A stretch of 64,000 nucleotides of DNA, taken from Isoetes taiwanensis. Taxonomy: Eukaryota; Streptophyta; Lycopodiopsida; Isoetales; Isoetaceae. The DNA is taken from contig JAJEKV010000036.1 of NCBI GenBank assembly GCA_021234155.1, positions 1,994,777 through 2,058,776 on the forward strand. Reading direction: 5' to 3'. The stretch's first letter is position 1. Each line of letters begins with the position of its first letter. Positions 1 through 64,000 of the stretch are shown here, in pieces. The notes under the pieces are model-generated. The model was not told the origin of the DNA. It was given only the letters and a program-made list of their open reading frames with translations, and ran no database searches. A program made the position numbers and the translations under genes.

Positions 1-175
1 GACCTTAACAAAGCAGTCCTCCGCACATCTTTAGGAATATTCAAGAAATGAGGAATAGTAGTCTTTTTCTGATCCATCCCATCAATCACAATGCATTATA
101 TATACCGCAGTTGGACGCTCAAGAGCTTTTTTCCCAGCTTAGCAAGCTTCCTTCTCTACCGCTTGTTGGTCACGG
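1..175 (-). pseudogene. Transposase-like fragment (DGMDQ type)
   Basis: The - strand reads IVIDGMDQKKTTIPHF and runs off the left edge of the window. Upstream, in a shifted frame, is RDQQAVEKEAC, then an in-frame stop, then a stretch ending ALERP. From memory, the combination of an arginine-rich helix, a ...P.. segment and DGMDQxKTxxPHF is typical of a family of uncharacterised transposase-like proteins seen in aquatic invertebrates, algae and early plants. The aspartates of DGMDQ would be catalytic candidates there, which is an inference. At least one stop and one frameshift are present, so this is a remnant. It is not the T protein described below, which lacks DGMDQ. The rest lies outside the window. 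Confidence 0.5.
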
Positions 176-859
176 TGTCTAGCAAGCTCATTGCACGATA
201 TCTATTCAAGAATTCAGGTCAAAACAATTCTTTGGAAACAAGTTAGAGAATGAAGAACTTCAACTTACTTTTTTAGACCTCTGCTTTTGCGGTTTCTTTT
301 TGGCTCTTCAATTTCGCATTCACACGTTGAGCAATAATGCACATCCTATGTTTTTGGGAATTTTCACAAGACCAAACTGAACTTTCCACGCCTAGTGAAG
401 TGAGAGTAAGAGATGTGTTGAGACCGAGTGCATGTTTCTTTGTCTTGGTTGAAGACATCTTTTTTGTGATGTTGTATCGTCCAAATGATACATTTTACTA
501 TTTGGCGACTTTTTCACATGTCTCTCTAAAAATATTTCTCCATCCAAGCTACAACATCTAAAGGCGTGCATTGTTATAACTCTTCCTCGGCCCGCAGGGG
601 ATCATCAATTGCGTGGACTTTATCCAATCTTGATTGTATTCGGAGACATTCTAGTGGACCCTAGGCGGTGAACAACCATAAAACATTTCTAGCACACTTG
701 TTCTCCCTAATGTAGTGCAAGAATGTTTTGGCGGTCCCGCCTTTACATCGTATGCCAAGTAGGCATTTTGATCTCGATAATGTCATCGAACTGTACTGTT
801 TCTAATTTCACTAAGTTTAGCCATGTTCAATTTGGTGATGCAACCCAATGAGCAAAGAT
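176..859. other. No recognisable gene
   Basis: Short open frames occur on both strands (273-458 on -, 337-561 on +), but they overlap antisense to each other and resemble nothing I know. It may be the upstream or intronic part of the transposase-like fragment at the left edge. Confidence 0.4.
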
Positions 860-1474
860 CTAGTAGTTCTTAGAATTCTCCTCATTTTGTTCTCGCCCAT
901 AAGGTTTTTCCTTCTCATTGATGAACATGCTCTCAATCCATAATCCACCCTCGAATTTCTCGGGTACTTTGGCTCGAGAACATGTAATCTCGCTGGTCGT
1001 TGTTGCCTTCATCTTCTGGACGAGTTCTACTCTTTGAGTGGCCTCCTCTACCCTCACCGGTGTGTTTCTAGAGGAAAAGAGACCTCGTGAAAGCCGTTCC
1101 CGAAAAGGCGGAGGCACGGTGTTAAATGTAGGAGATGGGCCATAACCTAATGTGGTAGCGTATGTTATGGCAAAGATCTTGTTGAGGAGTTCTTGCAAAC
1201 ATATCTCTTCACAATATTTGTGTGTAGACTTTGAAACTATTTGTGTTGAAGTCATATTCGAGAAGTTGTGGTGAATTTCATATTCTTCGTGACCGCGCAG
1301 CAGACCTTGCACTTCTATTTGGTGTTGGAGATAATGACAAAGGGTGGGGGAGCCTGTTCGAAAGTAACCTTTGCATGTGGAGCCGCTGCACTTCCGGGGG
1401 GAAGGAACAAAGGGTAGTGGAAGCATGTTACGCATGGTGGTGATGGAATGAATGGAGAGGCACCTGCTCTGCAT
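860..1474 (-). CDS. Hypothetical protein, 204 codons
   Basis: An uninterrupted - strand frame runs from a true ATG (MQSRCLSIHS) to a stop at 860. The product has a Pro/Ser-rich N-terminal third, a middle part with PSPTFNTVPPPFRERLSRG, and a charged C-terminus. I see no signal peptide, membrane segment or known catalytic motif. In this AT-rich, decayed setting a 204-codon frame is longer than most chance frames, but nothing else supports it. It could be one exon of a transposon gene. Function unknown. Confidence 0.3.
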   Translation of the reverse strand: MQSRCLSIHSITTMRNMLPLPFVPSPRKCSGSTCKGYFRTGSPTLCHYLQHQIEVQGLLRGHEEYEIHHNFSNMTSTQIVSKSTHKYCEEICLQELLNKIFAITYATTLGYGPSPTFNTVPPPFRERLSRGLFSSRNTPVRVEEATQRVELVQKMKATTTSEITCSRAKVPEKFEGGLWIESMFINEKEKPYGREQNEENSKNY

Positions 1475-2210
1475 GTGACTTGGTGACTATTTGGAAGGGT
1501 TGTGGCAACCCGCTTGTTTCGGACTCCTGAGTGTCAAGACAAGCAACGCAGGAGGTTGGCCGAGGAACCAGATGGAGAAGAGGTGGTATCATGACAAACA
1601 ACGCCCGACCGTGGCTCCCTCCTAACCGACTAACTAGATACTACAAAAGGTGGTGGTAGCTTGTTCAAAGACGCTGTTAACCATCTTACTTAAGCTGCAA
1701 AACATTTGTTAGACATAAGTAAAACACGTATGGTGTGCATTTTATATTCGGGAATACAAATCGAAGTTGTGCTGAAGGAAAGGAAAAGCGTAAGACAAAA
1801 AGAAACCGCAAATATATTCGGAACTACGCTGGGGAAATTCCCCGAAAGTGTATTGCTACCGCCCATCTTTGGACAAAACCGCCCTAGCCGGCAAGCCATT
1901 CGAAGTCCTCTTGGCGTAAATTCCCGATTCGGATCCTTCCCTACCAAAGAAGAACAGAGTCCGGATCTTGTACCCCTATCTAATCGATTCTTGCACCGTG
2001 AGCCCCATTCATTGAAAGCAACAAGAATTCTGCAAAAACAATTCCGTGTATTAGAGTCTTAGACATGGATTTTGTATTGAGAATGAGTATTGAATGTAAA
2101 TTTGCATAATTTTTTGTAAGAGCTCTCACTCAACACAAAAACCCCGCTCCTAAGCAAAGATTCGTGTCCTCGCTTTTTTTTTTTTTCGATAATTCCTCCC
2201 ATGAAATAGA
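1475..2210. other. No recognisable gene; short open frame 1706-2062
   Basis: A 118-codon + frame (1706-2062) is open, begins at a TTG rather than an ATG, and resembles no family I know. A poly-T run lies near 2169-2186. Otherwise I see nothing. Confidence 0.3.
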
Positions 2211-2630
2211 CTAGCGATTATTCCTTGGCAAATATCCTCCGCCTAAAGGGATCCGTGCTTCCTGCACCAGCTCCATATGCGCACCAGCCTTTGAACGGTT
2301 GGTCGGGAAAGAAATTCTCCCATTTGGGCTATTCAATCCGGCGAATTTTACCTCGAAAGTAGAGCAGAAAATGTTTGAGACCTGGGGCTGGAAGTTTTCA
2401 CAGATTCGTTTGTCAAGCTTTCGGAAGACGGAGAGGAAAAGGTAATCGCCTGCTGCTTTCACCTGTTTCGATTTTTTCACTGATAATGTTTTGAGAGTCA
2501 GCTTGATAGCAATTATAGCTTGAAAGTCATGTAATGCCTTTGTAAACTTCTTCAACAGTTGTTTTGCAGCATCTTCATATAGTACTACTCTGAGAATACC
2601 TTCCACTTCCTCCACTACAAAAAGGACCAT
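2211..2630 (-). CDS. Hypothetical protein, 139 codons
   Basis: The - strand frame opens with a true ATG (MVLFVVEEVEGILRVV) and closes at 2211. It contains a helical-looking middle (DAAKQLLKKFTKALHDFQ) and a basic patch (KKSKQVK). No motif identifies it. It could be an exon of a transposon-borne gene. I include it only because the frame is open and begins at ATG. Confidence 0.28.
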   Translation of the reverse strand: MVLFVVEEVEGILRVVLYEDAAKQLLKKFTKALHDFQAIIAIKLTLKTLSVKKSKQVKAAGDYLFLSVFRKLDKRICENFQPQVSNIFCSTFEVKFAGLNSPNGRISFPTNRSKAGAHMELVQEARIPLGGGYLPRNNR

Positions 2631-2639
2631 GTCTACTTA

Positions 2640-3270
2640 AATATGTTTTGAAAGACCGTAATATTTCATATTCCACATTAAGCCAATGACGAGGGCAAAA
2701 CATACGTAGTCCTCTTATTTTCTCTTATTTTCTTATCCTTACAGTATAAAGGTAGATGTGGCAGAATGTAGATGTAAGTTTCCTTTTGTACTCTTTTGTG
2801 TTAAACTATCTTAATTTTAAAAATATCAACTTTATTTCTACTAATTAATGATTTGTGAGATCCTAATTAAAAAAAAATAGGTATCGAATATATATTATTT
2901 CCGGTTTGAGATATTAGCAACATGGAGCTTCCGACTGCACCTTTATGAATTCCGAATAGTTTTAGGACTTGCAGGAAATTTTCCTAACAAGGTTTGAAAG
3001 TTTCCCCAACGCTGTTCTGGGATACACAGCGAGTGTCCATTACAACGTACTGTATTCGATTTCATATAGAACTTGGATAAACGCGGTCGGCCAGATCTTT
3101 AAAAGGAAAAAATGCCCTCACTTTTGTATTCGACCGCAGCCCGCCTGACTCCAAACCAAATTCCACAAATTTCCGCCGAGTCGTATTCAATTGCATAGGC
3201 ATACCATGGACAGGTTAGTGATTTTGTCATTTGTAATGCTTTTAATCATTCAAGCTAGACGATCGTCAGG
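2640..3270. other. AT-rich stretch without genes
   Basis: AT-rich sequence with no open frame of note. It leads into the palindrome array that starts at about 3277. Confidence 0.5.
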
Positions 3271-3276
3271 TTAAGC

Positions 3277-3645
3277 AAAATGTATTCTAATACATTTTTT
3301 TTTTATGGTAAAGCCAAAGTGTATTCGAATATTACCTTTTGCCTACCAAGCCAGTAGATTCGAATACATCTTTATAATTCCGTTAAACCAAAGTGTATTC
3401 CGAATACACTTTGGCTTATATTCGAATACACTTTGTTTGTGGGATTGCCAAAGTGTATTCCCAATACACTTCGTTGTTAGGGTAAAATGTATTCCGAATA
3501 CACTTTGGTTTAACAAAGGAAAGCCAAGGTGTATTCCGAATACATTTTGGCTAAATAGCCTAAGAAAAGTGTATTCGGAATACATTTTTGCTTCACTTTG
3601 GCGGCAAAAGTGTACCGAGGGAATACACTTTCGCTACTTTTTAGG
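3277..3645. repeat. Array of AT-rich palindromes, family P1
   Basis: About nine imperfect palindromes with core GTGTATTCCGAATACAC, usually extended to CCAAAGTGTATTC / GAATACACTTTGG, separated by 5-30 bp of A/T-rich linker. Examples lie at 3388-3420, 3447-3475, 3482-3515 and 3520-3552. Each could fold into a hairpin of 11-15 bp. The array ends about 80 bp before a good polypyrimidine-AG acceptor at 3726, so it appears intronic or just upstream of the ParB-methyltransferase gene. The same family recurs at 5540-5740 and nowhere else that I can see in the window. Confidence 0.85.
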
Positions 3646-3726
3646 GCTTTAGAAGTCAAGGATTGCAATGTTTTTCCTTGTTTTAAGTGTCTAAACACTT
3701 GTTTTTCCCCTTTTTTGTTACTTTAG

Positions 3727-4029
3727 CTGATTTTCCCCGCTCTAGTTTCGCTTGTTAACGACACCATTGCTATTAAACCCAAAACCCCCCGCCTAAGCAA
3801 CCCGCTAAGAACATCGGAAGCTTGTCGAAAAGAAACACCACCACAAGAACTGGTGGCCCATCCGGAACTAACCGGCCTCACCTATCGTTTCCAAACTCGC
3901 TGGTTCTTTACTAGAGGCCATGGGGGCAGTACTCCACACTTACATTCTTGCATCGCCTCAGAAGAGTCCGGTGACGAAACGCACGACGACGCCGAATTCC
4001 AAAGGCATAGGCCATATAAAGAGTGTTGA
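3727..4029 (+). CDS. Probable exon upstream of the ParB-methyltransferase gene
   Basis: An open + frame of about 100 codons with no ATG start is preceded by a splice-acceptor-like tract (TTTTTTGTTACTTTAG). It reads LIFPALVSLVNDTIAIKPK, continues through a Pro-rich part, and ends EESGDETHDDAEFQRHRPYKEC before a stop. A second acceptor-like site (GTGTTGTGTTGCAG) lies 20 bp further on. I infer an internal or early exon of the gene that continues downstream. The domain is unknown. Confidence 0.35.
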   Translation: MIFPALVSLVNDTIAIKPKTPRLSNPLRTSEACRKETPPQELVAHPELTGLTYRFQTRWFFTRGHGGSTPHLHSCIASEESGDETHDDAEFQRHRPYKEC

Positions 4030-4042
4030 AAGTGTTGTGTTG

Positions 4043-5460
4043 CAGTACCGACAAAGATGGTAGGTCATTTAATACATCATGGGGATCTTTGTTCTTATGA
4101 GGCTATGTTGAGGTTGACTAGGGTAAACCCACCTCCACTTTACAAGTATGTGGCACACTACATAAACAAACAAACACCGTTGTCCATTGTACACACCGTA
4201 AGTTCTTCGCTTAGTGAAGACTTTACAATCAAGGATACGTGAGGAAGAACAAGTGGATGGCACTAGCAGCCCATCCGATAATGAAGGGAGCAAGGAGGAT
4301 TTTGTGGAGCAACAACCATGGAAGGCCGCAATTAATGAAACACCGTTGCTTAAAGAGCCGCCTAAGAAGAGAACTCGTGCATTAGTGGTAATCTAAGAGC
4401 CGTAAGAAGAACCAAAACAAAAGAAGGCAAGAGGAAAACAAAGCCCCCTCGGTCGAAGAAAAAGACGCCGTAAAAAAAAATGGCAAAGAATAAACAGAGG
4501 AAAAGCTTGTGCAAGTGTGATATACTTTGCAAGTAACATCAATGAAGCCGCCACCAAAGAACTAAAACGGTGGAGAGACCCTTCAAGTTCAAAGATTTAT
4601 GCATCATTTAAGGAACTTGAAGGACGTGTGATTAGGAGCAATCCGTATGCTCATGTAGCTCCTATAGTTGTGCTAGTTGACAGCAACAAAAGGCATTGAC
4701 CCCGCCAAGTATGACAAGGAAAATGTGGATACCTACACGCATTATGTGTTGGGGGGAACCACAAACTTCAAAGCAAGGGAGGCAACCGGCATAAGGAGAA
4801 GTTCAACGCGAGGTATCCGACGGTTCTTTGTGCAAGATATTGTGGCCTTAATGAACCTAAGAAGCCAAGATCGCTGCCAACAACCCACAATGCGACAACG
4901 AAAACAAATTGAAGATGAGCTTGTGGACAAAATAAGATTTATGCACGTAGAATTTCTTATATTTAAAGAAAATATGGCTTACCTAACCTAAAGAAGCCAA
5001 AGATACTCCTTGGAGCTCAAAGAGGGCAGCCATAGAGTGTTGTCTAAAGTACAACGAGGACAACAAAAGGACCTCTTATTGCCCATGACAACTGGTTCCA
5101 GCTTTTGCTTTTAGAGAAGGAAGGATATGTCCAAGATTTTATTTCAAGTAGCTAGTCCCAAAGAATCTATTCCGTATCACATTGTACTAACGCCCACTTG
5201 TTATCATGTTTAGATATGGGATTTGCAAAACGAAATTTTAATATGTTCGAAAGCGCTGAGACCTCAAAAAGTAAGGGCAAGGTGATGACAAGAAAAAAGG
5301 ATCTGATGTTCCAAAAAAAAGAAATGACTATCACCGCCGGAGAGAGCTTCAAGGATTTACATGACATTCCTTTGTTAGAGATGTTACCGGTAAAAAGGTT
5401 GTGGACAAGGAATTTACTTTAGAAGAAATGTCGAAGGAGTTGCACAAGCAAGTCTTTTAG
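4043..5460 (+). pseudogene. ParB-like N-terminal part of a DNA methyltransferase gene (decayed)
   Basis: The sequence is readable in several frames joined by small shifts. It opens with an acidic stretch (SSPSDNEGSKEDFVEQQP) and then a Lys/Arg-rich stretch (about 4400-4490). Next is a region resembling a ParB/Srx fold: ELEGRVIRSNPYAHVAPIVV, then a short gap, then THYVLGGTTNFKAREATG at about 4735-4790. This matches the ParBc pattern of a (P)I-V-V strand followed by Y-x-(L/I)-x-G-x-x-x-x-x-A. A later part reads GKKVVDKEFTLEEMSKELHK. ParBc domains fused upstream of DNA methyltransferases are common in phages and bacteria, and the methyltransferase motifs follow here from 6240. Several stops and frameshifts mean no intact protein. 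The ParB assignment is by pattern only. Confidence 0.42.
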
Positions 5461-5539
5461 AAAGTTTAGTCTTTTTGTGTCAACGCGGTGTATATGCTTC
5501 CTAAAACTTCAGTTTTACAAATCCGTCACGCAACGCTGA

Positions 5540-5740
5540 AATCGAGAAAGCCAAAGTTGTATTGAGGAATACACTTTTTTAACAAAAAGCAGTGTATTCC
5601 GGAATACACTTTGTTTTTTAACAAGAAGCCGAGTGTATTCCGAATACATTTTGTTTTTACACGCTAGCCAAAGTGTGTTCCGAATACACTCGGCTTTTTG
5701 TTTAAGCCAAAGTGTATTCCGGAATACACTTTGGCTTTTC
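5540..5740. repeat. Second array of AT-rich palindromes, family P1
   Basis: Five units of the same family as at 3277-3645. The best, 5704-5737, is a perfect 34-base palindrome with half-site AAGCCAAAGTGTATTCC. Linkers are short poly-T/poly-A runs. The array sits between the ParB-like part and the next methyltransferase exon, which again suggests an intronic position. Confidence 0.88.
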
Positions 5741-5829
5741 TTGTTTGATGTGGTGTTGTTTTGTGATTGCGGTAAGGTTCTTCCGTGAGACGGTCCCCTC
5801 GATGTAATTCTTGGTTTGATGTTGCAGCC

Positions 5830-7219
5830 AAAAGAACGCTATTACATGTCAAACATGTTTGATGGAACAATTGAATGTGCAAACATGGGAACGGGCAAGG
5901 AGCTTTATCCTATTGCTACATCCGACGAGAGAGAATTGTTCAAGACGCCCAAATTTTGAAGGCCGGGTAAGCCTTGCTTTGGGCGTTTAGGTAGCATAGG
6001 TTTGTAAATGTTCTAATTATTTTGTGGATTTGCAGAGTAAGAAGAAAAAACAAGGACCTACCGTAAGGTTTCATGCACCGGTAAGGATTTGCTCGGAGAA
6101 GAAAGAACTTTGGCGAAGCCGCCTGGATTGTAGAGGTCGCAGTAAAACGGACTATGAAACGTTTACTTTTATTTGACCAAAACAATCTTTACTCAATTGT
6201 ACATGGGGATCGCACAAGCTTGAAGCAGTGTGAAGCCACAAGATTTCACGCTAATCATTGATGACATTCCCTACGGGCTTCAAGATTAAAGCCGGTCGAT
6301 AATGATGACATCCCTTTTAAGCATGCGGATTTCAATGAATTCATAAAAGGCTTAATGAAGATCACTATGCCTAGACCTTTGGCGGTTAGTGGTATTTCAC
6401 TCAAAGATGCAAGCTGGTCTTGTCGGGCCACTTCAAAAATCACTTTGGATCTCGACCACTGCCGGTTCACGAACTTAGTCCTGCACGCCCAGATTCGAAT
6501 ACACTACTTGTTATTTTCTTTTTGTTGCTGACCACGACCTTTCTCTTGAAGGTACAAAAACGAATATAAATTATCATGGTGGAGGCCCCGTGCTGTTAAG
6601 CAAAGTGGAATATCTCGCGACGCTTAGTTACTTGGAGCTTCGGCGGCAAGAGGACCATGGAGCATTTCAAACACCACCGCTTCACTTCTCAAATGTTTTA
6701 GAGTTTCCTGCAGGTGTTACGAAGTCGCAAGACCCGGTGCATAGGGCAGAATTGTGAGCCACTATCGAAGCCCCAAAACTCATCAACCATCTCATTGACA
6801 TGTTTTCTCGCCCAGAGATTGGGTGCTTGATGCTCTCTCGGCTCGTACCAACCATTGCATGTGCACTCAAGAAGGGGTCAAAATTGTGTGGTCTGGGACA
6901 TAGACAAGGAGGTCCGTGGAACTTTATTAAGATGAGATTGGTTGTCTTACCAAACCTTCCCCGATGAGAATCAAGAGCTGGCGCCAAATCCTCATCCGAT
7001 TATGCCAAGATGACATCATCGAGATTTAGGCCACCCTCACGAAGCCTCGTTGACGAAGAGGTTGTTTTTGTAGAGCTAAAAGAAGTTGCTCCAGTTGTTA
7101 ATCCAGAAGACAAAGCTGAAGAAGAACGGGTTAGTTCACCGGACAAGCAGCAATCGACATCAAAAGAAGAGCCTGAATCAAGCAAGAAGGGTGATGACGA
7201 GTATATCTTGGACCTTTGA
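5830..7219 (+). pseudogene. DNA N6-adenine/N4-cytosine methyltransferase-like (permuted, motif IV before motif I)
   Basis: One stretch reads KERYYMSNMFDGTIECANMG. A likely GT-AG intron follows at about 5957-6037. At 6236-6290 the frame reads DFTLIIDDIPYGLQD, a motif IV (D-P-P-Y type) with Ile in place of the first Pro. Then come NDDIPFKHADFNEFIKGLMK and MPRPLAVSG. At about 6755-6930, over a small frameshift, the sequence reads PKLINHLIDMFSRP, then DWVLDAL, then TIACALKKGS and CVVWDIDKE. This is the motif X / motif I (VLDxxxGTGTT..AC) region of the pfam N6_N4_Mtase fold in the order IV to I (beta-like class). An acidic Ser-rich tail (SSKKGDDEYILDL) ends at 7219. Frameshifts make it a pseudogene or an error-bearing copy. 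It probably belongs to a mobile element; the host of origin is unknown. Confidence 0.62.
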
Positions 7220-7523
7220 ATTCAAAACTGATTATTAAATTATTGTTAGCATTACAGCACCACTTAAATTTGATGTGTTACCAAAATAACCGAAATATAT
7301 ATTTTTTTCATCCCACAATTGATGGTTTTTTTTGTAATACTTTGATAGATTTACATTGCATTTCTAAAATTTGCCCTTTTCAAGTATGTTGTTTTACAAA
7401 AACATGTTCTCCCCTGCATGAGGTGCCAAAATTAAGGTAAAAAAAAATTGAACTAATGAAGAATCTCAACCTCAGCCCAAAAAGATCACTTTCTGGATCA
7501 TGTTGTGTTTTTTACAGGGAATC
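7220..7523. other. AT-rich spacer without genes
   Basis: AT-rich sequence between the methyltransferase stop and the LINE 3' end. Nothing coding is seen. Confidence 0.5.
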
Positions 7524-7559
7524 TTTGAAACGGGAGTTGTGCAACACTCCCGTTTCAAA
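7524..7559. repeat. Perfect 14-bp hairpin at the LINE 3' end
   Basis: TTTGAAACGGGAGT and its exact reverse complement flank an 8-base loop. The hairpin overlaps the end of the - strand LINE reading frame and would lie at or near the 3' end of its transcript. LINE 3' hairpins can be recognised by the reverse transcriptase; that role here is an inference. Confidence 0.8.
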
Positions 7560-8551
7560 CGCAACTCTGTTGCACCATATGCAGAAGCTGATTTGGTGTT
7601 ATGTCCTCTTGATTCTCATCGAAGACTAAGGCATTTCTCCACTTCCATATTGACCAGATTGTCCAGGCCCTAGCTATATGAAAGGCCACCTTCTTCATGG
7701 TGCACCATTCTATGGGAAGGATTCCCAACAGCAGTTCCTTGGTACCTAACGGGTATTCAAAGCTATCCAGACTCCATGCCCATACTACTTGCGACTTCTC
7801 ACATTCCACCAGGCAATGTTCTATGGATTCCTATTCAGCCTCACACATGGGGCATACTGGGCTGATGTTATTGTCCCATTTTGAGACTAGTTGATTGACC
7901 CTTGGAACCCTGTGTATCACTTGCCAAAGGAGAGCATTTATCCATGGGGGCAAATACTTATACCATATATTTCTCCAGATGTTTTTAAGGATTTCCTCCG
8001 TGATCACTAGTCCCCATTTGGAAGATATTGGAAGTAATCCCTTAGCCCTCAAGCTTCTGTAACTTGATTTCACTAACTTGTTTGGCTGAATCGCGGGGTG
8101 CAAAACCCATGGATTATGATCTTCTCTAGCTATAATGTTTGGGAGTACTCTAGCCATACATGCCCATATTGCTTTGTCTGTGTCCTTTCTGAGCACACGA
8201 ATCTATTTCACAAATTTTCCACCTCTACGATCCTTGCATCAGCCACCATACCTAAGGCCTTGTTTGTTTGCAAGACTAATCGGTACCCACCATGGGGAGG
8301 TCTCTCGCTTCGAATTTGTTGATGTCAAGCGTGAAATAGTTTTTATGACTTGCTGTTTGGAGATTAATCTTCTCAGAATAGAGAGGCTTCTCTACATGGC
8401 TTAAAAATAAAAAAGAGTGACCATGGGAGTACGACTTTTGAGGGAGGGCTTACTATACTTACATGAAGCTAATAGAGTTCGCTGATGAGGTGCATACCGG
8501 GGACTTCACCTCTTTCGTAAGATCATCCATATGAATTTGGCTATCGGTATC
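7540..8551 (-). mobile_element. LINE A, 3' portion (zinc-binding C-terminal domain)
   Basis: On the - strand the frame reads AIWACMARVLPNIIAREDHN, then WINALLWQVIHRVPRVNQL, then CPMCEAE, a stop, and ESIEHCLVECEKSQVVWAW. This is the plant LINE zf-RVT module (W...W..(H/R)+P....L, CxxC...H...C). It ends AWTIWSIWKWRNALVFDENQ at about 7560. Nearer the junction the frame PIAKFIWMILRK joins directly to the reverse transcriptase half at 22452-23745 if one copy of the 5-bp GTATC flanking repeat (8547-8551, 22447-22451) is removed. The copy has stops and is dead. Confidence 0.8.
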
Positions 8552-10881
8552 TTTGCTCAGAATGATTTGTCGCACCATTCCAATTCCTCCCCTGCCTTAT
8601 CTCTCTTGCACTTCCACCGTTTATTTTGACCATTGCCCCCTTCTTCATTCCCTCCCTGCACAAAAGTTGCAAATTAACCCTTCTAATTTTGTGCCATCTT
8701 CAGAATTCATCCCGCCACTTGATGGGCAAGATATAATGACTCATGTAAGTATATGCATGCTTGACATGCATGCAAGACATAACATGCATGCAAGATGGAA
8801 CATGCATGCAAGATAGAACATGCATGCAGCATGGCTAGCATATAAGCAAGAGTTTCTTGGAGAGCTTAGTGGAGAATGAAGACGTGAAGGTTTTTGCAAG
8901 AGAAGGCAACCTGGAGCATGAAGGCAAAGAAGAATTGCACTGGGAGGATTGGCGGATCAAGTGAGGATGCCAGAGCTTGGGAACGGCATCAAATATTCTT
9001 CTATCAGGTGGGGTTTGTATTGATTCTTGAGGTGACATATGCTACAACTAGGCATGATTAGAATATGATTTGTGATGAGAGGATGTGGTGCCTATGTACC
9101 GATGTGGAATCAGGGACATAAAGAAGTGATTTTCTGCTGTAAGTGCTATCTGGCCCATGAGATGCAGGTTAAATCATGCCGGAAATGCATGAGAAGAGGC
9201 CGAAAGTGATGCTAAAGGGCCGTTTTAGAAGAATCAAGGGCCAAATTGTGGAATTAGAGGTCAGAATAGCCATTCTACATGCAATCCAACTGCCTCAAAA
9301 GTGGTCTTCAGCCTTTGTCGATTTATGTTCTTGGGTCTTTTTGTCTGGTTGGTGTTTTTCTGTCATTATCTATTATATCTAACAATTATCAATTTATTAC
9401 ATGAAGTAGAGATTGAGGTGTTAAATATAGGAGCCATGTATCTAGTGCATGAGAGCTTGAATGAAGATATCATATTCAAGAGATCTTGGAAGAAAGGTAG
9501 TAATTCTAGTAAGAACATGCATTGCGGTGGATCACTAAACTTATTTACCTAAGAAAATATAAAACCTAAGCTTAATAATTCCCAAGCTAAAGAGTTATTA
9601 TATATTTTGGCTCATGGAGATGGGGCCTAGGCCTGGAATCCTTTGACAGGTGATATAAGCAGTTGCGATCAGGAGGCCCTATGGAATTTAAGCTGGAAAG
9701 ATGTAATTTGGAGGCTCTATTTTAATTGTGCTATTAAATTGATTAGCTAAGGAAGTGGTATTTAAATTATAAAACATTGAAACCATAGCTAGAGATGGCT
9801 TAAGAAATTAATGTTGTGAAGTGGACTATATCTACACCAAAGAAGTGGTTCCAGCTTGCTACATCGTCTGGGTTGGTTGGTTATTGGGATTTCATCACCG
9901 AAATGACTACTTCAACATGGGCAGTTGTATGGGCAACTTCGGCAAGTGGCTAGGGTATGGTTTAGACACATGTGTATGGTAAATAACTAATGAACAACAC
10001 ATGTCATCGTCTCAATCATTGTGTCACAGTGTCTTGATATTTTGTTATGTACTTGGATCCTCCCGGCCGGACTTCTAGGTTCTGGGGCCCGGGTTGCTTC
10101 TGCAAGATGACTCATGTTTCTATGTTCTATGTATTTGTGCTCTGCGGACACCGGCATTAGTTCTCCTGGCCGGATTGCTACGCCGATCAACTCTTGTGAA
10201 CTCCCATGGTAAGAGGTCCTCCGCACGATCGGGTCGAGAGGGTATGCGATACGAGGTTCACCCCACCACCTCGCTGTGGCTTCAATGTAAGTCGGCCGAG
10301 CTGCTATCCCGCTAATCTGGCCTCAGATGTAGGTCGGCCGAGCTACCCATTGTCCCGGAGTTTGTTCATGATGGTTTGGTACTTTAGTTATGTTCTTTTC
10401 TCTGGATGTTCATGATTTGATGTCATCGTCTAGCATTGCACCATAGGCTTTTGTGTCTTGAGTTGTTTATGTTCTTGTTATGCAAGATTCCAGAGTGTTT
10501 CCATGTATGCAGAGGCAGCTATGGGATCCCCACTTAGTCACGAGGACTAACCCCTTTGAGTGCATGCAGTGATTGAGCAAGGTGGTGCTCGGGCCAGTAG
10601 CAGTGATACTGTTCAGGATCGTGGCTGACCTTGGAGTTTTCTAGAAGCTGAATCTTAGCTTTGGTTTTTGAATAAATCTATTACGGATGTATTTCTCTTG
10701 AACTATATTACAATAGTTGGATATTAGTTATATAAAAAGGGAATCATTCTCCATTATTTATTGGAAGATTAAATTCTTCACCAACATAGTTGATTAAAGT
10801 TTTCATATCAACATAGATCTAGCCTTAAGTATAGACAAGATCCCAAGTTGCCAGGAGGGTCAACTCGGCAGGCTTGTTACA
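8552..10881 (+). mobile_element. LTR retrotransposon, 5' LTR
   Basis: About 2.3 kb that matches 11165-11668 plus 20800-22446 in order and orientation. The 3' end is CTTGTTACA, followed one base later by a primer-binding site. The first ~160 bp (8552-8710) have no counterpart in the 3' LTR, probably because of a deletion there. An 18-bp motif with core CATGCATGCAAGAT is repeated near the LTR start (8755-8830), with one unit more than in the 3' LTR. The preceding 5 bp GTATC match the 5 bp after the 3' LTR. No coding sequence is seen; small frames such as 9176-9382 are shared LTR sequence. Confidence 0.83.
8755..8830. repeat. CATGCATGCAAGAT 18-bp tandem motif in the LTR
   Basis: Four imperfect 18-bp units containing ATGCATGC. 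The matching place in the 3' LTR (11209-11275) has one unit fewer, showing copy-number slippage since insertion. Confidence 0.8.
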
Positions 10882-11164
10882 GTTGGCATCAGAGCCAAGT
10901 TGGATCCTTGCGTGTTGATATTTATTTACAGATTACAGGTTGGATCCTTAGCTATTGCGATGGTGGATCATAGATCAAGTTGAGGTAAGGGTTCTTCTCG
11001 TAGTATGCTCAGTAAGATGGATGGCAGTTATACTTCTAAGGTAAAGTTTTGATTTGAGTTAAAGTTGTGATACATTTGAGACATTTGAATCATAGAATGC
11101 TTCAGTATATCCATAGTGACCCATGAGGACATGGGTTAAATTTAGAAGGAGAGATCAGAACGAT
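10882..11164 (+). mobile_element. Remnant internal region with tRNA-iMet primer-binding site
   Basis: Only about 283 bp separate the two LTRs. TGGCATCAGAGCC at 10884-10896 differs by one base from the usual plant initiator-Met primer-binding site TGGTATCAGAGC. No gag or pol is present. Because the 3' LTR also lacks its first ~160 bp, a single deletion removing the internal genes and the LTR start is the simplest explanation. Confidence 0.72.
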
Positions 11165-11817
11165 CCCCGCCACTTGATGGGCCAAAGATAATGCTCATCA
11201 TAAAGCGCGATATGCATGCTTGACATGCATGCAAGATGGAACATGCATGCAAGATAGAACATGCATGCAGCATGGCTAGCATATAAGCAAGAGTTTCTTG
11301 GAGAGCTTAGTGGAGAATGAAGACGTGAAGGTTTTTGCAAGAGAAGGCAACCTGGAGCATGAAGGCAAAGAAGAATTGCACTGAGAGGATTGGCGGATCA
11401 AGTGAGGATGCCAGAGCTTGAGAACGGCATCAAATATTCTTCTATCAGGTGGGGTTCGTATTGATTCTTGAGGTGACATATGCTACAACTAGGCATGATT
11501 AGAATATGATTTGTGATGAGAGGATGTGGTGCCTATGTACCGATGTGGAATCAGGGACATAAGGAAGTGATTTTTCACTGAAGTGCTATCCGCCCATGAG
11601 ATGCGTAAAAGGTTAAATCATGCCGGAAATGCATGAGAAGAGGCCGAAAGTGATGCTAAAGGGCCGTTGGGTGTAAATATGGTTCTGCTACCCAAAAAAG
11701 CGCGAAAGCACTAAGCACTTAAAGCACTTAGAGGTCGACAAAAATGTGACTTAGCTCGATCTCGGTTTCCGCTGCCAATTTTCCTCCCCATTTCCTCGTT
11801 TCATTCCCGACATTACA

Positions 11818-14805
11818 ATGAGTTTCCCTAATCCCTTCGGCACACAACAATTGATCGTTTCTCAAGCAACTAATCTTCCCTCAATCAAGCGAAATGGCGA
11901 CGGGGGCGTAAACGGTCAAGATTTTTCGAGATTTACTGACTTATCAAATCCAGGGCTTGCAACCAAGTGCAAAATACAACTGGTTAGTCAAAAAATGTTT
12001 CACAGAACAATGGGAATCGTTTAGCAGGAACCTTCCAATCTAAGTCTGCAATCAAGGTTCGATTTGTCAAACCACATTTGAGGGCCAAATTGGATAGATT
12101 GCGAAAATTTTCTACCCGCATCGGCCCCGTAACAATGAAGTAAGAAAACAAAGCTTGCTTATGCTTTTGCATGGGAAAATTGCCACTGAAGGGTCGGATG
12201 ATCCCCGGGGCATAAGATCAATTGGGCTGCATATGGCGCCACGAGGTTGTAATTTATCCAAAATGCAGGCCCGAAAAAGAAGGTTGAAAAGTAAAAGTTG
12301 AAGTGGATTTGAAGCCCGATATTTCGCAAAAGAAATTAGTAAGTCTATCCTAGATCAGAATGATTTGAAGCATAACCCGCAATTAGTGACGTAAAGAATT
12401 GGTATGCTTGAAAATAAAACGGCAGAGATGGGAAAGGAAATGCAAACTCTTGTTGTTAACTTGCAATGCCGATGAGAAGATATAATGACAAGATCTATAA
12501 GACATTGTCCGATAAAAGAATTTCTATTGAAGAGCTTAAGTCCAGAGGATTGCAGAGAAGAAGGCTTTGGTTAGCACAATGGAAATGGAGATTTAAATAA
12601 AGGGAGTTGGAAAGGAAGTCGATGTTTGAGGAGCACGATATGAGTCGTTGGAGTCTATTTGCAAAACCAGAAGATCCGCATCTTCTTGTGAAGAAAATTT
12701 CATTGGAGGCTAAATTGGTTGAAAAAGAGATCGAGATCACTCTACCAAAGAACATTTGAGCAACCTTGAAAGTTTGAGGGAGGATAACCAACACTCCTTT
12801 ACGCATCAACACTATTAAAAGAACACTTCCGGTTTTTCAAGAAAGTTCTTGTATCGCTTGTGGTTTAACATTTCATGATAAATACAAAATGTCATTAGTT
12901 TTGGAATGTCAACATGAGTACCATTTGATGTGTCTTTGCATTGTTAAGAGAAGGGAAATGTTTGAAATGTGAATCACATATTCTCGAAGATCTTTATGCT
13001 GAACTTGGGATGACTACTCCAACAGAATAGAGCAAAGTTGCTTCTTTTGATCCTATAAAATTAACAAGAAAACGATCCGGGTCAAACACGCTTAGGGTTG
13101 ATTTGGGATCTAATGTAGTTCGAGGCGGATGAAGTTCATGATGATGTTTACTTCAAATCCCTTCTACTAGCTCAAAGAGGAAGAAAAAGCAAGTTGTGAT
13201 TCCTGATTACATTCCGGATGAAGTGAATTTAGGATGTAAAGATGTGAGTCCAAGGTACCGAGAAGTGCCAAAGTTCTAAAGTGGGGATCGTAATTGGAGG
13301 CGCATTATTGGGAATGATGACAATGAAGTTGACCATGTGTTAGATACTTCAACAAGTAAGAAGAAACTGAAAGAGGTTAAGAAGAAAGGCACAGAAGGGA
13401 CAAGTAAGAAGAATCTGAAAGAGGTTAACAAGAAAGTGGATCCAATCAGAAAGTATCCATTGAGGAAGAGAAAGAAATTTGAATCTGCGTATGTGGGAGG
13501 ACCGTGAGCTGCCAGAAATAAGATTCCTCATGTTGATCTTACATTTGGTCAAGGCATTCAAGTGGGAGAATCAAGATGCAAAGACAATCTGAAGGTATAA
13601 ACATTAATCTTGAAAAGTAATGGATGCTCTTATGGGAAAGTCAAACATCTCTTTGAGAGCACTAATTCATAAGTTGTAATGTTCGGTATTCACAAATCGT
13701 CCCCAATCAAGAGGACTTTTGTGTTTCCAATTTAACTTCCAGGTCTACATATGACTTTTTAATTTGAATTCATCCTTTAATTTATCATTCAAACTTGTAT
13801 TCACTTAATTAATTGTCTAACTAATAGGTCATCCGACTTGATAAGCACAATTGTTGACAAAGTAGTTCTACAGATGGGGACTTCACCGTTTCCTATCTAA
13901 ACTACCAGGTTTATGAAACTTTAATTTGAATTTATATGTGTGTATTATTTTGTTATGGTTGTATTTACTTAATTAGTTGGCTGTATTTTAGGTCAATCGA
14001 GGTTGCAAAAGCACAAGTGCACCTGACATGCAAGTAATACCTAGTATTCAAAAGAAACTTTTGATACTAGATCTCAATGGTGTGCTGGTGAAGACCATTA
14101 TGAAAAAAAATGCAACCAAAGAAGAATTAAGAAGGCTAAGTTCTCAATTATTGAGAGCATCAACCACAAACAAACTTGTGGTATTCAAAGGGCCAAGTTC
14201 AAGTTGAGGAGGTGACCAAATTGTTTGACATTGCAATTTGGTCCTCCATGAATAGCTTTAATGTGAATGAGGTTGTTACAGTTATAGATCCTTCTTATGT
14301 AGAGAACTTTGTATTTGTTTGGGACCACACAGTTGTGATGAGATGCCTTTCAAATGGCCTATTCATAGTGCAAATCCAGTTTTCATGAAGCCAACGTGCA
14401 TATAAAGTCTATGAAGCTTTCCACAAAGTATGGGAAGAATGTAATTCTTACTTGAGATGATTCAATATACAAGACTTTTTGTCTCCACCATTCACTTCCA
14501 TCATGGTGCCTACTTTTGTTAATGATGAGAATGATAATATTTTGAATAGTTACTTGCTTCCAATACTTCAAAGGTTGCGAGGTTGAAGACATGACCGATG
14601 TCTTTGAAAAAGAGAAACCGGCGTGAAGCATACACAAGAACGTCCCTTGGTGTTCTTGATGCACTATCTGAATTTGACATTGGTCAAGATCGTAAGGAAA
14701 TTAGTGAAAACATATTGCAAGGGGATGGAATGGTTAGTGGAAAATCATGGTCATATTTTCAGTTCTGATCAGTTGGTTCAGCTTTTGAAACATATGACAG
14801 TTTGA
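11818..14805 (+). pseudogene. F1: coiled coil, RING-like, basic region, FCP1/NIF-like phosphatase
   Basis: It starts 149 bp inside the TIR with ATG (MSFPNPFGTQQLIVSQ). A coiled-coil-like stretch covers about 12470-12770 (EELKSRGLQRRRLWLAQWKW; KKISLEAKLVEKEIEITL). A RING-like finger at about 12847-13000 reads CIACGLTFHDKYK, ECQHEYHLMC, then CLKCESHILEDLYAELGM after a shift. A basic region lies at 13340-13530 (KKLKEVKKKG; RKYPLRKRKKFES). A HAD phosphatase of the FCP1 / NLI-interacting-factor type starts near 14040: KKLLILDLNGVLVKTIM, FDIAIWSSMNSFNVNEVV, FVWDHTVVM, NPVFMKP, and a DDSIYK near 14455. The second catalytic Asp is Asn (DLN), as in the plant DLNG subgroup. Introns and frameshifts break it. 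Its role in transposition is unknown. Confidence 0.7.
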
Positions 14806-15051
14806 AGTGTACTTGTTTATTTCCATTTTCTACATATGCCTCAATTTTGGACAATAGAGGCAATACTATATGAGTGCAGAAATGCCTCAATTTTGTATAC
14901 TCAATGATATAAATGCTGGAAGATATGTGTTTGTGGCTATCCAATTGTTTGTCTTTGTTCTTTCAAACAGGTTTGGAGTCTCAAATTACAATGTATGATG
15001 TTTGTGAATGCTTACAATACCTTCATAATGTGAAGGTAGGTGGAAGACTAC

Positions 15052-18000
15052 TCATAATGTGCTGGTAAGTGTCTTACGCCATGATAAAAAATTTGGATGA
15101 TCTGCATTTGCAATCATATGAAACTTAGAAAGTCTGACAAGATGGCTATATACACTGGCCACTGGCATGTCCTGCAACAGTTCAAAAGTTAGACCACCAT
15201 CAATCTGCTTATAGTAGTGTCCTGTCACAATAACTTCTTCAATCCCAAAAACATTTCCCCATTCATCCTTGTAATCTTCTAGCAAAGTAGTCTTTGCTTC
15301 AGTGCATTTTAGTACATAGAAATCTACCCCTTCATCATTCCCTTCTTCAGCATTTACAGCAAAATTGTCACCAACTTCTATCATGGAACTCATTAGACCA
15401 TCTTCATCCTCCTCTTCTTCTTCCTCACCATCATACTCGGCTTCATCTTGCAGATCAGTGCCATCACCTATACTCTTAGGCTCTTTCAACTTCAGCTCAA
15501 TCTTTTCCCAATCACCTATTCGACTCATACTGATGCATTTATCCCACTTAAATTGAGTGCAGTAGTTGCAAAAGCATGACAAAGTTCTATGAGCTACCTT
15601 CAAAGAATTCTCCTTGTCACATGGTCTTATGCAATGTAGCTTTGTTGTTCCCTTTAAAGTATGACATTCAAATCTGTCTGATCTATCTATCTTTGAAGAC
15701 TCAATTTCCCAGAAATACCGTAACAATATGATGAACGTAAGTGCTTGAAGTGCTTTACACCCAAATTTCATGACAATCAAGAAACTTGCAAATACCTTTC
15801 AAAGAATGATGAATTACAAAAAGGCACGCATTGGCGTTCCTTTTTAAAGTGAGGCATGAGAATATCTATGATCTATCTATATTTGAAGACTCTACATCAT
15901 AGAAATACCTGTAACAATAAGTGCTGTAAGTGCTTAGGTGCGTACAGTGTTTGACAACCAGAATTCATAACAGGCAAGAAAGTTAGCAAGTTTCTAATAA
16001 AGTAGAATTGCAAGTAAACATAGAATTTACCTTTTGATATCAATTATCGATGGATGATTTTGAAAGTACCATTGGAGAAATGCAACCACCTCCTTTGCAC
16101 ATTGCAATTTCCAGCCATTATACTTCATTTGCTCTTGAGTTAATATCCTTTTTATAACTGCTCCAGCACCATCATGCTCACCTTTGCCATGTGAACTAGC
16201 AAAAAAATTCCATAGAAGCTCCTTTCCCATTCTCCCATAAAACCTAAAGTGGAAAGGTCTCGAAGACTTGAACTGTGTAGAACATCCATCACTCCAAAAC
16301 ACATGTTTCTTATATTCAACTCCGATACTTGCCAGCCAATCAGCATGCATTTGTAGACAATGTTGGACATATTCTGTGTCATGTGTTTTGTCATCACTAA
16401 TATAGAAATGAGTTTCCTTGACAATACCTTTGAGAGTTTGTTTCCTTCTCTCTTTGGCTGAGTCCTTTTTCTTCTTGCATTTCTCTTCCTCTTTCTTTTT
16501 TCTTTCTTCTTCTTCTTCTTCTTCTTCTTTCCTTATCCTTCTGTAAGTTATATGCACTAGAATTGACACACGGTCGGTATGCCAATGACAAGATTGAGCT
16601 TCCTGTTGGATCTTAAATCCATAATTTTCAGCAAAATCTATAATATAGAAACAATGGTATCATCTTGAAGTGTTTCCAAGCATTTCTGAATTCCTTGGCT
16701 TGCCAATGAGCTCTATAATTATGTGGCAAAAAGATTTCATTGTCTTTGTTGCATGCTCATTAAATTCAAAAGGACTACCAGATTTAGGTTAATCTTGTAA
16801 CCTTGCAGGTGTTCTTAGATGACTTCAAGGTATTCTTCCTCTTCCTTTGGACTTCTTCTTTGCCATGTTAAAGTCAATTGATCAGCTCATAATATGGAAG
16901 TATACTTGAATCATGCTTTTCAGTAGTTACTAATGCACTTTCCAATATAATTCAAAAGTCATTACCTTTTTCAAATACTTTCCAATTCACAATAATGATA
17001 TTCTTCTTATTCCTCTCTTTAGGACATGTTGGTAACTTTTGCAATACATTATAGCAAACTATTCAAATACAAAATAACATTACAGGTTGAAACAAATGAA
17101 ACCATGTACTCACTTCTTTAAGCCACACTTTGTACAATTTTGCATCGAGACATGCATGTTTATGCCACTCATCACTCTCATCCTTTTTGGCGGACCACCA
17201 TTCTCCAATAGTCACTACTTGATTTGATAGTGTTCTCCTTGGCCATGCAGATCCCCACAGGTACAATCCTTATGAACACCATGTAGATCTGTCCTCATAT
17301 TGTTGATGGCTGCCTTACCAAATTCAAGATGCAAATGGTATTGGCAACAACAAGTCTCCCTTTCTTGAAGTTTTCTTACATAGCTTGGCCAGGTTTCTCA
17401 AAAGCTTCTTTGGGACATCTTTATATTAGGATGTTCCTTCTTGAAAGCAAGGTACAATTGAACCGAACACAATGGCGGTCATAAATTTAATTATTTAAAC
17501 ACATAGAGAATGAAAACATTAGTGCATAACATGGTAAATTTTGGCTTGAAACTAATTACATGTCATTTTAAGACAAATGAATAGGATGATCAATTTTCTC
17601 ACCGTTTTCAGTCAAATGCTTCCTCACATGCTTCTTGTAAGGAGAAACTCTAGTATTCTCATCTTAGAACTTCCTCACAATGGCTATTTCTTGGTGAGAA
17701 TGCATCATTTCTTTTCTTTCTTTCAAACATTGACCAACGGCCAGTTTCAGACTCTGCAAGTACACGTCTTCTAAATGCCATGGAAATACTTTTTCTTGGA
17801 ACAGATAGAACCCTTGAAAGATGAGATTGATTAATCCCTCGATGAAGATCTTTTGCCATTTGAAGGGGTGCTTTTCTTGCTTGCGGGTGTTCTTATCATT
17901 TTTGTGATTGCATTGTGTCTCTAACATTCACAAAGCAGGGCTTTTCATTCTGGCCAAATCCACGGGATCACGGTACATGTGCTTGCATAGGCAAATGCTT

Positions 18001-18240
18001 GTTTCTTTTGAAAAAGTCTTTGAAGAACTCTCCCTTTGTCCAAATCCTCGAAGCGTTCCTCACAATATGATTAAAAAATCATCTAGCTCTTTTGAGAGTT
18101 CTTGCAATCTTCTTTGGTGAGCCATCCTCTTCTCTTCTTATCATTTGGTGGTTTGTTTTCCTTTTCCCTTTCTTTCATTCTCTTTCTCGATTCTCTTTTC
18201 TACCCTTGGACATATTTCTATGCGACAATGGGATGGCGAT
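15052..18240 (-). pseudogene. T1: putative RNase H-like transposase of E1
   Basis: Reading N to C on the - strand: a Lys/Glu-rich start; RNASRIWTKGEFFKDFF; SPYKKHVRKHLTENGEKIDH; AFKKEHPNIKMSQRSFE; a Cys-rich part (RETCCCQYHLHLE...CTCG; WHKHACLDAK); IDFAENYGFKIQQEAQSCHW; SILVHITYRR; a Glu/Lys tract from (CTT)n; KETHFYISDDKTHDTEYVQH; FWSDGCSTQFKSSRPFHF; WNFFASSHGKGEHDGAGAVI; then AHRTLSCFCNYC; and a C-terminal domain (DFYVLKCTEA; VTGHYYKQIDGGLTFELL) with stop at 15052. By recall, this architecture matches uncharacterised transposase-like proteins of fish, corals and some plants. The Asp of DFA, SDG and HDG are the candidate acidic triad (inference). Introns are present, and a shift precedes DFAENY. 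Confidence 0.8.
15365..15480 (-). other. Acidic linker in T1
   Basis: A Glu/Asp run (GEEEEEEDEDG) joins the Cys-rich module to the C-terminal GDNFAV...FYVLKC domain. The complementary + strand gives long Ser/His frames that are shadows. Confidence 0.7.
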
Positions 18241-18259
18241 TGGTCCCTTATATGATCAT

Positions 18260-20370
18260 CACAGGGTCCTTAATTACATTGCCTCCTTTGGTAGGTGATA
18301 TTCTTCAATTCACGGAGGAGGAAGTCAAAGAAGGATGCGGCATCTATCTAATGGCAAGTCTCCACGATCTTCAAGGTTTGCAAGCGAAATTGCTTAAATG
18401 GGGTCCGCTGTGCTTCCAATCATCACTACTCTTTTAAATCAAGCTTTGCAAAGGCTTGCCAGAAACTTGGGCTTTGTCGATGGAGTCGTACCAATTTACA
18501 AAGCGGTGATAAGCATGACCCTTCTAATTATCGCATGATCATGGTAAGTTCCATATTTTCAAAGCTCTTAGCCAGTCTTCTTGAAGCGATTGACATCATG
18601 GGCGAGAACATCTTGGTGTATGCGTCTTTGTAGGGACTGAGCGAGGCTTTTCGTCCATGCCATTCTACAATAGACCATATTTTCACATTGCGCATGCTTA
18701 TTGAACATAGTCGAAGTTTGAAACAAGACCTCTATATATGCTTTGTAGATTTTGCATACTGCTTTTGATACAGTACCACGCGAGCTTCTTTGGCAGCGCT
18801 TGCAGGCACTTGGGGTTCCACAAGATCTTCAAAATGCAGTTTATCGGCTCTATGAAAGGGTTTTTGCTAAATTTCCAGCATCAGGTACTCAAATCACTAG
18901 CAATATTGAGTTCTACCAGGTTGCCCTTTATCTCCCTACACTTTTGGCTTGTACATTGATCAATTGGAAGAATGGCTTGATAATCATGGCGGCGGAGGTC
19001 CACATTTTGTGCACTATATCATTAGGCAACTTATGTATGCCGATGATGTTTCACCGGCACATACAATTGCTAGTATCACGACAACATTTACATGCTCGGT
19101 TTACGTGAGAACAGTGTCGTGTTAATCTGCAAAGACCAAGCTTTTGGTAGTTCAATCTTCGTCACAATGTTCCCCTATGCACTATGATGGCCAGCGAAGT
19201 TGAAGTTGTAGATAGCTACAAGTATCTTGGTGTAGAATTACGTAGAACACACACTGCAGGAGACGATGTATTACCAAGCGGGTGGGCTGCTGGATGGAAG
19301 CACTCTATGCAATGCAAAACAATTGTTTTCGTACGAGAAATTCATGATTAGCCCGCGGAAAGCCCACTTGTTTTGAGGGCTTTGGTAGAGCACTTTTTCT
19401 TGTATGGTTACGAAGTGTGGGGGCACGCCATTAGTGCTAGTGCTTGGGAGGCTTGGGCGGGTGCAAAAGTCCTTTCTCACTACAGCCTTGGAGTTAAAAA
19501 GCGATTTGCCCTATGCTATTCTTTTACAAGAGCGAGGGTTTTGGCCTCTTCAACATTACGCCATGAGCGCCATCTCCACTATATATGCATAAGGTGCACC
19601 ACATGGGCGATGTTAGGTATCTGTTCTTGCACTTGCCATGGCTGAATCTCTTAAGCGTTTGAAGCGATGTTGGAAAGGCATTGCACTACATGGTTTTGCG
19701 TTGGTACATTACAACCCGAGCCTTTGCGATGCTTGCCGGTTCACGATCACGAGCTTTTGCAACAATATCTTAATGGTCGTTTTTCTCAAAGATATGGGGC
19801 CAGGTTACTTTGGCCCAAGTGGCTGGTCATTATCATGCACACATAAATCCCACTTTGGCACCGGGGCCCCAAACTTATTGCTTGCTTCATTGTCAGGAAC
19901 AAGCTTGTAGCTATTGCATCAATCGCCGAGGGGGTCCCACAGGTCTGGTTGAGGCAATTAGATGGGGCGGCGCAAGTGCGCGAGAAGCGAGACTATGTGC
20001 CTGTTGCCAGTTACAGGTTATTGAAGATGAAAGCCATACTCTTCTGAGTTGCCCTGCTTTTGAGATAGTCCGGAATCATTTTTCGACCTTAGCATTCCAT
20101 TCCACGCTTCCACAACTCTCGGGCACCATCGTGCATGACTTGGCATTATACATACTTGAGGGTTCTAGATAAGCGTCTGCAATTACTGAGCCCTCGGTTA
20201 GTCATTATCTAAGCTTGTCTAGTATCATCATTCTGCCGCAAAGTTTTCCCTTGAAAACCTTTGGCGGGGTTTTTTAATCCTAGTAGTAATGATTGTACTA
20301 GCCCATTGTATGGGTCCCATGACCTATTGGTCTTTTGCGTGGGCGTTAAAAACTATTCTATTCTATTTTT
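18260..20370 (+). mobile_element. LINE B (non-LTR retrotransposon) inside E1, decayed
   Basis: The + strand in shifting frames reads FTEEEVKEG, then NGKSPRSSRF (finger region of RT), DPSNYRMIMVSSIFSKLLA, STIDHIFTLRMLIEHS, FDTVPRELLWQRLQALGVPQ, the catalytic box RQLMYADDV at about 19027-19053, DSYKYLGVELRR, LYGYEVWGHA, FLTTALELKSDLPYAILLQE, and a C-terminal zinc-knuckle-like ARLCACCQLQVIEDESHTLL followed by SCPAF. It ends with a stop at 20170 and a short TTCTATTC-rich tail near 20354. This differs from LINE A, whose YADD is followed by TFLFL and which has a zf-RVT C-terminus. Many stops; not active. Confidence 0.78.
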
Positions 20371-20799
20371 CCTCGGCTTCAAATTCCGGATAAATTTGCC
20401 TATTGTGATCATCGATGCTTTGAATTGGCGTGGTAACATGATAGTTTAGAATTGGGTGGGATTTTGATTGGAATGGGAATTGGAATTGAGAATTGGCCGT
20501 GAGCTCTCGACCATGACAACGAGCTTGGGAAGAATGACAATCCAAGAAAGAAAACTTTCCTCGAGAATCCCGCCATCGAGGAGATCCGATCATCAGGATC
20601 CGCCAAACTTGACAATTGCTCTAGCAATTGCGAACACATCCATGTCATGGGATCCCCCTCACTCAGGAACATGCATACTATTTGGAGTAACAACCCCGAG
20701 GTGGGTTGAGAAAAAATTCATCGAGCATGCACCACCTAAAGCACCTAAAGCACTTTGTGGGAAGGTGCTTTTTGGAATATGAGAACCATATTTACACCC
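20371..20799. other. Right subterminal region of E1
   Basis: Non-coding in appearance, ending in AAAGCAC-like repeats and the right TIR. The + frame 20468-20782 is open but has no similarity I recognise and runs into the TIR. Confidence 0.5.
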
Positions 20800-22451
20800 G
20801 TTTTAGAAGAATCAAGGGCCAAATTGGTGGAATTGGGAATAGCCATTCTACATACAATCCAATTTGCCTCAAAAGTGGTCTTGACCTTTGCCGGTTTTAT
20901 GTTCTTGGGACTTTTTTGTCTGGTTGGTGTTTTTTTTACGTCATTATCTATTATATCTAACAATTATCAATTTATTACATGAAGTAGATATTGAGATGTT
21001 AAATATAGGAGCCATGTATCTAGTGCATGAGAGCTTGAATGCAGATATCATATTCAAGAGATCTTGGAAGAAAGTAGTAATTCTAGTAAGAACATGCATT
21101 GCGGTGGATCACTAAACTTATTTACCTAAGAAAATATAAAACCTTCCCAAGCTAAAGAGTTATTATATATTTTGGCTCATGGAGATGGGGCCTAGGCCTG
21201 GAATCCTTTGACAGGTTGCGATCAGGAGACCCTATGGAATTTAAGCTAGAAAGACGTAATTTGGAGGCTCTATTTTAATTGTGCTATTAAATTGATTAGC
21301 TAAGGAAGTGGTATTTAAATTATAAAACATTGAAACCATAGCTAGAGATGGCTTAAGAAATTAATGTTGTGAAGTGGACTATATCTACACCAAAGAAGTG
21401 GTTCCAGCTTGCTACATCGTCTGGGTTGGTTGGTTATTGGGATTTCATCACGAAATGACTACTTCAACATGAAAGTTGTATGGGCAACTTGACAGAGTGG
21501 CTAGGTATGGTTTAGACACATGTGTATGGTAAATAACTAATGAACAACACATGTCATCGTCTCGATCATTTGTCCACAGTGTCTTGGGATTTTGTTATGT
21601 ACTTGAATCCTCGGGGTGGGACTTCTAGGTTGGTGGCCTGGGTTGCTCGAGCATGACTCATGTTTCTATGTTCTATGTATTTGTGCTTTCTGTGACACGG
21701 GCATTAGTTCTCTGGCGGGATTGCTCACGTCGATCAACTCTTGTGAACTCCCATGATAAGAGGTCCTCGATTACCCGGGCGACGAAATTTGAGAGGGTAT
21801 CGCGATCTGAGAGTTCACCCACCACCTCGCTCTGAGGGCTTGAATGTAAAGGCGGGTGGCGTTATCCTCGCTAGCGGGGCTAACGTATATATATAATTTG
21901 AGCTACCCATTGTCCGGAGTTTGTTCATGATGGTTTGGTACTTTAGTTATGTTCTTTTCTCACGGATGTTCATGATTTGATGTCATCGTCTCTAGCATTG
22001 CACCATAGGCTTTTGTGTCTTGAGTTGTTTATGTTCTTGTTATGCAAGATTCGAGTGTTTCCATGTATGCGAGGCACCTATGGGATCCCCACTTAGTCAT
22101 GAGGACTAACCCCTTTGAGTGCATGCAAAGTGATTGAGCAAGGTGGTGCTGGGGCGGTGCATGATGATCTTGTTCAAGATCGTGGCTGACCTTGGAGTTT
22201 TCTAGAAGCTGAATCTTAGCTTTGGTTTTTGAATAAATATATTACGGATGTATTTCTCTTGAACTATATTACAATATATAGTTGGATATTAGTTATATAA
22301 AAAGGGAATCATTCTCCATTATTTATTGGAAGATTAAATTCTTCACCAACATAGTTGATTAAAGTTTTCATATCAACATAGATCTAGCCTTAAGTATCGA
22401 CAAGATCCCGAGTTGCCAGGAGGGTCAACTCGGCAGGCTTGTTACAGTATC

Positions 22452-23745
22452 TCCTTTGGGACTTAGTAAAATTGATGATGTGTAGACACATATTTTGCCA
22501 CAGTAATCTGTCCTGCAGGTGATAACTTTGTCACCTTCCACCAATTTAAGTGTTTTTGGAGGCCTAGCAGAATTTCGTCCCATATTTGTGCGTTAGCGAT
22601 GTTAATGCCCATCGGAATACCTAACAGGTTGGAATGCTCTCCCTCTGGGATTATTTTCCATGGTAGGATTGTCAAGCATGTGGGATGCGGGTCTTCTAGT
22701 GGCCACTGTACTAAGCATTTTTTCCAATTTATGAGACATCCTGAAGCTATTGAGAAGGAGGCTAGTAATTTACCTGCACTTGACAGGTTATCTTCTTCTG
22801 CCTCTAAGAATAGGAATGTGTCGTCTGCGTACTGGTTACATATTTGATGAGAGCCATCCAACATTTCTAGTCCCTGAATCATACCGTCTGCTGAATATCT
22901 GTGAAAGTGCTTCTGCTATAATATTAAAGAGGAATGGGGCTAGGGGGCACCCTTGCCTGATGCCCCTCTTTATGTCAAATATTGGAGAGGGTTCACCTTG
23001 GAATAAGACTGAAGCTCGAGCAGATTGCAAAAGTTTCATGACCCCTTCTGTAAAAATATTTCTACAACCCAGCTTGAGCATCATTTTATGCAGAAAACTC
23101 CATCTGATACTGTCATAAACTTTGGTAAAGTCTAGCTTTAGATAAGCCACCTTTTGTCTTATTTTTCTGGCCCAGTGCAAATCTTCAAATGTTGCTGCGA
23201 CGTTGCTTAGGATACTCCTACCCGGTAGGAAGCCAGATTGGGCTTGTGAGATGCCTTCAGCTAGAATTGGCTTAATCTTCTCTGCCATAGCCTTAGCTAT
23301 GATTTTATAGAAAGCTGATATAAGTGTGATGGGCCTTCGTTAATTGTGCTTGGCTCCTTACTCTTGGGAACCAAGGAGATACATCATGTGTTCAACCTTG
23401 GGTTTAGATTTTTAGTTTGCATACAGTCTGTAGATGTAGAGAAGATATCATCCTTGACCCATTCCCAATTGCATTGATAGGATTCTATGGGAATTCCATC
23501 CATACCCGGACATTTATTTTTAGCCAGTAAAAAGGTGGCCTTTTGAAGGTCTTCAATTGAGCGGGAAAGACTTAGTATATTTTGCTGGCTAGCGCTTATT
23601 ATAGATGAGACTTTTGAAACCACCAGCTCTTCGAAAGTCTCTTGAAATGATAAATTGTGTTCTCCAAAGAAAGCTTGGAAATGGTTATGTAAATACCTTT
23701 TGAGATCTCCGGGAGATTTGAGAATTGAGCCATCATCACACTCAC
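22452..23745 (-). mobile_element. LINE A, reverse transcriptase portion (L1-type)
   Basis: The - strand reads ATFLLAKNKCPGMDGIPIES, then IKPILAEGISQAQSGFLPGR, YLKLDFTKVYDSIRWSFLHK, GIRQGCPLAPFLFNIIAEAL, NQYADDTFLFLEAEEDN, SGCLINWKKCLVQWPLED and HSNLLGIPMGINIANAQIW. These are the ordered RVT_1 blocks of plant L1-like LINEs, with KVYD where KAYD is usual. It is the 5' part of the same LINE as 7540-8551, separated by the LTR element. One frameshift near 23340 and a stop near the junction show it is dead. The endonuclease half is missing; the sequence stops matching at about 23745, where tandem repeats begin. Confidence 0.88.
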
Positions 23746-23749
23746 CCCG

Positions 23750-24450
23750 GTTTTTGGTCCACTGTGGAAAACATCAGTTTTGGTAGGTCTACATGTCTTG
23801 TTTTCAAAGAATCCTACATGTGGATTTGTGGAGGTATGGTTTTGTTCGATAATGGTGTTCTTTTTTCAGTGGACTAAAACATCCACTGTTGTTTTGTAGT
23901 TTCCTCTATTGTGACATGTCATTTTATAATACAATCCACCGTAGGAAAGAATACTTGAATTTCTACATGTCTAATAATTCTATTGTCACATGTCTTTATA
24001 GATGTAGGAAAGAATATTTGATTCTCTACATGTCCTATGCTTCCATTCACATGTCTTTATAGAAGTAGGGGCCAGTACTTTATTTACTAAAGCATTGTAG
24101 GAAAGAATACATGAATTACGACATGTGTAATACTTCTATTGTCACATGTCTTTATAGAACTAGGAAAGAATACTTGATTCTCTACATGTAGGTATGCTTC
24201 CATGTCACATGTCTTTATAGTAGTAGGGCAAGTACTTTATTTGCTAAGGCATTGTAGGAAAGAATACATGAATTACGACATGTGTAGTACTTCTATTGTC
24301 ACTTGTCTTTATAGAAGTAGGAAAGAATACTTGATTCTCTACATGTCCTATCCTTCCATATCCGGGTCTTTATAGTGGTAGAATGAGTAGTACTTGATTT
24401 GCTACATGTGATGCGTGCGATCACATGTCCTTATACCGATATTCCATGTA
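23750..24450. repeat. Tandem repeat array 1, period about 158 bp
   Basis: Composite units carry TAGGAAAGAATAC, TGATTCTCTACATGT and CACATGTCTTTATAG. Matching positions, for example ATTGTAGGAAAGAATACATG at about 24092 and 24249, give the period, with a half-length sub-repeat inside. Divergence is low to moderate. No coding. Confidence 0.8.
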
Positions 24451-24485
24451 AGACAAGCTACTTCAACTACTTCAATTACTTAGCG

Positions 24486-24985
24486 CCTATTTTTGCATAA
24501 CAAAACCATCAAAATTTGATTTGTATTCCTTGAGGGGGTGCGGGACGTACAACAAATCCTAAGCATTAATGTCATAGGACCACGCAAAATCCTAACAATA
24601 TCCTAACATTTTGGATATTGTTAGAGAAAGACCATTAAACCACGCCTACATTTTTGCATAACAAACCATTAAGAATTGTGAGATGTATTTCTTTATGGAG
24701 GAAAGGACCATTGCAACAAATCCCCAAGCATTAAAATGGCAAGACCATGCAATATCCTAACATTATTCCCCATTTTGGATATGGTTAGTGGAACACCATT
24801 AAACCGTTCCTACATCTTTTTATAATTTATACCATTAATAATTTGAGATGTAATTGTTTATGGGGAATAGGACCATTGCAACAAATCCCCAAGCATTATA
24901 AAATGGCAAGACTACGCAATATCCTAACATTATCCCCCCATTTTGGATATCATTAGTGGAACACCATTAAACCATGCCTATATCT
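24486..24985. repeat. Tandem repeat array 2, three units of about 160 bp
   Basis: The units start at about 24488, 24646 and 24806. Each carries TTTTGCATAAC or a variant, CAACAAATCCCCAAGCATTA, ATATCCTAACATTAT and TTTTGGATAT, and ends ACCATTAAACC. The sequence is unrelated to array 1, but the unit length is the same. Confidence 0.8.
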
Positions 24986-25059
24986 AGTTGGTACTAAGGT
25001 TAGCTATAGGCGATCCAATAGTTATCCACGTCATCAATGGTTTTAATTGTATCTAATTT

Positions 25060-25235
25060 ATCTTATCCAATGGTTCTTTCTAACGATTTGCACTAAGAAT
25101 CCAATGGTTCTTTGAAAAACAAGATAACTTATTGCACTTAGGCGATTTGCACTAAGAATCAATGGTTCTTTGAAAAACAAGATAACTTATTGCACTTAGA
25201 AGATTTGCACTAAGAATTAGAGATGTAATTGTTGG
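25060..25235. repeat. Tandem repeat array 3, period about 66 bp
   Basis: Nearly three copies of a unit containing GATTTGCACTAAGAATC, AATGGTTCTTTGAAAAACAA and GATAACTTATTGCACTTAG. Confidence 0.8.
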
Positions 25236-25812
25236 AACAAGCAAAATACCACGACTAACACCTTAAACCTAAACACAAACTCGAGGAAAACCTTGCTCGG
25301 GAAAACCTTGCTTCCGAGTCATGTGCCTGAAGGTATCGAGCTCCTCTGCATGGTAATCCTCTAAACTAGTGGCTAGGCGTTATAGTTTGGCGGCTCCCCA
25401 ATTCCAAACAATTGCATCGAATATCTTTGTCATATACGCATAGGAATCCTTTAAATCGTTGACTAAGCTTCCTAAGGAGTATGGATGCAATAGAATTGAC
25501 AATTCCTATTTGAAGCAGTTAACTATCCATTTGGCACTACTTAATTTGTTTATACGAAATTATTTTTCGGTCTAGACTTAGTGTGATTTATCTAGGCGAT
25601 GGTAAAATTAGTTGCTCGTGTCCCATCGGGAAAGTTCGACCCTAAAGTAGCAAGTAACTTTCTTTGCGGTCTTATCCACTAACTTTCTTCGTATTTAGAT
25701 TAGTGGGTAATGCCTAACTATCTAATTCTTTCTCATTGTAACTTCCTTTTTTAAGATACTTGGTTTGAGGATTTCTCAATATGCTTATGGATGATATTGC
25801 ATTATGCATAAG
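25236..25812. other. No recognisable gene
   Basis: About 580 bp of unique-looking, AT-rich sequence between the tandem arrays and the inverted repeat block. I see no open frame or motif. Confidence 0.4.
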
Positions 25813-25814
25813 TC

Positions 25815-26697
25815 GACCACGTTTTGGCCTCCAAAGCGTAAACCCCTGTGGGTTGCTAGGTTATTGTGGGGTTTACGTTATGGAGGTCGAGTTTTATTCG
25901 AGTTGCACTTGAGACATGGTCGAAGCTGCTGATTGAAAACCGAAGCAATAAGCCCGGCGAAATGGGGGTTTGGATTTACCAGAGGCGGAGCTTTCCTACG
26001 ATTGCTCCTCGGGAGGGCAAATGCCAATGCCTCCCTTCGGAACCGGTTTCCCTATCAAACCGTTGAATTCTCCATTCAAATAACTTGCTTGGCGGGCTCA
26101 AAAATTCAAGATCTGTAGGAGAACATATAAAACCGCCAAAGTGTCCTGCGGTCGACCCGTCGTGTAGAAACCCAAGTGTTTTTGTCGATTCGGGCAAGTA
26201 CAAAGGCCCCGGAATGGAAATTTGACATCGCCATGTCGTCGAAACAAAAATGAAATTACCCTAGGGACCAAGTTACGGTCATTTTTTGCAGCAAAAGAAA
26301 CACGAACCCTCTACATGGCAGTATTCTACACCCTCCGCTAAGGCCAATTCACTACGAACGTGTTGGACATGAACTACTTTGGCGCTTCCGGGAGCGGGGT
26401 GGTCTTCTGCCCACGAAACTTGGTCTCTAGGGTAATGTCGATGTTTCGAGTCCGTTGGCAGAGTCAGATCACAGTTCGGGGTGGGAGAGTTGCCCGTCCG
26501 TGGCCAGGGACCCTCCAGAGAGGACCTTTGGGTCGAACTTCTTCTGGAAGGTTTTAGGGCTCCGTCATCTGGCGTCAACGCCCTCCCACTACCTCATGAC
26601 ATTGTGCAAGATCCTGGTCCGGTCGGCTGGGGTATGGCCTCAAAAGCGCAAACCCCGTGCCTTGCCCGCGTTATTGTAGGGTTTATGTTATGGAGGC
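25815..26697 (+). repeat. Inverted repeat unit, forward copy
   Basis: An ~880 bp unit bounded on each side by a ~65 bp imperfect hairpin (GGCCTCCAAAGCGTAAACCC ... GGGTTTACGTTATGGAGG at 25817-25885 and 26637-26697). Its body (TTTTATTCGAGTTGCACTTG to AAGATCCTGGTCC) reappears in reverse complement at 26970-27838. No coding sequence is recognised; frames such as 26481-26771 and 26279-26578 are antisense overlaps. Confidence 0.82.
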
Positions 26698-26969
26698 CAA
26701 AACGTCGGTCGATTGCACTTGGAATCGGGTGTACCTTTTCGAACATGCATGAGCCATGGCAACTAAAATAACGGAGACTTTGGATCTATTGGCGATCCGA
26801 ATCATTCAAAAAAAATTTGCTACTATAAAATGTGTTCTTGACTTCTAATTGCGACCTTTGGGAGGAGGATAAATCCAAACCCCATTTCGTCGAGTTTCTA
26901 TTGCTTACGGTTTTCAAGCTGCGGCTTCACCGACCATGTCTCAAGTGCAACTGAATAAAACTTCGACCT

Positions 26970-27838
26970 CCATAGCGTAAACCCTACAATACCCTAGCAT
27001 ACGGGGTTTTACGTTTTGGAGGCCATACGGTCGATTGGACGAGGATCTTGCACTAATGTCATGAGGTAGTGGAAGGGCATTGGCGCTTAAGACGGAGCCC
27101 TAAAACCTTCCGGAAGAAGTTCGACCCAAAGGTCCTCTCTGGAGGGTCCACAGCCCGGGGACGGGCAACTCTCCCACCCAGGCGTAATCGACTACGCCCA
27201 ATGGACTGAGACATCGACATTACCACGGAGACCAAGTTTAGGTGGGCGAAGACCACCCTGCTCCCTGGCGCCAAAGTAGCTCATGTCCAACACGTTAAAT
27301 GAGTGAAGTGGCCTTAGCGGAGGGTGCGAGAATCTTTGCCATGTAGAGGGTTGTGTTTCTTTTGCTGCAAAAATGGCCGTGTAACTTGGTCCCTAGGGTA
27401 ATTTCATTTGTTTGGGGCGACATGGCGAAGTCAAATCTCCATTCAGGGCCTTTTATCTTGCCCGAAACGACAAAACACTTGGTTTTCTACACCGTCATTG
27501 CCGGAGGACACTTTGCGGTTTGATATGTTCTCCGGACGGATCTTGAATTTTTGAGCCTGCTTTCGAAGCAAGTTACTTGAATGGAGAATTCAGCGGGCCG
27601 GATAGGAAACCGCGTGTTAGGAAGGGAGGCATTGGCATTTGCCCTCTCGGGAGGGAACTGCGTGGTAGGAAGCACGCCTCGGTAAATCCAAACCCCATTT
27701 CGTCCGGTTTCTATTGCTTCGGTTTTCAAGCTGCGGCTTCTCGACCATGTCTCAAGTGCAATTGAATAAAACTCGACCTCCATAGCGTAAAACCCTACAA
27801 TAACCTAGCAACCTACGGGGTTTACATTTTTGGAGGCC
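26970..27838 (-). repeat. Inverted repeat unit, reverse copy
   Basis: Reverse complement of 25815-26697, again bounded by the same hairpin at 26972-27030 and 27776-27838. Short indels separate the copies. The spacer 26698-26969 also contains a partial A-end fragment (26868-26969) in reverse orientation. Confidence 0.82.
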
Positions 27839-28058
27839 ATACCACGGGTCGGATTGGACCGGGATCTTGCACAATGTCATGAGGTAGTGGGAGGGCATTG
27901 GCCCGATGATGGGAGACCCTAAAACCTTCGAGGAAGAAGTTCGACCCAAAGGTCCTCTACGGAGGGTCCTTGCCCGGACGGGCAACTCTCCCATCCGGGG
28001 GCTGTGATCTGACTCTACCAACGGACTCGAAACATCGACATTACCCTGGAGACCAACT
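27776..28058 (-). repeat. Third, truncated unit of the inverted repeat family
   Basis: It begins with the same hairpin, continues with the end containing GATCTTGCAC and GGTAGTGGGAGGGCATTGG, and stops matching at about 28058, just before a G/T-rich run. Confidence 0.78.
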
Positions 28059-28490
28059 TTCGTGGGGTGGGAGATGGTAGAGTGTAGTGGTGGGAGTTGG
28101 TGGGGTGTGGTGTGGGACATGGTGGATGCCAACAACTCACCACTCACCAGACCACACATATCTCATCTATCATTCTGGCATCCATTGCACGAAATGCCCC
28201 CGAGATGGCATCATAGAGACACAACATGACAATGTGACCAACATGATGCAAAATGATAGTAGACATACCTGATTCTTGAAGTGGATTTGATGTTACCTTT
28301 TCTGTGTTGATAGAAACAATCTAGGTCAAGCTTGAGATTTTTTTCTGTTATAACACCACTAATAATTGAACATATCTGCGATGGCATGTTTTGGTCTCAG
28401 AACATTGCTCTGCTTTTCTGTTTTGATTGTGAGTTCAGATTGAATGTTTGGTCTAGAGGAACCTGATTTGGTTTTTTCCCTATCATCGAG
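28059..28490. other. Spacer, probably 5' or intronic sequence of T2
   Basis: A G/T-rich run (28058-28135) is followed by ordinary AT-rich sequence ending in an acceptor-like tract (TTTTTTCCCTATCATCGAG) just before the readable T2 frame. The left end of E2 could lie here, but I found no convincing TIR. Confidence 0.35.
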
Positions 28491-30254
28491 GTGCCAGGTG
28501 GCAGCAGAAAGAAAAGAGCCAATGCCACCAAGAAGGGAAACAAAAGTACGAAATCCAAGGTAGCTGGTGGGACACAGCCTGAAGCTGCAGCACAAGTTGA
28601 GAAGAAGGGAAACAAAAGTAAGAAATCCAAGCAAAGCTGGTGGGACCTGGATGAAGCTGCAGCACAAGACGAGACCTCAAATGGCAAGGGAAAAAAAAAA
28701 GAAAGGACCAAAGCCGGTCCCTCGACATTGTCTTACAAGAGAACGACAGTGAAGGATTTCATTTCATATCTGTGTTCCACATTGAAGATATTCGTGCCAC
28801 ACAATTACAGGGCTAGATGGCAGGCCATGCAATTCAGGAGTTGCCTGGACAATATCCAAGATGGCACCATTGTTTACAGAATTGATTTTGTAGAGAATTA
28901 CAAGACATAAAAATACAAAGGGAGGTTCAAAGCCGGCATTGGCACAATGACCAGATAACAATTCTCATCCACATCACGTATAGGATGGACATCAGTTCTG
29001 GGATCAGAAAGCTATTGAAGGAAACCCATTTTTACTTGAGTGATGACAAGCTTCATGACACTCTTTTTGTACAAAGCTTGTCTTAGAAAGCACAATGCAT
29101 GGCTTGTATCAAATGGTGTCGATTTCTCCGGGCATATAGTTTTGGTCGATGGTTGTTCTAGCCAATTCAAATCTGCCCTACCATTCTATTTCCCTACAAA
29201 GATATCACCATGAGCTAGGAAAGGAAATAGTATGGAATTTCTTTGGACAGCCCATGGTAAGGGGAGAGCACGATGGGCAAGGGGCAGTCCTTAAAGGGGC
29301 ATTCACTAGAGAAGCGACTCAAGTATGATGGGGTGAGATTTAGGGGTGCTGCTGATGCATGTGGTCGCAACTCATTTGGAATGAAGGTACCAACAAAGGG
29401 GACATCAAAAAGGTATTATGCTTTCATCTGCATTGTATACATTTGAGTAGTCTTTGCCTGTATGCTTCTTTGTAATGTCTTTGAATAGTGCTTTCATCAC
29501 CTTTAAGTCGTTGTGCGTGAACCGGCCATCTTGTGATGAGTAGTGTTGTATTATCTTTGTCTGTGAGATGCAATACTTGTTGTTTCCTTACTTGCGTGTA
29601 TACCGGGTAATTGGAAAGGATGATGTTGATAGGACAGACCCGCTGGACTGTGCCAGGGTGGAAGGGACCAAGCAAATACACAGCATCCGGACATACTTGG
29701 CCAAATCAAGCACAAGGGTGGCTCATAGAGGTTTAAGTTGTTTCCGTGGTAACTGTTTGAAAGGAAACCGGTCATCTTGTGTGAACGCTATTGATTGAAG
29801 AATTGGAAATATGTTACACTAAAGCTAGATAAGTCTCTTGGTGAAGGTATCAAGACGAAATCGATGAGGCATTTTTGAAGGTGATGGAGAATGGCTATCC
29901 AGGAAGCGTGAGGAAGGTGATAACTTTCTTTGTTGTGGCCGGCAGGGAAATCGAGAATGCAGATTTTTTATGTGGTCAAATGTGTTAAGCCTGGGCATAT
30001 CCTTGATGAATTGTCAAGGATAGGCCGGGAATCCAACCTTCAATGTGGATGAACATGTGTTGGCTGGTTTGTACTATGTTGCCCAACCAGATGGTAGTTG
30101 GGAGCTACTTGAAGACAAAGGCCTGACTTTCCAGTACAGTCATCACGTATCAGCTATCAAGTTTGAGATGAATCAGATTCCTGGCACCAACAGATTTTCC
30201 CTTGAACAGGCTACTCACCAGATGATCCTTGACAGTCTGCCATATGAAGGTTGA
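28491..30254 (+). pseudogene. T2: second copy of the E-family transposase
   Basis: There is no ATG start; the frame follows a splice-acceptor-like tract. A Lys-rich N-terminal region (RKKRANATKKGNKSTKSK) leads to QAMQFRSCLDNIQDGTIVYR and IDFVENYK (DFAENY motif with V). Then, through several shifts: THFYLSDDKLHDTLFVQS, IVLVDGCSSQFKSALPFYF, a WNFF...GEHDGQGAVLKG box near 29240-29300, RTDPLDCARVEGTKQIHSIR, VAHRGLSCF, and a C-terminal domain (LAGLYYVAQPDGSWELLEDK; HVSAIKFEM) ending at 30254. The order and spacing match T1. The motif II Ser is Val (VDG). The N-terminal Cys-rich part is not visible. Multiple frameshifts, so inactive as read. Confidence 0.75.
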
Positions 30255-30800
30255 ATATGCTTTGGCCTAGTTGTTTTATCATTGTAACAAATCTGTAGTT
30301 ACTTGTGTACTTGTCTCAAATTTTGATCATTGTATTGGAGACAATGCCCCTAAGACAATGTTTGTAGTATTGGTTTGAATTATTGGAGTATTTTAGTATT
30401 GGAAACAATGCTTGTAGTATTGGAGAGTAAGCTTGATATATATTACAGAAAATTGTACACTCAAGATTAGAACATCACTCAATATCACTCAATACTGAAG
30501 ATAAGACAAAGTAATCATACATATATATTACAAAAAAGTACTGTACAATGGTTACTTCATGAGTCATCCGAAGTCTTGAGTCATCATATGCCGGTCGCCG
30601 AAAGGTGTCCATCCTTGGACGCTTGCAAGGGTGTCGATGTGTGCCGCATCGTGCTTGTCATTGCTACAATGTGTGCCGGAACTCGCCGGAAGTGCTATTC
30701 CGAGGTGCTTGACACAGATCCGCGAACCCGGCTTTGGACTCTGCTTTTATCTTTGCTACCGTGATGATGGAGAGTCTGCCGATAGCCATAGTCGATTCAT
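30255..30800. other. Intergenic tail between T2 and F2
   Basis: AT-rich sequence with repeats of TTGGAGACAATGCCC-like text (30330-30425). This is the convergent junction between T2 and F2. The + frame at 30576-30764 is unsupported. Confidence 0.4.
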
Positions 30801-30805
30801 CCTTA

Positions 30806-33220
30806 TTAGTATCTCCCGGCCCCAATGTATGGGTGTTTCCCGGCTATCGGTAACCCTTGCTTTGCCTTTGTCCTCGGTTTCTTCATTCCGACTGTCTTGT
30901 TCTCACGCATGCAAGGATGAGCTGCAATTAACAACCGAAATTCTGAAACACATTCTGAAATATAACAGGATAACAGGCACCTTTTGTATGTTAGAGTTTG
31001 TGCTGGCACTTCTTTATCTGTATTGTCTTCTTCATCAGATTCACTAAGTATAACCATTGGCTGCCTTCTTTTTCTGCAGACAAGTTTTACAGGAAGCCTA
31101 AGTTGAATAATCCAAACCAAAATTTGCACATTAAAGGTGGAATAAAACAGGGATCAAATATATTAATTGTTTGAACAAAAACCTTTTGGCTGATGGTTTA
31201 GGGTTGTCTTGCAAAATCAAGGTTTGCTTGCCTGAAATACATAAGGCAAAATTACATTAGCCATGTTTTTTCTTTCCAAATGCTACTTCTATGGGGACGT
31301 CCTCATCAAGGTCATTTTCTGACTCACCCTCACTTTCTTCTTCCACAACCTTCCTGGCCCTTGACCGTGTCAACCTGTTCACACTGCTTATTTATGCCCG
31401 AATCGTGATTAGTCATCTTCGCCATCGTTTTTCCTTCCACTAAAGAACGGTGTTAGAGGAGGCCTTTGTAGAGGCAGCTGCAGAATTTGGAACTATACTA
31501 TAATTGTTGGCACCATCACTACTACTTGAATCTCCCTTGGATTCAGCATGCTTTGGTGTCTCAAAGACTTTGTCCGCCAGTCTTGCCGCAGCAGTCAAGA
31601 GTCCGGTAGTTTCTTTGTCAATGTCTGGACACCTTCCGATCTTTGTCAATTCAAAATCGAGCACAAAACAGGCATGTACCTTTTCCCATGTCTTGGAAAC
31701 GGGAGGAGAACCCTTGTGGACTTGTGCTTGGCTGATCTACGGGTCCTTTTACTTTTGGTGTGATTTCTTTGTTTCCTTTTCCCGCTGCGAGGAGTTGTGT
31801 CTACATGCTCATCAACATCAATTATCTTCTTCTCGGTTTTGTGAGATTTTCCAGCATGCAACACTTCCTGCTTTACTGTATTAAGCTTACCTATTTCCTG
31901 CACTAAGTCAAGAGGGAATGGTCTCGTACTTTTCGAGGCAAACATCCTTTTTCCATGAGCAAACCGATGCAAGCTAACATTGATAATGATGTCCACATTT
32001 CATCCCTTGAAATTTGAGGGTGTAATCATCCGGAATGCAAGACCACGGGTGGAGCATCTCTCCTCATCTCCAATTGGCAATCTAATGGTATTGGAGTGAT
32101 GCTGACCGGTGATCATTTCTCTTGGTCATCTCCCTCACCTGGTGACATTCTCAAAGTCTTCTTTGGGCTTTTGCAAGGAGGGACTCGTTGTTGGCAATCT
32201 CGGCAGTTAGTGCGGCCACCTTTTTCTACGGGTTTGATCTATTGGCCCACCCCCATTTCAAGTAGGGACTTCAAACATATATTACGCCATATCTTTCTCC
32301 CTCTCCAAAGAATGAATCTGTGAGAGACACCGCATTAGGATCGGCGATTTTGAAGACGTGCAATATTATCCTTTATGGTCTTCAACTTCCCCTCTGCGCA
32401 AAAGAAGAAGCTTCCCTTTGCCTCGACATAATGCGGCTGTTCCTTCTTTGACACTAGGTCATTCTGGCGCAATTTAGGGCTTCACGCATATCTTGGATCA
32501 TGCTTTCGGGCGGAAATATTTTCCCCATAATTTGAGAATCTTCTTTGGACACATTGAAGTACTCTGAATGACAACCTCCCTTCTAATTTTACAGGTGTTC
32601 GCCGAGGCTGGCTTTTTCCGCAATGCTTGTGGTGTTGTTATGCGTGATTTCTTTGGGCTCTGCTGTGTTCCTCTGGGGGCGGCCCGGTTTGGGTTCACTC
32701 TTGACCTTTTCGAATAGGCTCTCGCTTTTTGCCGCCACTTGCTGCCCAATTGACCTTGAAATTTTCTCGGATCCCTGCTTGGCCCTCTGCGGTTGTTGAA
32801 TGCAAATAAAAAGGAAACCGTCTTCCCACTTCTGTTCTTCAATCCTTACGGGTATATCTTGCTCAACACTCAATTAGAGCTTCTTCGTGCTCGCCTTATT
32901 TTGTCGATGGATGTCTTGTTCTAATGACACCATTGGTGTCCCAAACCTCATTATATTCTGCCGCAGATATCACATCCGTCGAAATTGAGAGGGATGCACA
33001 CCCCTCGTTTGATAGACCCGTAGGCATTGAAGTCCCTCGCTCGGCAATCAGCGTGTGGGTCTTAGGGGCACGTTCCTTCCCGGGCTGAAAGAAATCAAGA
33101 AAAACAAATTAACAGGGGCACCATAAGCCATCAAAATTGGATTTGCATTTTGCTTACCCTGCGGCATGGCATCCATTGGAATTCCGGTCTGAGCCGGTGG
33201 ATTAACAACCTTCTTCACCA
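30806..33220 (-). pseudogene. F2: second copy of the F gene (coiled coil, RING-like, basic, acidic); no phosphatase seen
   Basis: On the - strand from about 33.2 kb: SVEQDIPVRIEEQKWEDGFL, a basic Pro-rich part (KVKSEPKPGRPQRN), GKIFPPESMIQDMREALNCA, and a coiled-coil stretch KKVAALTAEIANNESLLAKA. A RING-like segment at about 32055-31930 (ERCSTRGLAFRM...MKCGHHYQC) aligns with CIACGLTFHDKYK...ECQHEYHLMC of F1; one Cys is Arg. A basic region (SGKRKQRNHTKSKRTRRSAK) follows, then an acidic PMVILSESDEEDNTDKE that matches SPILSESNPEEEEDLQ of F3. I find no FCP1 motifs between 30.25 and 31.0 kb, so the phosphatase end is lost or displaced. It is convergent with T2. Confidence 0.55.
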
Positions 33221-34520
33221 TAGTTTTTGGCGTTTGAGTTTTGGAATACTAAGCTTGGAGTGAATCCGGAAATTCTCGAGCTTCTTCTCCTGAGGCTATT
33301 TGGCGGAGTAGCAAAAAGGTGGGGGAGCACGGTTCAAAATTACAAATTCAAAGTTAGCTACCCTTTCGGTCCGCAGTCATTAGTTACGGTTGCTGCGGTA
33401 AGAAGGTTATGATTGAAATAGTGCGCCCTATGAAGTGGCGGGCATAGCATAGGTTACACTTCAATTGGTGAAGGGTGGAAAAAAAATAGTATGAAGGGTG
33501 CTTTGGTCTTTGGGTGCTGGGGTCGCGTTTTTTGCTACCCACCAACATACTTTCACCCAAGAGAGTCAAGTTCGGGGTCAAAACTAGGGTACCATTTTTG
33601 GAAGAATATTTTGTATTGGCTCTGCATTAGAGGTTTGGTGGAGTCTATTAACGCCCTTGTAAGCCCTTCCCAAATTTGGATTTTAGTTGGTACCCGAACT
33701 GCAGGTATGGGCAAAAGCCCCCACGAACCAATACCGAACCTCAGCCACGAGCAACAAGACACGGTAAACGTCATTATTACTTGTTGTTTTACTCATTACG
33801 CCTAAATCCCTCCTCCCCACCTTCCCCCGAACTACAAGCTACAAGGAGTAGCTTCGGTGGGGACACCTCAAGAATGCCTCAATTGAGCCCAAAGCTTTGG
33901 AGGGCATTTTAATTTAGATTTTTGATGTCAATCCTAAGCCCAATCGAAGAAATTCTCTAGTTTTCCTTCGTATTTTGGCTAAGAATTGCATCAATTTGGT
34001 CAATAGGACTATGGAGCTCTGGAAGCGATTTGGCGACTCTGAATTCGATCTATGGCGTAGGTAACCATTCTATTAATTTAGGGCAATGACAACGAGTAAT
34101 TCTTTTTGAATGGCTTGAAAAAGGCCAATTCGGGTGGAGGTGCCCAAGAACCTGCTTGCCCTAAAAAATCAATATAATTGGAAGAACAGTCGATGAGAAT
34201 GCTCTTCGAGCTTGGTGCAATGAATATTGATCTCGGGCGTGGGGAATCAGATCCCATCGATCCGATCACCGAGAAGACATCCTGAATTTCATTCTCCATG
34301 AGGGGGCTTATTCATTTTGCACAGTAAGGGTAATCAAGGTCCGCTTGGCTATTGCAATAATATTTCAAGTAATTCTGATGTGCATTTGAGAACAATGTAC
34401 AATCAATTGTGTGGAGTGCATTGCAATATGGTAGCACAATCGTAATTACCTCCAACAAGTGTAACTATTTCTTAACCAATGGTGTCTAAGAATACGTAAG
34501 AACTGCAAGCTTCCAATCAA
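33221..34520. other. No recognisable gene
   Basis: Several short frames overlap on both strands (33491-33805, 33676-33912, 34078-34299 on -). None has a motif I recognise. The right end of E2 may lie here, but no TIR was found. Confidence 0.35.
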
Positions 34521-34527
34521 AGGTTGC

Positions 34528-36560
34528 TTATGGAGGTGGAGTCACTTAAACAAGGATTGAAGAGATGCTCGAGGACAATGACAAACCTGGAGAGGAAGTT
34601 AAAAAGACTGAAAATGACACCACCGGGCATGAGGGAGAGGAAAAAAAACTGAAGGCCCTAAGTATACTTGCCCTTAGTGGTGGGGGCTCTAGAAGAAGAA
34701 TCCACGCTATTAAAAAACTGGATGGATCCTACTATGGCTGAAAAAAGAAGAAGAGAAAACCTTGTAATATGGCTAGTTTGTTGAAAAAAGCTTGTAACTA
34801 AAGATGATGTTATAGATATGTTGAAGCTTTCCCGAGCTAACCATTTAAGAAAAAGTTTGTTGTTGAACGTGATGCTTACTGAAGCATGCAAGAATTATGT
34901 GACAATGTGGGTATATCGACATGCTTTTACATTGCTCTCTTTAGATGTTTGCGTGATGGTATCAAGCAGGGGGTATTACGAAGACCATACCGCCAAGACT
35001 GGGTTATGTCGAGCAAGCGAGAACAAAGAGGAATGCGTATAATACCTAACATTTGGGAGAGATGTACCGAGATCACCACATCCGTGCACTTGGGATCACT
35101 AATCAACCGGGAAAAGTAAGAAGAAGGGTGGGCTCAGGAAATGATCTATTTGTTCTTAATGAGAAGAATAATTGTTGGATGGATCTCTAAAATGCTTCTT
35201 AGTTAGTTCGCTTCTATGATATGAAAGTGGAAGAATGTGGAGGGAAACCCAAATTGCTATAAAAGTTGATGAGATGGAACCCATCAAAGGTGAGAAGTAT
35301 GAGAGGGTTTCTTTGACATTAATGAACGTATGCTGTCAAATTCTCGATAACGAGGAAAGGAAGTTCTCTGTTCAATCGAGAGGACCATATTTGGTGGATA
35401 GGATATTTCGGGCACCGAAGAAAATCATGGTGTTCTTTGGGTCTTTTCACAGACACCTATTCCTACTATTATTGCTGCTCATGGAGTGGGAGAAGCTTCA
35501 GTCCCCGGCTCACGGAGATTACGAGGTTGAATGGCATTTGGTCATTGATCTAAAGACCATCAAAGTGCATGTATAACATGAAACATGGTTCGTAAGACTA
35601 CCCACGCATGTCCTACCGCTTGTATGCTAGGGTAGATGATAAGGGAAGGAATGAGTACTCTCGAATGTGACCGGGATGCTGAACCAATGCGTGAGAAGAA
35701 GGACAAAACTTTAATCCCCATACTTGCAATTTCTCGTGAAGAGAGTACATATTTGCACTCTCCATGTCTTTCTAAGAATAGTGGATAAGATGGTGTACAT
35801 GAGCATTCTTTTGCTTGGAATAAGTCTCCCACAATCAGCCAGAAAAAAGTGTATGAAAGATGTTGAGAACGGCTTTCTGATCTTGGTCTTCATGGTGGTG
35901 ACTATAAAATCTTGCAAGATCCTAAGAAGGGAGGCAAGGTTCCTTGTAAACCATCCATGGGTGGGGTGAAAGTGAAAAGATTTCTGCCTTTGTACTAAAT
36001 TACGAAGAATGGATCATTGCCAACCGGAAAGTGGGAGGGTATAAGGACTTGCCGGTAGCGTAAGATGACCGTACTTCACGTGGGAGGGAAAACTAAAGAA
36101 AATTAAAGCGCAAGTGCATCCGAAAGCGATCTGGTAACTTTGATGGCGAGAAGAAAATGGTGGGTGGAAAGTTAGATGAATTCAAAGTAGCAAAGAATCG
36201 AATTCACGAAGTCGTTTATAAAGCATGGGGAGAATGCAATGTCACACATTACATTCATATACTTCACCCATGGCTTGTGGTTTGCCAAAGAGTACGGGGA
36301 GCTTGGGAATATGGAATACGCAGGGAATGGAGAAGTCACATAAGCAAGCCAAGAATGCTTTTTTCAGTTCACACAACATCGAGGTTCGGTGTGGTAACTC
36401 ATTGCAACAGATGTGCCAATGGTTCTATAGAGGGATTATCCGCAAGCTAGAGAAAAAAGATAAAGCTAAACAAGACACCACGTTGGCTAGAATATTGAGG
36501 AGAAAAGTTGAGCGGAAAAAAGTTGAGATATGGTGTAGCTCTAGTGCGCAGACAAGTTAA
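34528..36560 (+). pseudogene. Different transposase-like ORF with a helix-turn-helix-like start
   Basis: An ATG near 34530 opens a coiled start (MEVESLKQGLKRCSRTM; NLERKLKRLKM). Then, over frameshifts: DDVIDMLKLSRANHLRK, ELCDNVGISTCFYIALFRCL, RDGIKQGVLRRPYRQDW and SSKREQRGMRIIPNIWERC, which looks like a DNA-binding helix-turn-helix with a basic arm. A middle part reads KIMVFFGSFHRH. The end reads HGLWFAKEYGELGNMEYAGN in one frame and GSLGIWNTQGMEKSHKQAKN in another, then SLQQMCQWFYRGIIRKLEKK. By recall, similar G(S/N)LGxxxxQGxEKSHxxxK endings occur in uncharacterised transposase-like proteins of animals and algae. It is not the T family: no DFAENY or HGKG. Frameshifted; inactive as read. Confidence 0.45.
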
Positions 36561-36682
36561 AGGCGTGGCGATCCACAAGGATCGACAGAAGATATACTCG
36601 GGGAATCAATTGTATGAACAATATCATATTAATGTATAACTATAGACCATGATGTGCAACTATAATGTTTCAAATATGTTAG

Positions 36683-36870
36683 GTTGGCGGCGTGGGCACG
36701 GTGTGCGAACTTAGTTGGTATTCAATTGATGAATGACAGTATTTCGCACCGCGGGCCATGTGCGGCGTAATGAAGTTGGGAATTAGTTATAGATTAATCG
36801 CTATTCGCGACCGTACGGCCTGCCAAAGCATTTGGTTTTCGCGTGGCTATCTTTGCCGATTTTTCGCACG
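36683..36870. repeat. GC-rich palindromes, family P2, left cluster
   Basis: Three or four degenerate units related to TTTCGCACCGTGGCCACGGTGCGAAA (half TTTCGCACCGTGG), for example at 36741-36768 and 36801-36822. They mark the left side of the block with the histone-like gene. Confidence 0.65.
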
Positions 36871-37000
36871 ATAAACCGGTACTCTTTATATAATTATCTT
36901 TGTTATCGATGTTGTTCCGCTTTTGATATTTGTTCTAAGTCATTACATTGCATATTTATCAATCTTGTCCACTCATTTGTTGCATTACGGTTCGCAGACA

Positions 37001-38563
37001 ATGGCTGAGAATAGCGGTAATTGGGATCTAACAATCCCAACAACCAAAGAACGTAAGAGAAGGCTCGCGCCCGGCGCACACATCATGGTGAAGACAACGA
37101 GGGCAGCGCCACTAACTATGTCGGTAAGCTTCTAACAACCGTAATGTGAGAGCACCGCCTTCCGAGCCGTAAAACATCCATCAAGCGTGTCCGACGCCGA
37201 AGTTCGTAATGTTGCCAATGACGCAGAGGAGATTTTAGAGACATACCTTCCGGAGCCAAGGCGTGTTTACCGTTTCTCTTCGCCATTTAGTCGAGAAGGA
37301 ACCTTGTGCAAAGCAGCTATCCGTCATGGAGTTCCTGCGGTTCGATGATTGCATCGCCGCTAACGCCGATGTGGTAGTTGCACCGGAACGCAGCTGTTCT
37401 GTTCCTTCGATGGGAGCCGACAACTTGCTTGAGGCACTCTATTCCTTCATCGTGTGGCCCAAGTTGATGGCTTCTTTGACGCCAACTCCTAACACATTCT
37501 CTCAGATCTGGCTAATGAGATAGATTACATCAGGACTTCCTCGTAGAGTGCTGGAAGTTGGATTGGTGGAGATAAACCTTGGGGGCCGACTTGCTTGAGC
37601 CGACAATGAGAATGCTAAGCCCCCAAGAGGATGACCATCGGGATGTGCATGTCCGGAATGTTCCCCGCTGTCGTTCGCATGAGGATGTGCCCGCCCGTAA
37701 CGTTCCTATTGCTGTTCAGAATGTATTTCAACTCCTGAATGTTATGTACCAGGGTGTCCCTATCCAGGTCCCTGTGACAGCTCAAATCGAAGAAAATATC
37801 CGTTGACATTGTTGACATCATCGTCTGTTACTCAATGCTAATTTGAAGTTAGTTTGCCTGTCACTTGACACTATTTGTAGGTTGTAGTGGATCTCACTTT
37901 TCGTTATCTTGCAATATTGGCCTTGTTTGGTTATCTTGCAATATTGGCCTTAGTTGGTCTCAATCAACAAGATATGGGCTCTAACAAAACACTCCACGTT
38001 CACGTTGCATATGCTTCTCGTTATCCTAGGCAGCTGCAGTACCTGTGACGGTTGTACCTGAAACTGTAGTACCAGATGCAGTAGTGGTTCCTGTTGTTGA
38101 GCAGCCTGTAGAGGTCGCGGAATCCAGTAAACGTAAGAGGAAGACTAAGCCTAAGCAGCTGCAGAAGAAACAGGTTCTCTGTAAAGGCCCTCCTAAGCTG
38201 AATAAGAAGGGCCAGCCGTTTAAGCAAAAGTTAAGATGGATTCGGGAAATCCGGCACTTCCAGAACCACGTGGAGTGGGTGCTTCCGAAGCTCACAATGG
38301 CTAGAATATGTAAGGAGGTGGTTCAGGAGAGATACAGTAAGATGAAGAGGGATGGTGCAAGGTACCGGAAAGCTGGTTACCGTTTTCCAATGCCAGAAGA
38401 GGTGACTCGATTCACTGCAGATGCCCTTGATGCTCTGCACGAGGCCGCTGAGAATCACATGGTCAGGTTCTTCGAAGACTGTGTGAAATGTGCTGTGCAT
38501 TCCAAGAGAGTGACAATAATGAGGCAGGATGTTGCCTTGACAAATTACTTCCGAGGCATGTAA
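37001..38563 (+). CDS. Divergent histone H3-like gene
   Basis: ATG at 37001 in a plant-like context opens MAENSGNWDLTIPTTKERKR and runs to a GTAAGC donor near 37121. The last exon follows an acceptor (TCTCGTTATCCTAG) at about 38030 and runs to the stop at 38563. It encodes a Val/Pro-rich tail, a basic stretch (SKRKRKTKPKQLQKKQ), then a histone fold. IREIRHFQNHVEWVLPKLTM equals the H3 alphaN-alpha1 block [40 protein letters not shown] equals the alpha2 block [40 protein letters not shown] equals the alpha3 block [20 protein letters not shown]. Loop 1 is enlarged by about 15 residues (about 38333-38390). The canonical N-tail marks (ARTKQ, ARKS) are absent. Middle exons (37.2-37.8 kb) are uncertain. 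It is a histone-fold protein of H3/CenH3 type; its role is unknown. Intact in the last exon. Confidence 0.8.
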
Positions 38564-38654
38564 AGTGTTTTATATCAATGAAACGATCTTTGTTGTATAT
38601 TTTGTTTGCTTGCTAAGTATTTTCATTGTATCTATTCTCTATGTATACTTACAA

Positions 38655-38773
38655 TGCACCGTTGCCACGGTGCGAAATAGGTATAAATTACTTTGTGTGG
38701 CCACGGTGCGAAATTCCTGTAAGTTACTGTGTAAGGGCAGGCAATTTCGCACCGTGGCCACGGTGCGAAATTG
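38655..38773. repeat. GC-rich palindromes, family P2, after the histone gene
   Basis: Three units. The last, 38742-38773, is a perfect 32-base palindrome (half CAATTTCGCACCGTGG). They start about 90 bp after the histone-like stop codon. Confidence 0.88.
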
Positions 38774-38959
38774 AATCATTCCATAGAAGGTGAATCACAA
38801 GATCAAAGGGAACATATTAACATGTTAGAGAATATATTAACATATTAGAGAACATTTAGAGAACGACAAATAACCAAAGTATGTCAAAGTAACCTTCCCT
38901 AGGTTTCTCCCTGGAGGGGTAACCCACACTGGTGGGTTAGGAACCCGAGCTCACGCAGC

Positions 38960-39516
38960 GTATCCCTACTGATTCTTCCCACCATATGGGATACCTAGTC
39001 ATTAGAAAAAGTAATTCCACATGATGATACTCACGGAAGAAGAGCAGATCTAACTCCACAAAACCGTTGTACTTTCGTTGTATGCGCCCTAATAAGGCCA
39101 TACATCTGTCCTTTAGAAATTTTATGAATAAACTCGATATGTATTGATCCGAGAGTGTGCTAAATAACCAAACACGAAGAAGAGGCCCTCAAGCTGGCGT
39201 GTAGCATCTCGGTCGGATAAGGAGGGGGTTCAAGAATTCCCCTCATTGCAAGCCTCCTATAACATTGAGATGGATTGATTTCCATCAGTGGCTCATGACC
39301 ACAATCAAATCGCTCGAATGAAGTTGATCAACTCCATTGCAAGCTCCTTGGTGGGGCGTAGTGCAACCTCCACTCCAAGAAATGGTCAAATAGCTCATTA
39401 GTTTCGGGCTGCCTGAGAATGTCGGGGGCATGCTTGCGAAGCCTTACGGAGTGGCCCCGGGAGGATTCGGTCCAATCATTTGCAAAGAGCACTAAGATCA
39501 AGTAGCAAAAGAACAA
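38960..39516 (-). pseudogene. D2: paralogue of D1, frameshifted
   Basis: Frames on the - strand read RKHAPDILRQPETNELFDHF, TKELAMELINFIRA, EPLMEINPSQCYRRLAMRGI, LEPPPYPTEML, then SDQYISSLFIKFLKD and KYNGFVELDLLFFREY. Each block aligns with D1 in the same order (ELARQLSNFIIDR; EEINSSQARFTLSALGLLEPP; LDQYAPLVIP; FHYKSFVDIGKLLFRSL). Just upstream lies a pyrimidine-rich array on the coding strand (39480-39790 on +), ending in AG like a splice acceptor. I do not recognise the family. At least three frameshifts. Confidence 0.5.
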
Positions 39517-39790
39517 GGAGCACGAAGATCAAGTAGCAAGAAGCATCAAGATCAAGTAGCAAGAAGCAAGGATCAAGGACGATCAAGGAGCAAGAATATC
39601 AAAAACAAGGAAGATCATGGAGCAAAGAAAGCAAGGAACAAGATCAAGTAGCAAGATCAAGAGCAAGGAACAAGATGAAGTAGCGAAGAAAAACATCAAG
39701 ATCAAGTAGCAAGGAACAAGGAAGACCAAAGACCAAGAAGTGAAAGCAAGGTGAAAACATGGAACAAAGGTGAGAAGTGAAAGCAAGCTG
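39480..39790. repeat. Purine-rich repeat (AAGATCAAGTAGCAAGRA)n
   Basis: Irregular tandem repeat of AAGATCAAGTAGCAAG and AAGGAACAAG on the + strand. On the D2 coding strand it is pyrimidine-rich and sits immediately upstream of the D2 frame, so it could act as a long polypyrimidine tract. Confidence 0.75.
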
Positions 39791-39944
39791 AAAAGAATTT
39801 ATAGCTACCGAATCCAATAATGTTGAAGTATAATACTAATATTGTTGAAGTATAATACCAAGAATGATGAAGAATAATACCAATAATGTTGAAGTATTAT
39901 ACCATTGATTGGTGGTAACAAAAGCGGGATCAGCGTATTTCAGA

Positions 39945-40022
39945 TCAGCCCACGGTCGCGAAAACAGCCCTTCAATAATTTGTGGCGAAGGCGATTTTTT
40001 CAAGCGTGGCTACGGTGCGAAT
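39945..40022. repeat. GC-rich palindrome relics, family P2
   Basis: Two decayed units (CCACGGTCGCGAAAAC and GTGGCTACGGTGCGAA) upstream of the D1 3' end. Confidence 0.6.
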
Positions 40023-40189
40023 ATGACCACAAATAGAACAATCACATGAAAAATACAAGGAAAATGGTAGAAGATATTACTTAATTACTTAATTACATTT
40101 AAAATCACTTAATTACACCTAAGATGTTACTTAATTACACACGAAAATCACTTGCTTATATACTTAATTTCTATGAAAATCTTTATACC

Positions 40190-41054
40190 GGTTTATACAC
40201 ATATTCCAATGGAGTATCTTCACCGTGATATGTACCTATTATGTCTTTGTGTGCTATGTAGCCATAGGTCGTGTATCCCAAGGAATTGTATCCCGTGTGG
40301 GGAATTTAGAGAGTAAACCACGGGATGTTGAAGTCAAGGGAACGGAATAGGAGCTTACCAATATCCACAAAAGATTTGTAATGGAAGTTGTAAAGTTCAA
40401 TGAGGATATAAATCTTATTCTTCTCACTAGTAGGAATGACCAGAGGCGCATACTGATCCAGAGAGTAGGCCATGAAACCATGGAAAAGCATGTCCTTCAA
40501 CTGTTCTAGCCTATCTTCTAAATCTGAGGGGGGTTCAAGAAGTCCCAAAGCACTTAGGGGTGTAAATATGGTAATGCTACCCAAAAAGCACCATCCGGAC
40601 AAGTGCGCTTGAAGATATTTCTCTTCAACGACCTTATAGTTGTTACTTAAAAAACAATATATATGATGTAGGAAGGCAAGGAGCGATGATATAGATCTCG
40701 TGGAGGAGCGTACAAATTGTGGAGGTCAAGTTATGACACATTTTTTCTTAGTCATAGGTGCTTTAGGTGCTATGTGCTTTCGCGCTTTTTTGGGTAGCAT
40801 TACCATATTTACACCCTTAGAGTGAACCTTGCCTGACTCGAATTGATCTCCTCCAGTGGAGGGAGATGACGATTATAGCGATCGATAATGAAGTTGCTCA
40901 GCTGCCTTGCAAGCTCTGTGGTTGGACCGTGACGCCATCGATGCTCCCAAAAGTTGCAAAAAAAATCATCAAAAGTGCACGTATTTCTGCCGCATGCTTG
41001 CAGGTATTCCGGATCAGCCCAGCGAGGATGTTCTTGCAAAGTTACCATTTGCAA
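40190..41054 (-). pseudogene. D1: unrecognised gene interrupted by a MITE
   Basis: An ATG at 41054 opens VTLQEHPRWADPEYLQACGR, NTCTFDDFFCNFWEHRWRHG, PTTELARQLSNFIIDRYNRH and EEINSSQARFTL. The MITE at 40558-40816 follows. Beyond it the frame resumes SALGLLEPPSDLEDRLEQLK, DMLFHGFMAYSLDQYAPLVI and ELYNFHYKSFVDIGKLLFRS, to a stop near 40306. Without the MITE and one TTAG the frame is continuous through ARFTLSALGLLEPP, so the host exon was intact when hit. No known domain; charged and aromatic-rich, soluble-looking. It is paralogous to D2 about 1.5 kb downstream and lies in the block with family P2 palindromes. Confidence 0.6.
40558..40816. mobile_element. 259-bp MITE with E1-type terminal inverted repeats
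   Basis: The TIRs are 30 bp and perfect (40558-40587 and 40787-40816), beginning GGGTGTAAATATGG and continuing TAATGCTACCCAAAAA. Flanking TTAG at 40554-40557 and 40817-40820 is a 4-bp target duplication (a 3-bp TTA with one extra G is formally possible). The right end plus its subterminal part (GCGCGAAAGCAC, AAAGCACC) is nearly identical to the left end of E1 over about 60 bp. No coding capacity, so it is a deletion derivative mobilised by an E1-type transposase. Confidence 0.92.
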
Positions 41055-41059
41055 GAAAT

Positions 41060-41212
41060 TAGTGGAGCAGACAAGAAATTAGTGGAGCAGACAGGGAGAA
41101 AGGGAGCAGACAAGAGGCGGACAAGAGGGGGAAAGAGGCAAAGAAGCAGACAAGAAGCAGACAAGAGGCAAGGAGCAAACAAGAAGCAAAGACAATGATA
41201 GACAATGAAGGC
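41060..41212. repeat. Purine-rich repeat (GCAGACAAGAAGC)n upstream of D1
   Basis: Irregular repeats of GCAGACAAGARG directly upstream (coding sense) of the D1 ATG. Pyrimidine-rich on the D1 strand, matching the arrangement at D2 but with a different motif. Confidence 0.72.
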
Positions 41213-41324
41213 ATAGATGCCTATTTAAAGAGAAATCAGGTATATATGCCATTATACGAGTACCATACAAGTATGTATATAATCCAATAATTTCTATGTA
41301 TATACCATCAATAATTTTGGTGGG

Positions 41325-41332
41325 TATAAATA
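41325..41332 (+). promoter_or_regulatory. TATA-box-like site of small ORF 1
   Basis: TATAAATA about 120 bp upstream of the first small ORF. It is preceded by TCAATAATTTTG (41308-41319), which is also found upstream of the second small ORF. Confidence 0.35.
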
Positions 41333-41450
41333 TACATAAAATTGCCGAGTGCAGCAACATTAGCCTCCATCTAGCCATGTGGTCTCATTCTGGTCCTTAA
41401 CGTGATTCCATTACCTGCAAGATGAATCACGAAAACTTCAAGCAAATGTC

Positions 41451-41627
41451 ATGAGCGAGAAATACCCATGGAAGACCTGGATGACCACTGCCGCTCTCAA
41501 TCCTCGCTATTATCCTGATCCCTTCGATGTTATCATCCATCTAATATGGAATAGAGAGCATCAAATGTACATGATAGAAAAGATCACTGGGGTGCCTGGT
41601 GACAATGACTCAGAAGAGTCCCCCTAA
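41451..41627 (+). CDS. Small ORF 1, 58 aa, of a tandem pair
   Basis: ATG at 41451, stop at 41625-41627. The product starts MSEKYPWKTWMTTAALNPRY and ends in an acidic tail (PGDNDSEESP). Its C-terminal half (FDVIIHLIWNREHQMYMIEK) aligns with the second small ORF (YRVVIHLHRVPERHVYEINR). Both share upstream sequence including a TATA-like box. No known family; the length fits a small secreted or regulatory peptide, but no signal peptide is seen. Confidence 0.4.
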   Translation: MSEKYPWKTWMTTAALNPRYYPDPFDVIIHLIWNREHQMYMIEKITGVPGDNDSEESP

Positions 41628-41757
41628 ATCAATACTTGTCATCTGGATCATATTGTCAATACTTATTTGAAGAGTTCATGATCGTGTATTTTGTACATTA
41701 TGCTCGTATATATAACCAATAATGCCGTTTCTGATGCATGTCAATAATTTTGTTCGA

Positions 41758-41764
41758 TATAAAG
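41758..41764 (+). promoter_or_regulatory. TATA-box-like site of small ORF 2
   Basis: TATAAAG 41 bp upstream of the ATG of small ORF 2, with TCAATAATTTTG at 41741-41752 just before it, as in the first copy. Confidence 0.35.
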
Positions 41765-41804
41765 TACAGCTCCATTCATTCAATGGAGAAGGCATCCATT
41801 TGCT

Positions 41805-42074
41805 ATGTCTCGGCCTGGTTATTCTTATTACAGGGGGTCTACCTTGCCTATAGACTCCATTACTTGCACTATGAAATATAATGATCTTTATAGATGTTCT
41901 CAGAGGGGTATCCCCCTTGATCCCTGGCTGGAAGGAGTAGCAGAGGGTCGAAATCATTCTTCCAACGGGGTTTATCGTGTTGTTATCCACCTTCATCGGG
42001 TTCCAGAGCGTCACGTCTATGAGATTAATCGCATCACTCAACTACGTGCTCATGATGATCCCGATTGCGAATGA
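41805..42074 (+). CDS. Small ORF 2, 89 aa, tandem duplicate
   Basis: ATG at 41805 to a stop at 42074, uninterrupted. It reads MSRPGYSYYRGSTLPIDSIT, then PLDPWLEGVAEGRNHSSNGV, then the shared block V(V/I)IHLxxxxExxxYxIxxIT, and ends in an acidic HDDPDCE. It is longer at the N-terminus than ORF 1. The conserved pattern in the frame, rather than just the DNA, suggests past coding selection. Function unknown. Confidence 0.42.
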   Translation: MSRPGYSYYRGSTLPIDSITCTMKYNDLYRCSQRGIPLDPWLEGVAEGRNHSSNGVYRVVIHLHRVPERHVYEINRITQLRAHDDPDCE

Positions 42075-42334
42075 TCTTCTGCATTTATGTATGCTATACC
42101 TCTTATATGAGTTCTAAATTCTGTTACTACAATATTTCAGACATTCGCTAGTTATAAGTATGTAACCATAAGAGATAGATACATATGATCCATCTATTTA
42201 CCGCACATTTTCATTTGGAAAGCTCTTGGCCATTTTCCTTACATGTAGATTCTAAATTCAGATAAGCATTCTCTTCAAGTAGATTGTGTGTAGTCACGTG
42301 CTTGAAATTGCACACTCCAAAAACGTTGGAATGC

Positions 42335-42485
42335 TATTTTCGCACCGCGTGGCGGACGGTCGCGAAATAGACCTTCCCACGTAATGTGGAATAGTCATTT
42401 CGCACCGCGGGCCACGGTCGCGAATATTGGTTAGTTGTAAGCACGTGATAACACGGTCTTCGCACCGCGGCCACGGTGCAAAAGT
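42335..42485. repeat. GC-rich palindromes, family P2, three units
   Basis: Units at 42338-42368, 42397-42427 and 42458-42485, each close to TTTCGCACCGCGGCCACGGTCGCGAAA, spaced about 60 bp apart. Confidence 0.85.
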
Positions 42486-42586
42486 AAAATAGAAGCGTAA
42501 AACAAATTAAAATGAAACCGAAGTTTATGTTCGGGATATAACAAGAATAGAGATTTCAAACAAGTCTTTGCATTAATTGACAATGG

Positions 42587-43202
42587 TTACAACTTCATTT
42601 TTCTTAGAAACATGTAAGTCATCGGGACACTTGACTTCTTCCAATTGGACTCCCGGACCAAAGATCCAACGGTACATATAAAGGCGAGGAACTGGGCTCC
42701 CTCTTCCCAAGTCGGTCGAATTGTAGCCTTATCCACGGGGACAAGGCCAATGCAACTCTTGGCAGCCATAGAATACATACTAAAGCTACCAAAAAATATG
42801 CAAGCGTGGCGATATCTCTCCCAATGACCACTACCCGATCAGAATTGGCGAGATAATGGGATGTGATTACCAATCAACGAGAGGGCCTTGAGTTTCAAGA
42901 CCTCTTCCTGGTCCATATGGGCTGTACTTAGAATGGAACACAACGATCTCTCCTTATAAAAGTAGCCCATATAGTGGGCGATACTTGCATCTCCGCCAAG
43001 GGTAACTCTGTCATCATGTCCGGCGCAAAAATGGGCCCACAAAAATCTCTGCGCAATAAACAATCGTTCTTAGGCACTTAACAAAATAAGCAAACTTATG
43101 GTAGCTTACCTCCACTTCATCGGATGCAATAACCCCTTTGGTAGAAATGTTGATGGACAACCTTGAAGTGCTTGATTCGGCTCTTTGATACTTGTTTTCC
43201 AC
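42587..43202 (-). pseudogene. Unrecognised - strand coding remnant
   Basis: Joined over frame changes it reads MENKYQRAESSTSRLSINIS, VGPFLRRT, then FLWAHFCAGHDDRVTLGGDA, SIAHYMGYFYKERSLCSILS, LSLIGNHIPLSRQF, and finally PTWEEGAQFLAFICTVGSLV. A likely intron separates the first part, because GCGCAGAGATTTT follows a tract on this strand. No domain recognised. It lies between family P2 palindrome clusters, as do D1 and D2. Confidence 0.33.
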
Positions 43203-44200
43203 TATCTTTTTGAGCTTTTGATGTACTCACTCGAACTTTTACGAGACTTCCTTCAAGCCCATTTCACGCCATCTCCGGAACTCTATCAAAAGCATTCTCG
43301 GGAGCTATTGAAGTTCCATCATAGGTTAAGAGATCGTCGCAGGTCCCTTAGGCACTTAGGCTCAAGTCAATGAAGTCGTCTAGACCAACAACGAAAGCAT
43401 AGATTTGTCCAAGGACCTCATCTTGCCTCAAACCAAGTAATGGAAGATATATCGTGGAGAAGAAGATAGTCCTTCCCTCCTATGTTAACGGCAAGGCTTC
43501 CGTGACACCCCTACGTCTTCATCCTCGTCCTCATCGAGCTTTTCCACCAGTTCCTTCTCTTTCTCTTGCATCAAATACCTCCTCTACAGGTGACCGAGGT
43601 TCTCGCAATAGCCTTCACGTGGTTCTTCCCCTATCTGTTGGTGGAACCATTATATATCATGTAAGTAGCAAACATGATGTGGCCTGGATATAAATTATCC
43701 TTCCCATCCTTCTCACATAAGTCGGTGGCGGTCTCTTGAGCGACCTTGAACCTTATCTTGGTCACCTTTGGGAAAAAGCTTGAGAAGGACTTTAGACTCA
43801 ATACAATCTTCCCGGTCGAGGGAGAAAGGGCGGCTTCGGTTTACGCCCACGGCCATGGAACTTGAATGTCTTACGACCATACACGTCAATGTGTTTGTTA
43901 GCCTCGAGATTATTATATCTACCGTTAAGGCAGATTTATTGTAGACTACAGATGGCGTCTGGGGTTTTCAGGCTGTTGGCGAACTCATCCAGGGGTGTGA
44001 CGGCCGATACTACGCTTCCTTCGACGATGCCGGTCATACCATGCAGGCTGTTCCCAAGCTTTTCTCGACACGTCGTTTGACATTGCAGTAATTGTAGCGC
44101 CTCCTTTAGTGCAATAAAAAACCTGATCGCCTAAAAGTAAGTGCCTGCGAGCCGGCGCGAGAAACTAAAATGTCTTAAGTGTCCCGGACAAAAATATGTC
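43203..44200. other. Coding-like but unrecognised region
   Basis: Frames are open in pieces on both strands (43454-43693 on +; several on -). I cannot choose the true strand. It may be upstream exons of the preceding - strand remnant. Confidence 0.3.
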
Positions 44201-44202
44201 GC

Positions 44203-44412
44203 GACCGTGGTACGGTGTGAAATGAGCGAATATGCCAAAGACAACAATAAGGTATTCGCGACCGTGGCCCACGGTCGCGATATTTTGCCGAAAAAAGAAG
44301 GCCAAATTTATGTTAACCGCAAAACACACTATACCGTGGCCCTGCGTAAAACTATACAACACTCTACATCACGACTACGAACTCCACATGTTTCGCCGAC
44401 GGTGGCCGTTGC
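44203..44412. repeat. GC-rich palindromes, family P2, right cluster
   Basis: About four units, the best at 44251-44283 (TTCGCGACCGTGG / CCCACGGTCGCGA). This is the last cluster of the family going right. Confidence 0.75.
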
Positions 44413-44445
44413 AAACTTTGCAAAATGATATAAGTTATTGGCAAA

Positions 44446-44478
44446 CAACACCGGGATTTGAACCCGGTAACACCATTG
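44446..44478 (-). other. tRNA T-arm-like sequence (no full tRNA)
   Basis: The - strand reads CCGGGTTCAAATCCCGG, a perfect T-stem and loop, followed by TGTTGTTTGCC. The matching acceptor 5' strand and anticodon arm are not found in the 75 bases upstream, so this is a tRNA-derived relic or chance, not a tRNA gene. Confidence 0.3.
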
Positions 44479-44639
44479 TTATTTATTTGTTTAACTGTTT
44501 TTCACTTAAAGAAAGTACAACCCGGGGAGGCATCTGAGCTTTGTTGTATACAACTCTTCCCCACGTTTTCCTACCTTGACACCATCCACCAAAAATGGAA
44601 GACGTTTAAATCACATTCGATTCCAAAATAATTCTTACA

Positions 44640-45357
44640 TCAAATGAAGACCATGCTTCTTCGACTTTTTAAGGTTTTAAACAATTGACCACTTTTGAAG
44701 ATAGCAATGTCAATGACGAGAATGGGTACCATCGGCATCGTCTTGTTCCTTTGGACCCACGTCCATCTGCTCCCTTCTTTTACTTCCCTCCATCTTCGTA
44801 TTTGAAGGTAATGTAAACTGTTTGCTTCGAATACAATACCGATTCGAGCGCTTTCTTTCTTTATCACGCACCGTACCTTCTCAACTCCTTCATGCGAGCG
44901 GGATGACCATTCATCACATAAAATGTCATCCGTAAACAAGCCCGACAATCACTTACATGAAAACATTTTTGAAGTCTTCTTGACATTCGACATTCTTAAA
45001 CAATGTAATAAACATATCGATGGGTACATTTACTTTCCGCGTGTCCACAGACTCCACCTTTCTCCTTCAAAGCGAAAATTTCCCGTGACAATTTCAGCTT
45101 GGCAAGAAACGTAAAACTGGAATCCATTGGGCAAAGGGAACTAAAAGCCGTGATAATGGGGGCAATGGTAAGTCCACAATTTTGCCTTTCCGAGGATAAT
45201 AATACTCATATTTTAAGAACCAAATCCCCCTTTCAGCGGTACGCATACGCTTGACCTTCAAAAGCAAGGATCCAATATCATAATAGAAAGCACGGAAGAT
45301 GCTTGTGATAGAACTTCGATGGTTCCAGGTCCAAAGACATCGGAAATACTGAGCCAC
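44640..45357 (-). pseudogene. Unrecognised - strand coding remnant
   Basis: Two adjacent open - strand segments read MAQYFRCLWTWNHRSSITSI, FRAFYYDIGSLLLKVKRMRT, GIWFLKYEYYYPRKGKIVDL and PFAQWIPVLRFLPS, then after a stop-containing stretch DEWSSRSHEGVEKVRCVIKK and ANSLHYLQIRRWREVKEGSR. Aromatic-rich, no known motif, no membrane segment. Possibly exons of one gene. Confidence 0.33.
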
Positions 45358-46159
45358 GAGATACCGAAACCCAATTAGTTGATTTCTTCAAAATATAATG
45401 AATGACGGATTAGCACAGATATAATGAAACTCACAATTAGCACGAAGCTCAGGGAAATTACGTCGAGATCTTATCTTTTCTTTTCTCATGTCTGTCGGTG
45501 TGTATAGGTGTCTGACCTTGATATATATTTATGCACTCTTGCAAATGTTTTGCCCGAGAACTAACGAATGGTATTGCGGCAATCCGTAATGCATGTGCAT
45601 CTTGTTTAAGCTAGCATGACTCTTCTATAACAAATAGCGATCCCTATACTTTATAGAATGCATGTATAATTTGTCTATGCTTGGGAATTTAGAAATAGAC
45701 TTACGTCATAATATTATTCCTTCTACATCCATTATGGCTTAGTGGTTGTTTTTACCTGCGGGCAGCACACGTGGCGATGTCAGAGTAGCTTAACTAACCT
45801 TTACATTAGGGCAAAGCCCTTTTACTGGGCTTTCCCTTTACTGGGCATTTGTAAGGATTTTTCGTACCTTAGAATTTATAATCTTAGGATTATTTTATAT
45901 AAGTTAAAGATTTAGACTTACTATTACAAGAAATTTATCGCAGCGGCCAAGGCCGCCGCGAACATTTCTCTTTTCAATCCCGTTGTCTGTAGGGTGGGTT
46001 GAGAAAAAGGGAATGTTTGCTAGGAATTTCAACTACCTAGTTTCGAAAGTAAACTATTTCCTCCTCTTGAAATTGATTTGTACAAAATTTGGAAGAAAAT
46101 GTCAATGTTTATAGTATTGCAACATAAATTCATTATTCTCTGTCTCCTCTCTTCTTTTC
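45358..46159. other. AT-rich, no gene; possible CACTA-like end near 45918
   Basis: CTATTACAAGAAATTTATCG at about 45920-45940 followed by GCGGCCAAGGCCGC resembles the CACTACAAGAAA end and subterminal palindrome of plant CACTA elements. The first bases are degenerate and no partner end was found. Confidence 0.25.
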
Positions 46160-47125
46160 ATTTATTTTATTTTATTTTTGCATCCGATGATAATCAACGG
46201 CTTTTGGGCACTACATGGGGTCAACCATTACCAATAGCTTGACCAGGGTAGCCCTTAAGCCCAAATTTTCATAGGTGTAATTTAGAATGTCAGGCGAATC
46301 TTAGCGTTTTTCGATTAGTTATATTTGCGATTTTATTTCAGGTTTCAATTTGAGTTGTAGCAACCTTGGCGAATCTTTCATCCATCAAGCGATGGAATAT
46401 ATACTTTTTTCTCAAGTAAAATTTGGGTCTACAATATAAATTTGTTATGTCTGTATACAGTTGTAAGCGTAATGCTCACATAATGAATATATATGTTAGC
46501 AGACATTGGCATATATGTCTTCATAAGAGAAAGGCCAAGCTGATTAGTGTCAACAATAAAAATGTAAATTACACCCATCTAATAGTACCCTAAGGCATTA
46601 ATTTTTATTGGACCCCTAATTGAGCGATAAAATGCTTAGATATTGTATTCATACTTAGAATGCTTAGATGAATTCGTATTAATTTTACATGATTTTAGGG
46701 GGTTAAGGGGCGATTTTAAAATAACTACCAAGAATAAAATTCACATGGCGGCGAATCCAAGAATCCATCATTTAGTGACATAGGCTAACTTATGAGTGGA
46801 AGGAGAAAATTTCGTAGACAAGGTGGCGATATTTTATTGGCACCACTCCTTATTGATCCTACTCAACAGTAGTGAAAAAACATGCAAATGTCCAAAAAAA
46901 TAGCCTTTTGGCGATATTTCGAGCTTAAGGGCTACCCTGAGCTTGACCACTAGGTTGTTATCACGATGAATGTTCTATTCATTTATTTTATTTTATTTTT
47001 TACATCCAATGACAGTCAGCGGGTTTTGGGCTTTGGATGGGGGTCGCCCATTACCAATAGCTTGACCACTAAGCTGGCATCGCGATGTTATTTATTATGT
47101 TCTTTTGTTACTTTTCTTTTCAACT
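46160..47125. repeat. Two tandem copies of a ~150 bp repeat, the first interrupted by a MITE
   Basis: Copy 1 is 46160-46243 plus 46940-46975; copy 2 is about 46976-47125. Shared text includes TTTATTTTATTTTATTTTT, GGTTTTGGGC, and CCATTACCAATAGCTTGACC followed by ACTA. Copy 2 supplies the empty site for the insertion in copy 1. Confidence 0.8.
46244..46939. mobile_element. hAT-type MITE, 696 bp
   Basis: Perfect 17-bp TIRs CAGGGTAGCCCTTAAGC (46244-46260) and complement (46923-46939), flanked by the 8-bp duplication AGCTTGAC (46236-46243 and 46940-46947). An 8-bp TSD with a CAGGG-type terminus is diagnostic of the hAT superfamily. No transposase inside. Confidence 0.93.
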
Positions 47126-47935
47126 CCTAAAAAAAAAATGAATGACTGGGAATCCCATGGTGGACTTCTTACTTCACAATCACATGCTGCAAAGTTGGAC
47201 AATGCCAAGGCCTCTAAATAATTCTAAAATAGGCATGCAATACCTGATTAGAGCAGAATATAGAGAATGACTGTGCAAAATTAGGTAAGAAGTCTTTGCA
47301 TCTCCGTCTGCATACTACCTAGGCTAAAAATCAACAGGAATATGGGGCAATTTCGGAATGAACCATTACAAACATGTTATCGGCTAAGCGGACGGTGTAT
47401 GTCATTGTAGGTCTTGGAGGTCACCGGTTAAATGTCACCCGGTGTGTACCATTTTGGATGACCTAGAAATGTACAAGGGCTCAGAGCCTTGTCATGAGTT
47501 TTGTTGAGGATGCAAACACAAAATTCCCAAGCACCATAAAAGGCGCACCACAAGAGAATTACAAGTTCCCCACTCGGTCTAATTCTTTGCGGTCGTGTGG
47601 TCCGCTATATGTGTCTTTGTAAAGAAAGTTGTGGCTGCGAGTAATGCGAGACTTGGACATACTATCCCAATGCAAGGTGAGTTAAGTAAATTTGAAGGTA
47701 TTACTCATCCAATGTGAGGGCCCGATATGTTTGTCAAGGGGTGTACCAATTTCTAGTGGGGAATTTGTTGGACACGCATTAGAATGATGATTGATGTTGT
47801 GAAGCACGGTTGCTCTAGTAATGAAGTTTGAGATTGTGAGATCAATAGATCTTTACTTGTAATCACATGTTTGTATTATTGTAACCAAAGAGGTTATTCT
47901 TGTAACCTATTCTTTCATTGACACTCTAATGTACA
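47126..47935. other. No recognisable gene
   Basis: About 800 bp of mixed composition with no long frame and no motif. Confidence 0.4.
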
Positions 47936-48035
47936 TTGTTGTATACTATTGTATACAATAGACTTTCAACGACGAGCAACACTGGTGGAGTTCAAATCTC
48001 GGAAAAGAAATTGATGTATTCAAAGATTCATGACA

Positions 48036-48175
48036 ATGTGGTGATACATGTGGTGATAGATGTGGTGATGCAAATGGTGCATGTGGTGAATCATGTGGTA
48101 CATGTGGTGCATGTGGTGAATACTGTGGTGATGCAAATGGTACATGTGGTGAATCATGTGGTGACATGTGGCGGG
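48036..48175. repeat. GTGGTGA-type tandem repeats, family P3, left array
   Basis: Irregular 9-15 bp units such as CATGTGGTGAATCATGTGGT and GTGGTGATGCAAATGGT. The + frame through it encodes only Val/His/Met repeats. Related text at 49393-49460 and 51597-51660. Confidence 0.8.
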
Positions 48176-49390
48176 TGGCTCGGCTCCGAGGTGTTAAATC
48201 GTATGTATGCAAGCGTCCCTTTCCTCTTACGCCTCATTCCCAAAAATGGTATGCATGCAAACATCCCTTTTATTCCCAAAATTACTTTTCTTTGCTTCAT
48301 TCCGTCCATCTTCCTCTTCCCTCCGTCCATTTTGTCCTTCCGTCCATTTCGTTCATTCCGCCCATTTCTTGCATTGCGTCTATGGCCAGGTTCAAGACTA
48401 CGGTCTTGCTAGGAATACTATTAGGCCATTGTGCACGCTCGCCGTCGCCCAACCGCGGTCCGAATGGAGTGTCTTCACCGAGAGGCCACCGATTCTGATG
48501 GTGGCCAAGTTCACTCCACCCGAGGTGGAAAAGCTCATCATGGAGGCATTGTGTGGCCCTTCGAATAGGTGCTCGAGTGGGTCGATCGAGGTTACCCGGC
48601 GAGGGCGGCGCTAGAAATAAAGATGTATGCCATGGAGGGCGACCTCCATATAGAGTGAGGATGGCCCTTTGAAGATCAAACTGCTCGATACGATTAGTTT
48701 AGATTTGTTTGTTTAATCCACGGTTTCAAATGTTTTGCAATAGTCCTTGTGACTATTTTTGTAAAACTTTTTAGTTAATGACAGAAATCCTCTTCTCTAC
48801 AGCTGTGTTCAGTTTTAAATGTTCTCTTAGTTTCCTTTGTTCTTTTAGTTAAGCTGGCTGTTTCTATCCTTTTACGTACAGATATAAGAAACATTTTTTG
48901 GTATTTAGTTTGCAACTCAAGTTTTGGTATTTACTTTATGACTCAAGTTAATGATAGTTTTTGTCATTCATTATACAATGCAAAGTACAAAGCAAAAGTA
49001 TGCCTTTCTTTGAAATAGCATACCATTGAAACAAACATTAAAGCCAACAAGGAATTTCAAGGTCAGAATTTATGATCGCACACTAACAAAATATGGTAAC
49101 CAAAGAACAAATAGGAAAATATGAGGTGGGTGGCTCGGGTTCAAAAGAAATAGAGTTCAGAAGAAACTGAAAAGAAAAATACAGAATTCCCTGAAGCAAT
49201 AGTTAGTGGCCTTGCAAGAATCTTTGCACAAAGCGAGCTTCATGAATTTTGGCCTCATATCAATTCGGGGAACCTAATTTGGGATCCATATATTAACGTC
49301 ACCAAAATCAGTCAAGATCTTGTTTTCGAGAGCCATTCCATTTTCTGGCCGGGTCAAAAATAGTCAATGCCCCGAGCTGATTATGATGAA
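48176..49390. other. Mostly non-coding; one short frame
   Basis: A C/T-rich part (48220-48380) gives Ser/Pro/His frames. A short + frame MVAKFTPPEVEKLIMEALCG (from 48502) ends at 48612. The rest is AT-rich without features. Confidence 0.35.
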
Positions 49391-49392
49391 AA

Positions 49393-49460
49393 TGGCGTGG
49401 TGAAAAGCCGTGGTGAAAAATGTGGTGAAAACTTGTGGTGAAGGCGTGGTGATGCAAACA
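49393..49460. repeat. GTGGTGAAAA repeats, family P3, middle array
   Basis: Five units of GTGGTGAAAAxxx, the last GTGGTGATGCAAAC as in the left array. Confidence 0.75.
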
Positions 49461-49662
49461 TTGTTTTTATATCTCAAATAATAAAAATACATATGGAAAT
49501 CTACCATACCCGGTAGAATAGTTCATACTTCTTATGAAATGAAGTATGCAGAAAAATCAGGGAAAACTATAACCCTGAGCTTCTAGTATTATCAAAATGC
49601 ATTAGAGATATAATAATAAATTTTGTTTAAAGAGGTTAATGATGACATACGATTCTTGGGCC

Positions 49663-50353
49663 TCAATGGGATCCGCATTGTGAGATCCAGAACTCTTCTT
49701 CTTCAAGTATGTTCAAGATGAGATCAAGTTTTTCTGCTGAATAGTTGGTGAAATCCAGCAACACTAAAACATGAGCTTCTCGTTTCTGCTCCCACTTATG
49801 ATACAGATTCATAAAGTATTGTCTCAGGTTGTTGTGTCTCCATGCATCTGGCCCGTTGAGCACTTTTTTAATGGCTGAAGCATGGATCATTTCCTGCTTT
49901 AGTTGGATGAACATATCCTCTTGCTCACTCGGGGAGAGAGCTGCGAACTCATCATCAGAATCATACGCCACCCCCAGATCCCTGTCGGCTGCACCAGCTC
50001 TGTTAAGTCTCCTGACTGCATCTGTGTAAAACAACATCATTAGTAATATAGAAATCACATTCTACTACAAAGAAAGGCAAGGCAGCGTATCACGCCTTGG
50101 CTTCTAATTCTTTAAGCCTATCAGGAATTAACCTATGTTTTAAGCCTAGAATACCTCGGAATTCATGGATCCTCCGCTCCTCTAATATCCGCCTCTGTTC
50201 CTGGTTTATTTGCTCCAGTATAGGTTCTACCAGATGCGACTGCATTTGAACTGGCGAAATTGTTTGTGCTCGTGTTCTCCTTCGTCTTCTTCGCCATTTG
50301 GATTGGGATAAGCCAATGTCGCATGCAAAACTAGATTTAGGGTTTCGGCCCAA
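49663..50353 (-). CDS. Two-exon hypothetical gene, about 210 aa
   Basis: An ATG at 50353 starts MGRNPKSSFACDIGLSQSKW, then an Arg block (RRRRRRTRAQ), then a helical part (EPILEQINQEQRRILEERRI; DRLKELEAKA). A GT-AG intron of about 85 bp (donor GC^GTGATA, acceptor CAGTCAG) keeps the frame into RLNRAGAADRDLGVAYDSDD, EFAALSPSEQEDMFIQLKQE, PDAWRHNNLRQYFMNLYHKW, and ends VLVLLDFTNYSAEKLDLILN with an acidic tail. Probably nuclear and basic-acidic, with no known family. No internal stops, unlike its neighbours. It is flanked by family P3 arrays on both sides. The splice choice is inferred. Confidence 0.5.
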
Positions 50354-50599
50354 TGCTTCACCTTACGACCCGACTTTTGAATGATTGACCTTGCATTTGA
50401 TGTATGATTTCCAATGGTGGGTTTCATCATGTGTTTCTCTGTCCCATTCGCATTTCATCCTTAATGTAATTTTTTCGTGTGTCACTTTTTACCTCGTCTA
50501 TTAAATAGTGAAGATTGAAGAGTGAAGATTTATATTAAACATATAAAATGATTATATAAGGTTACATTTCAGATTATAAGCGAGGACAAGTATTAAACA

Positions 50600-51550
50600 T
50601 TTCAGATTACATGAGAAACAAAACTTTTTATATACACTTGCATTCATTCGTGCTTCTATCAAAAAGAGATCACGGGTCCAGCTCCTCCTCGTCCTCTTCT
50701 ATGATCACCCGATCGGTGGCCCGCCGGTCAGCTTACCCGACCTATTTCATCCCATTACGGAGGGAAAGCAAAAACCATAATGGTGCGGTGTTACCAAAAG
50801 CGGAATAGCGGCTTCTCCATGTGCATCCCGCTTGGCCTTGTGATGATAGAACATATCCACGAAGTGAAGGAATTGGTCCTCGTAAACAACCTATCATAAC
50901 AAAAGCGAGAAACGTCTAGCGTAAAGGCTTGGTAGCCATTAAGCGTAAAAGGTTTCAACCTTTTGAGATCACGGTCAATAGTATGAGGAAGAGGCCAAAG
51001 ATCTTGGTGTGTAAAATTTCGATGGGCGCAGAGTAAGTTGAGAGGTGCGGGAGGTTAGGTATACAATTCATCCTCCCGGTGAGAGCTTTCCGGCATTTAC
51101 GTGGTCATATTCTCATCCGGTGAATAGAGAAATTTCTATTGCTTGAGGATGTCCATCCATTCCGCATGGGTGAAAATCGGACAAGACGCCTAGGTATTAT
51201 GGCTCTTCTTCTCTGGTCACATTGTCCCATTCAGGCACTCCATCGTTTTGTAGCATCCAAGAGGTGAAGTTGGCCATGTTTCTTGGGTAGGCTGGCTTGT
51301 AAATCAGAAAGCGTAAATCGCTTCCCAAGTACACACCATCAGAACCGTGAAATTTGCTCCCAAGCTCTTTGTAATAAAGCGTAAACTTCGATTAGGGAGC
51401 AAGAAGAATGGCACCCTCGGGCCTTTTGGGTTGCAGAGGTCATTAATTTCGCCATCCCATAATGATTTTCGAATGCAATTTGTCGCCCAAAGGATGATGA
51501 GGGAATTGATGGGACCGAGAGAATTTAAGGAAAAGGAAAGCAAAAGTGGA
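50600..51550 (-). pseudogene. Unrecognised - strand coding remnant
   Basis: Frames read LIILWATNCIRKSLWDGEIN, DLCNPKGPRVPFFLLPNRSL and FITKSLGANFTVLMVCTWEA; after a shift KPAYPRNMANFTSWMLQNDG and VPEWDNVTREE; then YEDQFLHFVDMFYHHKAKRD. Stops intervene. The style (short aromatic, charged) recalls D1/D2 but I cannot align it. Confidence 0.33.
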
Positions 51551-51596
51551 AAAGTTGAGGAGAGGATCTATCGTCTGGGGGAAGAGACAGAAAGTG

Positions 51597-51660
51597 AAAC
51601 ACGTGGTGAAACATGTGGTGAAACATATGTGGTGACACATGTGGTGAACCTGGCGCATGT
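51597..51660. repeat. GTGGTGAAACAT repeats, family P3, right array
   Basis: Five units of the family. Two direct copies of ACATCAAAATACAATT follow at about 51671 and 51728. Confidence 0.75.
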
Positions 51661-51920
51661 TACATCAGTGACATCAAAATACAATTACATATTACATCAA
51701 AAGCAAATATATTACATTGAAACAAGGGACATCAAAATACAATTGAGCATGGAATTGAGTTTCTTATATTATTCCTAAACAAGGCAAGACACAACAACAT
51801 ATATTCAAAATTTCTGAATCATTTCCTAACCTGTAAGAATGTGTTCAACTATTCTTCATCAGACATGCTATCTTCATCAGATAAAACCTCGGGCAAGTTT
51901 TCTAGAATCTTTTTTTCTCA

Positions 51921-52348
51921 TCACTGGTCTAGCACATGTAACTTGATTCGAGCACCTTTCTTGGGAACTAGAATAGCACAAATTTGAGTAGAGAATACAA
52001 GTGACTTTGGCTCGTTTATGCACAACTCATACATCAACTTTGACTGAGGCTTCTTTCTATAGTAAATGCCCTCCACAACGGTTTCACCTCTCATAAACAA
52101 GTTTCCATTCTGCTTGAAGTCATTTTCAACTTCAAATTTTGGCTTGGTGCATAGCAACATCCAAAATACAGAATCCTCCTCATTCCCTTTAGGTGCGACA
52201 AGCGCAAAGTTGTCTCCTTCTCTAAGTGCTTCTGCAAGTACATTTGCCAAGGTTGAATATAGTGGCCTGGTAGACTTGCGGGTCTCTTCCACATCTGCAT
52301 GAACATTGGAGGATGGTTCAACGACTACAAGGTTCCATTCATCTACAT
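51921..52348 (-). pseudogene. T4: C-terminal half of a transposase gene, cut by E3
   Basis: The - strand frame from the E3 junction reads VDEWNLVVVEPSSNVHADVE, ALREGDNFALVAPKGNEEDS, FWMLLCTKPKFEVENDF, ETVVEGIYYRKKPQSKLMYE and SLVFSTQICAILVPKKGARI, ending at 51921. It aligns with the T1 C-terminal domain (GDNFAV; FYVLKCTEA; VIVTGHYYKQ; FELLQDMPVASVYS). Its upstream part lies at 61866-62111 beyond E3. Removing E3 and one ACAT joins them in frame (WDMCENKLYVDEWNL). The family P3 array and the 51.7 kb direct repeats would be the 3' flank of this older element (E4). Confidence 0.82.
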
Positions 52349-52369
52349 GGGTAAAAGCATGAAAGGGTG

Positions 52370-52445
52370 TACGTACATCGTACTGAATTGAAGGGCAATT
52401 TGTGCTTTTTGGGGGTACATTTTAGATGTACATCAAGATACTATG
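52370..52445. repeat. ATGTAC repeats, family P4, at the left end of E3
   Basis: GTACGTACAT followed by TACATTTTAGATGTACATC just inside the left TIR; the first cluster of this family. Confidence 0.6.
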
Positions 52446-52658
52446 GTTTGTCGTTTTGTGTCGGATATGCAATGATTGCAAGATCATCCCGACATTCCCC
52501 GAAAATTCTTGGTTAACCCTTAGAACCACCAGAACCAATTGAATGGATCCGTCCCCTCCTTTCGAAATTCCCCTTTCACGGGGCCGAACAGAAGGAATTC
52601 GGAAGCAAACACATGCCAATTGAATCTACAAGAAATACAAATCAATTTCAATCTATTC

Positions 52659-55590
52659 ATGGAGGGTGAGAATTCCAATGGAAGTGATGGTTCTAAGCGC
52701 AAGTATGCCGACATTGGCCGATGTTATGCCACAAAACAAATAAAGCGTGTTGGCAGTTGGGTGGATTGCATCCTCGATTCAACGGCAAGCGCCCGTCAGA
52801 TCAAAGATTAGTTTTTGTGATCGTTTCTTTGCAAGATGACAGTTTTTTTACGTTTTCGAACTGTAATTGGAAATCCTTCGAAGTTATTGTTATGAAATCA
52901 ATGATCGAAACTTGAAAGATGGACTTCAAGAAGTAAAAGTCTGCTAATAGCAAAGATAAATTGGCTGCAAAACATTCATCGTTTATCAATGATTGTTGGA
53001 AAAAAAGGAGATATAAACAAGAATGTTTCTTCAAAATTGCTAAAGATCTGACCAAGAAATTTATCCAAAGCTGCGGCAAGAAGGAAGATAATGTCATTAA
53101 ATTGGAGCAAATGTATGGGCTTTGGCGGGAAGGATGCCAAGATCAAATAGAATCGATGATTCAATCAAATGTCGAGGTTAAATGGAATTTTGGCTTGACA
53201 ATACCAAAAGTTTCACCAAAGGTTAGAGATGTCATGAAGAGGAGAACACAAGCAATACAATACCTTGATATCTCCGCGGGTTTGCTCTTGTAATTGAATC
53301 AATTCAGTCTTGGAGTTTATGTTTTCTTCCAAAATTCTTTCATGACTTTATTACGTACATTCTAGTTACATTCGAAAGTGACACGTTAATGAATACACAT
53401 GGTTCTCATGAAATGTATTGCATTTTACATTGTTTACATAGTAGCAGAAATCTTTGCAGTTGATGTGCTATTAGGTACTTTTTAGATGTACATCCATTAA
53501 CAGATTACATGTCCATGCAATTTGCATTTACATGTACTTGAATATCAAAATTACATCATTCTACATTTTAGTGTACTTTCGGGTAATGAAGCCAAACAAA
53601 TCGGACATATGTACATTAGTTGTACTAATATTGTAACATTAATGTGATGTACTAATATTGGAACATTAATTAGATGTACATTGGATGTACATTGATGTAC
53701 ATTGGATGTTGATGGAACTGTTGGTACGTACATTAGATGTCTTACAGTACATTAGATGTACATTAGATGTCGATAAGAGTCGGTGGAACTGTTGGATGGA
53801 CATTTTATGTACATAGAACATACATTAATTGTACAATAGTATAGTTCAATACTCTTTTGGCATCCGTTGCCGACATCATTTTGCTAACATGGTCTTTAAT
53901 GCTTTTGTTATTGCGCACCGAGCTTTATCAACGGTTTGTATATCGTAATCCACGATGCAAAAATTAGCCGACCGGCGGTTCGAGTATCCGAAACCTGATT
54001 GCATAAGGAAAATTGAAGGAGAGAAACACATGTTGTTGTGTCAAACATGAGCAAGCGATCCTGCATGCGAAAGGCCTTCAACGATATGAGGAGATCCCTA
54101 CATGTTAATTGCACTTGCTTGTACAGTAGTGTCCGTGCATCGGCAAAACAATGGAGTATGTCAAGCAAACAAGAAAACTTTTGATAATGTTAGTATCTTG
54201 TGGAGGTCAGCGGTTTTGCGAGAAATATGTGACGGATGAATGGCATAAACTAAAATGCATCAAAGGCGAATGTGATGAATGTGGAGTGAAGAAATTAGAC
54301 ATCCTGTCCAAACGAGGAAGATGGAATTAATGTGGATGGCAAGTATATGCATATGTCAATGAGCCATCCAAAAAGGTACATCCGAAGGCTTAGATTAGTT
54401 GATCGAATGACAAAGCATCTGTTTTGTTAAAGAACATGAAAAATCAGCTTGCTAAGTTTCTGAGATCATAACTTTACAAAGACACCTTTGGCGAGCAAGC
54501 AGTTTAAAAGATGTGTTGAGAAACTCCGGATAATAGTGTGTTGTCTATTGTTGACTTTGCTTGAGAGAACTACACATTGAAACCGAAGGGGGACGGAAGT
54601 GCAATCCGAGCATTGGAATCTGATCAAATTAGTATTTTGGTCCATATTTCAATGATGAAAATAGAAGGTAAGCTTAAAAAAACAAAGTGCATTTCTATGT
54701 TTCCAGGATGACAGGAAGCATGACACTCATTTTGTGCAACATGGTTTTAAATTACATTTGGGGTGGCTTAAGAATAATGGAGGTGGACACATAAACCTTC
54801 ATTATGTGTGGTCGGATGGTTGTGCATTTCAATTCAAATCACGCGTGCATGGTATGGAATCAGAGATACCATGTTGAAAATAAAATTCGAAAGTGATATG
54901 GAATTTCTTTGGATCCGGCCATGGGAAAGGCACACATGATGGCGAGGCTGGTATAGCAAAGTTGTGGCTTGAGAGCGAGCGAGAGAAAACAAAAATGGCA
55001 TGCCGGTGGCAGTCGTGAAAGCTTGGCTTGTGCGGTTTTAAGGGCCAAGGAATCGGATTGTGAAAGGGTGTTTTGGGAGGTTGGAAAACAGATGTGAACA
55101 GCAAAGAAGCATTCAATTGCAAGACTTTACACGGTACTCGTGCAGATACATTCGTAGGTCAACTATAAACCCAGCCAGATCCAACAAAGTTGCTATGCAC
55201 GGTTCACTCTGCTTTTGTGATGCTTGCATTAACTTCAATTGGTTGAATTGTGAGAACATTAAACATTGTGGAGAATGGTCTCTAAAAGTTTGGAGCCCAC
55301 AGATCATATTGCCTCTCGTGTTGAAGCCGAAAATGATGTGGATGTTTTGTATGCAGAGGACTAGGCTGGTTTAGATGACACTTTGTAGGCAATTTCGGAT
55401 GTATTTGTGTCTTTTTGCAACACACCAGACAATGTGGAAGGTGTTTCATACTATGTTCTCATGTGCACCAGGGAAAACCATGCATTGGAAGAAGATTCAA
55501 TTGATGACTATGGAAATGAATACTCACTTTGGCACTAGTGTCATTGAAGGACAATATTATGAACTAATCGGGCTGCCACAATAAGTATAA
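52659..55590 (+). pseudogene. T3: transposase of E3
   Basis: It starts MEGENSNGSDGSKRKYADIG. In order, over frameshifts: QECFFKIAKDLTKKFIQSCG, EQMYGLWREGCQDQIESMIQ, MRRSLHVNCTCLYSS (Cys motif), LKCIKGECDECGVKKLDIL, FGEQAV, TPDNSVLSIVDFA then ENYTLKPKG (54525-54590), VQSEHWN, ISILVHIS, DDRKHDTHFVQHGFKLHLGW, YVWSDGCAFQFKSR (54806-54845), WNFFGSGHGKGTHDGEAGI (54897-54955), NPARSNKVAMHGSLCFCDAC, GEWSLKVW, VEGVSYYVLMCTREN. The same motif order as T1 and T2, with the acidic residues of DFA, SDG and HDG all present. Several single-base shifts; inactive as read, or the sequence has indel errors. Confidence 0.8.
53460..53840. repeat. ATGTACATT repeats, family P4, inside E3
   Basis: More than ten ATGTACATT/TTAGATGTAC units between two T3 coding parts, with no coding sequence, so probably intronic. 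Confidence 0.8.
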
Positions 55591-55603
55591 ACCGCTTCCT
55601 ACT

Positions 55604-55925
55604 AAGAATGTTTTGGTACCGAGAAATGCGTGATTGGGGTTCGAATCCCATTCAAGAAAGTAAAAACACAAATTTGAAGGGGCAAGCACAGCATTTCACT
55701 TGCCGATGAAGTCCATGAGACATTGTTATCACAACTTCCAAAGAATTGTAGATGACATGGACTAAGTCGGATCCGTAGTACTTTCCCGAAATATTGTAAT
55801 ACTTTGTTATAAGAATCAAGAACTGGACTACTTGAAGTGCATTATGTACATCAATGTACATAAGATGTACAACAGATGTATATCTTATGTACATCTTATG
55901 TACATCATTTGTACATTCCGAAATA
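55604..55925. repeat. ATGTAC repeats at the T3/F3 convergent junction
   Basis: A cluster at 55845-55920 (ATCAATGTACATAAGATGTA and TCTTATGTACATC). A T-arm-like GGGGTTCGAATCCCAT occurs at 55635-55650, but no tRNA cloverleaf surrounds it. Confidence 0.65.
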
Positions 55926-56671
55926 TTATAAAAATTTGTTAAGTGTAAGTTGATTAGAATTGAACACAAGAAAGTTGAATTGCATAAACACTAAAATGGT
56001 TTCGGTCATGGCAAAGATAAGAAATGGATGTGTTTTCATGTACAAATGGTTGATATATTTATATTGTGGACATAAATATAACACACCCAAAAATGAGCAT
56101 GGCTCATAATTCATGACCAAGCTTCAAAATGTCAAGAGGAGCCCTGATATCTTATGACTATTGCATCATGTCTTCCAGCCGCTAGAGAGGTCAAGAGATA
56201 TCCTCTAAAGCAGTAGTCCATGCGGTTTCTATAGCACGCCACACGGCAAACCTTTCCATCCTACATAGCTCGTGATCTTCCAGACACGTGCCTTCCCCAA
56301 GGGTTGTGCAACAAGTGATTTTTTGCCAATGTACCTTTCATGGTTGCTCGTTCCTCATAATTTTCAATTTGCTCAACCTTTTCCCAAAGTTCGAGAACAG
56401 TAAAGATAGAGGCGATAATCGGTCCCCAACCCTATGTACTTGCAGCTTGTGTTGGTTTGTATTACCTCCGGGTGCAGTGAGAACTCTATCTCTTAGTTTC
56501 TTAATAGTCTTTTGTGTTTCAAATCCATTCATCTACAAAGCAAATGAAGATCACTTAATTATGTATACACACTCATAATTGTACCAATAAGAAAGACAAA
56601 GAAGAATAGAGTACTCAAGTGCAATGAACAAAAACTTTGATACATATATTCATAACATTTGAATTTGTACA

Positions 56672-59600
56672 TCAGTCAAAGTCTGTACCAACAATGGGCC
56701 AGTCGAGAGGCCAATAACATGATGGCAGTTTCTCCATTCCTTGCTCCGTATATTGACTAAATTTAGGCAGCAGAGCACCCAAGTTGTTGCCATAGTTTGC
56801 CAGCAAAATCTGTTCCACCTGCTCTGATATGCCATCTGCTGCATTAGTCATTGGATGCTCTTTCACATAAACTATACCATCTTCAGCCATTTTGAATCCA
56901 TTAAGCCATGGAATGAGCTCCATGACAAGCAATCTGTCGCCAGCTAATATCGGTGTCCAAGAGAAAGGACATATGTAGCTTCATATAGGATTCAAAGTGG
57001 ATTTGTATCTTCGTCGTCGACGATCTGTATGTCCATAGTACTCTGGGTACTCTTTCCATACCACGACTAATGGTTTCACAAACAACCCCTTTTGAGGTTC
57101 AAGAGGGTGTTTGTGTGGTAGTCCAACACTTGCCCCCGGTCAGAAACAAACTTCAGCTTTATGGAAAAAAGCATCACAAATATGTTCCACAATTGGTTGA
57201 AGATTTTTAGAAGTGAGTGAAGACCAGATGGCAACATCAAACCCTTCTCTTACAAATGCTAACAAATGATGCTAACCCCGGCCCGCATTAAAAAAACACA
57301 TTTCCTATATTAAATTGAAGCTCATCTTTCCGGATCATTTGGTATCTTGAGTTAATATTTTCATTCTTGTGCACACTCTTGCCCAACCACGTAATTTAAG
57401 TCAAAGATAACGAGCTTTCTCCTCGAATTAGATGATTCATGTCAGCAAGAAAACACTTGAGATTCACAATTTATAATTACATTTCGGACACACAATTGAG
57501 AAAACACATTGATAATTACACGATTGTTATTTGCACAGTGTAAGTGAGACAAATAAATTAATTTTTCATTACTTATTGAGTACAAAGAAGCTCTGAGCAT
57601 GGCTCATACAAAACTGTAATTTACAAACAAGTCAAAGGGACTATCTACCCTGTGTAGGAACAATCGCTTGTATATTCATCTCGCCTTCTACAATTAATGC
57701 CTCCATTAGATGATCCCTCCGTGACTTGGCATAGGCATCGATGAACCAATGGGTGTCATCTCGCATGGTGCACAAGTATTAGAGGACTATACCAACAAAT
57801 AACTAATAGGAAAATAACATGTTCTACTTACAAAAATGGAGCTTGGCTGTGCATCAACCCAAAGATCTATGAATTTGTGCATGTAAGCCGCAATGTACAT
57901 GCAAGGGTTGCCGGTACTAGTTTCGGCATTTTAGGACGTAACATGTGAGCATCAAAGTTCTTCCTACCATGGTTTAAGCTGTTGGATCCGAGCATCATGT
58001 TATTGATCACAAGCTTATGAAACCCGCAAAATTGCAATGTGAGAATAAATCAAGCATAAGAAATTGCAATATGAGAATAATCAAATCATAAAAACAAAAC
58101 AGTAAAAAACTCTTACTTATACGGACCACTTTAGCATCGGTACATAGCCTTTGACGAGAGAGAGGATCTGTATACTTGGGCTAGCTATAGATGGAAAAGA
58201 GCTTTTCATTGGACCAGCAAGCACAAGTATTGCCAATGCCACATTTGGGCCTTGCGTAACAAGGGGATTCACCGTAAAGTGCCATACAATGTGCCCGAGT
58301 GACTTGTAGGGGGTTTTTTTGACCCATTTCCATAATACGTAAGAGGTAGGGGGTTTTTGCCACTACTTGGGGGTAAACTTTGTGCGGAAGGGGTCTAATT
58401 TGCCTTTCAAGAAATCGTGATCTGTGGGGGTTTTTTGATCACCCTATGCACGCACATGGCATACCCCCTTACTATAAATGAACCCCGGGTTCTGCGTAAT
58501 TGGAACAAATATGTATTGGCATCTTGCAATCAAAATGCCATCCAGCCCTTCCTTTATGTTAGTGTTCATTGCATCTCCCGTTCTTGAGGGAATTCACAAA
58601 AATTGCGGAAGGTGTCCGGTCGAACCGTAGAAAAACTTGTGTTTCCAATCAGATGGAAGATCGCTACAAAGGTACACGCACACAAATCCAGATTACATAT
58701 TAATACATAAGATGAGTGACTTAGGGAATGAAATAACATAAATATGTTGAAATGCTAGCCTACCTCCCATAGACATCTACCATCTTAGAGGTCAAGTCCG
58801 ACTTCCCGTGAGAACTCGTCAACATCACTTTGAAAGATAGAGGGTGCGGGCTTAGGAGGACAGTCCCTATAAGGAGTGAATGGAACCAACCTTTTCAATC
58901 AGGGTTCACTAAAACTGCATACAAGGAAACAACAAAGATTAGCAAAAGAATATATCTATTGTAATCAATTGTATATTACTCACCTTGTAAATTCATCATT
59001 GTTTAAAAAGATCTTCTCGAGGACTGCTGCACCTTTATTTGTTATCACATCAATATTTGCTTGTAGATCCTCTTCCTCTTCCGGGTTCGACTCGGAAAGG
59101 ATCGGGGATCGCCTTCCTTCACGGCCCCGTGATCGTGTCCTATGTACAAAAAAAATGTGGTTAATTACCATAAACCGAGATGTTTAACAAAATTAGTTCA
59201 TCTTGGACATACCTCTTTCTAGGTGGTGGTGGCACTTTTTTGCTGGAGATTTTCTTTTAGGAGGACATTTTTTGTTCTTGGGAGATTTTTGCTGCTTTTT
59301 TCCTTTTGGAGTGCCATCACCAGCATTCTTTTGCCTCCTCTTTGAGTGGACTCAACTACCAACTCAGCTTCCTCCCCGGTATCTCCCGGGTTAAAAATCG
59401 GATCCGGTCCTTTGTAGCTTCTTACATGTAACAGTCGGGCTGGGACCGCAGATGATCTTTGAGACGAAGTTTAATCTTTCTTAGCTTCTCCAATTACTAA
59501 TTTAGCACTTGGTGATGAAAGATTTTCTACATTCGCGGCTGATCATTGAAGGCTCGCGACCGCAGACCGCTTTAGCTTTCTCAAGTGCCATCCTCTCAAT

Positions 59601-61617
59601 TTCCTCAACTTCACTTTGCCATGTTGAGAAAGGTGCAAGGTGCATTGTTCTATTAGGCGGGCAATCGTAAAAATGTCATTGGTGATCCGGAGCTGGAAGG
59701 TAGAGGGTCTCTGATTCGGTCCCCGCTTATTATGCTCAATAAAATCAGAAGAGAGTCGATGCGGATGGCTCAAGAACATCAGCCATTAAAGTCGCTCCGG
59801 GATAGAACAAACCTCATCTGCAAACAAACAAATGATCTAAATTTCAATAGACATAAAAGAACATGAAAAATGTAACTAATGAGAAATATCGGTACATTAC
59901 GCCAAGCATGTACATTTCATGTACATAGAATGTACCAAATGTAAGTAACTACATTTAACTATAGCCAAATGTACATGTACATGTTCCTCAATGTACATAA
60001 AGGTACATCAATGTACCCGGATGTACAATCGATGTACCCGGATGTACCTGTGTATCCAGCTAGGGAATGTAGATCTATGCCAAAAAAAAAAGCACATATA
60101 TATGTAAAAATGCACATACTTATGAATCCATCTACGATGCACTCTAAAGATAAATGCATGTACATCTATTTGCAGATGTAGACTCCATTAGAGACATGTA
60201 CAACCGATACAACTGCAAATTCAAGCTCAAAAATAAAAGCATTAATAAACAAGCAAATATATGCCTATGTACCTCGCTACGGATGTATACTAAAAGTTAT
60301 ACATGTACAAGGAATAGCAATGCATCGAAAAGCCATACATGTAGAACTATGCGATTACAATAACAAATATGAATGAAGAGAAATATAAGTTTAAATTAGT
60401 TGAGAGCAATGCATACCTTTCACAATGTGGAAACCAAGCTGAATTGAATGCCCTCATCCCGGATGCAACCTTTTATGCATTGCTCTTTCATGGACGAGAT
60501 AACACAAAGGAAGAGGCAATAAGCATCTCTCGCATGGAGCTAGCAACAACAAACCAGTTTTGCCAAAGCCTTGGCCAACAGTACATGAACCTGAATGTGA
60601 TGAATCGCTTTATAGAAGTAGCTCCTGGGGGTAGGGCCTGGTGCGAGAACAATAGGTCCCGCTCCTCCCATGAAATCCAAAATCTGCGGAATGCCTTTGC
60701 TGAACCAATTCAATGCAATTAAGTTTTTCCTTTGCTTGTTCAATTGAGATTTCATGCCTTTCAATTTCTTTTTAGTTGCTTCCCTCGCAAACCAATGTCT
60801 AGCTTAGAAGAGTGTCGCTCTTTATCATGTCTACTCATAACCAAGTCTTCCAACTTGTACTTCAACACTCAAGATAACTTGATTTCCGCCAGGATCCCGG
60901 GACAATTTGTCAAATTCTTGTTTTGTCTCATCTATTTTCTCGGCAGATTCGCTGCGCAGATCTTGGATAGCATATCCTTTCTACCCTCAATCCTACTGAT
61001 GACCTTCAATGCATCCCTCCTTTCTTCCAAAGGTTTCTACTTCATTCAATAGGTTAGTTTTCTCCTCCAAACTCCATGCTTAAGTGAATCGCTATTGTGT
61101 CAACATCCGGCCCAGAATAACCTGTGGCTCTAATATTCTCACTGCAATGATGTCCCGCTTTGATAGTTGAGGATTTACCTCGCTGTGTGGTCCTCTCAGA
61201 ATTCTAAAATGAGGGTTTTGGTAAAGATCTTTGGCTACCCCAGCCACGCCCATCCAATCAACAAGCCGGCCCCTTCCAAGTGAAGAGCAAATGCCTCGCA
61301 AAATAGGTTGAAATATAATGGTTTGTAACCGCTTCTTGCCATATAAACCAATTCATAATATTTAAAAATCATCTTCCATGCCTCCGGATTCTCCCTTCCT
61401 TGAATCCTCGCCTGCTTTTTGAGCCTCACCCCATACCTCGCTCATAACCATCTCTAGGTTGGGTATGTGGGCCTCGTGATGTTTCACTTTTATGTCTTTG
61501 CTTCATCACCTCGTAACCCAAACGTAAACTCATTGAGGTAAAATTCCACCGCCGGCACTGCATCTTGTTACTGGTGGGACAGCAAGCACTCATCCGTATT
61601 TTGGGCCATAGGGGCTA
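56672..61617 (-). pseudogene. F3: E3 gene ending in an FCP1/NIF-like phosphatase
   Basis: The start is likely MAQNTDECLLSHQ near 61610. Parts in order on the - strand: NPEAWKMIFKYYELVYMARS; a coiled-coil-like KPLEERRDALKVISRIEGRK (about 61040); a basic region (KGKKQQKSPKNKKCPPKRKS, about 59260); acidic SPILSESNPEEEEDLQ (about 59080), also found in F2; a Cys cluster CMALYGESPCYARPKCGIGN (58270-58200); exons NPCMYIAAYMHKFIDLWVD and THWFIDAYAKSRRDHLMEAL. Then the HAD phosphatase: KLVIFDLNYVVG (57417-57382), GFDVAIWSSLTSKNLQPIVE, KPLVVVWKEYPEYYGHTDRR, IPWLNGFKMAEDGIVYVKEH, and a stop at 56672. The DLN motif matches F1. A RING is not clearly visible here. Introns and several frame changes. Confidence 0.65.
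59885..60310. repeat. ATGTAC repeats, family P4, inside F3
   Basis: Clusters of ATGTACAT, GGATGTACC and TACATGTAC at 59890-60065, with weaker units to 60310. They lie between F3 coding parts, so probably intronic. Confidence 0.8.
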
Positions 61618-61865
61618 GATGAAGAATCGTGGATCTAATTCAAGGTAGAAGGTATGATAGTGAACGAGGCAAACCAAGAAAGAATTTGGGAAAGAATTTC
61701 AAAATCCGAGCACCAAGTGGGTTCGGGGAGTAGTGGATAGCCATTAATCATGGCAGCTTACTAGTCGTCATGATGATAAAGCATATTCCAAAATGTGTAT
61801 TCTGGTGACATATGTATATGTACAAAAAGGGCTACACTTATAGACACCCTTTCATGCTTTTACCC

Positions 61866-62111
61866 ACATACAATTTGTTCTCACACATGTCCCATTTTCC
61901 ATCCAAACAATTGTCGCGAAAAACATGATAGCTTTCTGTATGTGTAGTTGTGTTGATTTCCTCGTGTCAATCCATGGACTGAATGAATTTGCCCTCGGTT
62001 TCGAATTGTCTCAAGACCCTTAAGCCTTTTGTTAGCTCCCTGGTGGCCCGCGCATACCAATGTGTCTATACTGGCCGTGATGAGGGCGAGAAGCCCCACC
62101 GCCACGTCCAA
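61866..62111 (-). pseudogene. T4: upstream part beyond E3
   Basis: The - strand reads IHSVHGLTRGNQHNYTYRKL and SCF, then over a shift DNCLDGKWDMCENKLYV up to the E3 border. It aligns with T1 TTKLHCIRPCDKEN, AHRTLSCFCNYC and KWDKC. Further upstream (62.1-62.3 kb) similarity fades, and the DFAENY and HGKG motifs of T4 are not found, so T4 was already truncated or diverges. Confidence 0.72.
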
Positions 62112-62199
62112 GAAGAGGGATCCACAAGGATGCCACGCTGGTCAAAGCTCCTCCAAGAAGTGTATGACCCAAAGGTAGGGACTACTACGCCACTACTGT

Positions 62200-64000
62200 C
62201 ATAGGCACGCTTACGTGCCTCGGGACCTCTGCTCGAAAGTGCCCAAGTAGTGGAGCACGCGCTGTTAGATGAGGATCGATTCAGTCTGGCTACCTCATGT
62301 TCCTATATATTGTAAAGCATTTTTGCTCCTTCAAAAAAGGGTTCGTGAGTGTTCTTTGTGTCACTACAGAGCTGCATATGCCGTCGTCACAGCTTCTTTT
62401 GAGCCTTCATTGCATAATTTGTTTTGATCAATGGATTGCCGTGGTTCTCCACAAGTGTCTGTGTGTTTCATTGTGTATTGCAATTGCCGCTTTATCTCGA
62501 AGTTTTTCAAGGTTTCTTTCCTCCCTAGCAAAAATCCCGCCGCGACAAGAGTGTCTGTGATTTGCCCCTCACGGACTTCAAGATCCTCACAGAGACCACC
62601 CCCTCAGCGATCCCGCCCTGACCCCAAACACCTCGCTGTCGCGGCTCACTTCCTGGAAAGTTTTATTGATACCATGCTCAATCCCTTTACCCCGACGCAT
62701 ATTCAACACCAGATGAGCCAAGACGCTGCCGCCATGAACCGGCGCTGACGCCTCCCCGGGCCACTGGAGCAAGTCCACATACACTGTCTCGGATTGTCTC
62801 TTCTCCGGTAATGAGCCGCACCGCTCCACCTACACCACGCATTAACTTTCCGCATCACCTCCCCGCGGGAAGGTCGCCATTGTTCCGCTCCCCTGCTCGC
62901 CACATCATGCGTAGGCCGCAACACTTTGAATTTACCTCCACCGTGGAATCCCCAACTCAAGATCCTACGCACTTCACCGCGAATTTCTCCTCTCGAACAT
63001 CCGCAAAATGTTTTCTCTATTGGTAATCTTTCTTAGGAACTTCTGCATTCACCGCTCTTACCTTTGTCAATTCCCCTACCGCTCTGCTCCTTAATCGCTC
63101 CCCACACTGCTCATGCCTCAGCCACAACCTTGCCCTACTCATAACCGCTTTCAGACTTTTTACTAATCTCACAACCTATGCCAGCCTTTGACCTACGAAA
63201 CTTCAACACCTACCGCCTTTTCTTTCCACAAATGCAAACACCCATTCATACCGACTTACACATGCTTTAAAAACCCACATCCACCTTTTGAAATGATAAA
63301 GGTAAACACATAGACCTCGTAGTGCTCAGCTCACATGGATGAATTCTGAGTCACTTGGTGTGACCCCAATGGTCACCCGGATCCAAAAACTAAATTCCAC
63401 ATCTTTTCGACGACTCGCTGCGGAGCACCCACGCACGGTCGATGGCAAACAAAAGCCACTGAAACAAGATTGATACACATGAAGACCTCTTTTCCCATTA
63501 CAAGACTTTAAGGATGATCAACAACCGAATCCACCTCAACACACTCAAGCGTAACTCCGTGAGAATCGCCTCTCGAGACTCTCGCATCGATCACAGATCT
63601 TAGTCAACAAGTTGGCTGAATTTCCAACCCAAAGCCAAATTTAGTGTGGTTTCTTCAAGGCTTACCCTCTCACATCCCATTTACACCGAGTATTCATACT
63701 TCAAGACATTACAAGCAAGAAGCCATTGAATTAGCTTCAATCACTGCTCATGTTTCTCACGCCAAGGATCAAGCCACTATACTCCCCATTTCCCCACACC
63801 CACGCCAAGCACCCTCGGGACGCTTCCACTATAGCTCTACCTAATAACATTTAAAATATTTCGCCAAGATTCGTGACATCCGGGCTAATGAGTGTAACTC
63901 GCGGATAGCATGATCCATTGCAAACGCCGCAACATGCGCAACCACACCAATCACAAATGTACAAATCCACTCCACCAACCAGATCACACGCCTGCTCACC
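62200..64000. other. C-rich region without recognised genes
   Basis: The composition changes to C-rich on the + strand. Open pieces on both strands (62431-62748 +, 62703-62972 -, 63644-63844 +) share no motif I recognise. It may be the non-coding or gag-like part of a retroelement extending beyond the window. Confidence 0.35.

Follow-up and report, generated by a model that had tools for sequence, protein, structure and literature searches.

The window analysed here, a stretch of 64,000 nucleotides from Isoetes taiwanensis, holds members of a real transposon family, in which two convergent genes, T and F, are enclosed by terminal inverted repeats (TIRs). With a probability of roughly 0.82, we read these elements as autonomous cut-and-paste TIR transposons with miniatures, in which T is the transposase and F a selected accessory, and which belong to the Sola superfamily or to a sister of it. 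This reading draws on observed TIRs, target site duplications (TSDs), an empty site, T/F linkage, NIF homology and purifying selection, and on an RNase H fold of T supported by a moderate structure model.

Two elements with TIRs starting GGGT and convergent T and F genes, E1 and E3, had been outlined in a preliminary description of this DNA, and both are borne out by TIR matches and HMM gene mapping. The features of E1 are:

11669-20799, no strand assigned, E1 element of 9131 bp, TIR family 1, start GGGTGTAAATATGGT
11669-11698, + strand, left TIR GGGTGTAAATATGGTTCTGCTACCCAAAAA (pattern match, 0 mismatches)
12778-14385, + strand, F gene, whole (HMM mapping)
12778-13027, + strand, F gene, Cys/His (RING-like) part (HMM, E 2.8e-18)
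13992-14385, + strand, F gene, FCP1/NIF-like phosphatase part (HMM; motif LLILDLNGVLV)
15055-16756, - strand, T gene, whole (HMM mapping)
15055-15798, - strand, T gene, C-terminal Cys and predicted BAH-like part (HMM; structure model and fold comparison)
16030-16756, - strand, T gene, predicted RNase H-like core with DFAENY, SDGC..QFK and HGKGEHDG (HMM; fold from the homologue L021)
20785-20799, - strand, right TIR, the first 15 bp of the left TIR, exact and inverted

The E1 flanks read CGTT and GTTT, therefore no perfect 4-bp TSD is visible, and a further copy, L039, likewise lacks a clean one. A secondary LINE-like insertion, judged by eye, lies inside E1 at about 18.25-20.37 kb. The boundaries of E3 were placed by alignment with two full copies, L039 and L040:

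52349-61865, no strand assigned, E3 element of 9517 bp, TIR family 2 GGGTAAAAGCATGAAAGGGTGT, TSD ACAT/ACAT
54665-55535, + strand, E3 T gene, core and C-terminal parts (HMM; frames broken)
56653-57420, - strand, E3 F gene, phosphatase part (HMM over 56653-57271; motif KLVIFDLNYV at 57420)
51924-52348, - strand, fourth T, C-terminal part, left of E3 (HMM; joined frame)
61866-61990, - strand, fourth T, continuation right of E3 (joined frame; outer limit approximate)

Once E3 is removed and its flanks are fused with a single ACAT, a T reading frame runs uninterrupted over the junction, therefore E3 did split a fourth T, as had been proposed. A third, tail-to-tail T/F pair had been reported as well, with an F lacking a visible phosphatase. 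The pair itself stands, as remnants at 28.5-33.56 kb, but the lack of a phosphatase in this group does not, as the F of its relative L041 carries a NIF domain (E 8.3e-12) and the window copy has decayed. These remnants, and a miniature, are located as follows:

28467-30251, + strand, third group T, whole (HMM mapping)
28467-29325, + strand, third group T core (HMM; 90% to L041 by blastn; frames broken)
30024-30251, + strand, third group T, C-terminal part (HMM)
30487-31011, - strand, third group F, phosphatase remnant (blastn to L041, pieces of 80-85%)
32338-33108, - strand, third group F, N-terminal part (HMM)
33529-33558, - strand, third group right TIR GGGTGAAAGTATGTTGGTGGGTAGCAAAAA (pattern match; homologous TIR in L042)
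40558-40816, no strand assigned, miniature derivative of family 1, 259 bp, TSD TTAG

In the window, the phosphatase remnant gave no HMM match and a left end of this pair was looked for and not found; L042, bearing the homologous TIR, is flanked by AACA/AACA. The empty site of the 259-bp miniature is seen at a paralogous locus (L092).

Across the Isoetes taiwanensis genome, the E1 TIR (family 1) has 447 exact copies and the E3 TIR (family 2) 796, against 0 exact matches for reversed control patterns, which excludes chance. From among the first ~100 listed places of each, 20 family-1 and 15 family-2 pairs were hand-picked, and identical 4-bp flanks were read in 31 of these 35 (18/20 and 13/15, respectively), confirming the earlier proposal of 4-bp TSDs; the four exceptions are L008, L009, L072 and L090/L091. 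Where duplication length was measured, in 30 pairs, it was exactly 4 bp in 27 and 0 in three. The TSDs are varied 4-mers, e.g., ATGC, TTTG, AGCT and ACAT, and piggyBac and Kolobok, which have TTAA targets, were rejected on this ground. Full copies measure 7.6-9.5 kb, with TIRs of 22 to about 34 bp. A seed search for a GGGT-type TIR pair found none in L021, L022, L023, L025 or L041. At L022 there is only an unrelated 17-bp inverted pair, which has no TSD.

T and F are linked. Among the 150 T matches listed, 72 have a listed F within 10 kb, and in all 72 F lies downstream and convergent; a shifted control gave a mean of 0.38 and a maximum of 3 over 200 trials. The lists comprise 150 T and 149 F entries from the 151 matches listed for each, and 78/150 T and 78/149 F had no partner among them; for E1-type T, these 150 were scored from a rough 16,029 first-look candidates in the genome. 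By HMM, F parts were found at 13 of 14 T loci, the remaining locus being L021, and seven of the 13 had also given F training pieces (that of the L002 phosphatase partly out of frame). TIR pairs that fail to enclose the two genes had been named as an outcome that would speak against the family, and this outcome did not occur: parts of both lay inside 5/5 of the family-1 pairs of ~9 kb that were fetched. The convergent arrangement is also present in the E3 and third groups (HMM).

The proposal that T is an RNase H-like transposase gains support from its predicted fold. The modelled T core of L021 (mean pLDDT 61) has the RNase H order of secondary-structure elements, and all 50 best-listed rows of a fold comparison (VIA) are proteins that we take, by recognition, to be RNase H-like, the best Z being 9.3. 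Foldseek returned query TM-scores of at most 0.30 among the best 50 rows of 278, with E <=0.001 in just 2/278 matches; its weaker rows include a few unrelated folds (hexokinase, MutSbeta and HprK). We regard T, with modest confidence, as having an RNase H-like core and, by this predicted fold, as a transposase. The distinctive motif set of T is invariant over 7 aligned copies, the median dN/dS of T is 0.13, and the conserved acids probably form a DDD set of D99, D213 and D254 (L021 ORF numbering). D254 is the candidate for the third catalytic Asp because the E3 family does not retain E252, and the stretch holding this residue has a pLDDT below 50 in the model. The N-terminal part of T is Cys-rich with an HTH-like match (Pfam E 0.1) and may bind DNA. 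Otherwise, matches of T in Pfam, NCBIfam and PHROGs were below cutoff or at chance level, the lowest E being 0.0045 (NCBIfam FILTED, 5/7 members), and against PDB sequences the best E was 0.082 in one search with no match in another.

At the other end of T, residues ~132-241 of the C-terminal fragment resemble a BAH fold, at Z values up to 6.6 that lie under the caution line of the tool and with a model pLDDT of 57. Among the 50 best-listed fold rows, 45 are BAH proteins, judged by title, many being the same protein and DNMT1 appearing repeatedly. T may share a fold with BAH chromatin readers such as DNMT1, CMT3/ZMET2, EBS/SHL and ORC1, but differs in that family-library and PDB sequence searches returned no BAH match, and the C-terminus can be called BAH-like weakly and by fold only. 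This end of T may read chromatin.

F had been described as carrying a DLN-type FCP1/NIF phosphatase domain, and this is confirmed. NIF (PF03031, Pfam gathering cutoff 21.8 bits) matches F in four element groups, represented by L002 (48.6 bits, E 9.3e-13), L041 (45.5 bits, E 8.3e-12), L023 (41.1 bits, E 1.9e-10) and L040 (25.8 bits, E 9.8e-6). The nucleophile motif of FCP1/NIF phosphatases is normally D-x-D-x-T/V; in F, the catalytic motif is D-x-N rather than D-x-D in 12/12 matched copies, in a search that allowed D, E or N. The HAD Ser and Lys motifs shared with FCP1/SCP/NIF phosphatases are present in 14/14 F fragments and the Asp-Asp motif in 13/14. F differs from these phosphatases further in being transposon-borne and in having RING-like and N-terminal parts joined to the phosphatase domain. 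The RING-like reading comes from a Cys/His pattern and a PDB match at E 0.68, and the RING and coiled-coil part gave sub-cutoff Pfam matches only (lowest E 0.00088).

It is improbable, in our view, that F is a passenger, that is, an FCP1-like gene acquired from the host in a single capture and playing no part in transposition. The uniform D-x-N could mean lost catalysis, and dN/dS is 0.81 and 0.92 in two pairs that are among the closest (2/31 usable pairs at or above 0.8), as might be expected of such a gene. However, the overall median for F is 0.26, the six mid-range pairs listed (dS about 1) lie at 0.19-0.28, and the HAD motifs have been retained. Because these mid-range values go with a fixed convergent arrangement, found at all 72 linked loci among the matches listed and again in the E3 and third groups, we conclude that F is kept by selection, in support of the earlier suggestion of a conserved accessory gene.

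The family had also been called apparently undescribed. This is not established: searches of Pfam, NCBIfam, PHROGs and PDB sequences did not recognise T, but the measured points fit published traits of Sola, which are, in the accessible text, a DDD transposase, a 4-bp TSD, a size of mostly 2-9 kb, variable termini and TIRs of 11-1124 bp, with occurrence in the moss Physcomitrella and rarity among flowering plants (PMC10741241). The elements here share with Sola (Sola1/2/3) the 4-bp TSD, size, TIR length, a probable DDD and a non-flowering-plant host, and T, set beside Sola by description, most likely lies in this superfamily or is its sister. Since Sola was compared by description, T may be a new Sola lineage or a separate superfamily. 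We consider it fairly probable that T is an unreported plant lineage of Sola and F a lineage-specific accessory gained in vascular-plant Sola elements, as in the brown-alga Sola1-1_Ec32, too, transposase and accessory gene lie on opposite strands, although there the accessory encodes ParB plus methyltransferase (PMC12477816, accessible text). TSD length and element size say little about descent, and the Sola descriptions, in their accessible parts, mention no FCP1/NIF-like gene or BAH-like end, unlike the family here. It seems doubtful that T instead founds a superfamily absent from Repbase, being an RNase H transposase whose end is BAH-like and which has no named relatives; its distinctive invariant motif set and chance-level matches agree with this, but the libraries searched contain few transposase superfamilies, and the superfamily-level traits fit Sola.

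Other groups were compared with the family. In Ginger, IS481EU and IS3EU the integrase core is recognisable from sequence, and these were rejected, as T pieces gave no Pfam integrase match at E 1 or 0.5. Academ elements carry, in addition to the transposase, an XPG nuclease or a helicase domain; the scanned pieces of T and F, which are part of the element, gave no Pfam match to either. No relatives were found in viral contigs, and among genome contigs outside this genome there was one, 43% identical, from a contig assigned by binning to a Trichormus cyanobacterium. That type of cyanobacterium lives with the fern Azolla as host, and we suspect that the contig is fern DNA. KolobokP has, in its accessible description, a similar two-gene layout, with a second protein downstream of the transposase on the complementary strand, but differs in its TTAA targets and in that protein being a His-Me nuclease (PMC9587614). 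TET/JBP-carrying fungal DNA transposons similarly retain an accessory gene thought to counter silencing, which is a methylcytosine dioxygenase and not a phosphatase (PMC12730594, accessible text). No report of the T/F pair was found in the literature on transposases with an FCP1/CTD phosphatase or BAH domain, a search that covered few subscription papers, and F and the BAH-like end of T look new.

Returning to the reading of a Sola or sister transposon with a selected accessory, the Cys-rich and HTH-like N-terminal parts of T would bind the GGGT-starting TIRs, its DDD RNase H core (D99, D213, D254) would cut and join DNA with a 4-bp stagger, and its C-terminal BAH-like domain may read chromatin. 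F is convergently transcribed and, besides its conserved N-terminal part, has a RING-like Cys/His cluster and a HAD domain of FCP1/NIF-like type. It would not take part in DNA cleavage and would most likely act on host transcription or silencing, with the tail of RNA polymerase II as one example of a target, either by binding or as an altered phosphatase. A bolder version, which we hold to be unlikely, would have plant transposons outside the named superfamilies license their transposition through a BAH-like reader in T and a RING-like/FCP1-like F that counters RNA polymerase II or silencing.

There are few places where the element's side of the silencing conflict is directly exposed, and the accessory genes that DNA transposons carry are among them. 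With a phosphatase-like partner selected in several groups and a transposase that perhaps reads histone marks, targeting and escape would become testable in a seed-free plant. The T/F family is very abundant in Isoetes taiwanensis, and, given its numbers (796 exact copies of one TIR), it may account for some of the repeats there.

Terminal inverted repeats (TIRs) were sought in a genome of 1,658,258,908 bases in 1110 contigs; PMC8566536 gives the published Isoetes taiwanensis assembly as 1658.30 Mb in 204 scaffolds and 909 contigs. The family 1 TIR, that of window element E1 (11669-20799), is GGGTGTAAATATGGTWNTGCTACCCAAAAA (exact copies: 231 forward, 216 reverse), and the family 2 TIR, that of E3 (52349-61865), is GGGTAAAAGCATGAAAGGGTGT (388 + 408); the reversed control pattern of each had no exact copy in the whole genome. 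Twenty facing family 1 pairs, chosen among the first ~100 places listed, comprised five of ~9 kb, 12 of ~1.6-1.7 kb and three of 0.27-0.28 kb, and 15 family 2 pairs, picked in the same way, comprised ten miniatures and five of ~9 kb. Two further TIR families, the duplication of each being read at one copy, have termini beginning GGGTCTAAGTTAG (L024; ATAG duplicated) and GGTGAAAGTATG (L042; first base T in place of G, AACA duplicated).

The target site duplications of 4 bp proposed in the preliminary description are borne out by tabulation, the 4-bp flanks being identical in 18 of 20 family 1 pairs (exceptions L008 and L009) and 13 of 15 family 2 pairs (exceptions L072 and L090/L091). Among 30 pairs measured, the duplication was exactly 4 bp in 27 and 0 in three; a single family 2 copy, L040, has GTGG, and both further families are consistent with 4 bp. 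The flanks of E1 (CGTT/GTTT) and of L039 (CAAG/AAGA) hold no clean duplication. Insertion history can also be read in the following feature:

Window 40558-40816, miniature element, flanked by two copies of TTAG

At the paralogous locus L092, matching flanks enclose one TTAG and the insert is absent. E3 lies within the C-terminal part of a fourth copy of the putative transposase gene T, and joining its flanks restores a single continuous reading frame, as expected of the split gene described earlier. This empty site and the interrupted frame record transposition directly.

Gene T has a recurring order of parts (n = 4), namely an N-terminal part with a helix-turn-helix-like stretch (Pfam HTH_SB at E 0.1 only), a Cys-rich part, the core and a C-terminal part. 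D99, D213 and D254 (L021 ORF numbering) are among the residues invariant in seven aligned copies, and D254 is the better third acid because E252 is not conserved in the E3 family. That T is an RNase H-like transposase, as had been suggested, is supported by the predicted fold: the AlphaFold2 model (L021 with 13 aligned copies; pLDDT 61, pTM 0.62) has the order strand-strand-strand-helix-strand-...-strand-helix, and in the VIA structure comparison the best 50 rows for the core were all RNase H-like proteins, judged by title, mainly retroviral integrases, but also IstA, P element, Mos1 and Argonautes (top match Z 9.3, rmsd 4.0, 148 aligned). Foldseek ranked highest a pair of chains from a single RNase HII entry (E 2.5e-4 and 3.6e-4), with query TM-scores of at most 0.30 in the best 50 rows. 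The C-terminal model is weaker than the core model (pLDDT 57), and 45 of its best 50 rows were BAH-domain proteins, judged by title (Z ≤ 6.6), including DNMT1 (many rows), ORC1, ZMET2, EBS, SHL and others; the remaining five were HTATIP, a pseudo-chromo domain, two MazF-type endoribonuclease entries and UHRF1. Since sequence searches with this part gave no support for BAH, the predicted likeness is treated as a lead.

The convergent gene F matches the NIF phosphatase model PF03031 above cutoff in one copy from each of four element groups:

L002, family 1
L040, family 2
L041, third window group (decayed T/F pair at 28.5-33.56 kb), its TIR having been seen in L042 and in the window
L023, own TIR not found; its T is similar to that of L024 in the seven-copy alignment

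The third group is the one in which no phosphatase had been visible in the preliminary description; the L041 match places the domain in a relative of the decayed window copy. A catalytic motif scan permitting N, D or E found D-x-N in 12 of 12 copies; all 14 F fragments examined retain the HAD Ser (IWSS) and Lys (KPL), and 13 of them the Asp-Asp, L061 having AYD. Upstream of the phosphatase part lies a RING-type Cys/His cluster, for which the sole outside support is a PDB match to RNF13 (E 0.68).

Selection was estimated as dN/dS (NG86) in 14 elements picked for open F frames, a choice biased towards intact copies; among their T fragments one has one stop, one has two, and L046 is seemingly frame-shifted locally. 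For T the median was 0.13 and the maximum 0.76 (44 of 91 pairs usable, dS 0.03-2), and for F 0.26 and 0.92 (31 of 91), with values of at least 0.8 in 0/44 T and 2/31 F pairs. The closest F pairs gave 0.32-0.92 and the six listed mid-range pairs 0.19-0.28, higher values in the closest pairs being as expected from decay after insertion. Together with the linkage to T, the median for F sustains the proposal of a conserved accessory gene.

Linkage was counted among 150 T and 149 F matches listed by the genome search, and concerns family 1 and closer groups because the queries were the E1 core and the family 1 phosphatase. Co-occurrence had been put forward as a check: among the matches listed, at least 72 of the 150 T have F within 10 kb, all 72 on the opposite strand and downstream of T (median 1.9 kb), and the rest have no listed F. 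Conversely, 71 of 149 listed F have a listed T; when the F positions were shifted, 200 trials averaged 0.38 and never exceeded 3. Copies of T without F, and of F without T, may well occur. HMMs found F parts in 13 of 14 T loci (L001-L005 picked by TIR pair; L021-L025 and L039-L042 by T match or open frame) and none in L021, but seven of the 13 (L002, L023, L024, L039, L040, L041, L042) had contributed F pieces to these HMMs, so that only L001, L003, L004, L005, L022 and L025 are independent positives. Another F end, with a T part, sits immediately next to the first pair at L023:7960-9901, in the manner of two fused or tandem copies. A third ORF (ENLLADIDHVLKESDKSRYNLRGRVVPEKEKKW...) lies between T and F in family 1 copies (L003:4343-4990, L005:3989-4759, L025:4246-4782) and would be either a further gene or an element nested there; the L003 copy has no Pfam match.

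These are DNA transposons of the cut-and-paste kind, in which T is the transposase and F an accessory under selection. The D-x-N motif suggests a binder or an altered phosphatase. Known FCP1-type enzymes have the tail of RNA polymerase II as their target, and by analogy the most natural guess is that F would act on host transcription or silencing. The account of Sola in PMC10741241 fits these elements, by description rather than by sequence, and PMC12477816 records a Sola1 element whose accessory gene lies on the opposite strand, as F does relative to T.

Within the window, E1 carries at 18250-20370 (by eye) an inserted LINE remnant that is reverse-transcriptase-like and has a tail of ctattctattctattttt, long inverted repeats are dense at 25819-28066, and the 26-28 kb bin has the window's maximum GC (0.505). 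A second repeat family (34237-42424 and beyond) has long blocks of 86-94% identity to L092 over ~8 kb. Its 567-aa ORF (L092) contains a histone H3-like fold by match to Pfam Histone (4.6e-18 at window 38030-38563; 1.6e-16 in L092) and has at least 150 scored genome matches; an adjoining 579-aa ORF with a CPYC motif could be the family's transposase. L021:195-1506 has a weak Histone match (0.06). A histone-like gene on a mobile element would be remarkable if true. Finally, a decayed T relative (L026, contig CAKZGI010000474.1, and L043; 43% identity) lies in a contig binned as a cyanobacterium (Trichormus), which we take to be probably fern host DNA; if so, the range of T would extend beyond lycophytes.

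Follow-up and report, generated by a model that had tools for sequence, protein, structure and literature searches.

An abundant DNA transposon family of Isoetes taiwanensis, with one copy inserted in a related element's transposase gene and a candidate second gene of the FCP1/NIF-like type

The window considered here is a stretch of 64,000 nucleotides of Isoetes taiwanensis (G000:C1041:1994777-2058776, the genome searched comprising 1,658,258,908 bases in 1110 contigs), and it contains a complete 9517-bp copy of a DNA transposon, E3, at 52349..61865. The element is bounded by a left terminal inverted repeat (TIR) at 52349..52370 on the plus strand and a right one at 61844..61865 on the minus strand, each of 22 bp (GGGTAAAAGCATGAAAGGGTGT) and fully complementary to the other, and its outer ends read GGGT...ACCC. 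Immediately outside stand two copies of ACAT (52345..52348 and 61866..61869), a sequence that is single in all 30 of the empty sites that we fetched. Both the perfect TIRs and the flanking ACAT had been claimed in the original prediction, and both are present at these borders; in the window, the TIR pattern with up to three mismatches occurs only at the two ends of E3, and it did not occur in 100 shuffles. Within E3 lie the remnant of a transposase gene of the DDD family on the plus strand (53914..55520, found by tblastn with 33 homologues and running through several frames) and, convergent to it on the minus strand, a segment of a second gene with an FCP1/NIF-like domain (56864..57304; tblastn E of 4.5e-55 with a sibling copy and 7.6e-12 with the T4 family described below). 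Its TIRs, its fixed-length duplication, the empty sites and an RNase H-like DDE/D transposase make E3 a TIR-type DNA transposon, and 13 further long copies were found in the genome.

The surroundings of E3 belong to another element, E4, whose minus-strand sequence at 47347..52348 is homologous (89%) to a T4-family copy, T4 being the transposase gene of this host element. The C-terminal part of T4, 3' of E3, lies at 51948..52348 on the minus strand (tblastn E of 1.7e-77, 81% identity to the T4-family copy), while a part 5' of E3, recognised by alignment to T4 relatives, lies at 61866..62030 on the same strand. T4 had been thought to extend to 62111 and to be split by E3 alone, and neither idea survives: similarity to T4 relatives stops at 62030, and the T4 halves are also separated by a second block, about 6.6 kb long, which fills 62031..64000 and continues outside. 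The gene resumes about 4.6 kb beyond the end of the window, with its 5' half at extended coordinates 68638-71493. A longer duplication around this second block was suspected by eye, and a script gave matches of 5-6 bp only. As for the ends of the host family, the 15.1 kb examined of a T4-family copy held no TIR pair that combined 11 exact bases with a 4-bp duplication, and one TIR candidate with 4 mismatches in 16 was unconvincing.

Once E3 and one ACAT are taken out, the minus-strand flanks join as the C-terminal region of the T4 transposase, and the reading that had been proposed for the join, WDMCENKLYVDEWNL, is reproduced to the letter. The T4 flanks joined in this way, without E3 and with a single ACAT, were used as a query against the genome, and the best 40 of 617 first-look candidates were all 91-93% identical to the joined T4. 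All 30 relatives that were fetched align across the junction, where ATGT occurs once and the nearest 30 bases are free of gaps, and E3 is therefore an insertion with a 4-bp duplication; the empty T4 copy that the original prediction had suggested looking for elsewhere in the assembly thus exists in 30 uninterrupted examples. Restoration of the reading frame fared less well, for although the join does read on, it cannot serve as the sole proof, since other join lengths score alike (with 2, 4 or 5 bases dropped, the family profile gives 105.1, 106.4 and 106.3 bits); the test discriminates poorly, T4 having its own stop and frame change a little way upstream. The idea that one family member had jumped into a relative is borne out in that the E3 and T4 transposases are related, with about 50% identity across 107 catalytic-core residues, and belong to separate families. 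The comparison of sites thus supports an insertion of E3 into a transposase gene belonging to a related element, with ACAT duplicated. Nesting of one transposon in another is ordinary in itself, and it is the second gene that is the interesting part.

Across the genome, the E3 TIR pattern with up to three mismatches is met 3133 times on the forward and 3157 times on the reverse strand, against 6 and 10 for a reversed-pattern control. Among 100 genome matches listed we picked by eye those that form facing TIRs, which gave 26 pairs: the E3 of the window, 13 long copies, 10 short ones (252-265 bp) and two wide pairs (TIR spacing 13.6 and 20.6 kb) for which the ends only were fetched. An exact 4-bp duplication flanks 24 of these 26 pairs and is absent from the other two, the computed chance of a 4-mer match being about 0.005 per pair, and so the exact borders and the 4-bp duplication length first proposed from E3 alone are supported by genomic copies as well as by empty sites. 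The duplications vary in sequence (TGCC, ATCA, AAAG, AACC, TGGC, GTCT and others), which means that the family is without a strong target motif. The 13 fetched long copies measure 9131-9751 bp, and all 14 long copies, that of the window included, are 87.9-94.9% identical in pairs, differ by 3.9-7.8% from the majority sequence and show many small gaps. Their longest open stretch is at most 273 codons, and E3 in the window has none of 130 codons or more. According to the available excerpt of PMC8566536, the assembly comes from nanopore reads with racon and pilon polishing, and the missing long open stretches may reflect a mix of uncorrected read error in repeats, introns and decay.

Three aspartates, D171, D256 and D297, are invariant across 33 aligned transposases, the third position being Asp in 33 of 33, and the model of the protein suggests that this third Asp is probably catalytic. 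The RNase H-like character and the relation to integrases and transposases come from a second-look fold comparison of the transposase model; Foldseek with the same model gave no match under 1e-3, the transposase pieces found no Pfam match above cut-off, and no relative turned up when viral contigs and GTDB contigs were scanned with A1. Uncharacterised fish and insect proteins (P0100, P0103, P0120) likewise have the catalytic core with an HGKG..DG motif, but at 26-35% identity and in a comparison made between proteins, not element borders. The transposase is a member of a widespread DDD, RNase H-like family that has no Pfam model and whose relatives range from algae to fishes and insects.

E3 is not alone in the window. 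A related element, E1 (11669..20799), has an 18-bp TIR, GGGTGTAAATATGGTTCT, starting GGGTGT, and carries the transposase gene T1 (15085..17478, minus strand) with an FCP1/NIF-like segment of a second gene convergent to it (14034..14385, plus strand); two sibling copies, L109 and L110, are found elsewhere in the genome. It sits in a repeat whose uninterrupted copy stands just upstream, at 8711..10883 on the plus strand, so that the window itself contains a paralogous copy of the E1 flanks without E1, with the empty site near 9222. GTT flanks E1 on both sides, which can be read as a duplication of 3 bp, or of 4 bp (GTTT) with one T lost, and a 4-bp duplication was present in nine of ten fetched genome pairs with the E1 TIR and in 10 of 12 with its GGTAAT variant. 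At about 18200-20357, E1 has some 2.2 kb of extra sequence relative to the two siblings, reverse transcriptase-like by eye. A non-autonomous 259-bp element at 40558..40816 has an E1-like TIR and a TTAG duplication. A third transposase remnant, T2, lies at 28653..30251 on the plus strand; a second gene was looked for near it and was not found, and a TIR candidate around it, with 3 mismatches in 14, was unconvincing. Apart from these relatives, the window holds a 696-bp stretch at 46244-46939 whose 17-bp inverted ends begin with CAGGG and which, with a duplication of 8 bp, looks hAT-like, a 177-aa open frame at 38030-38560 on the plus strand that matches core histones (PF00125, 4.6e-18) behind an unusual N-terminus, and, at 25825-28066, many long imperfect inverted repeats packed closely together in what resembles a fold-back structure.

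The second gene is best seen in the relatives of E3. In the window copy, the pieces match PF03031 at 0.016 and 15.3 bits, below the curated cut-off of 21.8 bits, whereas the domain segment of another E3-family copy, L012, reaches 4e-08 and 33.5 bits. In 14 of 14 E3-family copies this L012 segment finds a minus-strand counterpart 3' of the transposase, and an independent segment from the T4 family finds the second gene in 11 of the 14. Scores above the cut-off were also obtained from the E1-type copies L109 and L110 (7.4 and 6.9 kb; 7.4e-22 and 3.2e-21, with scores of 76.1 and 78.2 bits), where the open stretches run to 377 and 292 residues, part of the longer one apparently coming from another insert, and from a T4-family copy (L066/L062/L067; 4.7e-13, 49.6 bits). 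The decayed segment of E1 itself compares only weakly (0.003-0.022) with the other second-gene segments when matched directly. In the genome as a whole there are at least 151 PF03031 matches, the best 150 of 3261 first-look candidates having been scored, and at least six of the matches listed (on C1051, C935, C1025, C1007, C1027 and C889) fall inside facing TIR pairs; with 19 facing pairs of 3-21 kb among those listed, about 0.02 such overlaps would be expected by chance. Of the four pairs checked for a 4-bp duplication, those on C1051, C1025 and C1007 have it and that on C1027 does not. PF03031 matches are very numerous in this genome, and those listed include clusters on C1018, C1060, C1078 and C1084.

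Phosphatases of the FCP1 type use a DxDxT/V motif that provides the nucleophile. This motif is missing here, the corresponding positions reading DLNG in the E1-type copies, DLNY in E3, YYNG in the T4-family copy and DYNG in P0121, and for this reason we call the second protein FCP1/NIF-like and make no claim of phosphatase activity. Cucurbit proteins with a PF03031 domain read DVNG at motif I, and by its residues the second protein resembles plant proteins with Asn at the second motif position. One of these, Cucurbita maxima LOC111495745 (P0125), likewise has PF03031, a D-x-N-G motif I and the WSS and DD motifs, but is a host protein with another N-terminus and 28-29% identity. Judged from the letters, the part of the E1-type protein that precedes the domain includes stretches resembling a coiled coil and a RING, and its RING matches stay below cut-off (E 0.015-0.16). 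Among PDB sequences, UBLCP1 matched the domain at 2.7e-05 and FCP1 at 0.011-0.014, and a single-sequence model of the L110 domain was too poor to use (pLDDT 48.4). Listings of the literature on FCP1 or NLI interacting factor with DNA transposons gave no such transposon protein, which is weak evidence for its absence. On these comparisons we read the E3, E1 and T4-family elements as a probable conserved two-gene transposon lineage with a convergent FCP1/NIF-like gene, and the second gene may be part of the element.

Our overall explanation, to which we give a probability of about 0.9, is that E3 is a copy of an abundant cut-and-paste family that lies in a related transposase gene and carries a convergent second gene. 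In this scheme the RNase H-like DDD transposase would have joined E3 to the E4/T4 transposase gene at a cut staggered by 4 bp, after which gap repair would have duplicated ACAT, the cut-and-paste chemistry being what we infer from these marks. At the level of sequence we regard the borders, the duplication, the empty sites, the transposase family with its invariant aspartates and the convergent second gene as well established. That the junctions are an artefact of assembly, which joined E3 to two T4 pieces, strikes us as extremely improbable: the assembly is indeed nanopore-based (as the excerpt of PMC8566536 has it) and T4 relatives are abundant in the genome, but a chimera would hardly yield perfect TIRs together with an exact 4-bp duplication, and the flanks join to the base in each of the 30 fetched relatives. 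For the second gene, the main rival history, a host-derived passenger without any role in the element, we would place not far short of even odds. The closest named relatives are the cucurbit proteins, at 28-29% identity, the host genome has many PF03031 matches, Asn replaces the second Asp of the DxD motif (with the first Asp also lost in the T4-family copy), and T2 has no second gene that we could find; against this stand the convergent position shared by three families with only 39-50% identity between their transposase cores, and the domain-bearing stretches of 292 and 377 residues (part of the latter apparently from another insert) that are still open in two E1-type copies. On the reading that the gene belongs to the element, the second protein, FCP1/NIF-like behind its coiled-coil/RING-like stretches, would be a working part of it, perhaps with host transcription or silencing proteins as its targets. 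More tentatively, and with rather more doubt than conviction, we propose that the lineage may have kept this convergent protein, whose FCP1-type domain resembles the phosphatase of the RNA polymerase II CTD, since before the families split, as an obligate helper or anti-silencing factor in a seed-free plant. Our guess is that its targets would be host proteins in phosphorylated form, such as silencing factors or the tail of polymerase II, and that it helps by acting on these.

Where this lineage belongs among the superfamilies is a further question. We infer that E3 is Sola-like and probably sits in or near Sola, a placement made by description, from its 4-bp duplication and DDD transposase. 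In the available excerpt of PMC10741241, Sola elements are mostly 2-9 kb long, with TIRs of 11-1124 bp, a target site duplication of 4 bp and a DDD transposase, and are reported from the moss Physcomitrella. The E3 lineage differs in carrying an FCP1/NIF-like second gene and in duplications that are varied and not AT-rich; AT-rich duplications are reported for Sola2 of amoebozoa in the excerpt of PMC3627910, and the E3 family has TGCC, AACC, TGGC and GTCT instead. In Ectocarpus, the accessory gene and the transposase of Sola1-1_Ec32 lie on opposite strands, as the second gene and the transposase of E3 do, but according to the excerpt of PMC12477816 this element is 21.5 kb long, and the protein in question has ParB-like and DNA methyltransferase domains in place of PF03031. 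Ginger, with 5'-TG...CA-3' ends and TIRs of 40-270 bp (excerpt of PMC10741241), is not matched by the GGGT...ACCC ends and 22-bp TIRs of E3. A home outside Sola, in some other superfamily either described (such as Academ, for which the excerpt of PMC3627910 mentions a RecQ helicase) or yet unnamed, we consider on balance unlikely: the lack of a Pfam match above cut-off for the transposase, the duplications without AT-richness, an E1 duplication that can be read as 3 bp and a Sola link drawn from description rather than from any described Sola transposase all speak for it, and yet the 4-bp duplication, the DDD transposase and occurrence in moss are all stated for Sola in the excerpt of PMC10741241, while the Ectocarpus Sola-1 of PMC12477816, so far as its excerpt goes, also has the opposite-strand accessory gene. 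Our literature search found no paper in which Sola, transposase and Isoetes occur together.

The E3 family, which is very abundant in this genome, is now defined by its exact ends and the length of its duplication, and both empty sites and short non-autonomous partners are available for it, which makes it annotatable and datable in Isoetes taiwanensis. Beyond that, the conserved second gene points to a candidate route by which a plant DNA transposon may reach host transcription or silencing.
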